Shown here: positions 1 through 38,778 of the stretch, piece after piece
How positions within the stretch are numbered: position 1 is the stretch's first letter
How the letters are laid out: every line of letters begins with the position of its first letter
Assembly (NCBI RefSeq): GCF_014892515.1
Contig: NZ_JADBGR010000013.1
Span: forward strand, 1 to 38,778
Length of the DNA stretch: 38,778 nt
Direction: 5' to 3'
Source: Myceligenerans pegani
GTDB lineage: Bacteria > Actinomycetota > Actinomycetes > Actinomycetales > Cellulomonadaceae
The notes under the pieces: generated by a model
Told to the model about the DNA's origin: nothing
Database searches by the model: none
Seen by the model: only the letters and a program-made list of their open reading frames with translations
Program-made: the position numbers and the translations under genes

Positions 1-68
1 CGGCTGTCCGGCCCCTCCGCCGTGGCGGCGACGCGACCGACCGACCATGTCGCCGGTCCGGGCGGCTG

Positions 69-1478
69 TCAGGAGACCCGGGAGACTCGCCAGCCCTGGT
101 CGGTCCAGCTCAGATGGAGCATCGCCGAGCGCGGCTCCGACTCCGGGACCTGGACCGGGCCGGCGTCGCCGACCTGGATGTGCGCGCTGATCCGGTACTC
201 GACGCGGACGACGACGGCGTCCAGCGGGTCGCCCTTCGCCAGGTGCCCGCCGCCGCTGTCCTGGCTCCCGACGACCTCCGCGTTGGTGACGTAGACCTCG
301 GCCCCCGACACCTGCTTGCTCCAGAAGAAGATGCGGTTCAGCAGCGCGACGTCGGCGGCGTGCGCGGGCGATCCGGCCTGGTCGATGTCGGACACCTCGA
401 CCGGCATGCCCGTCAGCAGCAGCATCCGCAGGCGGGTGAGCTCGACGGCGGCCTTCGCCGGGTTGCCGCGGTCGGCGATCGCCGCGAGGTCCGCGCCGAG
501 CTGCTGGGCGGTCCGGGGCTTCTTCGCGGTCTGCTTCTCGTCCTCGGACGAGTTGGACGCCGGCGCGGCCTCCCCGGTCGGGAGCAGGCCCGGCACGGAG
601 ACGAGCGCCCCTGCGCCGACGCCGAACGCGATCCCCGCCACGGCGACCGCGAGGACGGCGCCTCTCCGGCCGCGCAGCCGCCGGCGCGCGCCCGGAGCCG
701 GCCCCGAGTGCGGCCTGGCGACGTCCTCGCGGCGGACCACTCGCCCGCCGGCGGCGGGCCCGATGATCGAGATCGGCCCGGTGCGTGCCGCCTCGACGAG
801 TTCGTCGGGCGCGGGCATGTGCACCCGCTCCGGGGGCACGACGCCGTACACCCGGGCCGCGAACGTCCCGGCCTCCGGCCGCTCCCGCGGGTCGGCGGCA
901 CACGCCCGGGCGAGCTCCGCCCGCAGCGCCAGGTCGGCTCCGCTGAGCGCCGCGGGCCGCCCGTCCGCGCCCATCAGTCCGGTGCGCAGCACGGACTGCG
1001 CGAGCCGGGCCAGCGAGGGGACGTCCGCGACTGGCTCCTCGGCCGTGGTCGCGGCGGGCAGGGCGAGACGCGGCCGGAGCAGCGCCATGCCCTCGGGGGT
1101 GAACAGCACGTCGGTGGGCTCCACCGGACCGTGCACGAGCCCCGCACTGTGCAGCGCCGCGAGCGCCTGCGCGATCGAGACCACCATGCCCGATGCCTCG
1201 GCGGCCGTGAAAGGTCCCCGGGACGCGAGGACCGTGGGAAGGTCTGCGGCGTCGGGCCGGTCGAGCCGCACGTCGATGCGGTCGCCGCCCGACGGCGAGA
1301 TGGTCACCAGCCGCACGAGGCTCGGGTGATCGATGTCCGCCAGCGTGTCGAGCCGCCGGACCAGCAGGTCCCGGGCCAGTCCTGCGGCCGGTACCGTGAC
1401 GGGAACGAGTTCCGTGGCGTCGATGAGATGCACGTATTCATACCTACGCCCGCTGCGTGACGCTCGCCCGCTGTCCAC
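69..1478 (-). CDS. Membrane protein with degenerate Ser/Thr kinase-like domain
   Basis: A 469-residue protein whose first ~215 residues follow the layout of a Hanks-type kinase C-lobe, including an 'LAALHSAGLVHGPVEP' stretch at about residues 107-121 where kinases have HRDxKPxN. The catalytic Asp of HRD is missing, no DFG motif is visible and no clear VAxK lysine is seen, so this reads as a pseudokinase. Residues ~220-272 are a basic linker, ~274-298 form one transmembrane segment, and ~300-469 would be an extracytoplasmic domain rich in charged residues. The layout resembles MviN/PknB-like membrane pseudokinases that bind partners rather than phosphorylate; that role is inference. The GTG start at 1478 lacks an obvious ribosome binding site, so the N-terminus is uncertain. 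It lies downstream of and codirectional with the Gfo/Idh gene, separated by a strong hairpin. Confidence 0.75.
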   Translation of the reverse strand: MDSGRASRSGRRYEYVHLIDATELVPVTVPAAGLARDLLVRRLDTLADIDHPSLVRLVTISPSGGDRIDVRLDRPDAADLPTVLASRGPFTAAEASGMVVSIAQALAALHSAGLVHGPVEPTDVLFTPEGMALLRPRLALPAATTAEEPVADVPSLARLAQSVLRTGLMGADGRPAALSGADLALRAELARACAADPRERPEAGTFAARVYGVVPPERVHMPAPDELVEAARTGPISIIGPAAGGRVVRREDVARPHSGPAPGARRRLRGRRGAVLAVAVAGIAFGVGAGALVSVPGLLPTGEAAPASNSSEDEKQTAKKPRTAQQLGADLAAIADRGNPAKAAVELTRLRMLLLTGMPVEVSDIDQAGSPAHAADVALLNRIFFWSKQVSGAEVYVTNAEVVGSQDSGGGHLAKGDPLDAVVVRVEYRISAHIQVGDAGPVQVPESEPRSAMLHLSWTDQGWRVSRVS

Positions 1479-1516
1479 TGATATGCGCGACCCGGGCGGG
1501 AGTGGTACAAGATCGC

Positions 1517-1550
1517 GGGCGCCGCCCGGGGTCGATCCCGGGCGGCGCCC
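1517..1550 (-). terminator. Strong GC hairpin after the oxidoreductase gene
   Basis: A perfect 14-bp stem (1517-1530 with 1537-1550) closes a 6-nt loop, starting 5 bp beyond the stop codon of the Gfo/Idh gene. There is no T-run, as is common in high-GC actinobacteria. It probably ends the oxidoreductase transcript and insulates the pseudokinase gene. Confidence 0.7.
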
Positions 1551-1554
1551 GGGG

Positions 1555-2571
1555 TCACACGTCGACGATGCGGCCCTCCCGGGCGGCGATCCGGGCGGCG
1601 TCGAGCACCTCCGCGGTGCGGACGGCGTCGGCGGGGTCGACGGGTACGACGGCGTCGTCGTCGCCGGTCAGCCACGCCTCCACGGCGCGGTAGAAGTCGG
1701 CGTGGCCGCCGGACGCGGCCGGGACGGGGGTGCGCTCCCGTCCGTGGGTGAGCCAGCCGGCGGTGCCCTCCGGCGCGCCGTCGTCGAGCGCCTCGAACGG
1801 GGAGGCGTCCTCCTCGAACGTGGTCACGACGAACGCGCCGCCGGTGCCGAGCACGCGGGTGCGTGGCCCGGGCGCCCCGACGAGGGATCCCGCCCACAGG
1901 CGGGAGACGACGTGGTCGGCGTGGTGCAGCACGAGGAACACGTCGTCCTCGACGGGCGTGGTGAGGGCGCGCATCTCGGCGTACACGGCCTCGACCCGGC
2001 CGAACAGCTGGGTGGCGGAGTCGACCAGGTGCGGCCCGAGGTCGAGCAGGAGGCCCCCGCCCCGGGGGTCGCGTTCCTTCCACCGCTGCCGGGGCACGGG
2101 GCGCCAGCGCTCCCACCGGCGTTCGAACGTGTGCACGTCGCCGAGGTCGCCGCGGCGGATCAGGGCACGGAGGGCGAGCTGCTCGGGGTCCCAGCGCCGG
2201 TTGTGGAACACGGTGAACGGGGTGCCGGCGGACGCGGCGGCGTCGACGACGCGACGCGCCTCGCCCGCGTCGATGCCGATCGGCTTGTCGAGCACGAACG
2301 GGACGCCCGCGGCGGCGACGGCGACGGCGTGCTCGGCGTGCAGGGCGGTCGGGCTGGCGACGACGACCAGGTCGTACGCGCCGCGGTCGTCGAGCAGGCT
2401 CGCCAGGTCGTCGTGCAGCTTGGCGCCGGGCCAGTCGCCGGCGGCCTGGACGCGCCGCCCGGGGTCGCGGGTGACGACGGCGGTCACCGTCAGCCCTGCC
2501 TCTCGCGCGAGTCTCGCGTGGATCTGTCGTCCTGCTCCGCCGTATCCGACGATTCCGAGCCGTAGTGCCAT
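1555..2571 (-). CDS. Gfo/Idh/MocA family NAD(P)-dependent oxidoreductase
   Basis: The 338-residue length is standard for the family. The N-terminal Rossmann fold carries the GIVGYGGAG dinucleotide-binding loop at residues ~6-14. The family's EKP motif appears as 'LDKPIG' near residue 95, with the Lys kept. The 'DLGPHLVDSA' segment near residue 180 matches the conserved region holding the catalytic His. Family members oxidise or reduce sugars, inositols or similar polyols; the substrate here cannot be told. It appears monocistronic, with a hairpin immediately downstream. The ATG at 2571 gives the expected short lead-in to the Rossmann strand. Confidence 0.9.
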   Translation of the reverse strand: MALRLGIVGYGGAGRQIHARLAREAGLTVTAVVTRDPGRRVQAAGDWPGAKLHDDLASLLDDRGAYDLVVVASPTALHAEHAVAVAAAGVPFVLDKPIGIDAGEARRVVDAAASAGTPFTVFHNRRWDPEQLALRALIRRGDLGDVHTFERRWERWRPVPRQRWKERDPRGGGLLLDLGPHLVDSATQLFGRVEAVYAEMRALTTPVEDDVFLVLHHADHVVSRLWAGSLVGAPGPRTRVLGTGGAFVVTTFEEDASPFEALDDGAPEGTAGWLTHGRERTPVPAASGGHADFYRAVEAWLTGDDDAVVPVDPADAVRTAEVLDAARIAAREGRIVDV

Positions 2572-2729
2572 GCGCCCATCGTGCCTGAGCGATGTGGCCC
2601 GTGCGCGGGCTGTCCGGCCTGCGGCGGGAGCTCGTCCCGTCGTCCGTGGTTCTCCCGCGGGCTCCCACCAGGTCGTCCGACGACGGCCGGCGCGGCAGGG
2701 CGGTGATCCGCCCGTTCGTGTTCGGCTGG

Positions 2730-2774
2730 TATATATACGCAGTAGGACTTTATTTCGCGCTAACTCGCGCTAAC
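2730..2774 (+). promoter_or_regulatory. AT-rich promoter region with tandem 10-bp repeat
   Basis: A TATATATA run at 2730-2737 stands out in otherwise ~70% GC DNA. It is followed by an exact head-to-tail 10-bp repeat, TCGCGCTAAC, at 2755-2764 and 2765-2774, which ends 16 bp before the GTG of the HNH gene. The repeats could be a regulator site overlapping the transcription start. No regulator family is recognised. Confidence 0.45.
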
Positions 2775-2790
2775 ACGGTATTGGAGCAAA

Positions 2791-3525
2791 GTGGCCGCCG
2801 CATCCGATTCGAAGAAGTCGCTGCTCGGACAACTGAGCAAGCGCAAGACCCTGCAGGTGACGCTGGTCGTGGTCGCGGCGCTGGTGCTCGCGGGAAACTT
2901 CCTCTTCAAATCGCTCGGCGACGGCGCCACACCCGCCGAGGGCGCAGAGGGCTCCGCCCTGGAGGCGCTGGAGAGCCTGGAGGTCGGCGAGTGGGAGGAC
3001 GAGGACGGGTACGACCGCGACGCGTTCGGCACGGCGTGGAAGGACGTCGACCAGAACTCGTGCGACACCCGCAACGACATCCTCGCCCGCGACCTGGAGA
3101 ACCTGGAGTACAGCGAGGGCGACTCATGCGAGATCGCGGCCGGCACGCTCGACGACCCGTACACGGGTGAGGAGATCGACTTCGAGCGCGGGCCGGACTC
3201 GGGTGACGTCCAGATCGACCACATCGTCGCGCTGAAGAACGCCTGGATGACGGGCGCGCACGCCTGGGACCAGGAGCGGCGCGAGCAGATCGCGAACGAC
3301 CCGCTGAACCTGGTGGCGTCGGACGGTCCCGCGAACATGGGCAAGGGTGCCGACGACACCTCCGAGTGGCTCCCCGAGAACGGCGCCTACCGCTGCGAGT
3401 ACGTCGCAGCGCAGGTCGCGGTCAAGGTCAAGTACGAGCTATGGGTCACCCAGGAGGAGCACGACGCCATGACGGACGTCCTGACGTCGTGCCCGGCGGA
3501 GCCGCTCCCGACCGGCGGGCTCTGA
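2791..3525 (+). CDS. Membrane-anchored HNH family endonuclease-like protein
   Basis: A 244-residue protein with a basic N-terminus and one transmembrane or uncleaved signal segment at about residues 21-39. An acidic linker follows to about residue 85, then a secreted HNH domain. The signature is 'IDHIVALKNAW' at ~142-152 (Asp143-His144), followed by 'DPLNLVASDGPANMGKGADD' at ~178-197, as in the DUF1524/HNH group of exported actinobacterial nucleases. Four Cys residues (in 'NSCDT', 'DSCEI', 'YRCEY' and 'TSCPA') could form disulfides, fitting export. The GTG start follows GGAG by only 4 nt, a tight but usable spacing. It converges with the SWIM gene (8-bp gap). Likely a cell-surface DNase; substrate and role are inferred from the family. 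Confidence 0.82.
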   Translation: MAAASDSKKSLLGQLSKRKTLQVTLVVVAALVLAGNFLFKSLGDGATPAEGAEGSALEALESLEVGEWEDEDGYDRDAFGTAWKDVDQNSCDTRNDILARDLENLEYSEGDSCEIAAGTLDDPYTGEEIDFERGPDSGDVQIDHIVALKNAWMTGAHAWDQERREQIANDPLNLVASDGPANMGKGADDTSEWLPENGAYRCEYVAAQVAVKVKYELWVTQEEHDAMTDVLTSCPAEPLPTGGL

Positions 3526-3533
3526 AGGTCGGG

Positions 3534-5465
3534 CTACGCGGCGGTCGTGATCTCGCGGGTCCGGCGGACCAGGAAGGCGGTGCGGGCCACCGCCTCCGGG
3601 GTGAGCGCGGGCGAGCCGGCGTCGCGCACGAGATCCGAGACGGCGCGTTCGAGGGTGCTCAGCCCCAGGTCTCGCGCCAGCGTCCGCGCGAGCTCGAGGT
3701 CCGCGCGCTGACGTGGCGTGAGCCGGCTCCGGCCCGTGGCGGCCACCGAGACCAGGACGTCCCAGGCGAGGCCGCACGCACGGGCGACGGGCGGATCGGG
3801 CTCCGCCACCTCGGTCACGGCGCGCGCCCGCGAGCGCATCCCGGCGACCCTCGACAGCCGCTTGCGCCACGTCTCCCAGTGGTGGTGGCTCCAGCGCGAG
3901 TCGCGGCCGATCTCGTACTGCTCCGTGAGCGACGGGCTGATCAGGCGGATCGCGCCGTCGGGGCCGCGCAGGAAGATGCCCACGGGTGCCGGCCGCCCCG
4001 CGAGCCGCTCGGCCGTGACGCCGACCACGGCCCACCGGCCCGCCAGGACGTACAGGATCGCGTCGGCGGTGCGGCGGTCCTCGACGGGGACGCGCAGCAG
4101 GTGCTCCTGCCCGGCGGAGTCGGTGACGGTCCAGGTCAGGTCCTGGCGGACCTCGTCGATGCCGACCTCGCCCGTGTCGCGCACGAGCAGCAGGCGGACG
4201 TGTGACGGGCGGCGTCCGAACCCGACCGCGTCCCGGGCGGGACTCGCCGCGCCGGTCCGCTCCGCCACCTCGCGCAGCTCGTCCAGGCCGAAGGCGCCGA
4301 GTGGTTCCCGCCGCGGGCTGCCGCCGGCGCCGAGCGTGCCGTCCGGGCGGGCACGGACTCCGGTCAAGGAGAACGGCCCGTCGCTGAGCCGCGCGGGCGA
4401 CGCGCCCCACAGGAGCGGCGCCTCCCACTCGCGCCGGAACGAGGGGTCCGAGCCGGCGGGGCGCCCGGTCACCGCCGTCCGGACGCGGCCCGCGCCGGGG
4501 TCCCAGGCGGCGAGCGCCAGCCCGCGCGACCCGCTCGGCGCGGTCCACCACCGCACGCCGAGCGGCACGAGCCGCGCGACGTCGATCTCGTCCTCCTCCT
4601 GCCCGCTTCGCCTCTTCCGCCCGGCGCGGTTCTCGCCGGCCCTGGTCTCCGCTCTCCCCTCCGCCGCGCCGGACGGCCCGGAGAGGCCTCCGTGCCCGGT
4701 GTGCTCGTGCGCCTCGCACAGTGCCCAGAGCTCCGTGAGGCTCTCCAGGATGTCGGACTCGTCGGTGCCGTCGGCGTGCGCGGCCAGGTCGGCGGCCTGC
4801 CCGGCGGCCGTGCGGAGCAGGGCGTCCAGGCGCAGGCCGTGCACGGGCTCGAAGCCCGCCACCCGGACGCGCCCTGCGAGCGCGCGGAGCAACTCCGGGA
4901 CGTCGTCGCGCAGGTGCGCCAGCCCGCCGTCGAGCAGGTGCACGACGGCGTCCCGTACCTCCGCGAGCGCCACGGCCCGCCGCGTGGCCGCCGCGACCTG
5001 CTTGGCGGAGGCCCGCTTCGCCGCGGCCGACTGCGCGACCGCAGTGCGACGCCTCGGCTTCGCCGCGCCACCGCGTGCCTCACCGGCACTGCCCGGCCCC
5101 TTTCCGCCGGGACCCTTTCCGCCCGGACCCGAGCCGGCGGCGCCGGGGCCCGGCGCCGATTCCCCTGGCCCTGCCGGGGCAGGCGGCTCCACGCCCAGCT
5201 CCTCCGCGCGGGCGCGGGCCCAGTGCCAGGCCACGACCATGTGCACGCACACCCCGCCGGTCGGGCACTCGCAGGCTACGGCGGCCGGGCCGCGCCCGTC
5301 CACGCGGATCGCGTGCCCGCCGATCGTCAGATGCGCGCCCTTGGCGTCCGAGCGCGCCTCGGCGACGTCGCCGGACAGCTTCCGCGCGCGGCGCAGCAGT
5401 CCCGCGCTCGCGAGTCCGGCCAGTTCCTCGTCCGTCAGCGCGGCATATGCCTCCAGGTACGTCAT
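3534..5465 (-). CDS. SWIM zinc-finger protein (YehQ-like)
   Basis: A 643-residue protein, last gene of the DUF4132-MoxR-DUF5682-VWA-SWIM cluster. The N-terminal SWIM zinc finger has the pattern CxC...CxH at Cys65, Cys67, Cys73 and His75. SWIM domains bind DNA or protein. The remainder has no enzyme motif that I recognise; a basic, Ala/Lys/Pro-rich low-complexity linker follows at roughly 90-150. The same position and type of protein in E. coli is YehQ. The ATG at 5465 overlaps the stop of the VWA gene as ATGA, implying translational coupling. The reading frame is open much further upstream, but that extension only shadows the VWA and DUF5682 genes and is not coding. Confidence 0.88.
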   Translation of the reverse strand: MTYLEAYAALTDEELAGLASAGLLRRARKLSGDVAEARSDAKGAHLTIGGHAIRVDGRGPAAVACECPTGGVCVHMVVAWHWARARAEELGVEPPAPAGPGESAPGPGAAGSGPGGKGPGGKGPGSAGEARGGAAKPRRRTAVAQSAAAKRASAKQVAAATRRAVALAEVRDAVVHLLDGGLAHLRDDVPELLRALAGRVRVAGFEPVHGLRLDALLRTAAGQAADLAAHADGTDESDILESLTELWALCEAHEHTGHGGLSGPSGAAEGRAETRAGENRAGRKRRSGQEEDEIDVARLVPLGVRWWTAPSGSRGLALAAWDPGAGRVRTAVTGRPAGSDPSFRREWEAPLLWGASPARLSDGPFSLTGVRARPDGTLGAGGSPRREPLGAFGLDELREVAERTGAASPARDAVGFGRRPSHVRLLLVRDTGEVGIDEVRQDLTWTVTDSAGQEHLLRVPVEDRRTADAILYVLAGRWAVVGVTAERLAGRPAPVGIFLRGPDGAIRLISPSLTEQYEIGRDSRWSHHHWETWRKRLSRVAGMRSRARAVTEVAEPDPPVARACGLAWDVLVSVAATGRSRLTPRQRADLELARTLARDLGLSTLERAVSDLVRDAGSPALTPEAVARTAFLVRRTREITTAA

Positions 5466-6796
5466 GTCAGGACCTCCCCCAGCCACTCGGCGAATCTCTC
5501 GGGAGTCAGCGCCGCCACCTCCATGCCGGCCTCGGCGAGGTGCCGGGCCGTGCCCTGGTCGTAGATCGGCTCGGCCGTCTCGTCGAGCGCGGCGAGCCCG
5601 AGCAGGGTCACGCCCGACGACCGCAGGCGCCGCACCGCGGCCAGCAGCTCCGAGACGGATCCGCCCTCGTAGAAGTCGCTGACCAGCGCCACCACCGTCC
5701 GGGACGGGTCGCGCACCTGCCCCTCCGCGAAGCGCACGGCGCGGGCGATGTCGGTGCCGCCGCCGAGCTGCGCCGTGAGCAGGACGGACACCGGGTCGTG
5801 CGCGAGGTGCGACATGTCGACCACGCTCGTGTCGAACAGCACGAGCCGGACGTCGATCCCGGGCAGGCCCGACAGGATCCCCGCGCACACCGCGGAGTAC
5901 AGCAGCGAGGCCGCCATCGACCCGGACTGGTCCACGAGCACGATGACGTCCCACGTCAGGGCACGCTTCTGCCGGGCGTTGAACCGCACGTCCTGCACGA
6001 GCATCCGCCCGTCGGCGTCGACCCGGCCGAGGTTCGCGCGCAGCGTCCGCTTCCAGTCGAAGTTGCGCGCCACCCGGTGCATCGACCGGCGGGACCGGTC
6101 CACGCGGCCACCCACGGCCGTGAGGAACCGCGGCCGCAGGCGCCGCACCACGTCCTCGACCACACGCTCGATGACCCGCCGGACGCCGTCGGCCACGGAC
6201 GGGTCGAGCTTGCCGCGCACCTGCAGCAGTGCGGTGGCGAGCTCGCGGGAGGGTTCCATCGCCTCGACCGTGTCGCGGTCGCCGAGCAGCTCGGTCAGCC
6301 CGTAGCGGCCGACGGCCTCCACCTGCATGCGCTCGAAGGTCTCGCGCGGGAACAGCGACCGCGCCTCCCCGAGCCAGCCGAGCGCCGAGAAGTCGACGCC
6401 GTGCGGGGCCGAGCCGTCGAGCGACCCGGGACCCCCGCGCGACCGGCCGCCTCTGCCTCCCCGGCCCGCGGCGTGCCCGCGGGCCGCGTACTCGCGGTCG
6501 TAGAGGTAGCCCAGCGTGCTGTCCAGCCGCTGGTCGCCGTCGGGCACGTCGAGCCGCTCGGCGGCGTACCGCCCCAGCACGAGCCGCCAGCGCCGCGCGG
6601 CCTCCCGGTCGGACACGCCGTCCGGGCCCGCGGCCGTCCGCCCCGCGTGCGACGCCGATCGTGTGGTGGCCGGCGCTCCGTCCGGCATCGCTCCCGTGGC
6701 CGTCACCGGCGGGCCGTTCGGCACCGTGTCCGACGACGGCGCCGCGGTCCCCGGTCCCGGCGTCGCGCGGCCCGGGGTCCGGTCCGTCCCTGTCAT
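5462..6796 (-). CDS. VWA domain-containing protein (YehP/CoxE-like)
   Basis: A 444-residue protein. Residues 1-60 are low-complexity (Pro, Ala, Gly, Thr). The von Willebrand A domain begins near residue 280 with a complete MIDAS motif, DxSxS, at Asp289, Ser291 and Ser293. It continues with the 'GGGTDIARAV' Thr loop and an 'SDFYEGG' Asp loop, so metal binding should be intact. VWA proteins of this group act with MoxR AAA+ ATPases, the ATPase remodelling targets presented by the VWA partner. Both ends are coupled: the ATG overlaps the DUF5682 stop and the stop overlaps the SWIM start (ATGA each time). Counterpart of E. coli YehP by domain and position. Confidence 0.9.
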   Translation of the reverse strand: MTGTDRTPGRATPGPGTAAPSSDTVPNGPPVTATGAMPDGAPATTRSASHAGRTAAGPDGVSDREAARRWRLVLGRYAAERLDVPDGDQRLDSTLGYLYDREYAARGHAAGRGGRGGRSRGGPGSLDGSAPHGVDFSALGWLGEARSLFPRETFERMQVEAVGRYGLTELLGDRDTVEAMEPSRELATALLQVRGKLDPSVADGVRRVIERVVEDVVRRLRPRFLTAVGGRVDRSRRSMHRVARNFDWKRTLRANLGRVDADGRMLVQDVRFNARQKRALTWDVIVLVDQSGSMAASLLYSAVCAGILSGLPGIDVRLVLFDTSVVDMSHLAHDPVSVLLTAQLGGGTDIARAVRFAEGQVRDPSRTVVALVSDFYEGGSVSELLAAVRRLRSSGVTLLGLAALDETAEPIYDQGTARHLAEAGMEVAALTPERFAEWLGEVLT

Positions 6797-9696
6797 GAGT
6801 GTCCTCCGCTCCAGTGCGCCAGCCCGTCGCGGGCCAGCACGGCGGCGAGCTCGCGTTCGACCGCGAGTCCCGCCGCCAGGTCGTTCTCGTCGATACGCAC
6901 CCGCACGTCGACGTCGGCCGCCCGCGAGCCCGTGCGCTCCGCGACGCGCTCGGCCAGCCGGTGGGTCTCGGTGGGGCGCAGCCAGGTGAACCCGCGGCGC
7001 AGGTCGGGCAGGACGGCCAGGAACGCGTCCGGGGTGAGGTCGCGGATCGCGCCGTCGACCGCGTCGAACAGCTCCGGCGTGTGCAGCAGCAGGTCGGGCG
7101 CGGCACGCAGGACGCCGCCGAGGAAGCGCACCGCGAGTGCGGGGTCCGCGCCCGGCCGCAGCGCGCCGCGGACCCGCGCCACCAGGACGTCGTCGGGCAC
7201 GTCGCCGTCCACCGCGCCGACGGCGAGCAGCGCGCCGCGGACCGCCGGCGCGGCCCCCTCGTCGTCGCGCAGCCGCGCGAGCTCTCGCGCCACGGCCGAC
7301 GCCGGTTCCTGCCCCGCGGCCACGTTCCGGACACCCGGGCCGTGGCCGGTCGGCGGCCGGGCGGCGTCGTCCCCTCCCCATGCCCGGTTCGCGTCCCGGG
7401 CCAGGGCGCGCAGCTCCAGGACGGAGGCGACGGCGGCCTCCTCGTCGTCCGGGCCGACCCGGCCGACGTCGGCCACCAGGTACGCCGCCGTGGCGAGCGC
7501 CTGGGCGACCAGCGCCAGCAGCTCGTCGGCCGGGCTGCGACCGCCGGGCTCGTCCGGTCGGGTCGTGCCACCGGGCAGGGCGGACGCGGGCCGCTCGTCC
7601 CACGTCGTGTCGTCGGGCCCGTCGGGCGCGGCGACGAGGCCCAGCTCCACCCGCGACCGCCACAGCCCGAGCAGCCTTCGCGCGCCCGCCACGACCGAGC
7701 CCAGGTCCCGGTCCGTGTCGAGCGTGCGTGCGAGCAGGTCGACGAGTCGCGGCAGGTGCGCGGTCAGCCCGACCACCGCCGCCCTGGCCACGAGTGTGGC
7801 CGCGCCGTCCGCGGCGGCCTGCGCCCCGGCCTCGCGCAGTCCTTCCTCGGCCTGCCGCAGCACCGTCACGGCGGCGGCTTCCACGGTCGCGCCGAGGTGT
7901 GACAGCTCGACCAGCCGCGCCTCCACGACGGGCGTCCAGCAGTACTCCCACTCCTCGCCGATCAGCCCGAGCCCGCGCCCGGCGACGTGGTCCGGCCCGG
8001 TGACCTGCCGGCCGAACCCGCAGTCCAGCAGGTCCAGCAGCGCGAGCACCTGGCGGCGCGCACGGTGCGCGGGCGTCCGCCGGGCATCGAGACGCGCGGT
8101 GCGCGGAACCGTCGCGTCGATGTCCAGGCCGACGGCGCGCACCCGCTCCCGCGCGTCCCGCACCAGCGGCGGCACGGCCGCGCCGGACGGCACCCGTCCC
8201 ACCTCGCGGCCCCCGAAGACCTCGGCGATCGCGAGTCCGAGGGGCCGTTCCGGGCCGATCCCGCCGTCGTCGGTCACGAAGCAGGACGTGATCGCGTCGA
8301 GCACGTCGGTGCGGCCCGGGTGGGGCCGCATCCGCAGGTCGGCGAGCCGCGAGGCGGCGACGGCGGCGGCCGCCACCTGCGGGGTGGACACCTGGTGCCC
8401 GCGCTCGCCCGCGGCGCGCGCGACGTCGACGAGCACCTGGGTCGCGATGCCGGGGCCACCCGCCGCGTGGAGGCGCTCGTAGAAGCCCGGGGAGGGCATG
8501 CCCGCGCCGTAGCCGCGCAGGCCGTCGAGCCGCTCGTGGTCGTAGCGGATCAGCCAGGCGTCGCCCGTGGCCTGCGGGCCGTATCCGCCTTCGGGCCACC
8601 GGCCGCGCACCGGTTCGCCCTCGGGCAGTCCCGCGAGTGCCTCGGCGATGGCGAGGGTGTGGAAGGCGCCGGTGACGACGAGCACGGGGCCCGCGGCCTC
8701 GGCCGCCCGGGCGGACATCCGGGCCTCGCGGTCCAGCGAGCCGTCGGCGGCGAGCACCTCGTCCTCGTAGTCGAGGCGGGACAGCGCAGCCCAGGCGAAG
8801 ACGTCGTCGAACGTGGTCCGCCAGTCCGCGAGTCCGGCGGGTGACCGGGTCTCGAAGAGGTGGTCCCAGAGCTCGTCGTGGTCCCGGCAGCCGAGCCGCC
8901 GCGCGAGGGCGGCGACCGACCGCGAGTGGGCCAGGTACCGCTCCGACATGAGGGTGCGCGCGAACGGGTCGTGCTCCGCGGGCGTCTCCGGCCCGATCGC
9001 CGGGCCCCCGTCGGGTCCGACGGCGGGCGCCGGGTCCGGCGCGTCGTGCCGTTCGGCGGTAGGCGCGGGGATGCCGCCGTCCCCGGGTGCGACGGCGGTC
9101 GCGGGCGCCGTGGTCGGGCGGTCGCGTTCCGCGGAGGGGCGGTCGCAGAACCGGATCACCGCTCCGGTCTCGCTCGCCGTGCGCAGCGCGACCCACTCCG
9201 GGGAGAACGACGCGAGCGGGTAGAACGAGGCACCGCCCGGGCTGCCGTGGCCCTCGGGGAGGCTGAGCAGGGCGACAGGGGGCCGGGTGTCCTCGTGCAG
9301 GAGTTCCGGCAGGAGGCGGGTGTACTCCTCGGGCCCCTCGATCAGCACGGTCGCGGGCCGCAGTTCCTCGATGGCGCGCCGCACCGCGACCGCGCAGGCG
9401 GGCGAGTGATGCCGCACCGGAGCGAGGTGCACGCCCCGCTCGCGCAGTTCCTCGACAGCGGCGGCCGCCCGGCGCAGGCGGTCGGGGGCGAGTTCCCACA
9501 CCGCGCGCAGCCCGCGCTCCGGCGCGGCGGCGTCAGCCGTCGCATCGGTACCCGTGACATCGGCGCGGTCCAGCTCGGCGCGGTCCAGCTCGGCACCGTC
9601 CAGCCCGGCGCCGTCCGGCCCGATCCTCCTGCCCTCGGTCGCGTTCGTGCCCGCGATGGCCGCGCGAGCGCGCGGCCCCTGGGTATCGGTAGTCAC
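6793..9696 (-). CDS. DUF5682 family protein (YehM-like)
   Basis: A large protein, 967 residues from the GTG at 9696. After a ~50-residue low-complexity lead, the family signature 'LAPVRHHSPACAVAVR' is followed by 'VLIEGPEEY', typical of DUF5682. An Ala/Pro/Gly-rich insert lies around residues 215-255. The biochemical function of the family is unknown; it is found beside MoxR and VWA genes. A GTG at 9702 is also possible. I prefer 9696 because it makes a GTGA overlap with the MoxR stop, the same 4-nt coupling seen at the next two junctions. Confidence 0.85.
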   Translation of the reverse strand: MTTDTQGPRARAAIAGTNATEGRRIGPDGAGLDGAELDRAELDRADVTGTDATADAAAPERGLRAVWELAPDRLRRAAAAVEELRERGVHLAPVRHHSPACAVAVRRAIEELRPATVLIEGPEEYTRLLPELLHEDTRPPVALLSLPEGHGSPGGASFYPLASFSPEWVALRTASETGAVIRFCDRPSAERDRPTTAPATAVAPGDGGIPAPTAERHDAPDPAPAVGPDGGPAIGPETPAEHDPFARTLMSERYLAHSRSVAALARRLGCRDHDELWDHLFETRSPAGLADWRTTFDDVFAWAALSRLDYEDEVLAADGSLDREARMSARAAEAAGPVLVVTGAFHTLAIAEALAGLPEGEPVRGRWPEGGYGPQATGDAWLIRYDHERLDGLRGYGAGMPSPGFYERLHAAGGPGIATQVLVDVARAAGERGHQVSTPQVAAAAVAASRLADLRMRPHPGRTDVLDAITSCFVTDDGGIGPERPLGLAIAEVFGGREVGRVPSGAAVPPLVRDARERVRAVGLDIDATVPRTARLDARRTPAHRARRQVLALLDLLDCGFGRQVTGPDHVAGRGLGLIGEEWEYCWTPVVEARLVELSHLGATVEAAAVTVLRQAEEGLREAGAQAAADGAATLVARAAVVGLTAHLPRLVDLLARTLDTDRDLGSVVAGARRLLGLWRSRVELGLVAAPDGPDDTTWDERPASALPGGTTRPDEPGGRSPADELLALVAQALATAAYLVADVGRVGPDDEEAAVASVLELRALARDANRAWGGDDAARPPTGHGPGVRNVAAGQEPASAVARELARLRDDEGAAPAVRGALLAVGAVDGDVPDDVLVARVRGALRPGADPALAVRFLGGVLRAAPDLLLHTPELFDAVDGAIRDLTPDAFLAVLPDLRRGFTWLRPTETHRLAERVAERTGSRAADVDVRVRIDENDLAAGLAVERELAAVLARDGLAHWSGGHS

Positions 9697-10841
9697 CGCC
9701 ACAGCACCTCGGCCGCGTCGAAGAACGCCTTCCAGCCCTTGTCCTTGCGGGCGCGCTCCCGCACGACGTTGTCGACGTAGTGCCGCAGCCGCCGCGCGTC
9801 CTCCTCGTCACCCTTCAGCGCGACGCCGGCCACCTGCCGGGCGACCTCCGCCGCCGTGACGCGGCCGTCTCCCAGGTAGCGGGCCTCCAGGGAGGCCGCC
9901 ACCGCCACGTTCACGGCCTCGGCCGTCGACATCACCGTCTCCGGCCGCTTGACCGGAGCGCCGTCCCGCGTGGTCCCCGAGCGCAGCTCCTGGAACACGG
10001 TGACCAGGACCTCGAGCACGTCGCGCGGCACCGCGGGCCGGTCCCCCGGAGCGCCCAGCTCCGCGGCGAGCTGCCGCTCCACGAGCTCGATCTCGAAGTC
10101 GCGGTCCCGCACGGGCGCCACCGTCTCGAACGAGAAGCGGCGCTTGAGCGCGGCCGACATCTCGTGCACGCCCCGGTCCTTGAGGTTCGCCGTCGCGATC
10201 ACGTTGAATCCCGGCCGGGCCGCCTCCCGCGCGTCCGGGCCCAGCTCGGGAACCATGAGCTGCTTCTCGGACAGGATCGACACGAGCGTGTCCTGGATCT
10301 CCGGCGCGCAGCGCGTGATCTCCTCGAAGCGCACGAGCGACCCGGCTCGCATCCCCGTCATCACGGGCGACGGCACCAGGGAGCGCTGGGTCGGGCCCTC
10401 GGACACGAGCAGCGCGTAGTTCCACGAGTACCGCACGTGGTCCTCGGTGGTGGCCGCCGTGCCCTGCACGGTGAGCGTGGAGGTCCCGCTCACCGCTGCC
10501 GACAGCAGTTCCGACAGCATCGACTTCGCCGTGCCCGGCTCGCCGACCAGCATCAGCCCTTGCCGGCCCATGAGCGCCACGACGGCGCGGTCGACGAGGG
10601 GGTCGTCGCCGTAGAACTTGCGGCTCACCCCGAGCTGCTCGTCCCCCACCACGAAGGCACGCACCGCGCGCGGGCTCAGCCGCCAGCCGGGAGGCAGCTC
10701 GGCGCCGCGTTCCGCGTCCCAGGCCGCGAGCTTCGCCAGCTCGTCGGCGTAGCGCGCCTCGGCGGGCGGACGCTGCTCGCCCGCCGCGTCCGCGCGGGTG
10801 CCGGTCTTCTCTGTCGCCTCTGTCGTCGTCTCTGTCGTCAC
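9693..10841 (-). CDS. MoxR-type AAA+ ATPase (YehL-like)
   Basis: A 382-residue AAA+ ATPase. Walker A is GEPGTAKS at residues 100-107, the Walker B region is 'LVRFEEIT' near 169-176, and 'VIATANLKDRG' gives the sensor 1 stretch. The preceding 'YGDDPLVDRAVVALMGRQGLMLV' block is typical of the YehL branch of MoxR. These ATPases are chaperone-like and work with a VWA partner, here two genes downstream. The GTG start is preceded by a GAGGAAG ribosome binding site. The upstream gap to DUF4132 holds a hairpin, so this gene may open the tightly coupled four-gene unit. Confidence 0.92.
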   Translation of the reverse strand: MTTETTTEATEKTGTRADAAGEQRPPAEARYADELAKLAAWDAERGAELPPGWRLSPRAVRAFVVGDEQLGVSRKFYGDDPLVDRAVVALMGRQGLMLVGEPGTAKSMLSELLSAAVSGTSTLTVQGTAATTEDHVRYSWNYALLVSEGPTQRSLVPSPVMTGMRAGSLVRFEEITRCAPEIQDTLVSILSEKQLMVPELGPDAREAARPGFNVIATANLKDRGVHEMSAALKRRFSFETVAPVRDRDFEIELVERQLAAELGAPGDRPAVPRDVLEVLVTVFQELRSGTTRDGAPVKRPETVMSTAEAVNVAVAASLEARYLGDGRVTAAEVARQVAGVALKGDEEDARRLRHYVDNVVRERARKDKGWKAFFDAAEVLWR

Positions 10842-10891
10842 TCTCGCTCTTCCTCTCTCAGGTACAGGGGACCGGCCGCGGATGGTCGGTC

Positions 10892-10929
10892 GTCGGATGG
10901 TCGGCTCCTCGAGGAGTCGACCATCCGAC
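10892..10929 (-). terminator. Near-perfect palindrome between DUF4132 and MoxR genes
   Basis: A 12-bp perfect stem (10892-10903 with 10918-10929) encloses a CTCCTCGAGGAG inner palindrome, making a 38-nt nearly continuous hairpin. It lies in the only intergenic gap of the five-gene cluster. It could be a partial terminator or attenuator that lowers expression of the downstream four genes relative to DUF4132, or a processing site. There is no T-run. Confidence 0.55.
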
Positions 10930-10958
10930 GTCGGGCCGACCGCGCCGGCTCGCGCGGT

Positions 10959-13900
10959 TCAGTACTGCGCCTTCCGCTCCCAGGCCGGGTCGTACGCCCC
11001 GGCGGAGGCCACGTCCAGGTAGTCGGCGTACGTCTCGGCGAGCAGCACGGGGGGCACGTCGGCGAGCGCGACGACGCCGCGGTCTCCGTAGGTTCCCGGG
11101 CGGCGGAAGACCAGGTCCTTGATCGCCGCCGGGATGTTCTCGTTCCCCATGAACGCACCCGTGAACTCGATCTCGGCGACCAGTCCGGCCGACGGGTACT
11201 CCTTGGTGTACTCGTAGAACCAGCCGGCGTCCTGGACGTCGCCGTTCGTGTACCCGCGGGAGACGAGCCGGCCCCGCACCGTGTAGGAGTCGGTGAGCCA
11301 GCCACGGCGGTCGGACACCCGCAGCGCGCCGTCGGCCGTCTCGGGCAGCGCGGTCCCGAGCTGCCCGAACAGGGGCTCCACCTCGTAGTCGGCCAGGTGC
11401 TCGCGCCAGGCGTCCGGCGTGTCCGCGCCGCCGTTCCCGCCGGTGAGCGTCACCGCGTGCGCGATGCCGACCGTCGTGCCGGCGCCGCCGTCGGCCTCGT
11501 CGAGCGTCACGTCCTCGTCGTCGACGCCGACGAGCGCACCGTCGTCGGGGCGGAACGCCCGCTGGGCGGGCGTGCCCGGGTCGGCGAGCCACACCACGCG
11601 GGCGGCCAGACGCGACATCACCGGGTGCTCCGCGACGAACTCACGCCACTCGGCCGCGCCCCAGGTGCGGCCCTGGATCATGGCCTCGCGCAGGCGGCGG
11701 GTCTGCAGCTCGACGACGGCCTTGAGCTCCTTCTTGCTCGCCGTGAGCTGGGCGCGGGCCTCCTTGTAGGCGGCGCGGGTGTCCTCGTCGGCGCCCTGCG
11801 GGGTGCTGGGCGGCGTCTTGACGACCTTGCCATTGTCGTTGCGCAGCTCGATCGTGAAGGCGTCCGTGATCCGGCCGGTGTACTCGCGGGTGCCGAAAGA
11901 CAGGCGGAGCACGCCGTCGGTGTCGAACCCGGCGGTCTGCACCGTGCGGTCGGCGAGCTGGTCCGCGCTCCAGCCGCGCGCCTCGGCGAGCCGGCCGGCG
12001 AGTTCCTCCGCCGTCTCCCGCACGGTGCGCAGCTTGAACTGGCGGGACACCGCGAGCAGGAGCTGCACCGCCGGCCGGTCGCCGTTCGCGGCCAGTGCCC
12101 GCACCAGCGAGTCGGCCTGGGAACGACGCTGCGGGTGGGCCTTGAAGTAGTGCTGCGCCGCGGTGGCGAGATCGCTGCCCGGCATCCCGACGGTGAGCGC
12201 GAGGAGGCCCTTTTCCTTCGTCGCGGAGCCGAGGTAGGTGGCCTGGTGCTCCCTGTACGCGCGGCGGTGGTGCTCGTCGAGCGGGACCGCGGCGCCCTCC
12301 TGCGCCCAGGAGGACTTCGGGTCCCGCGCCAGCCACTGCTGCGCCCAGTCGTACCGCTGCCGGGCCGCCTGCTCCGCGTACCCCCGGGACTCGGCCGCCG
12401 ACGGGCCCCGGGTGTCCTGGGCGATCCACGCGCGCAGCACGTAGGACCCCAGCACCGCCCGCGACGACTCGTCGAGCAGCGAGACATAGCGCGCGATGAG
12501 GCCCTCACCGCTCGGTTCCTTGAGGCGCACGGCGAGGACCACCCACCAGCGCACGATCTCGCGCGGCACGGCCGTGCCGTCGGTCCAGCGCAGGTCCGGG
12601 AGGGCGTCGAGCGGGAACCACGCCATGCTGACGGGGGCCTTCTTCCTGAGCCCCTTGGCGGCCTCGGCGGCGAGCTTCCGCGGCGACAGGTGCTCGCCGA
12701 TGTCATCGCCCAGCGCCTCCAGCGCCGTCAGGAAGGCGGCTCGCACGTCCTCGCGGCGCTCCGTCGTCAGGGCCGTCCGCAGGGCGGGCACCGCCTCCTT
12801 GTCGCCGAGGTTCGTCAGCCACGCGGCCGCCGAGGCGCGCACGGCGGACTTGCCGTCGCTCAGCCCCTGTTCCGCCAGGGCGCGCGCCTGCGGGTGCCGC
12901 GCGAGCACGCGCTGCGCCGCCGCACGGTGGGTCCGGCCGGAGCCCAGCGCGAGCGCGCCGAGGCGCGGGAGCAGCGCGGTGGGCACCACGGGGAAGTGGT
13001 CCAGGATCGCCAGGACGGTCTCCGGCGCGTTGCCGTACTCGTAGCCGTCGCGGGGCGCCAGGTAGGTGTCCAGCAGGCCGACACGCTCGGCGAAGTACGG
13101 CCACGTGCGCTCGACCGGGATCTCCCTGCCCCACCACGAGCGGAACACGAGGCCGGTGATCATCTCGTCCGGGTCCTCGACGCCGGAGCGCGCGAAGGCG
13201 TCGCGCAACACCCGGAGATCGGTGACGTCGTGCAAGCGGCCCCGCAGGGCCCACGAGAGCTGGTTGGACCGCTGGCCGGCCTCGCCCCGGCCATGTGCCG
13301 CCACGACCGCGCGCACCAGGTGCAGCGTCGTCGCGCCGGGCAGCACGTCGGACAGGTTGTCGAGGAACCACGCGGCGGTGTGGGCGAACCGCCGCGCGCT
13401 CTTGCCGGAATCCGGCCCGGTCGGCGCCTCACGGCCCGACAGGACCTCCACCAGGCGGGTCAGGGCGTCGTCGTCGACGCCCTCCAGCCTGCCGACACGC
13501 TGCTTGGCGTGCTGCACGTGCCAGCACTGGCCGTTCGACCCGTGCCCGTGGTCCTTGTGCTCCGCCTTCACCGCGGTCAGCGCCTCACGCGCCTGGACCA
13601 GTTGCCTGTCCCGCAGGGCGATCGCGGCGGCGAGCACCTCCGGGCCGAGCGCGGCCTCATGCAACGGCTCGTACGGCGGGATCTCGAGCTCCTGCTCCTC
13701 GGCCGCGTCCAGCGTCTCCGCGCGGTCGACCGCCTTGCCGAGCACCATCGCCCGCGCGTCCCGTGCCCGGGCCGGGCGGCCGTCCGGCGCCCGCAGCGAC
13801 TCCAGCGCCGCCTCGATCGCGGCCACCCCGCCCTCGGCACCCACGATCCGCGTCACGACGTCGTCGAGCGCGCTCGCGGGCGCGGTCTCCAGCAGTGGCG

Positions 13901-14753
13901 CGAGGAGCCGCACCTGCTCGGCGCCGGGCAGCGTCGCGACGACGTCGTCGGCGGCCCGGCGCACGCCCTTGGCGGTGTCGGCGCAGAGGGCCGCGAGCAC
14001 ACCGCGCAGCGCCTCCGGGGCCCCGTTCGCCGTCATGAAGCCGCAGAACGCCTTCTTGCCGGGCGCCCCGAGCCGCCGTGTCCCGGCCTCCACGACACCG
14101 ACGTGCGCGGCGAGGTACGCGGCCGCACCGGGCGCGCGGAGGAAGGCCGACAGGTCGGCGCGGCTCGAGTAGTAGTGCTCGCGCGGGCGTGCCAGGAGCA
14201 CCTGGACCACCGCCGCGACCGCGTCGTCGTCGGCCAGGCCGCCGGCCCGCGCGACCTCCTCGAGCCGTTCCGGCGCCCAGACGGGCCCGTTCTTCTCGCG
14301 GCCGCCCACGCGGGTGAGCACGACATCCTGCGCGAGCACACCGAACCAGTCCGGTACGGCGGCGTACACGTCCGTGTCCGTGACGATCACGGCCAGCAGC
14401 CTGCCCAGGCGCGAGAGCTGCTCCGGCGTCACGCCGTCGTCCGCGTACACCTTGCCCCGCACGCGCGCGGCCTTCTCGACCGTCAGGCCCGACGTCGCCT
14501 TCCGCACGCGCTTCTCGAGCTCGTCCGTCACCCAGGACCAGCCGAGACGGCCGGGCCGGCTCAGCGCCGCGTCGAGGTCCTGCGTGTCCCTGCCCTCCAG
14601 CTCCAGCACCAGTTCGGGCGACCCGCCCTCCAGCACGTACTCCACCGCGCGCCCGTGCAGCGCGTCGCCCTCGATCCGCAGCACCTTCAGCGCGTCCGAC
14701 ACGGCGGCCGCCGCATCCTTGCGGCCGACCTTGTCCCGCACAACCTGAAACAT
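10959..14753 (-). CDS. DUF4132 domain-containing protein (YehI/MolR-like)
   Basis: A 1264-residue protein. The N-terminal and central parts are helical and repeat-like, with many short Ala/Leu-rich helices such as 'AAQRVLARHPQARALAEQGL' that suggest HEAT-like units. The C-terminal ~350 residues, from about 'LVRALAANGDRPAVQLLLAV' to the 'GDVQDAGWFYEYTKEYPSAG' and 'VLLAETYADYLD' motifs, match DUF4132, as in E. coli YehI and MolR. Its function is unknown. The ATG at 14753 is chosen over a GTG at 14774 because GAGGGGACGG sits at a good distance in front of it. First gene of the minus-strand cluster, divergent from lipB across ~240 bp. Confidence 0.88.
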   Translation of the reverse strand: MFQVVRDKVGRKDAAAAVSDALKVLRIEGDALHGRAVEYVLEGGSPELVLELEGRDTQDLDAALSRPGRLGWSWVTDELEKRVRKATSGLTVEKAARVRGKVYADDGVTPEQLSRLGRLLAVIVTDTDVYAAVPDWFGVLAQDVVLTRVGGREKNGPVWAPERLEEVARAGGLADDDAVAAVVQVLLARPREHYYSSRADLSAFLRAPGAAAYLAAHVGVVEAGTRRLGAPGKKAFCGFMTANGAPEALRGVLAALCADTAKGVRRAADDVVATLPGAEQVRLLAPLLETAPASALDDVVTRIVGAEGGVAAIEAALESLRAPDGRPARARDARAMVLGKAVDRAETLDAAEEQELEIPPYEPLHEAALGPEVLAAAIALRDRQLVQAREALTAVKAEHKDHGHGSNGQCWHVQHAKQRVGRLEGVDDDALTRLVEVLSGREAPTGPDSGKSARRFAHTAAWFLDNLSDVLPGATTLHLVRAVVAAHGRGEAGQRSNQLSWALRGRLHDVTDLRVLRDAFARSGVEDPDEMITGLVFRSWWGREIPVERTWPYFAERVGLLDTYLAPRDGYEYGNAPETVLAILDHFPVVPTALLPRLGALALGSGRTHRAAAQRVLARHPQARALAEQGLSDGKSAVRASAAAWLTNLGDKEAVPALRTALTTERREDVRAAFLTALEALGDDIGEHLSPRKLAAEAAKGLRKKAPVSMAWFPLDALPDLRWTDGTAVPREIVRWWVVLAVRLKEPSGEGLIARYVSLLDESSRAVLGSYVLRAWIAQDTRGPSAAESRGYAEQAARQRYDWAQQWLARDPKSSWAQEGAAVPLDEHHRRAYREHQATYLGSATKEKGLLALTVGMPGSDLATAAQHYFKAHPQRRSQADSLVRALAANGDRPAVQLLLAVSRQFKLRTVRETAEELAGRLAEARGWSADQLADRTVQTAGFDTDGVLRLSFGTREYTGRITDAFTIELRNDNGKVVKTPPSTPQGADEDTRAAYKEARAQLTASKKELKAVVELQTRRLREAMIQGRTWGAAEWREFVAEHPVMSRLAARVVWLADPGTPAQRAFRPDDGALVGVDDEDVTLDEADGGAGTTVGIAHAVTLTGGNGGADTPDAWREHLADYEVEPLFGQLGTALPETADGALRVSDRRGWLTDSYTVRGRLVSRGYTNGDVQDAGWFYEYTKEYPSAGLVAEIEFTGAFMGNENIPAAIKDLVFRRPGTYGDRGVVALADVPPVLLAETYADYLDVASAGAYDPAWERKAQY

Positions 14754-14984
14754 CGAAGTCCGTCCCCTCGTCACCGTCGTGAAAGTCGTCTCCGCAGCTC
14801 AGGGCACACTTCTCCCGGGGAGACCCAGCGCCCCGCCGGGATGACGCACAACGTAGCGGGGGTCACTGACACGACGGGACGACCGGCCACCGAGGTCACC
14901 GAGAGCGCGATCGGCCCCTCGTCGTGCGGTCGCGGCCCTCCGCACCGTGACCGACGAGACAACCCCTCCCGCCGGGGCACGGCG

Positions 14985-14999
14985 TAGCCTGAACCGGTG
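14985..14999 (+). promoter_or_regulatory. Candidate leaderless promoter -10 of lipB
   Basis: TAGCCT at 14985-14990 is followed by exactly 6 nt and then the GTG start codon, the spacing expected if transcription begins at the first base of the start codon. No Shine-Dalgarno sequence is present. The -35 region is weak. Confidence 0.45.
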
Positions 15000-15812
15000 G
15001 AGACCCCCATCGACATCCAGCGCCTGACCGGTCACGTCGACTACCACGAGGGCTGGGACCGGCAACGCCGCACCCACGAGCAGGTCCGCACCGGCGAGAC
15101 GCCGGACACCCTCTTCCTGCTGGAGCACGCGTCGGTGTACACCGCCGGCCGGCGCACCAACAGGTCCGAGTACCCCACCGACGGCACGCCCGTGATCGAC
15201 GTCGACCGCGGCGGCAAGATCACCTGGCACGGGCCCGGCCAGATCGTGTCGTACCCGATCGTGCGGCTCGCGGAGGCGTTCGACGTCGTCGGCTACATCC
15301 GCACGCTCGAGGCCGCCGTCATGGACGTGTGCGCGCAGCTCGGCCTCGAGACCATCCGCGTCGAAGGACGCTCGGGGGTGTGGATCGCCGCCGACGGCCC
15401 GGACGCGGTCGGACCGGACGGCGAGCCGCGCCTGGAGCGCAAGGTCTGCGCCATCGGCGCTCGCGTCGCCAAGGGCGTCACCATGCACGGCCTCGCCCTG
15501 AACTGCGACCCCGACCTCACGGCGTTCGAGAAGATCGTGCCGTGCGGCATCCCGGCCGAGGACGCCGACGTCACGTCGCTGTCGGCCGAGCTCGGCCGCG
15601 ACGTCACCGTCGCCGAGGTGCTGCCCCTGCTCGAGGAGGCGCTGGTGCGCCACCTGACGCCGCTGCTCGCGGCCGCGAAGCCCGACGGCGTCGCCGCCGC
15701 ACCCGTCCCGGCCACCGCGCGCCCGGCCGACGCCGGCGCCCTCGTGACCGGCGGGACCGGCCCCGCCGGCGCCGGGAACACCACACCCGCCGGGGCGGTT
15801 GCCGCCTCGTAG
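14997..15812 (+). CDS. lipB: Octanoyl-[acyl-carrier-protein]:protein N-octanoyltransferase LipB
   Basis: Transfers octanoate from acyl carrier protein to the lipoyl domains of 2-oxoacid dehydrogenases and GcvH, the first step of lipoate synthesis in the cytoplasm. The 271-residue sequence shows RGGK and HGPGQ at ~71-82, the catalytic Lys149 in 'RKVCAIG', and the catalytic Cys183 in 'VPCGI'. The C-terminal ~55 residues are an Ala/Pro/Gly-rich tail beyond the usual family end. The GTG start has no ribosome binding site but sits 6 nt after a TAGCCT hexamer, suggesting a leaderless mRNA. lipA follows on the same strand after ~150 bp, so the pair completes endogenous lipoylation. Confidence 0.96.
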
Positions 15813-15964
15813 GACATCGCGTCGCGCGGGCCCCGGCACGTGCGACGCCGCAGGGACGACGGGGTGACCAACCCCACGCACGGGCGGGCCGTCACCACGA
15901 CCGCCGTCGTCGACGAACGCCGTAGGCTGGCCAGGAGAACCCTGACCTGGGAGGGGAAGACAGC

Positions 15965-16969
15965 GTGACCATCGCACCCGAGGGCCGTCGCATGCTCCGC
16001 GTCGAAGCGCGCAACGCGGCGACCCCCATCGAGAAGAAGCCCGAGTGGATCAAGACGCGGGCCACGATGGGACCCGAGTACCGCGACATGAAGAACCTGG
16101 TCAAGGGCGAGGGCCTGCACACGGTGTGCGAGGAGGCGGGTTGTCCCAACATCTTCGAGTGTTGGGAGGACCGAGAGGCGACGTTCCTCATCGGCGGCGA
16201 CCAGTGCACGCGCCGCTGCGACTTCTGCCAGATCGACACGGGCAAGCCGGCCGAGTTCGACCGGGACGAGCCGCGTCGCGTGGCGGAGTCGGTCCGCACG
16301 ATGGGGCTGAAGTACTCGACCGTCACCGGCGTCGCCCGCGACGACCTGGCCGACGGCGGCGCCTGGCTCTACGCCGAGACGGTGCGCCAGATCCACGCGA
16401 TGAACCCGGGCACGGGCGTCGAGCTGCTCATCCCCGACTTCAACGCGATTCCCGAGCTGCTGGACGAGGTCAACGACTCCCGCCCGGAGGTGCTCGCGCA
16501 CAACGTGGAGACCGTACCGCGCATCTTCAAGCAGATCCGCCCGGCCTTTCGCTACGAGCGGTCGCTGTCCGTGCTGACGCGGGCGCGTGACGCCGGCCTG
16601 GTGACGAAGTCGAACCTGATCCTCGGGATGGGCGAGACCATCGACGAGGTCAAGCAGGCGCTCGTGGACCTGCACGACGCGGGCTGCGATCTCATCACGA
16701 TCACCCAGTACCTGCGCCCGTCGGTGCGGCACCACCCGGTCGAGCGGTGGGTGCGCCCGGAGGAGTTCGTGGAGCTCAGCGAATTCGCCGAGGAGACCGG
16801 CTTCCTGGGCGTGATGGCGGGGCCGCTGGTGCGGTCGTCGTACCGCGCGGGTCGGCTGTGGGGCCAGGCCATGACCAAGAAGGGCCGCGAGATCCCGGAG
16901 GCTCTGCGGCACCTGGGCGAGCCGACGACGGCCCGTCAGGAGGCGGCGAGCCTGCTGGCGCCCCGCTGA
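15965..16969 (+). CDS. lipA: Lipoyl synthase LipA
   Basis: Radical SAM enzyme that inserts two sulfur atoms into protein-bound octanoyl groups. The 334-residue protein has the auxiliary [4Fe-4S] cluster cysteines Cys55, Cys60 and Cys66, and the radical SAM CxxxCxxC motif at Cys81, Cys85 and Cys88. The C-terminal 'VRSSYRAG' Ser motif that binds the auxiliary cluster is also present. Both cluster sites are complete, so it should be active. The GTG start is preceded by GGAGGGG. It uses the product of lipB just upstream, and a strong hairpin follows the stop. Confidence 0.97.
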
Positions 16970-17002
16970 GCGCGGGTTCTCCCAGGCCGCGTTCCGCGGC
17001 GA

Positions 17003-17038
17003 ACGGCGGGCACGGGATCTCGGTCCCGTGCCCGCCGT
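17003..17038 (+). terminator. Terminator hairpin after lipA
   Basis: A perfect 15-bp stem (17003-17017 with 17024-17038) with a 6-nt loop starts ~33 bp after the lipA stop. It likely ends the lipBA transcript before the DUF4191 gene. Confidence 0.75.
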
Positions 17039-17079
17039 CGTACACCGCCAGGCCGTCCTCCGGCGCGTGACGACGCAAG

Positions 17080-17096
17080 TAGAATCGGATCCCATG
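17080..17096 (+). promoter_or_regulatory. Candidate -10 hexamer in front of the DUF4191 gene
   Basis: TAGAAT at 17080-17085 lies 8 nt before the ATG, with no Shine-Dalgarno sequence between. This suggests a leaderless or nearly leaderless transcript. No clear -35 is seen. Confidence 0.45.
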
Positions 17097-17825
17097 GCCC
17101 GTTCGAACTCTCCAGACAGCACGCGCGCCGGCGAGGGCGGCACCAAGAAGCCCAGGAAGCAGCGCTGGTACCACCAGGTATGGGCCGTCTACCGGATGAC
17201 CCACAAGCAGGATCCGTCGGTGACGTGGATCATGCTGGGCGTCTTCGTGGCGATCGTGCTCCTGGCCGAGGTGATCGGCCTGCTCTGGGGCCACCCGATC
17301 TACATGCTGATCGTCGGCATCCCGTTCGGCGTGCTCGGCGCGATGTTCGTGCTGTCGCGCAAGGCGGAGAAGGCCGCCTACACGCAGATCCAGGGCCAGC
17401 CGGGGGCCGCGCGTGCCGCGCTCGGGACCGTACGCGGCGGCTGGACGTTCGAGGACGAGCCGGTCGCCGTCGACCCCCGCAACCAGGACTTCGTGTTCCG
17501 TGGCGTCGGCCGGGCCGGTGTCGTGCTGGTGTCCGAGGGCCCGTCCCACCGCGCGCAGAAGCTGCTGGACAAGGAGAACAAGCGCACCGCCCGCGTCCTG
17601 CCGAACGTGCCGATCACCACGATCCAGTGCGGCGACGAGCAGGGCCAGGTCCCGCTGACCAAGCTCACCCGCTCGGTGACGAAGCTCAAGAAGGTGCTCA
17701 CCAAGTCCGAGGTGAACGAGGTGAGCAAGCGCCTCAAGGCGCTCGGCGGCGCGCGGCTGCCGATCCCGAAGGGGATCGACCCGACCCGCATGCGCCCCGA
17801 CCGCAAGGCGATGCGCGGCCGCTGA
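17094..17825 (+). CDS. DUF4191 family membrane protein
   Basis: A 243-residue actinobacterial protein of unknown function. A basic, Lys/Arg-rich N-terminus (1-40, including 'KKPRKQRWYHQVW') precedes two transmembrane helices at about 43-64 and 68-87. A cytoplasmic domain follows, with 'GGWTFEDEPVAVDPRNQDFV' near 111-130 and a highly basic C-terminus. This family is regularly found between lipA and glnA or near them in actinobacteria, as here. The ATG at 17094 is chosen because homologous-looking sequence starts there; the open frame further upstream runs through the lipA terminator and is not coding. Confidence 0.88.
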   Translation: MARSNSPDSTRAGEGGTKKPRKQRWYHQVWAVYRMTHKQDPSVTWIMLGVFVAIVLLAEVIGLLWGHPIYMLIVGIPFGVLGAMFVLSRKAEKAAYTQIQGQPGAARAALGTVRGGWTFEDEPVAVDPRNQDFVFRGVGRAGVVLVSEGPSHRAQKLLDKENKRTARVLPNVPITTIQCGDEQGQVPLTKLTRSVTKLKKVLTKSEVNEVSKRLKALGGARLPIPKGIDPTRMRPDRKAMRGR

Positions 17826-17936
17826 TCCGCCCAGCGGACACCCACGGAGCGACGGTGCGAGTTCTGGCAGTCTCAGGACCGTTGACGCCGACCCGACTTA
17901 CCCTTCTCCCGGGAGTTACACACCCGAGAGCCGGGC

Positions 17937-17973
17937 GTAACGTCACGGCAACAATCAGTAACCCGAGAGAAAC
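17937..17973 (+). promoter_or_regulatory. GlnR-type nitrogen regulator box upstream of glnA
   Basis: Four half-sites occur in order: GTAAC (17937-17941), GCAAC (17948-17952), GTAAC (17958-17962) and GAAAC (17969-17973). The two a-b pairs each have a 6-nt spacer and repeat with a 21-bp period. This matches the published actinobacterial GlnR consensus gTnAc-n6-GaAAc. It lies ~90 bp before the glnA ATG, so GlnR control of glnA by nitrogen supply is the natural reading. Binding itself is inferred. Confidence 0.75.
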
Positions 17974-18061
17974 CGCGGAACCATAGGTTCGGGTGGATCC
18001 GTACGCGGGTCATCCGGACGGTCAGTCCCCCGAACGTCATCCAGCCAGCCAAGGAGCGCAG

Positions 18062-19486
18062 ATGTTCAGCAACGCCGAGGAGGCAATCGCCTTCACCCGC
18101 AACGAGGGGGTGGAGTTCGTCGACGTCCGGTTCATCGACCTGCCGGGCGTGACGCAGCACTTCAACATCCCCGTCGCGCAGTTCAACGAGGACGCCTTCA
18201 CCGACGGCCTCATGTTCGACGGTTCGTCGATCCGCGGGTTCCAGGCGATCCACGAGTCCGACATGAAGCTCGTGCCGGACGTGGGCACGGCGTTCGTCGA
18301 CCCGTTCCGCAAGGCCAAGACGCTGGTCATGAACTTCTCGATCGTGGACCCGTTCACGAACGAGCCCTACGCCCGCGACCCGCGCAACATCGCGGCCAAG
18401 GCCGAGGCATACCTGCGCTCCACGGGCATCGCGGACACCGCGTACTTCGGCCCCGAGGCGGAGTTCTACATCTTCGACGACGTGCGGTTCGGGACGTCGC
18501 AGTCCGAGGGCTTCTACCAGATCGACTCCGTGGAGGCCTGGTGGAACACCGGGCGCGACGAGGAGGGCGGCAACCTCGGGTACAAGACCCGCTACAAGGG
18601 CGGCTACTTCCCCACCTCGCCGGGTGACCGCTTCGCCGACATCCGCGACGAGATGGTCCAGACCCTCGGCCAGGTGGGCCTCGCCGTCGAGCGCGCGCAC
18701 CACGAGGTCGGCACGGCCGGTCAGCAGGAGATCAACTACCGGTTCAACACCCTGCTGCACGCCGCCGACGACCTGATGAAGTTCAAGTACGTCATCAAGA
18801 ACGTGGCGTTCCAGAACGGCAAGTCGGCGACGTTCATGCCGAAGCCGATCTTCGGCGACAACGGCTCGGGCATGCACTCGCACCAGTCCCTGTGGCTGGG
18901 CGGCGAGCCGCTGTTCTACGACGAGAAGGGCTACGGCGGCCTGTCCGACACGGCCCGCTGGTACCTGGGCGGCATCCTCAAGCACGCGCCGTCGCTGCTG
19001 GCCTTCACGAACCCCTCGATGAACTCGTACCACCGTCTGGTGCCGGGCTTCGAGGCCCCCGTGAACCTGGTCTACTCGGCTCGTAACCGCTCCGCCTCGA
19101 TCCGGGTCCCGATCACGGGTTCCTCGCCGAAGGCCAAGCGCATCGAGTTCCGCGCGCCGGACCCGTCGTCGAACCCGTACCTGGCGTTCTCCGCGATGCT
19201 GCTCGCGGGCCTGGACGGCATCAAGAACAAGATCGAGCCGCCGGCGCCGGTCGACAAGGACCTGTACGAGCTGCCCCCGGAGGAGCACGCGCTCATCCCG
19301 CAGGTCCCGACGTCGCTCCCCGAGGTGCTCAACTCCCTCGAGGCCGACCACGAGTTCCTCACCGCCGGTGACGTGTTCTCCGAGGACCTCATCTCGACCT
19401 GGATCGACTACAAGCGCGAGAACGAGGTCGACCCGATCCGCCTCCGCCCGCACCCGCACGAGTTCGAGCTGTACTACGACATCTGA
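18062..19486 (+). CDS. glnA: Type I glutamine synthetase
   Basis: Makes glutamine from glutamate, ammonia and ATP as a cytoplasmic dodecamer, the main ammonia-assimilating enzyme. The 474-residue length is typical of GSI-beta. Visible motifs are 'FDGSSIRGF', '[10 protein letters not shown]', '[15 protein letters not shown]', '[12 protein letters not shown]' and 'NRSASIRVP'. Tyr402 in 'DLYELPPE' is the adenylylation site controlled by GlnE. The ATG at 18062 has AAGGAG at 18051-18056; an in-frame GTG at 17993 would run into the regulatory region and is rejected. A GlnR-type box lies upstream. The last 24 bp are duplicated at 34176-34199, so the gene forms the left end of a genomic island and has kept its full reading frame. 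Confidence 0.97.
19463..19486 (+). repeat. attL-like repeat (glnA 3' end)
   Basis: These 24 bp encode the last codons and stop of glnA (…F-E-L-Y-Y-D-I-stop) and recur exactly at 34176-34199. With one mismatch the match extends 4 bp further left. Sequence to the right of the two copies does not match. This is the pattern left by site-specific integration that restores the target gene. Confidence 0.82.
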
Positions 19487-19607
19487 GCCTGATCGGCTAG
19501 ATTCCGGGCTTCACGGCGCCTCCGGGCGCCCGTAGTCCATGAAGAGTCCACGCGAGCCGCGAGCACCTTTTCGGTGGCGGCACGCGTGGACTCTTCCGTG
19601 TCCGGCC
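19474..19607 (-). pseudogene. 3' remnant of a tyrosine integrase gene
   Basis: Bases 19544-19607 match 20730-20793, the 3' end of the other integrase, at 59 of 64 positions and in the same reading frame ('DTEESTRAATEKVLAARVDSS'). Everything upstream of this, including the catalytic domain, is missing. Reading on, the frame stays open for 24 more codons and stops at 19474-19476, inside the attL core. The original integrase gene therefore probably ended across the att site, as in many integrative elements. Only the extreme C-terminus survives. Confidence 0.7.
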
Positions 19608-19615
19608 CGCTTGGC

Positions 19616-19630
19616 TATCCTCACCGCGTG
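19616..19630 (+). promoter_or_regulatory. Candidate leaderless promoter -10
   Basis: TATCCT at 19616-19621, then 6 nt, then the GTG start of the next gene. No Shine-Dalgarno sequence is present. The arrangement is the same as at lipB and hicA. Confidence 0.4.
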
Positions 19631-20275
19631 AACGCGGAGATCGCCCGGCTGGTGCGCCCATGGGGCCCACCGGCGTGGCCGGACATCTGGCGGCCGGTCC
19701 GGGAGACCGGCGTCGGCGACCGCACGACGCTGCTGGACCGCATCCGCACGGTGCTCGATGGCGAACCGGACCTTGTCGAGGCGTGGAACAACTTCTCCGG
19801 TGACAAGCGGTACACCCCGTCGTGGGCGCTGGAAGGGGAGACGGTTTCCTGGGTCATGCCCCGAGGGAGACGCGGGCCGGCCCGGACGTTCGACGACGAG
19901 ACTGAGGCGTGTGCGCAGTTCGTCATGCGTGACGCCCTCTGGAGCGTCGAACGGCGGTTCGTCGACATCGAGGAACCTCGCCGCACCTGGTCGCTGATGC
20001 ACGGCCGAGACTTCTTGGCGCTCCTCACTGTGACCGACCACGACTGGCCGTGGCTCCACGCGAACCTCTCCCCGGCTCCGGCCTTCGACGCCTGGCGATC
20101 CGCGTTCGACGACGAACGCCGCCTCCTGGAGCGCATCGACGACGACGCCGAAGCCTGGGAAGCCGCGTACGACGTCATCAGCAGTGCCCTCACGCTCCGC
20201 GACCCCGAGGGGACCGATGCCGAGATGTTCCTGCTCCATATCGACGGCGACGCGGCCTGGTGGCGATCGGCATGA
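19628..20275 (+). CDS. Hypothetical protein, island cargo
   Basis: A 215-residue soluble protein that I do not recognise. It is rich in Trp and acidic residues, e.g. 'WPDIWRPV' and 'DWPWLHANL', with no signal peptide or membrane segment. The acidic, Trp-rich composition and the pairing with a second small gene resemble immunity or antitoxin-type proteins, but no specific family can be named. The GTG at 19628 is chosen because a TATCCT hexamer lies 6 nt before it; an earlier in-frame start at 19574 would translate part of the integrase remnant. Its stop overlaps the next ATG as ATGA, so the two are coupled. Confidence 0.7.
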   Translation: MNAEIARLVRPWGPPAWPDIWRPVRETGVGDRTTLLDRIRTVLDGEPDLVEAWNNFSGDKRYTPSWALEGETVSWVMPRGRRGPARTFDDETEACAQFVMRDALWSVERRFVDIEEPRRTWSLMHGRDFLALLTVTDHDWPWLHANLSPAPAFDAWRSAFDDERRLLERIDDDAEAWEAAYDVISSALTLRDPEGTDAEMFLLHIDGDAAWWRSA

Positions 20276-20712
20276 CAGAGAGCGCCGCCGCGAACCCCTC
20301 TGCCGAGGAACATGGCAAGCCACTGATCCTGATGGGATATTGGCTCGGCCCGTACGCCCCCGGCTGGCCCGATCCGCGCAACTTCGTCGATCCGTCATGG
20401 GATGTCGACGAGCGCACCCAGATCGTCAACTACCTGGAGCGCGGAATGGCCGTGCGCTACTACATGGGCGAGTCCGAGTGCCGCTTCTGCGGCCAGTTCG
20501 TCGGTTCCGGGGAGTACAGCGACGGCACAGTCGTCTGGCCCGAAGGCCTGGCCCACTACGTCGCCGAGCATGCCGTCCGGCTACCTGCCGCGTTCGTGGA
20601 CCACGCTCGCCGAGCGACCGAGGCACTGGAGAATCGGCCCGTTGACCAGACCTGGTGGGAACAGCAGGTTGGCATCATCGAGTCAACAGACGAGCCTACG
20701 AGCGCTTCCTAG
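20272..20712 (+). CDS. Hypothetical protein with CxxC motif, island cargo
   Basis: A 146-residue protein. The core 'ECRFCGQFVGSGEYSDGTVVWPEGLAHYVAEHAVRLP' (about residues 66-102, quoted in parts: CRFCG, SGEYSDGT, WPEGLAHYV) is a recurrent motif in small actinobacterial hypothetical proteins. One CxxC pair could bind metal. No signal peptide or membrane helix is present. The ATG overlaps the stop of the preceding gene, indicating co-expression. Its 3' end overlaps the convergent truncated integrase by 17 bp. The function is unknown. Confidence 0.7.
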   Translation: MTESAAANPSAEEHGKPLILMGYWLGPYAPGWPDPRNFVDPSWDVDERTQIVNYLERGMAVRYYMGESECRFCGQFVGSGEYSDGTVVWPEGLAHYVAEHAVRLPAAFVDHARRATEALENRPVDQTWWEQQVGIIESTDEPTSAS

Positions 20713-21590
20713 CGCTTGAAGCCCGCGAGGAGTCGACGCGAGCGGCGAGCACCTTCCCGGTGGCGGCACGCGTGGACTCTTCCGTGTCGGGCCACAGGTG
20801 TGCGTACGTGTCGAGCGTCGTCTTCGCGCTCGCGTGGCGGAGGCGTGCCTGGACCACCTTCACGTCCGCGCCCTCCGAGATGAGGAGCGAGGCGTAGTAG
20901 TGCCGGAGGTCGTGGAAGCGGAACTCCTCCGGCAAGCCCTCGATCTCGTTCCCCTCGGCGTCCTTGTACGTCGCCGCCTCTCGTGCTGCCCGGACCGCGC
21001 GCTGGATCTGCCATGGGCCGGTCTGCTCCCCCGCCTCGTCGGCGATGATCCAGGCCGATGCCGGCCGGTCGACTATCGAGCCCGACAGTGCCTCGACGAG
21101 TTCACGCGCTGCCGGGATGGGAGTCTTCGACTCGTCGGTCTTCAAGTCCTCGTCCGGGTACTGGACCGCAGGGTTGATGATCGCCCGCAGGAAGTCGACG
21201 TCGGCGACCCGGAGACCGCAGACCTCGGCGACCCGGAGACCGGAGAACGCCCCGAGGAGGATCGCCGGGCGCAGGTGCTCGGGCATCGCGTCGTGGAGGG
21301 CCCACATCTGGTCCGTGGTCGCGATGAACGCCCGCTGCTTGCCCGCGGGTGGCGCAGTCCGGCGCGAGCACGGATTGCGGGCGAGGATGCCGTCCAGCAC
21401 GGCGTCCGTGAGGATCTGGGACAGCCGCCGGTGCAACGCGTAGACGTAAGACGCCTCGGCGCCACCGTCGGCCAGCGCTCCGGTCCACGCCTTCACGTCC
21501 GACGGCTTCAAGGTCCGCAGCTTCCGGCCGCCGAAGGTCTCCTTGATCTTGGCGACGTGCGTGCGCGCCTGCCGACGGCGCACTGTGGTG
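20696..21590 (-). pseudogene. 5'-truncated tyrosine recombinase/integrase
   Basis: The C-terminal catalytic domain of a phage-type integrase is intact. It has the first Arg in 'GLRVAEVCGLR', a Lys near 'DLKTDESKT', the 'HDLRHYYAS' HxxR box, and 'LRHASAKTTLDTYAHL' with the third His and the Tyr nucleophile. A core-binding domain is recognisable from about 'RRQARTHVAKI' onward. The usual N-terminal arm-binding region of ~60-80 residues is missing: upstream the frame is open but its sequence is unlike any integrase and runs into an opposite-strand gene remnant. I therefore call it truncated and probably inactive on its own. Its 3' end duplicates the remnant beside glnA. Confidence 0.8.
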
Positions 21591-21851
21591 GGTGGCGGTG
21601 CCGATGACCGAGGACGACCCCGGGGACGAGAAGGCCCGGCAGCTCTACATGCTTCTGCGCGCGACCCACACCTTGGCCCTTCGGCCCGGGAGAGCGCCAT
21701 CAGGAGACCGCCTACGCGATCGACCGCGGCGCTGCTACAGGCCCACGGCACGCGGCGCCGTCGGGAGCCGCAGCAGATCACCGTCGTGTCCCTGCGACGC
21801 CTCGCCTCCCCGCCTCGAGATGACGCCGCCCAGGCCCCGGCCCGCCAGTGA
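21583..21851 (+). pseudogene. Possible remnant of a small actinobacterial gene
   Basis: From 21583 a frame reads 'LWWVAVPMTEDDPGDEKARQ' and on to 'LLRATHTLALRPG'. A second frame then gives 'RRRREPQQITVVSLRRLASP' and stops at 21851. Joined by a frameshift near 21690 they look like a short protein tail. It abuts the break in the integrase. No start codon with a ribosome binding site and no family can be assigned; it may also be chance. Confidence 0.25.
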
Positions 21852-21859
21852 ACCCACCA

Positions 21860-21889
21860 GTGGATGCCGGGCCCGCTCCGGGCATCCAC
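21860..21889 (-). terminator. Hairpin downstream of the ALF-repeat gene
   Basis: A 9-bp stem (21860-21868 with 21881-21889) with a 12-nt GC-rich loop lies 62 bp past the stop of the ALF-repeat gene. It is a plausible end of the pseudoprotease/ALF transcript. Confidence 0.5.
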
Positions 21890-21950
21890 CAGACGTCGGA
21901 GTTGCGGGTGCGCGGACGGACAACTATCGATGTCCCCGAACCCTCCCGCT

Positions 21951-24900
21951 CTACATGAACAGACTGGCGAAGCCGTGGGCCAGTCCGGACACGCCGTCCC
22001 ACATGCTGCGTCCCAGGTCGGCCCCAGCTTTGACCACGTCGTCGGCCACCCTGGCACCGGCAGCGATGCCTGACCCGATCCCCATGAAGGCGCCGCCCAA
22101 GCCCGTCATGAGTGCCGAGTTCCAGAACTCGCTGCTGCCGAATCCGTACGCGAACCCGTTCGCAAGGGTGGCACCGACCCCCAGAGCGATCGAAACCACA
22201 CCGCAGAAGGCTCCCATCGCGAGGAGCCCGCCGCCTATGAGAGCCCCGAACCCTGTGTACCAAGACGCTGCGATCACGAGCCCACCCGTCAGCGCGAACG
22301 CGCCGGCGGCCATGCCGTAGAACGCACTCGCCTGGCTCAGGTACTTCGCCAGATCCTTCGCCCGGTCGCCGGACTCCTCCGGCGCAGGCCCGGCGACGAC
22401 ATCTCGACCATCGACTGTCGGATCGTCATCGGCTGGATTGGTCCCCGCCTGGTCGTGCTGCCGTGCCCTGTTCGCTCTCTCGCGGGCCTCCCGGGCCTCC
22501 TCGGCCCGCGCAGCGTCTAGCGCGATCCGATTGGCTGCGCTCGCTGCGTCGGCGGCTGCCCGTGCGTCCTGGTCTGCCTGGAGCGCGGCAGCGCGAGCGT
22601 TCGACGCGGACTCTTGCGCCGCGGTGGCGTAGGTGACCGCCTGGCGTGCAGAGAAGATCGCCTGCTTGGCCGAGTAGTTTGCCGACCTCCTGGCCTCTCG
22701 TGCGACCGCCGCCGCTTCCTCGGCCCTCTGCGCGGACCGCGCGGCGGCTGCCGCCGATGCTTCGGCCGAGTCGGCGAATCCGTCTGCCCGGGACGCGGCC
22801 CGAGACGCATCGGCCCGGTAGGCGTCCGCTTGACGCGCCCACTCTGTCGCTTCGGCAGCGGCACCACGTGCAACTGCTGCGATCTGAGACGCCCGTGCTG
22901 CGTCCTCCAGCGCTGTGGCCGCGATTCCCGCTGCACGTGCGATCGTTGCGCGGATCGCACTCACGTGCGTCGCGTGGTCGTGATCGACCTGCGCGTAGTA
23001 GTACTGGTGGCGCGAGACGAGGTTTCGCCGCATGAGGGCAGAGCCTTCGAGCGTCACCTGCGCTGCAGCGCTCAGGTACTGCCCGCCCGACGCGAGGAAT
23101 CCGGAGACCTCCGCTTCATCGTCTTCCTCGAGCGCTGTCACGAACCCAACCGTGAGGAACTGGTGGAGCGCTTCAGCGGTGCCCTCATCGAGTGCCGCCT
23201 CTGCCGCGGCGCGTACCCCGGGCCGGGGGTCGTCTGCGAGGATGCGCGCCACAACGACTCGGTTGTCCTCGGCCCCTGCGGTGACCGCCCCCGACTCGAT
23301 GAACCTGCGGACCGCGTCTGGTGCATCGCTCTCCAGAGCCGACGCGGCCGCCTCTGCGACCGCCGCGGGAGCGGTCGCAGCGGTGGCGAACGCCATCTCC
23401 CGGTCGTCCTGCTCCTGTGCGAGCAGGCGATCGGCCTCGATCCAGTTGACGACGTCGTACCGAGAACCTGCCAGCGCGAACTCGGCCGCGCTCCTGGTCC
23501 ACCCGCCGTGGGACGTCAGCAGTCTCGTTGCCGCTTCCCGACCAGCCACAACGGCCCGGTCGAACGCCCCGTCCCGCAACGCCGACTCCGCTGCCGTGAT
23601 GAGTGACCGAACCTCATCGGACTGGAGAGCCTCCTGAGTCTGAACCCTTGAGAACCGCAGCAACTGCTCGGACTCTCCCTGAGCCAACTTTCTCGCTTGC
23701 TCGATGGCGGACTCGGTGTCCTCCTGGAGGTGCGCCGTCTCGGCGTCGCGTGCTGCCGCCTCTACCTCCTCGGCTTCGCTGACGGCGCCTGCAGCGGCGT
23801 TGGCCGCATCGACAGCCGCCTGTGCTGCGGCCGTCGAACGGTTCGCGAAGTCGATCGCCTGGCCGGCATGGTCTGCGGCGTCATCCGCCGCGTCAGCCGC
23901 ACGCACCGCATGGTCGGCCGCGCTGTTGGCCGCGTCGCGGGCCACACGCGCCGCGGTCGCCGCCTTGTTGGCCAGCGTCCGAGCCGTGCCCGCCGCCCTC
24001 GTAGCCTTGGCAGCCGCGGCATCGGCCTCCGCCGCAGCGGCGCGGGCTTTGGCTGCCTCGCTCGTCGCGACGCCGGCGGCATCGGCGGCAGCCGCCGCGG
24101 CAGCGGCGGCGACTGCCGCATGATTCGCAGCGCTGGCGGCCGAGGTGCCCGCAACCGCCGCCTGGCTCGCGGCTGTCGCCGCTTGATCCGCGGCCAGGGC
24201 CGCAGTGCGGGCCTTTCCCGCCGCATCCCTCGCTCCGACTGCCGCCGACCGAGCCGCTGCCGCCTGTGAGGCGTCCTGCGAGGCCGCTATCGAGGCACGA
24301 TAGGCCTGAGACGCCGCCTTACCGGCAAAGGCAGCAGCAGTCGCCGCAGACTGTGATGCCACGGCCGCACGCTGCGCCGCAATCCGCGCGGTCCGGGACG
24401 CCGAGATCGCCGTCGATGCCGCTGCCGCCGCACCCTTCGCGGCCTGTGCAGCACCGTTCGCGGCGCGTGCCGACAACGCGACGTCCTCGTTCGCGGCCAG
24501 CGCCTCAGCCTTGGCACGCAACGCAGCCTCCCGCGCCTGCTCAGCGGCTGACACGGCTTGCTGTGAAAGAGTGACCGCCTCCTCCGTCTTCAGACGAGCA
24601 CGCCGCCCCTCCTCTTCAACGATCGTCACAAGCTGATCGATCGTGGCGGACTCCTCATCGCGCGCACGCGCGATGTACTGGCCCGAACCGAGGAACCGAG
24701 TGATCGCTTCGGGCGAACCGTCGTCCAGGGCGCGCTGCGCATAGATGCGCACCTGCGGGGACGCTGTCGTAAGTATCGACGCGACGGCCAAGCGGTCGTC
24801 CTCTTCCTGCGCAGTCCGTTGCCCGTCCTCCAGAAATGCCCGGAGAACCTCGTCGCTGCCGTCCGACAACGCCGCGAGTGCCTCCCGTCGAACAGCCGGT

Positions 24901-25370
24901 CCGCCGTTGCTCATCACAGTTGCCGTCGCGACCCGCAAGTCCTCATGTACCGGGGACCGATACTCGCCCTGGAGATAGGTCGCGATCGCATCGTCCCCAC
25001 CGGCCAGGGCATTTCCGATTGACGCTCGGGTGGCGCTACCCGCGAAAGCCAGGGCTGCGGCGAGCGCGAACTTGTTGTCCTCGGCCCGGAGCACCGGCAG
25101 GTCAGTGCCCACAAACACGGCGACGTCGTCGTCGGTACCCGCCAGAGCTCGCGCAGCCGCGGCGCGGACCGCGCGGCCCTCTGTCTTGAAGGCCCAGACC
25201 GCCTGCCCCCGAATCGTGTCCGGCAGACCGGTGTCCGCAGACATGATTTCAGACCCGAATGCCGTACGTGCCACGAGCGGGTTGCATGTCGGCAGGGATC
25301 CCGCTACCGCCACCCCCGCAAAGACTGTCAGTAGTTGGCGTCTGCCGAGCACAAGCCCATCAGATCGCAT
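21951..25370 (-). CDS. Exported ALF-repeat, Ala-rich coiled-coil protein with hydrophobic C-terminus
   Basis: A 1139-residue protein. The N-terminus 'LGRRQLLTVFAGVAVAG' has twin Arg and a hydrophobic stretch, a possible Tat signal, with Cys29 as a weak lipidation candidate. Residues ~55-245 hold ALF-type repeats (e.g. 'VRREALAALSDGSDEVLRAFL', in two parts here: VRREALAAL, DEVLRAFLEDG). Residues ~250-565 are an extremely Ala-rich helical stalk. A second ALF block spans ~600-775 and a second Ala-rich coil ~800-970. Residues ~1015-1110 are hydrophobic and glycine-zipper-like. ALF repeats are known from actinobacterial polymorphic-toxin-like proteins, but no nuclease or other toxin domain ends this one. 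RBS AAGGGAGGG precedes the ATG. It lies 40 bp after the pseudoprotease gene, in one operon. Confidence 0.82.
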   Translation of the reverse strand: MRSDGLVLGRRQLLTVFAGVAVAGSLPTCNPLVARTAFGSEIMSADTGLPDTIRGQAVWAFKTEGRAVRAAAARALAGTDDDVAVFVGTDLPVLRAEDNKFALAAALAFAGSATRASIGNALAGGDDAIATYLQGEYRSPVHEDLRVATATVMSNGGPAVRREALAALSDGSDEVLRAFLEDGQRTAQEEDDRLAVASILTTASPQVRIYAQRALDDGSPEAITRFLGSGQYIARARDEESATIDQLVTIVEEEGRRARLKTEEAVTLSQQAVSAAEQAREAALRAKAEALAANEDVALSARAANGAAQAAKGAAAAASTAISASRTARIAAQRAAVASQSAATAAAFAGKAASQAYRASIAASQDASQAAAARSAAVGARDAAGKARTAALAADQAATAASQAAVAGTSAASAANHAAVAAAAAAAAADAAGVATSEAAKARAAAAEADAAAAKATRAAGTARTLANKAATAARVARDAANSAADHAVRAADAADDAADHAGQAIDFANRSTAAAQAAVDAANAAAGAVSEAEEVEAAARDAETAHLQEDTESAIEQARKLAQGESEQLLRFSRVQTQEALQSDEVRSLITAAESALRDGAFDRAVVAGREAATRLLTSHGGWTRSAAEFALAGSRYDVVNWIEADRLLAQEQDDREMAFATAATAPAAVAEAAASALESDAPDAVRRFIESGAVTAGAEDNRVVVARILADDPRPGVRAAAEAALDEGTAEALHQFLTVGFVTALEEDDEAEVSGFLASGGQYLSAAAQVTLEGSALMRRNLVSRHQYYYAQVDHDHATHVSAIRATIARAAGIAATALEDAARASQIAAVARGAAAEATEWARQADAYRADASRAASRADGFADSAEASAAAAARSAQRAEEAAAVAREARRSANYSAKQAIFSARQAVTYATAAQESASNARAAALQADQDARAAADAASAANRIALDAARAEEAREARERANRARQHDQAGTNPADDDPTVDGRDVVAGPAPEESGDRAKDLAKYLSQASAFYGMAAGAFALTGGLVIAASWYTGFGALIGGGLLAMGAFCGVVSIALGVGATLANGFAYGFGSSEFWNSALMTGLGGAFMGIGSGIAAGARVADDVVKAGADLGRSMWDGVSGLAHGFASLFM

Positions 25371-25410
25371 GATTGCGCCCTCCCTTTCAGCGTCTTGTCG
25401 AACCGGCTAC

Positions 25411-27699
25411 TCACCGGCTGACCCGGATCTCCACCAGCACGTGCTCTCGCCCGTCGACCGATTCCCCGATGGGACCCCACTCGTTGGGCCCGAATTCGTA
25501 CGCCGTGGTCTCACCCTCCGCAGTCGTCTCCAGCTCCGTCGAGGCATAGTCATTCGTGTGCACCAGATAGGCACCCGGAAGGTTCAACTTCAAATACCCC
25601 TCGACCCCTGTCATTCGGAAACAAACGTCCTGGTTATCCAGCCCGCGGGCGGAAACGCTCAAGACGTTCTCTTCCGCACAATCAGCAAGCAACACGTGGC
25701 CATCACCGGAGATGAGACGAATGCCGCGCTCCTCGAAGATTCCGTCGGCGCCTGGATAGGCGAAGGTCTCCACCGCCGACGTGTCGCCCGCCGGCCGGTT
25801 GACCGCCACCGCGGCATCGCCTCGCTCGCTCGGGCGTCCGAGCACCCAGGCGAGCCGAGACCCGGGACGGTAGGCCACGAGCCCGGTCGTCGAGCCGAGG
25901 TGAGCGTCGTCGTAAGCGATCAGACGGTCACGGGTGTGCGCCATGTTGTACCCGGCGATGCCGCCGCCCTGGTTGGAATAGACCGCAGGCCCGGCCTCCC
26001 CGCTGCCGTCCGCGTGGCGCAGCCAGGGCACCACGGTCACCCACCCCGCCCCTGGCCGGTAGAACACCAAGTGGTCGGCCTTGCCAGAACGGTCGTAGTC
26101 GTAGGCGATCACACGGTCGGCCGTTGAGGTGAGCCTGCCCATCCTGTGCTCGAAGACCTGCTCGTACCCGCCCCCAGTGGTCCGTTCGATGACCCGGTAC
26201 GACGAGCTCACGATGTCCGAGTCGACCAGGCCGGGCCGATAGGCCACGAGGCAGTCCCGGCGGCCGGAGCGGTGGCAGTCGAACGCGATCATCCGATCGC
26301 GCGCGTTTTGCACGTCGAAGCCGGCGATCCCGCCGCCCTGGTTCACGTAGACGTTGGGACCGAGGTGCCCTCCGCCTGCGTCGTCGTCGAGAACCCACGG
26401 GACGATCGTCACCCACCCGGCCCCGGGACGATAGAAGACCACGTGCTGGCCGGTCGCCGAACCCTCGTCGTCCAGCATGATCATCCGGTCGGCCGTCAAG
26501 CTCAGGCGACCCAGCTTCTGACGGTGGATCCGCTGGTACCCGCCGTCCGGGTCGCGCTCGAACACGCTGTAGGACGCGCTCTCGCTGTCCGAATCGACCT
26601 CGCCCGGCCGGTAGACCACGATGCAGTCCTGTTTTCCGGTGCGGTGGCAGTCGAACGCAAGCACCTTGTCATGTGCCCGCCCCAGCAGGACGGTGCCCTG
26701 CGCGGGTACCGGGCCGATGCCGGCGTTGGAGTTGTGGAAGACCCTTTCGTACGAGCCGTCTTCGCGGTGCTTGACGACCCAGTACTTCTTCTCCGGCCCC
26801 GGCCGGTAGATCAGGAGGTGGTCCAGCTTCCCCGTGCCTTCGTAGTCGACGGCGACGATCTGATCGTCGTTGCGGGCGAGGTCGTACCCCGCAATGCCAT
26901 CGAGGTGCCCGTCCCCGTCGCGATCAGCAGATGCGTATGACGCCAGGAACGCGTTCTTGTACCAGACCGCGTTCCGCTCCACCCAGGCCGCCAGGACGTC
27001 TGCCCGAACCACCTGACCTGTCCGGTCGGCGTCGCTCGGAGCCTCGAGGCAGCCGTTCTCGACCGAGCCCACCAGGACGCCGACGACCTCGACGGCACCG
27101 TCGACCGAGCGAGTGACCGGAGCACCCGCATCACCGTCACACGCTGCGGCGGTGGACTCCGCGGGCGCACTCACCTCGAACGAACTGTCGGAGATGCCTC
27201 CCGCAACGAGGCCGGCCACCTGAACTTCGTCCGGCGCCCACACCGTCTCTGTTCGTCCATAGCCACTGAGCGCCAACGACTCGCCGTCCACCACGGATGA
27301 ATCGGTGAGATTCCACGGAACGACGTCAACCCCCAGTGTCAACCTCGCCAGCGCCACGTCGTGGTCCGGGTGCGGCACGATCCGGTCGACATCACGCACA
27401 TACCCGTCCGATGTCGACAGGTCAGCTCGCCCGATGGTTGCCGTCGTGTTCGCCGGCGCCGCGCCGGTACGCACCTCGTCAGAACCATCCGTCGTGAAGC
27501 ACGACGCCGCCGTAAGCACCCACTGTGGCGCGACCAGCGCGCCAGTGCATGCCTTCTCCTCGCCGACGACGACGCGCACGACCTGCCGGACCCAGCTCGG
27601 CTCCACGGTCCCACCACCAGTCACCGCCCCGGCAGGCGACGCCAGGCCCGACAACAAGACCACTGCCGCGACAGACGCAACGCCCAATCGTCTCAACAT
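25411..27699 (-). CDS. Secreted trypsin-fold pseudoprotease with VCBS-like repeats
   Basis: A 762-residue protein: Sec signal peptide (1-25), S1 (trypsin) fold at ~28-242, about six propeller-type repeats at ~277-614, and a C-terminal ~110-residue domain that may be beta-trefoil (AbfB-like, uncertain). The catalytic triad is broken: the His site reads AASC (Ser66) instead of AAHC, and the nucleophile site reads GDAGAP (Ala191) instead of GDSGGP. Asp114 remains. Repeats carry 'DxDxxG...lvxYRPG' signatures, likely Ca2+-binding blades. A DxDxDG loop sits at ~259-265. The ATG at 27699 has a GGAGG site 5 nt upstream; the longer frame lacks one. Likely a binding protein rather than a protease, acting with the ALF protein encoded next. 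Confidence 0.87.
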   Translation of the reverse strand: MLRRLGVASVAAVVLLSGLASPAGAVTGGGTVEPSWVRQVVRVVVGEEKACTGALVAPQWVLTAASCFTTDGSDEVRTGAAPANTTATIGRADLSTSDGYVRDVDRIVPHPDHDVALARLTLGVDVVPWNLTDSSVVDGESLALSGYGRTETVWAPDEVQVAGLVAGGISDSSFEVSAPAESTAAACDGDAGAPVTRSVDGAVEVVGVLVGSVENGCLEAPSDADRTGQVVRADVLAAWVERNAVWYKNAFLASYASADRDGDGHLDGIAGYDLARNDDQIVAVDYEGTGKLDHLLIYRPGPEKKYWVVKHREDGSYERVFHNSNAGIGPVPAQGTVLLGRAHDKVLAFDCHRTGKQDCIVVYRPGEVDSDSESASYSVFERDPDGGYQRIHRQKLGRLSLTADRMIMLDDEGSATGQHVVFYRPGAGWVTIVPWVLDDDAGGGHLGPNVYVNQGGGIAGFDVQNARDRMIAFDCHRSGRRDCLVAYRPGLVDSDIVSSSYRVIERTTGGGYEQVFEHRMGRLTSTADRVIAYDYDRSGKADHLVFYRPGAGWVTVVPWLRHADGSGEAGPAVYSNQGGGIAGYNMAHTRDRLIAYDDAHLGSTTGLVAYRPGSRLAWVLGRPSERGDAAVAVNRPAGDTSAVETFAYPGADGIFEERGIRLISGDGHVLLADCAEENVLSVSARGLDNQDVCFRMTGVEGYLKLNLPGAYLVHTNDYASTELETTAEGETTAYEFGPNEWGPIGESVDGREHVLVEIRVSR

Positions 27700-27928
27700 C
27701 AGATCCTCCGTCCAGTACGCGAAACACGACCGGCCCGGAGGCATGTACGCCCGGGCCCGGAAACGCAAAGCAGAGACCCGATCGCCACGTTCGTGGCCTG
27801 GCCCGGTCTCTCAGGTGCCGTCATAACGCCAGCATGTCAATCCGATGCCTGGACCAACCTCTGCCGAACGGCAGAGGATTCGCTGCGTTCCCGCGATCAA
27901 TCCATCGAAGGCGCAGTATCGGGCCTTG

Positions 27929-28603
27929 TCAGGTGTAATCCGTTGGCTCGGCGATCCCGTGCTCCCAGGCCCAGGCGGCAATTCCGACGCGGTTGTGGAC
28001 CTGGAGTTTCGCGGCGATGTTGGCGACGTGAGTCTTGACCGTGCCCGCGGAGACTGTCAGCTCCTCAGCGATGTCGGCGTTGGTCCGTCCCTGCGCAACC
28101 AAGCGCGCGACCTCGGTCTCGCGAGCGCTCAGCCTTGACGAGCCTGGTCGGGAGACCCAGCCGAGCCTGCCGCGTCCGTGCCGGAGCAGACGAACGGTGA
28201 TCTGTGGGCTGACCAGCATGTCGCCGTTGGCTGCCGCGCGGATCGCCTCGGTGAGCAGTGTCGGACCGGAGCGCTTGAGCAAGAATCCGGATGCACCGAG
28301 CGCCAGGGCAGAGGACACGTACTCGTCGAGGTCGAAGGTCGTGACCACGATGATCCGGCAGTGCGACGTCCGTGGGTCCTTCATCAGCAGACGCGTTGCT
28401 TCAAGACCGTCCAGCTCCGGCATCCGGATATCCATCAGGACCACGTCGGGAATCAGGTGACGCACCGTGTGGAGCGCTGACGGCCCGTCCGCAGCTTCGC
28501 CGACCACACGCATGTCCGGCTGAGAATCGATGAACATCCGGAATGAGCTGCGCACGTCGCGCTGGTCATCCACGACGACCACTCGTGTCTCCGGCACACT
28601 CAC
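27929..28603 (-). CDS. NarL/LuxR-type response regulator
   Basis: A 224-residue two-component regulator. The receiver domain has acidic Asp12-Asp13, phosphoacceptor Asp58 in 'VLMDIRMPE', Thr in 'VVTTFD' and Lys110 in 'FLLKRSG'. The LuxR helix-turn-helix covers ~155-215 ('LSARETEVARLVAQGRTN', then 'VSAGTVKTHV'). It binds DNA when phosphorylated by its kinase. The GTG at 28603 has AGGAGGG 8 nt upstream and overlaps the kinase stop as GTGA. The pseudoprotease gene starts 229 bp downstream on the same strand, which makes that operon the obvious candidate target (inference). Confidence 0.93.
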   Translation of the reverse strand: MSVPETRVVVVDDQRDVRSSFRMFIDSQPDMRVVGEAADGPSALHTVRHLIPDVVLMDIRMPELDGLEATRLLMKDPRTSHCRIIVVTTFDLDEYVSSALALGASGFLLKRSGPTLLTEAIRAAANGDMLVSPQITVRLLRHGRGRLGWVSRPGSSRLSARETEVARLVAQGRTNADIAEELTVSAGTVKTHVANIAAKLQVHNRVGIAAWAWEHGIAEPTDYT

Positions 28604-29829
28604 GATCGAGTCCCTCCTCTGCCCCAGCAGGGTATCGTCGCAGACAGCCGCCACTGACCATTTCCGTCAGGCCCGGCAACCAGACGACCACCAACGGCAG
28701 CGACCCGCTCTCTCAGCGCGGTCAAGCCGGTGCCTCCGTGCGCACGACGCGGCCTTTCCAGCGACAACGCCATGGTGCCGATGTCGTTGAGAACCACGAC
28801 CACGAGATCGCCATCCAACGAGCCGCTCACAGAAACCGTGACCGCGCACCCCGGCGCGGCGTGTCTGCGCACGTTGGTCAGGCCTTCGACCACTACCCGA
28901 TAGACGGTCGCCTGCACTTCCTGAGATGGACCCGTCCGCACGTCGTCGTCGATCTCGACCCGTACAGGTGGGCCATATCCACGCTGCCCGCGAAACCGGT
29001 CCACCAGTGCAGGAACGTCCGAGATTCGCCGCATGGACCGTGGAGCCGCAGCCCCGTCGTCGTGCAGCACCTGGACGAAGCCGTCCATCGCGTCCAGCGC
29101 GCCCACACCCACGTGCTCGATCCGCTCGAGCACCTCACGCATCTGATCGAGGTCGTCGGCCCGTGCGAAACGCACCGCCTGTGCCTGTGCAACGATGCCC
29201 GTGAGGTCATGGGCAACGAAGTCATGCAGGTCCTGAGCCAGTTCCAACCGCTGCTCACGGCGGACCTCGGCGATCAGTTCACGTCGCCGGCGAGCGAGAT
29301 GACGCGGCACACCACCGGTAAGCACTGCGATCGTTGCGGGGAATGCCATCCCGGCGAGATGCCCGAGAATGATGAGCAGGTCGAATCCCGAGGAGATCGG
29401 CCACGGCCCGACGTCGGATGCCACCTGCGGCCAGTACTTGACGAGCCGAAGCACCCACACGACGAACGCGACCCACACCAGCGCCGCCGAAATCACCGCC
29501 ACTCGCAGCGGAGCCGTCCACCGCACGACAGCCGCCAGCAATGCGAAGAGTGCAATCAGCTCGACAGGACCGGGGTGCTTCCCCGGCTCGCCGATCGTCA
29601 CATCGGCAAAGAGCACGTAGGCGGTCGTGGCGAGCGAGATCGAGCCGGCCCCGATGGCAAGAACATGGAGATACGAGCGGCCTGCTCGACCGCCGACGAT
29701 CATCGCAAGCACCGCACCCACGGCAACAGCCGCCGGGACACCGACCGGACCCACACCATTGCCGAGCAACCACGCGCTCACCACAGTCAAGACCGCAAGG
29801 ACGACAAGTAGGGCACGACGGACTGACAC
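28600..29829 (-). CDS. Membrane sensor histidine kinase (HisKA_3 type)
   Basis: A 409-residue kinase. Five or six transmembrane helices fill residues 1-~180 with almost no external domain, so it may sense a membrane signal. The HisKA_3 dimerisation helix has 'LAQDLHDFVAHDL' with phospho-acceptor His202. The ATPase domain shows 'EGLTNVRRHA' (N box) and 'GGTGLTALRERVAAVGG' (G box). The partner is the overlapping response regulator gene. The GTG at 29829 is chosen because translation then enters the first helix directly and a TACGCT hexamer lies 6 nt upstream, as in a leaderless gene. A GTG at 29859 is an alternative. Confidence 0.88.
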   Translation of the reverse strand: MSVRRALLVVLAVLTVVSAWLLGNGVGPVGVPAAVAVGAVLAMIVGGRAGRSYLHVLAIGAGSISLATTAYVLFADVTIGEPGKHPGPVELIALFALLAAVVRWTAPLRVAVISAALVWVAFVVWVLRLVKYWPQVASDVGPWPISSGFDLLIILGHLAGMAFPATIAVLTGGVPRHLARRRRELIAEVRREQRLELAQDLHDFVAHDLTGIVAQAQAVRFARADDLDQMREVLERIEHVGVGALDAMDGFVQVLHDDGAAAPRSMRRISDVPALVDRFRGQRGYGPPVRVEIDDDVRTGPSQEVQATVYRVVVEGLTNVRRHAAPGCAVTVSVSGSLDGDLVVVVLNDIGTMALSLERPRRAHGGTGLTALRERVAAVGGRLVAGPDGNGQWRLSATIPCWGRGGTRS

Positions 29830-29930
29830 GACATCAGCGTAGACGCGACGTGTGGTCACGTTCCCGGATCCGCCGAAGCCGGTAGCGTGACGGGTTCCGC
29901 GCCTGTGCGGACTCGGACCGGAGGCGCCGG

Positions 29931-30743
29931 CTACCCGGTGACGCTGATCTGGTCCCCGTCGACCGACACCGCGACCTCGGGGAGCGGGTCCCGGCTTTCC
30001 GGTGTCAGACCGGACGCGGCCTGCACCACTGACCCGTCCTCGATCGAGTACCGGCTGCCATGGCACGCGCAGTCGATCGTGCCGTCACGCACCGCGCTCA
30101 CGGTGCACCCCTGATGCGTGCAGACGGCCGAGAAGCCTCTGAAGTCGCCTTCGGTCGGCTGCGTGATCACGAGCTGCTGGTCGGCGAGGATCAGTCCACC
30201 GCCGACCGCTACCTCGCCGGTCGAGGCCACGACGTCCGCTCCGGCGCCCGCCTCGCCTTCGGGTGCGCCGTCGCCTGCAGGCGGGTCGGCCGCGGGCGGC
30301 TGCTCGTCGTCGACACCGTAGACCGCACATCCGCTCGCTGCGCTCGCGACACCGGCGGCGCCGAGCACCAGCACGTGCCGCCTCGAAGTGGCTCCCGTCC
30401 TGGGACCGGTCTCCGTCATGAAGAGGGTCCCGGCGGCCGAGTGGACGAGCACACGGGGCGTCGCGGCCTGGAACCCGAGCGCATAGAGACAGTGGACGGC
30501 GACCGGTATGGTCAGGAAGAACGCTGCCCGCCCCGACCAGCGGTGCACCGCGCCGATCCAGCGCGGTGGGTCGGACGGGCCGATCTTGCCGTACATCATC
30601 AGCGCCGACCCCACCTGCACGAGCGCGAGCAGCAGCGCGGCCGACGCGAGCCAGACCTTGGCCTCGAGCGGCCCCGAGAAGCCCGCGACGTTGACAACTT
30701 CGTAGAAATGGCAGAAATGGCTGCGGTACTGGAGACAAACCAC
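29931..30743 (-). CDS. Rieske [2Fe-2S] protein fused to a shortened DUF6529-like membrane domain
   Basis: The 270-residue frame joins two parts. Residues ~17-105 contain about three transmembrane helices and 'GAVHRWSGRAAFFLTIPVAV' and 'VHSAAGTLF', similar to the core of DUF6529-type membrane proteins but shorter at both ends as I recall that family. From Met109 on it is a complete Rieske protein: a Tat lipoprotein-like signal ('SRRHVLVLGAAG' to 'ASGC'), a Pro/Ala/Glu linker, and the cluster ligands CTHQGC and CACHGS. An independent start at Met109 (ATG at 30419) would give a normal 162-residue Rieske protein, so the fusion may be only an open frame left by a deletion. Role: electron transfer at the membrane. 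Confidence 0.75.
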   Translation of the reverse strand: MVCLQYRSHFCHFYEVVNVAGFSGPLEAKVWLASAALLLALVQVGSALMMYGKIGPSDPPRWIGAVHRWSGRAAFFLTIPVAVHCLYALGFQAATPRVLVHSAAGTLFMTETGPRTGATSRRHVLVLGAAGVASAASGCAVYGVDDEQPPAADPPAGDGAPEGEAGAGADVVASTGEVAVGGGLILADQQLVITQPTEGDFRGFSAVCTHQGCTVSAVRDGTIDCACHGSRYSIEDGSVVQAASGLTPESRDPLPEVAVSVDGDQISVTG

Positions 30744-30839
30744 TCGCGACGTGCCGAGTTAGCAACCGTCGCGTTCTCGGCAGTCGGCGGCGGCGCAGTC
30801 GGCGCTGCGCTGACCGCCTGGCTGACTTCGCTTGGCTAG
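30708..30839 (+). CDS. Possible 43-residue membrane peptide or gene tail
   Basis: The frame from the ATG at 30708 ends with 'ATVAFSAVGGGAVGAAL' and 'TAWLTSLG', a single glycine-zipper transmembrane-like helix. It overlaps the first codons of the opposite-strand Rieske fusion. There is no good ribosome binding site. It may be the 3' end of a gene lost at the same breakpoint, or chance. Confidence 0.2.
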   Translation: MAEMAAVLETNHSRRAELATVAFSAVGGGAVGAALTAWLTSLG

Positions 30840-30962
30840 GAGTGGGGAAAAGATGCCTGGAGCATCAAGGAGGCATACTGTCGCATCGCCCTGGCGGGCT
30901 CTCGATTAGGGCATTGCACCGCCCTCGCGTGGCCAGGTCATCTGGCGACGACCGCCGCTGTG

Positions 30963-31346
30963 TCACTGCTGCACGAGTTGATTGACGCGTTGGTGTGAGA
31001 CGCCGAGGATCTTGCCCACGTCGCGTTGGGCGATGCCCTTGCCCACGAGCTTCCGTGCGAGTGCTGCGGTCTTGGCCGACGCATCGGCGTCAAGACGCTT
31101 GGCCTCGGCGCGTTCGGCGGCCACGTCTTCCAGGACGTCGCGGACCTTGATGCCGGCGACCGCGTCGATGGAGACGTTCACTGCGACGTCCTCGACGGGG
31201 ACGTCGCGTGTGACGGCGATGAGCTCGCGTGCCATCTGCTCGACGTCAGCGAGGCGCCGGGCCTGGGTGAGGCCGTCGATCTCGGGGACGTGGACCATCC
31301 ACCACCCGTCCTCGCGGGTGACGGTGGCCTGATAGGTGCTGGTCAC
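30963..31346 (-). CDS. hicB: HicB-family antitoxin
   Basis: A 127-residue antitoxin. The N-terminal HicB partial RNase H fold is seen as 'GWWMVHVPEIDGLTQARRL'. The C-terminal helix-turn-helix (~98-127) ends 'ILGVSHQRVNQLVQQ', which should bind the hic promoter. It neutralises the HicA RNase encoded just upstream. The GTG start overlaps the hicA stop as GTGA and is preceded by AGGAGG. Its last 24 bp recur, with one mismatch, at 34376-34399. Confidence 0.88.
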   Translation of the reverse strand: MTSTYQATVTREDGWWMVHVPEIDGLTQARRLADVEQMARELIAVTRDVPVEDVAVNVSIDAVAGIKVRDVLEDVAAERAEAKRLDADASAKTAALARKLVGKGIAQRDVGKILGVSHQRVNQLVQQ

Positions 31347-31549
31347 TTCGTGCCCTCCTGGCTGTCCTTGATGGCCTTGAGAACCTTGCGGTAGACGCCC
31401 GGGCTGATCTGCCGATGTCCGTCCGGAACGGAGACGCTCACGCCGCTCGGATGCTTCCACTGCGTGTGGGAGCCGACCGTCCGGCCCGCCGTGAAACCGG
31501 CGTCGCGCAGTTCCTTAAGGACCTTGCGTGTGGGCTGACTACTGACCAT
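31343..31549 (-). CDS. hicA: HicA-family toxin (mRNA interferase)
   Basis: A 68-residue protein with the HicA dsRBD-like fold. The catalytic His28 sits in the usual 'GSHTQWKHP' context, followed by 'VSVPDGHRQISPGVYRKVLK' (residues ~39-58). HicA cleaves mRNA independently of ribosomes until bound by HicB. hicA comes first and hicB second. There is no Shine-Dalgarno sequence before the ATG; a TAGACT hexamer lies 6 nt upstream, so the message seems leaderless while hicB has a strong ribosome site. That would favour antitoxin translation. Confidence 0.88.
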   Translation of the reverse strand: MVSSQPTRKVLKELRDAGFTAGRTVGSHTQWKHPSGVSVSVPDGHRQISPGVYRKVLKAIKDSQEGTK

Positions 31550-31555
31550 CAGGCT

Positions 31556-31602
31556 AGTCTATGCGCGCTAGACAAATCAAGGCAAGGGTGGCTAGACGAA
31601 TC
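31556..31602 (-). promoter_or_regulatory. hicAB promoter and likely HicB operator
   Basis: On the minus strand: TTGCCT (31585-31580), an 18-nt spacer, TAGACT (31561-31556), 6 nt, then the hicA ATG. The inverted repeat GTCTA-N7-TAGAC (31557-31573) covers the -10 box. A related direct repeat, GCTAGAC[A/G]AATC, occurs at 31567-31578 and 31591-31602, 24 bp apart. Together these form a plausible autoregulatory site for the HicB helix-turn-helix domain. Confidence 0.6.
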
Positions 31603-31951
31603 TGGCCCGGCTGGCTCACTGAGCGAAGCCAAGGATTCCAAGTTCTCGACCCGATCAACGAAGCGGTTGGACACAGCCTCCTGAGAGGTGACTGGCAGGC
31701 CGTTGGTGGCCCAGCTCTGGTAGGCCTGCTGCAGTGGAGCGTGCATTGAAGTTGTCCGTTTCCTCGAGCATGGGCGGTTCTTCTCATGTGGTCGGGAGGA
31801 TTGGTGAGGTCCCGACGTGGTCTTGGGCTCGCCGGCATAGGTCCTGTCCGACAGGTGTGAGCGGACCGACGGCTGGGAGGGTTCCCGTCGGCATGCACGA
31901 TGATGGCTGCGTCGGTGATCGCAGGTGCGTAGTAGGTCGAGTGAGGGCTGG
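31603..31951. other. Non-coding stretch, no gene recognised
   Basis: Short frames exist on both strands, e.g. one of 64 codons reaching minus-strand ATG 31744, but none has convincing codon bias together with a ribosome site or family match. It separates the divergent hicAB and 31952 genes and may contain the upstream gene's promoter. Confidence 0.4.
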
Positions 31952-32674
31952 ATGTCGGACAAGGACGACGATGACGCCAGGTACGTTGATGCCACCGTGC
32001 GACGCATCGCGCGGCTGGCCGAGACGTCACCGAACGAGGCCGAGATCCTCATCGTGGCTTTGCGGGACGCGGGGTACGAAGCGCGTGACGTCGAGGGGGC
32101 GATCGACACTGCCGTCCGATCCGCAGTGGATCGTGTGGCCGGCGAGTGCGACACGGCGCGATCAGTGAGCGCTTCCCAAGAAGGCATTGCGGCAGCCGCG
32201 AAACTTCTGGCCGCGACAGAAGCTCCGCTACGGGTGCTGTTTGCGCTGGGCGGCCGCGACAACACGGTCACTCGGGATGTGTGTGACGAGGTTGCGCGCG
32301 TCGTCGACCGCAGTGTCGCCACCTATGCCAAGTGGCACGATACGGATCTGCGCGGCGGGCCGCTATTGATCCGGGCTCGTGACCTGGCGACGAGTCCGTC
32401 GACCAGGTCGGCCATCGACAAGCACCTGCGCCGGTCTCGTCGCAGAAGCTCGGCAGTGGCGCGTGCGAACCAGCGCCGGGCGCGGCCGCGTCCGCACGCA
32501 CCTCGCCTCAGGACTGTCCGTACCGACCGGTGGTCGGACCGCGCGAGCGGCGGCTATGGCCAGACCGGAGACGTCGGGCGGGTCGCGGTCGTCCTGTACT
32601 GGTTGTTCTGGGTGGTCGCGTGGGGGGTTCCCATCGGTCTGGTGATTCTGCTGGTCCGGTGGCTTGAGGGATGA
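31952..32674 (+). CDS. Hypothetical protein with C-terminal membrane anchor
   Basis: A 240-residue protein, not recognised. Residues 1-~150 are acidic and helical, e.g. 'DDDDARYVDATVRRIARLAE'. Residues ~150-205 are very basic (Arg-rich, 'RRSRRRSSAVARANQRRARP'), which would suit nucleic acid or membrane contact. One transmembrane helix at ~213-237 ends the chain, so most of the protein should face the cytoplasm. The ATG is preceded by GAGGG. It lies ~170 bp before another unknown membrane gene on the same strand. Confidence 0.65.
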   Translation: MSDKDDDDARYVDATVRRIARLAETSPNEAEILIVALRDAGYEARDVEGAIDTAVRSAVDRVAGECDTARSVSASQEGIAAAAKLLAATEAPLRVLFALGGRDNTVTRDVCDEVARVVDRSVATYAKWHDTDLRGGPLLIRARDLATSPSTRSAIDKHLRRSRRRSSAVARANQRRARPRPHAPRLRTVRTDRWSDRASGGYGQTGDVGRVAVVLYWLFWVVAWGVPIGLVILLVRWLEG

Positions 32675-32840
32675 CGCACGTCGCTCCCGTGTTCGTAGTG
32701 CCTTACGCCCGTTCGGATCGACGGTCCGGGTGCTCCGCCGTTCCCGCTTCCACAGTGCTCGGGACCCCTCCCGCCAGTCGGGTGATGAGATGCGGGGACC
32801 CGACGGGTCGTCAGGGTGCATCGACGAGGGGGATGGTGAG

Positions 32841-33788
32841 ATGGACCGCTCCTGGATTGGATTCGCAGCGGCAGTGGCATCGTTCGCGGCTGTGTGGACG
32901 AGCGTCGGCCTTCTCCAGTCGGGCGTCTTCAACATCAAGGAGGCGCGGAATTTCTTCATCGGGCTTGAGCGTGAGAGCTTCCCTCCTGACGATGTCGCCA
33001 TGATCGATGATCTTGGTCGTGAGGGCGTCTGGCAGGTCGTGGGCGGTGTGCTGCTGCTGGTGGTGGCGTTGATCGCGCTTCGCTGGGCACGGTCCGGACT
33101 GGTCGCCGCGGGGGCAGCGCTCGTCCTCGTGTCGCTCGTGGGCGCGTTCGCGATGCTCACCGAGACCTTGCCGGTCGTCTTCATGATCGACTTCGCGCTG
33201 CCTGGTTCGCAGTCCGTGGCGTGGAGCCCGACGACATCGGATACCGAGTTTCTCGCCAGCGGCGTGGGGATCGTTGTCGGAGTAGCACTGGCTGTGGCTG
33301 GCGTCCTGGCGGGGACGAGGCGACCGGCCTCACCGTGGCGGGAGCGGGTCCTCGGTGCGGGTGTCGGGGTCCTTGTCGCTGTCGGAGGGACGCTGTCCCT
33401 GGCGGCAGGCGTCTTGATGAACTATTGGCCGCTGGCGCACATGGAGGAGGTGTGGCCAACGAGCGGGCTGTGGAGCCTTCGCGAGGAAGAGCCGTTCGAA
33501 CCAGGTGGTGCACTGCTCATGCTGCTGGGGGTTGCCCTGGTCGCAGGCGCGCTGTGGAGCGTGCGCTGGACGTCGATCGGGGTCTGGATTGCCGCGGGCC
33601 TCTGGGTGGTGCTTGCCGTCGCCACGTTTACCCCGACCGGAGTGCCAGGGGCAGGCGACAACGTCGTCAGCGGTGGAATCGTGCTTGTCGGTGCCTGGTT
33701 CGGGGTGCTGGCTCTCATCGCGGCCACCCTCGGCCTCGTGACCCACGCTACTCGCATGCACCCGCCCGGTCAGGCCCCGAGCACGTAG
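32841..33788 (+). CDS. Multi-pass membrane protein of unknown function
   Basis: A 315-residue protein with about seven hydrophobic helices. The first is at residues ~5-24; later ones include 'VVGGVLLLVVALIAL', 'GVGIVVGVALAVAGVLAG' and 'GGIVLVGAWFGVLALIAATL'. Two hydrophilic loops lie at ~30-60 and ~205-225. No transporter or enzyme motif is seen. The ATG at 32841 follows GAGGGGGAT at a suitable distance. Last gene before the distal att repeat. Confidence 0.7.
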   Translation: MDRSWIGFAAAVASFAAVWTSVGLLQSGVFNIKEARNFFIGLERESFPPDDVAMIDDLGREGVWQVVGGVLLLVVALIALRWARSGLVAAGAALVLVSLVGAFAMLTETLPVVFMIDFALPGSQSVAWSPTTSDTEFLASGVGIVVGVALAVAGVLAGTRRPASPWRERVLGAGVGVLVAVGGTLSLAAGVLMNYWPLAHMEEVWPTSGLWSLREEEPFEPGGALLMLLGVALVAGALWSVRWTSIGVWIAAGLWVVLAVATFTPTGVPGAGDNVVSGGIVLVGAWFGVLALIAATLGLVTHATRMHPPGQAPST

Positions 33789-34175
33789 TCCGGCCGGCCC
33801 TTGACCGACCAGCGGGCAGTGCCGCGACAATCTGCGCCTGCCACAGCGAGCACGCTTGTCGGAGGTGGTCGAGCCGGACCGCCATCGACCCCTTTTGCGG
33901 GTGGATTTCAACCTAGCGGGACAACCTCCAGGACGCGCCGAGGGTGACAGGTAGATCGTTCGACGGGACAACTTGGTGACAACCACACCGGTCCAGGTGA
34001 CACCTTCGATGGATCCCTACAGCTGTCCGACGGCAAGACCGCACCCGACGCGAGTCCAGGAAAAGTCCACAAGATGTCCAGCGCCAGCCCGATCCGACCG
34101 GCGCTGGCCAACGCAGAAACCGCGAGATTCCAACGATCCCAACGTGGCCAGCACCGGCCGTCCTCCAGGTCCGAC
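33789..34175. other. Non-coding right end of the island
   Basis: 387 bp without a convincing gene between the last island gene and the distal att repeat. It contains the cluster of short GG[G/T]GACA-like repeats listed separately. Confidence 0.45.
33918..34004 (+). repeat. Cluster of short GACA-containing repeats near attR
   Basis: Five related copies of GG(G/T)(G)ACA(A)C type occur at 33918-33926, 33942-33950, 33965-33973, 33975-33984 and 33996-34004, all in the same orientation and ~170-260 bp from the att repeat. They might be integrase arm-type sites, but this is a guess from placement. Confidence 0.35.
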
Positions 34176-34199
34176 TTCGAGCTGTACTACGACATCTGA
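34176..34199 (+). repeat. attR-like repeat (copy of the glnA 3' end)
   Basis: An exact copy of 19463-19486, including the glnA stop codon, with no glnA coding sequence in front. It marks the distal end of the island. A strong terminator-like hairpin follows 36 bp later. Confidence 0.82.
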
Positions 34200-34235
34200 C
34201 CGGCGGCCCGGATAGGGTTTCGTGACGTCGCTGGG

Positions 34236-34289
34236 ACGGCGGCTGATCTGCGCGACGCGTTTCCCACGTTCGCGCAGGTCAGCCGCCGT
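34236..34289 (+). terminator. Long hairpin, probable original glnA terminator
   Basis: A 20-bp stem (34236-34255 with 34270-34289) has 19 Watson-Crick pairs and one G-U pair around a 14-nt loop, followed by TT. Its place, just right of the displaced glnA end, fits a terminator that served glnA before the insertion. Confidence 0.65.
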
Positions 34290-34299
34290 TTCGCGTTGC

Positions 34300-34364
34300 T
34301 GAACTCCGGAACGGTCGGACCTTGAGTTCCCGAACTGTCGGGCTCTGAACTCCCGAACGGGCGG
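34300..34364 (+). repeat. Three imperfect tandem repeats, 23-bp period
   Basis: Units begin at 34300, 34323 and 34346, each of the form TGA[A/G][C/T]TCC[C/G]GAAC followed by a GG-rich end (with small changes). No function is known. They lie between the hairpin and the copied hicB end. Confidence 0.45.
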
Positions 34365-34375
34365 CGTCAGGTAGG

Positions 34376-34399
34376 TCAGTGCTGCACGAGTTGATTGAC
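34376..34399 (-). repeat. Second copy of the hicB 3' end
   Basis: Matches 30963-30986 in 23 of 24 positions and, on the minus strand, still encodes the antitoxin tail R-V-N-Q-L-V-Q followed by His and a stop. Nothing upstream of it resembles hicB. It is either the scar of a lost hicB-like gene or a second recombination site. Confidence 0.6.
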
Positions 34400-34942
34400 A
34401 CGCGGTGCGGGCGCTCGCATAGGTCCGGGCTCGGCCCGCGAGTGGAGTCACTCCGCCGACGCGTCCGCCGCACCCTCTGGACACCCCTTCCTCCTGTCCC
34501 AGGCGTCGAGGCGCCCGGGTGGTTCGTCGTGCCCGCGCTCGACAAGCAGGTCGGCCAGCCATTGCCGGAGCATCCTCATGTCTCGATCGTCAACCAGGTT
34601 CACGGTGTGCTGCCGGGCCAGGGGTGGGTGAACCGGGGGGTGAATCGGCGGAACCGACGCCGTGCGCGACGTAGCGGGCGTCGACCGGTCGACGTCAGGA
34701 AATCGACGCCGCCGTTCTCGCGCGTGTCCCGCGAGTTCTTTTCCGCACGCCCATCTGCGGGAATCCACGCCGTACGCTCGAAATGATGAGTCCTGCTCCT
34801 CCCGGAAAGTCTCGGTTCATTCATTGCCCGCCCGTCGCGTTCCGATTGACAAGACGGGGACACGGCTTGATGCTCGTCACGGTGAATCACGCATAAACAT
34901 GGTCCACCGCACTTCCGACGAGCTATTCGAGGGGAAACCGTA
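34400..34942. other. Intergenic region without a recognised gene
   Basis: No convincing gene. A minus-strand frame (34448-34768) includes 'RDMRMLRQWLADLLVERG', which looks protein-like, but it lacks a start region and a family match and may be a fragment. The right end, with TTGACA (34846-34851) and TTGATG-N19-CATAAA (34867-34897), could hold the promoter of the secreted-protein gene. Confidence 0.35.
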
Positions 34943-35551
34943 ATGATGCGAGGATTTCGTGTGATCCGTCGTTCCGGGATGGCCATGATCCTGTCGGCCG
35001 GCCTGGTCGTCGCCGGGACCACGAGCGCGAACGCGCTCGCAGCACCTGAAAGCAGCGTCCCGGAAGTGATCGCCGCCCCCGCGGCAGACCCGGCACTCGC
35101 CGTCTACGCGTCCGCGCCCAGCGCCTCGGCGGATCTTCCGGTCACCGACCTGCTCGGCACCGTGACCGGCCTCATCGGGAGTCTGGTCGACGCCGTCCTC
35201 GGCGTACTCGGCGGTACGGGCCCGGGCGGGACGTCCCCGGGCGACGGAACGTGGTCCCCGAGCCACGACGAGGAGACCGCGATCATCCCCATCTGCTCAG
35301 GGCCCACCGCGACCCTCGACTGGCTGTTCGTGAACTTCTCCGATCACGGGACCGATCTGGGTCAATTCCTCACGGAGAACGCCGATCACATCGTGCAGAT
35401 CGTCACGCTTTCCTCCGACCCCTACGAGACCCTGCAGTACCTGCTGACACCGTTCCTTCAGGTTCCCGTCTACGCCATCAACGACACGGTCTTCCACCAG
35501 GAGGCCACTCTCGGCGACATTCTCGCGTTCTGCGAGTCGGCTCGCGCCTGA
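34943..35551 (+). CDS. Secreted protein of unknown function upstream of cholesterol oxidase
   Basis: A 202-residue protein with a clear Sec signal peptide: a basic start 'MMRGFRVIRRSG', a hydrophobic core and an 'ANALA' cleavage site near residue 33. The mature part has a Ser/Ala/Pro-rich lead, a hydrophobic 'LLGTVTGLIGSLVDAVLGVLGG' type stretch at ~68-90 and a C-terminal helical domain. Two Cys residues, in 'IPICSG' and 'AFCESA', could pair. No family is recognised. The ATG follows GAGGGGA. It ends at a palindromic terminator 98 bp before the oxidase gene, and the shared orientation hints at a linked function without proving it. Confidence 0.75.
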   Translation: MMRGFRVIRRSGMAMILSAGLVVAGTTSANALAAPESSVPEVIAAPAADPALAVYASAPSASADLPVTDLLGTVTGLIGSLVDAVLGVLGGTGPGGTSPGDGTWSPSHDEETAIIPICSGPTATLDWLFVNFSDHGTDLGQFLTENADHIVQIVTLSSDPYETLQYLLTPFLQVPVYAINDTVFHQEATLGDILAFCESARA

Positions 35552-35580
35552 TGAGGTATCCGGCTCGCTGAGTCGACATC

Positions 35581-35610
35581 AGCGGGGTGCGCCGGCCGGC
35601 GCACCCCGCT
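35581..35610 (+). terminator. Perfect 30-bp palindrome terminator
   Basis: A 30-nt perfect palindrome (stem of 13 bp with a GGCC turn) starts 29 bp after the stop of the secreted-protein gene. Confidence 0.75.
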
Positions 35611-35649
35611 GCATGAGCACACGACGAATTCCCGCGCGAAAGAATCCCC

Positions 35650-37368
35650 ATGAATTCAGCACCTGACGACGTGGCGCCACCTCGGCCCGAGGGCCCGTCG
35701 CGTCGGACCGTCATGACGGGCGCCGCCCTCGGCGCCGCCTGGATCCTCATCGGACGGGTCGACCGGGCCGAAGCCGTCGCCACCGACCTGCCTCCAGGCT
35801 TTCCTCCAGGCGTGGACCTGCACAAGGACGTCTTCAGGAACTGGGACACCACCATCACCACCGAATCGCTGTGGACCAGCACGGCCGAGGGCGCCGACGA
35901 TGTCGTCGCCGTCGCGAACTGGGCCGTCGCCACGGGATATCGCGTCCGGCCGGTCGGGTTCAGCCACTCCTGGTCCCCGTTGGTCGTCGAGGACGGGACC
36001 GCGGCGAACGAGAACATCGTCCTGATCGACACCAGCAAGCTGGCGGCGATGAGCATGGACACCGCCGACCGCGTGCGGGTGCAGGCGGGTGCGAGCATGG
36101 AGAGCCTGCTGGAATTCCTCTCGGCGCACGACCGGTGCCTCATCGGCGCCCCCGCTCCCGGCGACGTCTCCGTGGCCGGGGTGCTCGCGGTCAGCGGCCA
36201 CGGGACCAACCTCCCCGCCGAGGGCGAGGCGACACCGCCCGGCGCCACCTACGGCACGGTCAGCAACACCGTCGTCGAACTGACCGTGGTGGTCTGGGAC
36301 GACGTCCGGGACTCCTTCGTCGTCCGGACCTTCCACCGCTCCGATCCGCAGATCGCTCCCCTGCTGGTCAATCTCGGCCGGGCCGTGATCCTCGAGGCGG
36401 TGCTGCAGACGGTCCCGAACTACCACCTGCGATGCCGGAACTCGACCTCGACCTCCTACCGGGAACTGTTCGCGCCCCCGGACGAGGCCGGGGACCGCTC
36501 GTTGAGCGCCCTCGTGGAGCGCCATGGGCGCGTCGGGCTGATCTGGTTCGCCATGACGGAGTTTCCCTGGGTCCAGACCTGGGACGTCACCGAGCGACGC
36601 CCACTGCTGAGCCGCCCGGTGTACGCGCCGTACAACTTCCCCTTCGCCGACAACCTCCCGGACAGCGTCAGCTTTCTCATCGCGGAGATCACCAAGGGGG
36701 CGTGGCACCTGACCCCCACGGCCACCAACGCTCAGCTGACCGCGGCCGCCGCCGGGCTGGTCGCCACCGGTGCCACCGACATGTGGGGCGAGGCCAAGAA
36801 CTTCATCCACTTCGTCAAGCCCACGACGCTGAAGGTCTCGGCAGGCAGCCATGTCGTCATCACTCGCCGCGATCTGATCCAGCACGTCGTCCACGGCTTC
36901 ACCGACCACTACCTGAGACTCATCGACAAGTTCCGGTGCGACGGCGACTACCCGGCGAACAACACCTGCGAGATCCGCGTGACCGGGCTGGACCGCCCGG
37001 AAGACATCGGCATCCCCGGGGCTGCCACCGCCACCCTGTCCGCGGTCGCCCCGGTGGCAGAACGTCCCGAACTTGACACGGCCGTGTGGCTCGACGTCCT
37101 GAATCTGCCCGGCAGTCCTCGTACCCACGAGTTGTTCATGGGCCTCGAGGCCTGGTTCCACGAACTCCCGCCCGAACTCGGCGTGGCCCGTCCCGAATGG
37201 GCGAAACGGTTCGCCACATCCCTCGACGGCTCCTGGACCGACACCGAGGCGCTCCGGACGACGATTCCCCGCGCTATCGCGGGCTGGGACGAGGCGCTGG
37301 CGGCCTTGGACCGCTGGGACCCCCACGGCGTCTTCCGCGCCGACCTGCACGATCGCCTCATGCCCTGA
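35650..37368 (+). CDS. VAO-type (type II) cholesterol oxidase, Tat-exported
   Basis: A 572-residue flavoprotein that resembles Brevibacterium sterolicum type II cholesterol oxidase along its length, from 'LPPGFPPGVDLHKD' to 'RWDPHGVFRADLHDRLMP'. It oxidises and isomerises cholesterol or related 3-beta-hydroxysteroids outside the cell, giving 4-en-3-one and H2O2. A Tat signal ('SRRTVMTGAALGAAW', ~17-31) precedes the FAD domain. His106 in 'GFSHSWSP' aligns with the residue that binds FAD covalently. The active-site residues Glu304 ('MTEFPW'), Glu441 and Arg443 ('CEIRVTG') correspond to Glu311, Glu475 and Arg477 of the known enzyme. The ATG has no strong ribosome site. The exact substrate is not certain. 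Confidence 0.88.
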   Translation: MNSAPDDVAPPRPEGPSRRTVMTGAALGAAWILIGRVDRAEAVATDLPPGFPPGVDLHKDVFRNWDTTITTESLWTSTAEGADDVVAVANWAVATGYRVRPVGFSHSWSPLVVEDGTAANENIVLIDTSKLAAMSMDTADRVRVQAGASMESLLEFLSAHDRCLIGAPAPGDVSVAGVLAVSGHGTNLPAEGEATPPGATYGTVSNTVVELTVVVWDDVRDSFVVRTFHRSDPQIAPLLVNLGRAVILEAVLQTVPNYHLRCRNSTSTSYRELFAPPDEAGDRSLSALVERHGRVGLIWFAMTEFPWVQTWDVTERRPLLSRPVYAPYNFPFADNLPDSVSFLIAEITKGAWHLTPTATNAQLTAAAAGLVATGATDMWGEAKNFIHFVKPTTLKVSAGSHVVITRRDLIQHVVHGFTDHYLRLIDKFRCDGDYPANNTCEIRVTGLDRPEDIGIPGAATATLSAVAPVAERPELDTAVWLDVLNLPGSPRTHELFMGLEAWFHELPPELGVARPEWAKRFATSLDGSWTDTEALRTTIPRAIAGWDEALAALDRWDPHGVFRADLHDRLMP

Positions 37369-37415
37369 TCCGTCGCCCCGCCTGCCGTCCTTGCGCGTCG
37401 CGACCAACGAGGGCA

Positions 37416-37451
37416 GGCCGGCCGCCGCGATCGCCGGGACGGCGGCCGGCC
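37416..37451. terminator. Bidirectional terminator between convergent genes
   Basis: A perfect 12-bp stem (37416-37427 with 37440-37451) around a 12-nt loop lies between the oxidase stop and the convergent Asp23 stop. A further partial copy of the arm at ~37475-37490 allows alternative pairing. Confidence 0.65.
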
Positions 37452-37497
37452 GCACTCTCGCCCCGCGGCGTAGCGAGGGCCGGCCGCCGTCCCTGCC

Positions 37498-38547
37498 TCA
37501 GGCCCGTTCCGGCGTGTGCATGTCGCTGACGTTGATGTTGACCGCCTCGACATCGAGTTCGAGGAGGCCCTCGACGGCCTCGATCACGTCGGTGCGGATC
37601 CGCGTGGCCACCGCCTTGATCGGGCTCCCGTACTCAGCCACGAACGAGACCGTGATCGTCGCGACGTCGTCGACGACCTCGACCCCGGAGCCGTCCAGGG
37701 CATGCACGCCCTCCACCTTGGCCGCCGCCGCACTGACGAGCTTCGCCACGACGCCGTCGCTCAGCGTCGTGTTGCCACGGACCCCCGCCGCCGGTCGCGC
37801 GGCCACTGCGCCTGCCTCGGCGGGCTCGGTCGCCTCGGCAGCTTCGCGGTCGACCGTCTCGCCAGCCTGGTCGTCACCCTCGGAGCTGGTGGTGTCGTCG
37901 GCGATCGGCTCGACGGCGCCTTCCGGGCCCGCGCCGTCGACGTCCTCCCCCGCAGCGTCGGCGCCCTCCTCGTCGACGGCGTCGTCCTCCTGGTCAGCGG
38001 CGCCATCCGCTTCGCCGGCGGTGTCGTCCGACTCCGTGGCGGCTTCGTCGACAGTGTCGCCCTCGGCGGCCTCGCCGCCGTCGGTTGCCTCGGCCCCGGC
38101 GTCGGAACCCTCGGCAGTCTCGGTCCCGCCCTCAGCCGCACCGGGCGTCGCGTCGTCCCGCTCGATGGTGGCGTCGTCCTCGGCCACCTCCTCGACGGGA
38201 GCGTCGGGCCCGCTCTCGCCCTCGGTCGCCGCGACGTCGTCCGCGCCCTCGCCCTGGGCCGCTTCGGCCGGGGCGTCGGCGGCGACGTCGCCGTCGGTCG
38301 GCACGTCGCTGTCCGCGCCTGCCGCATCGGCGGGCTCGGCGGCCGTGGTCTCGCCGGTGGCTGCCTCGGCATCGACGGGCGCCTCCTGAACTGCCGGCCC
38401 TGCGCCGGCCCGTTCGGTCGTGTCAACCGCGGCCGCCTCGGGTGCGAACGTCGCGGCCTGCGGCACGGCTGCGGCGTCGTCGCCGCCGGTCGCGGGCTTG
38501 GAGGACTCGTTGGGGCGGTGGAAGATGTTGTTGATGAATTCGGACAT
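37498..38547 (-). CDS. Asp23/Gls24 family protein with long acidic N-terminal region
   Basis: A 349-residue protein. Residues ~250-349 form the Asp23/Gls24 domain ('VRGNTTLSDGVVAKLVSAAA', 'VATRIRTDVIEAVEGLL', 'VNINVSD'), a small fold associated with cell-envelope stress and alkaline shock in Gram-positive bacteria. Residues ~15-245 are a low-complexity, highly acidic Ala/Glu/Asp/Gly/Thr region, surely disordered and far longer than in typical ~150-residue family members. The N-terminal 'MSEFINNIFHRP' is amphipathic. There is no signal peptide or membrane helix, so it is cytoplasmic, perhaps peripheral at the membrane through partners. The ATG at 38547 has AAGGAGA about 9 nt upstream. Confidence 0.85.
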   Translation of the reverse strand: MSEFINNIFHRPNESSKPATGGDDAAAVPQAATFAPEAAAVDTTERAGAGPAVQEAPVDAEAATGETTAAEPADAAGADSDVPTDGDVAADAPAEAAQGEGADDVAATEGESGPDAPVEEVAEDDATIERDDATPGAAEGGTETAEGSDAGAEATDGGEAAEGDTVDEAATESDDTAGEADGAADQEDDAVDEEGADAAGEDVDGAGPEGAVEPIADDTTSSEGDDQAGETVDREAAEATEPAEAGAVAARPAAGVRGNTTLSDGVVAKLVSAAAAKVEGVHALDGSGVEVVDDVATITVSFVAEYGSPIKAVATRIRTDVIEAVEGLLELDVEAVNINVSDMHTPERA

Positions 38548-38778
38548 GCGGACGAGTCTCCTTCGACTGGGGATGCAGTTGGGTACGCGGGAGCGGGCGC
38601 CGTACTGGGGGTGCGATCAGTGACGCTCGTCACGTGTCCTGTGTTCATACATCCCGTGACCCAACGGTGACAAGACCGCGAAGGCGTCGTTGCCAGTTCT
38701 TCCCGGGAGGTTTGCCCCTGGTTCAACGGGCGCGGGCCGGTCGCGCCAGGCGTCGGCGGCCGGCCTCGTCCGTTCGAC
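38548..38778. other. Upstream region of the Asp23 gene
   Basis: 231 bp to the window end. It must contain the minus-strand promoter of the Asp23 gene, but no clear -35/-10 pair is identified. No gene is seen. Confidence 0.3.

Follow-up and report, generated by a model that had tools for sequence, protein, structure and literature searches.

Chromosomal attachment sites (attB) of integrative elements are typically tRNA or tmRNA genes or intergenic sequences, many lie in protein-coding genes, and islands often reconstitute the gene they enter, according to passages of PMC12884075, in whose main text the word glnA is absent. Passages of PMC3218068 place the tyrosine-integrase AICEs mostly in tRNA genes, and parts of PMC9513070 give 36 sites in tRNA genes, 14 in protein-coding genes and one in intergenic DNA, and also describe accretion and decay of AICEs at one site. 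In a literature search that did not extend to supplementary tables, no paper was found to name glnA as a site of this type; island databases may list it. The search did bring up an IS2404 element inside the glnA3 gene of M. ulcerans (PMC2600814), which does not represent such a site; the match to PMC8270828 lay in its reference list.

The window, i.e. the whole analysed stretch of 38,778 nucleotides from Myceligenerans pegani, carries between glnA and position 34200 a segment which, judged from its sequence, is a decayed, composite mobile element inserted at the extreme 3' end of glnA (Table 1). With the known gene-rebuilding integrative elements it shares a tyrosine integrase beside the target, an att core made of the gene end and a preserved reading frame; it differs from them in that the target is glnA and a hairpin is placed where the native one was. 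Like AICEs, it is actinobacterial and has a tyrosine integrase, but the attributes of pSAM2-like AICEs (TraB-type translocase, Rep, usual tRNA target) are absent: no transfer genes were recognised in the segment, neither a TraB-type translocase nor Rep was found among the scanned window proteins, and no tRNA gene was found in the window. The closest relative found, in Promicromonospora sp. AC04 (genome G122), has the same site and the same arms, with att copies 25.3 kb apart; its integrase frame is open over its length (387 aa) and it encodes a TrwC-type relaxase, whereas the window copy is decayed. An FtsK-like protein is encoded by another relative, L138.

Table 1. Coordinates of features at the glnA locus (positions in the window)
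Feature	Position	Strand	Remarks
glnA (glutamine synthetase, 474 aa)	18062..19486	+	frame intact, C-terminus FELYYDI-stop; 3' end is the putative attachment site
attL core, 24 bp	19463..19486	+	glnA end including stop
Element right end and integrase C-terminus relic (PDTEESTRAATEKVLAARVDSS)	19487..19607	-	common to G002
Two putative integrase arm-type sites AGTCCA (P' arm)	19534..19550	+	11 bp apart
Element hairpin	19541..19596	+	lies between glnA and first island gene; -42 kcal/mol; two 20-nt arms with 95% complementarity
ORF1, protein of no matched family	19628..20275	+	parts conserved in G002
ORF2, protein of no matched family	20272..20712	+	
Tyrosine integrase remnant	20696..21573 (about)	-	catalytic domain kept
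1139-aa ALF-repeat protein	21951..25370	-	cargo; PF03752
Trypsin-like protein with repeats (D1)	25411..27768	-	cargo; PF00089
LuxR-type response regulator	27929-28654	-	cargo
Sensor histidine kinase	28600-30066	-	cargo
DUF6529 and Rieske parts fused in one frame	29931..30743	-	stretch between them missing
HicB-like antitoxin family protein	30963..31460	-	phrog_8245
Two ORFs without family match	31925-32674, 32664-33788	+	second: membrane segments by eye
Element left arm (P arm)	34051..34175	+	AGTCCA at 34053 and 34064; with core 92% identical to G122 arm
attR core, second glnA-end copy	34176..34199	+	
Displaced native hairpin	34234..34289	+	-46.3 kcal/mol

The first-pass annotation had pointed to an exact 24-bp repeat (TTCGAGCTGTACTACGACATCTGA) comprising the glnA end with its stop and a copy 14.7 kb away, and both copies were found as described. 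The segment is thus bracketed by direct repeats, the left one forming the end of glnA, and they extend to 28 bp if one mismatch is allowed (19459-19486 and 34172-34199). The gene was named glnA by recognition of its sequence and its kin, and its C-terminus is the same in relatives. Since the window holds nine distinct repeated 24-mers, exact repeats of this length are not unique in it as such, and long exact matches also arise from the repeated integrase tail (family D2); the glnA-end pair is set apart from the other repeats by its position and flanks. In the whole genome (5.87 Mb, 111 contigs), the 24-mer occurred at two exact places and once with three mismatches when up to three were allowed, while its reversed pattern, searched likewise, occurred nowhere. 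The stretch ending in the second copy was 92% identical over 147 bp and 89% over 149 bp to the same place in the elements of G122 and G116, respectively. A glnA paralogue or duplicated fragment was ruled out as the source of the second copy; its arm is common to both these elements. From the attL/attR mismatches in relatives, we infer a crossover within about TACTACGACATCT, which would mean that the final bases and the stop codon were donated by the element and glnA thereby rebuilt.

Alignment with related genomes, proposed by the same annotation as a check, revealed empty sites in two of the three other genomes of the genus (G001 and G003), where glnA is directly followed by sequence aligning to that from 34200 onwards. 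Identity over 115 bp was 67% for G003 and 63% for G001, against a mean of 52% and a maximum of 59% in 200 shuffles compared with G003. The third genome, G002, is not empty and carries a related left-end relic at the site: the 115 bp following glnA in the window were 96.5% identical to this relic and only about 53% to the empty sites. The same-genus comparison rejects the proposal that all relatives carry the same content between glnA and 34200. When the cargo was searched in these three genomes (40 candidates scored per genome), the sole matches of at least 90% identity over more than 50 bp were those of DUF6529/Rieske in G003, where the two parts are separate genes located elsewhere on the chromosome. 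The region of the ALF-repeat protein matched G003 at 65-66% over 2.4-2.7 kb and the remaining cargo matches were shorter. Other genes downstream of glnA are shared by G002 and G003.

Very probably, the segment is what is left of an integrative element that came in by tyrosine-integrase recombination at the glnA end. Recombination would have joined the last glnA codons (attB) to an attP in which these codons and the stop codon are also present. That the DNA between glnA and 34200 is instead ordinary variable chromosomal DNA, its second glnA end a duplicated fragment unrelated to recombination, might be argued from the variability downstream of glnA within the genus, with genes common to G002 and G003, and from the 91-96% identity of the DUF6529/Rieske cargo to genes elsewhere in G003. 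This explanation is hardly credible in view of the integrase remnant, the empty sites and the arm with arm sites adjoining the second copy, and the same arrangement of repeats and integrase was encountered in other genera.

Distribution of integrase relatives likewise points to the glnA end as attB, with the coding sequence left intact. Of 29 relatives in other genomes, 27 were located at a glnA 3' end and one (39% identical) was beside a tRNA-Cys gene. By sampling level, the glnA end hosted all 12 matches other than the window's own in the family set (200 genomes), 13 of 14 in the order set (396 genomes) and two of three new matches in the phylum set (396 genomes). In G346, from the order set, a glnA-end core adjoins the integrase on non-glnA DNA, as expected of an attP-type junction. 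The search for other islands ending in a glnA-end copy, also suggested by the first reading, was successful: a second copy was present 2.6-25 kb away at 16 of 32 glnA loci, other genera included, and none was found in the DNA examined for the other 16, some of whose contigs end early. These 16 do not include G128, whose second copy is on another contig. A 24-bp pair in G084 was discarded as a further island: it is probably an assembly edge, because the second copy lies at the very start of a contig, from base 4 on, and the sequence after it also comes after the first. Phylogenetic analysis, performed without loci lacking an integrase frame, a false frame and the short G116, gathered the glnA-type integrases in one supported clade (33 rows, 100/99), within which the window integrase pairs with that of G122 (100/100); the one exception, L136, lies inside the clade with a core not recognisably of glnA. 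Phage records contained only integrases of about 32% identity, in three records (E up to 1e-20), and plasmid records contained no integrase match.

Phage satellites include capsid-forming PICIs. Elements of relatives, of about 8-15 kb, were found to carry capsid, portal, terminase, tail, AAA, DUF3987 or primase genes, on the basis of 30 larger ORFs searched by Pfam and 10 by PHROGs (those of L138 among them), rather than of all predicted genes. In gene content they resemble the actinobacterial phage satellites and short prophage-like elements treated in PMC10023795. The window segment differs in this respect, as no capsid, terminase, primase or related phage gene was found among the window proteins scanned (10 by Pfam, seven by PHROGs and 10 by NCBIfam; ORF 32664-33788 was covered by PHROGs and NCBIfam only).

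The annotated integrase remnant touching the left repeat is real, but consists of two pieces: a C-terminal relic adjoining attL and, 1.2 kb further on, a larger truncated integrase. The latter is 89% identical to the integrase of G122, compared with which it has lost its native C-terminal tail and some 86 residues at the N-terminus. The integrase being truncated, past activity is deduced from G122, and the decayed element has left cargo that can probably no longer move by itself. The 14.7-kb island holds as an integrated segment and not as one intact element, given its two integrase tails, truncated integrase and decayed cargo. Two related elements were probably stacked, then fused by deletion, before decay. 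Insertion of the 1.1-kb ORF1-ORF2 segment into the integrase gene of just one element is an unlikely alternative: compared with G122, the window does resemble one integrase in which 74 bp are duplicated around ORF1-ORF2, but the duplicates agree with each other at only 65/74 positions, a divergence similar to that from G122 (66/74 and 63/74). Moreover, G002 has the first relic and parts of ORF1-ORF2 without an integrase match at E 1e-40, and in G048 a relic of an integrase tail lies at glnA and a second integrase, which ends at +384, comes after it; both favour stacking.

Putative arm-type sites, identified by motif and position only, lie on both sides of the core in the window. Paired AGTCCR sites at fixed distances were observed in most loci having a second glnA-end copy, the direct P'-side pair with its 11-bp spacing was present in 14 of 16 complete islands, and arm sites were absent from G437. 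The viral-metagenome contig L138, circular by 127-bp identical ends, carries a complete attP.

The island had also been described as lying directly under a nitrogen-controlled gene. This was not supported, as a stable hairpin separates the glnA stop from the first island gene, and direct control by glnA is unlikely if this hairpin terminates transcription. A hairpin matching the native one, which integration would have pushed 14.7 kb away, directly follows glnA in the empty sites G001 and G003. Inside the element, a stable hairpin follows the glnA stop in all 26 loci analysed, usually within the 3' coding end of the integrase. Its folding energy did not exceed the 5th percentile of 1040 background windows at any of the 26, and the same was true of 13 of 14 regions after attR; the test covered 26 of 32 loci (G024, G198, G560, Sanguibacter, Actinotalea and an uncultured Cellulomonas were left out), and in four of them (G122, G050, G298 and G128) between 1 and 4 out of 40 windows of local background are folded equally well.

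Synonymous-codon shuffling (100 shuffles) was applied to 25 of 31 loci given: an integrase frame was lacking in G024, G560, C. humilata, Sanguibacter and Actinotalea, the frame of the uncultured Cellulomonas was false, and the window, having relics only, was absent. Three shuffles or fewer equalled the native fold for 20 of the 25 integrase ends, and the other five were equalled by 5, 7, 19, 83 and 94. The clade members G346 (41/100) and L139 (21/100) also fail the 3/100 level; in the outside group, none of 11 fell below it, and phage Sleepyhead, outside the clade, has a significant hairpin (0/100). At columns 19, 22 and 23 of alignment A1 (without the short G437, G919 with its different C-terminus, G333 lacking the motif, G360, which is identical to G542, and the uncultured Cellulomonas), both sides of the stem had changed in 11, 8 and 3 of the 23 sequences, and column 25 was unpaired in 10 of 23. 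The structure used for A1 derives from the copy in the window, and this gives the alignment an advantage over the slid controls.

Actinobacterial terminators often lack a T-run. The element hairpin is a stable structure after the stop of the upstream gene, as in intrinsic terminators, but neither at its stem nor at that of the native hairpin does a T-run directly follow, and a scan for classical terminators returned nothing at either; the hairpins are thus putative terminators. That the element hairpin, lying in the integrase 3' coding end, takes over the role of the native terminator at glnA is the reading we somewhat favour. Another explanation, to which we attach a rather low probability, is that two integrase arm-binding sites stand here in inverted orientation and that their folding into a hairpin is incidental and does not make a terminator. 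AGTCCR indeed occurs in the outer stem of the window and many relatives (direct at +58, inverted at +100) and is repeated directly on each arm, and the element stem lacks a T-run; since the native hairpin lacks one as well, this absence cannot separate the two explanations. In G143, G161 and G173, on the other hand, the arm pair (+48/+59) precedes the hairpin (stem from about +83) and the inverted AGTCCR is absent, yet the stems still reach -43 to -48 kcal/mol. Inner stem columns outside the motif covary, and in G437, G333 and G048 the integrase end is not unusually folded, yet a hairpin after glnA is present from other sequence.

A substitute terminator for glnA could further have been selected in the C-terminal codons of an integrase clade specialised on the glnA end. 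Such a dual-coding tail would stop glnA transcripts, in which it is untranslated, while translating ribosomes may keep the hairpin from forming in integrase transcripts and so from stopping them. We hold this view tentatively and give it slightly less than even weight, the lack of a T-run at either hairpin having lowered our confidence.

These results add glnA to the sites of integration, together with an integrase clade, an attP anatomy and a free circular form, and may offer an attB/integrase pair for poorly tractable actinobacteria. They also make testable how the transcript of a key housekeeping gene is kept undisturbed by elements that insert at its end, a question to which a replacement stop signal inside the integrase gene itself may be the answer here. 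If the dual-coding proposal is true, insertion behind a key metabolic gene would be harmless for very different elements sharing this integrase, relaxase-bearing elements, phage-like elements and cargo islands alike.

An exact second copy of the final 24 bases of glnA, with the stop codon, lay 14.7 kb downstream (28 bp with one mismatch), as the first-pass annotation had claimed, and the glnA reading frame was intact, with a C-terminus (FELYYDI) identical to that of the same-genus genomes. When up to three mismatches were allowed, the own genome held one further place for the 24-mer, with three mismatches. The predicted empty site, glnA followed by the sequence from 34200, was found in two of the three other genomes of the genus that were compared (G001, G002 and G003). 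Directly after glnA, G001 and G003 carried sequence aligning to the window from 34172 on, with BLAST identities of 73% over 128 bp and 77% over 123 bp. Over 115 bp, identity to the window flank was 63% for G001 and 67% for G003, versus a mean of 52% and a maximum of 59% when the window stretch was shuffled 200 times and compared with G003; G001 and G003 shared 74% between themselves. The window's own sequence directly 3' of glnA was about 53% identical to G001 and G003 and 96.5% identical to G002, which possesses the island's left end (the integrase-tail relic plus portions of ORF1 and ORF2, two unknown proteins), then other genes, then the window flank from 34700; no second att copy was found in G002 with up to two mismatches. 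A gene content shared by all close relatives between glnA and 34200 is thus contradicted, both by the empty sites and by the other genes of G002.

Features of the glnA locus and island, with counterparts elsewhere
Feature	Window positions	Strand	Counterpart
glnA reading frame	18062-19486		
attL core	19463-19486		attR core
Element end with integrase-tail relic	19487-19607		
Element's hairpin	19541-19596		
ORF1	19628-20275		
ORF2	20272-20712		
Integrase remnant	20696-21573		
Integrase core used as query	20696-21559	minus	
Fused DUF6529/Rieske remnant	29931-30743		separate genes in G003 (L125 6785-7845)
HicB-like gene, 3' end	30962-30989		34375-34402 (93% over 28 bp)
Island right part, first stretch	31685-31861		L126 8211-8385
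Island right part, second stretch	33938-34021		L126 11104-11188
attR core	34176-34199		attL core
Displaced native hairpin	34234-34289		

Searches with the integrase core covered 200 genomes of the family (E 1e-40), 396 of the order (E 1e-45) and 396 of the phylum (E 1e-35). All 12 family matches besides the own one lay at the glnA end, as did 13 of 14 further order matches and two of three new phylum matches (G935 and G919, both in the same class but in other orders), giving 27 of 29 relatives. The third phylum integrase (G802, 39% identity) adjoined a tRNA-Cys gene. The fourteenth order match came from G346, a draft genome in about 290 contigs, in which the core TACTACGACATCTGA stood beside the integrase with non-glnA sequence on its other side (L118, G346:C16, around 679), as expected of an attP (free circle) or a tandem junction. 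Counted from the glnA stop, the integrase stop codon fell between -4 and +67 nt for 23 of the 25 loci measured, and farther away in G333 (+172) and G048 (+384). Scanning named genomes yielded 13 loci, five of them already among the matches (Promicromonospora sp. AC04, G122; Cellulosimicrobium funkei, G128; Demequina sp. SYSU T00192, G424; Demequina flava, G321; Pengzhenrongella frigida, G048). Four additional loci were at glnA (Cellulomonas humilata, Sanguibacter gelidistatuariae, Actinotalea sp. and an uncultured Cellulomonas) and four were not: Promicromonospora soli (L075), with an att-like fragment, and three from Clostridia or Lachnospiraceae with 24-28% identity. In our literature search, confined to main texts, no paper came up in which glnA serves as an integration site, and the term is absent from the main texts of PMC12884075, PMC12424338, PMC3218068, PMC8190616, PMC9513070, PMC10023795 and PMC10690885.

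Other islands bounded by a repeated glnA end, which the first-pass annotation had suggested looking for, were recovered in number: 16 of 32 distinct glnA loci (13 from the family, window included, 13 from the order, two from the phylum and four named) showed a second downstream copy of their own glnA end at 2.6 to 25.3 kb, with 8-15 kb between att copies in 12 of the 16. These copies matched each host's own glnA codons and scored 18-31 in a repeat scan, versus 10-15 for the best other matches. Stop codons differed between attL and attR in G360 and G122, and in G116 the differing bases lay upstream of TACTACGACATCT; these differences suggest that crossover takes place within this stretch of about 13 bp and that the stop codon is donated by the element. 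Direct AGTCCR pairs 11 bp apart, putative integrase-binding arm sites, occurred on the integrase side in 14 of the 16 complete islands, at +47/+58 or +48/+59 (+36/+47 in G274); G919 had one of the two sites and G437 lacked both. Such a pair was also present on the attR side of 13 of the 16 islands, starting between -156 and -145, with one site in G173 and C. humilata and none at that place in G437. Background within island interiors was 0.09-0.44 sites per 200 bp. A tyrosine-integrase attP would be expected to show this paired layout; it was complete in the window, whose left arm and core were 92% identical to those of G122.

Behind the glnA stop, the best 56-nt hairpin within 140 nt was at or below the 5th percentile of 1040 background windows of the same loci in all 26 occupied loci tested, and at or below the 1st in 19. 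Among each locus's own 40 background windows, equally stable ones numbered four in G128, three in G298, one each in G122 and G050, and none elsewhere. After attR, 13 of 14 reached the 5th percentile (exception C. humilata), and empty sites bear the hairpin now found past attR in the window. In an alignment of 23 sequences (omitting G437, short; G919, different C-terminus; G333, no motif; the uncultured Cellulomonas; and G360, equal to G542), a 17-bp stem was paired in 91.6% of cells. Its covariation score was 0.283, versus 0.118 (sd 0.015) when shuffled and at most 0.090 when slid, the structure being taken from the window's copy, which favours it over slid controls. The window's outer stem and arm-site motif overlap one another; arm pair and hairpin are separate in G143, G161 and G173. 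No T-run followed either hairpin of the window, the element's or the native one, and a classical-terminator scan gave no hit at either place. The position, stability, conservation and equivalence of the two hairpins suggest that both are terminators.

The element's hairpin usually lies in the 3' coding end of the integrase gene. When the last 45 integrase codons were shuffled synonymously 100 times, 20 of 25 integrases had their observed stability matched by at most three shuffles; the remaining five were G231 (5), G313 (7), G048 (19), G333 (83) and G437 (94); in G437 and G333 the hairpin comes instead from intergenic sequence, and in G048 from an integrase-tail relic. The clade member G346 gave 41. 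Of six further viral clade members, L134, L135, L137, L138 and L140 gave at most three (L135 and L140 included by clade membership, without target label) and L139 gave 21; L136 gave 74. Outside the clade, L141-L151 ranged from 3 to 90 (one of 11 at 3, none lower), and the controls G802 and corynephage 304L gave 23 and 100. The integrase 3' end of Rhodococcus phage Sleepyhead (L132), also outside, gave 0; integrase-gene hairpins are therefore not confined to the glnA clade and may be spread more widely.

The viral contigs came from a scan with a relative's integrase (18 loci). L134 and L137 were integrated at glnA, and L139 held an attP-like junction. L138 (16,414 bp) is probably circular because its ends are identical over 127 bp; it bore a left and a right arm, the core with the glnA end, the integrase, and genes for a major head, a tape-measure-like and an FtsK-like protein. 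No recognisable glnA core was present on L141 or L136; the start sequence of L136 recurred near its end. L141 (IMG/VR contig, 15101 bp, 127-bp identical ends) carried the arm motif AGTCCGCA; it is probably a circular element, and we read its integrase as a relative of the glnA type with a different target. In a maximum-likelihood tree of 47 rows, 30 glnA-labelled rows (G346 counted on the basis of its core), two without target label and L136 formed one clade (100/99), outside which fell the tRNA-Cys integrase, both phage integrases and the remaining viral ones. Because of the two unlabelled rows and L136, the glnA label requires four changes, at least three of them forced by well-supported branches; a single origin of glnA targeting is accordingly likely, not proven.

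The window's integrase lacks its N-terminus and its native C-terminal tail, and two integrase tails are present (65/74 identical). Together with the matching left relic of G002, the two tails and both lost ends suggest that two elements had stacked and then been joined through a deletion. G048 had a similar relic and a second integrase. The segment also contained an ALF-repeat protein, a trypsin-like protein, a two-component pair, a HicB-like protein, unknown ORFs and the DUF6529/Rieske remnant. The Rieske pair was 91-96% identical to two separate G003 genes about 0.2 Mb from that genome's glnA, the intervening stretch being gone in the window. The HicB-like 3' end recurred past attR, as if a second fragment lay in the flank. 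Two short, neighbouring stretches of another own-genome contig (L126, G000:C100:92000-111900) matched the right part of the island at 80-81% identity and may mark a related element inserted elsewhere.

Scanned proteins of the relatives included phage portal (G143, G274), capsid (G173, G542, G298), terminase (G274), tail (G360, G446), AAA_25 (G542, G274), DUF3987 (G298), D5-type (G919) and primase-like (G437) proteins, and in G122 a TrwC relaxase and a tail-like protein. The integrase clade is thus shared by several kinds of element.
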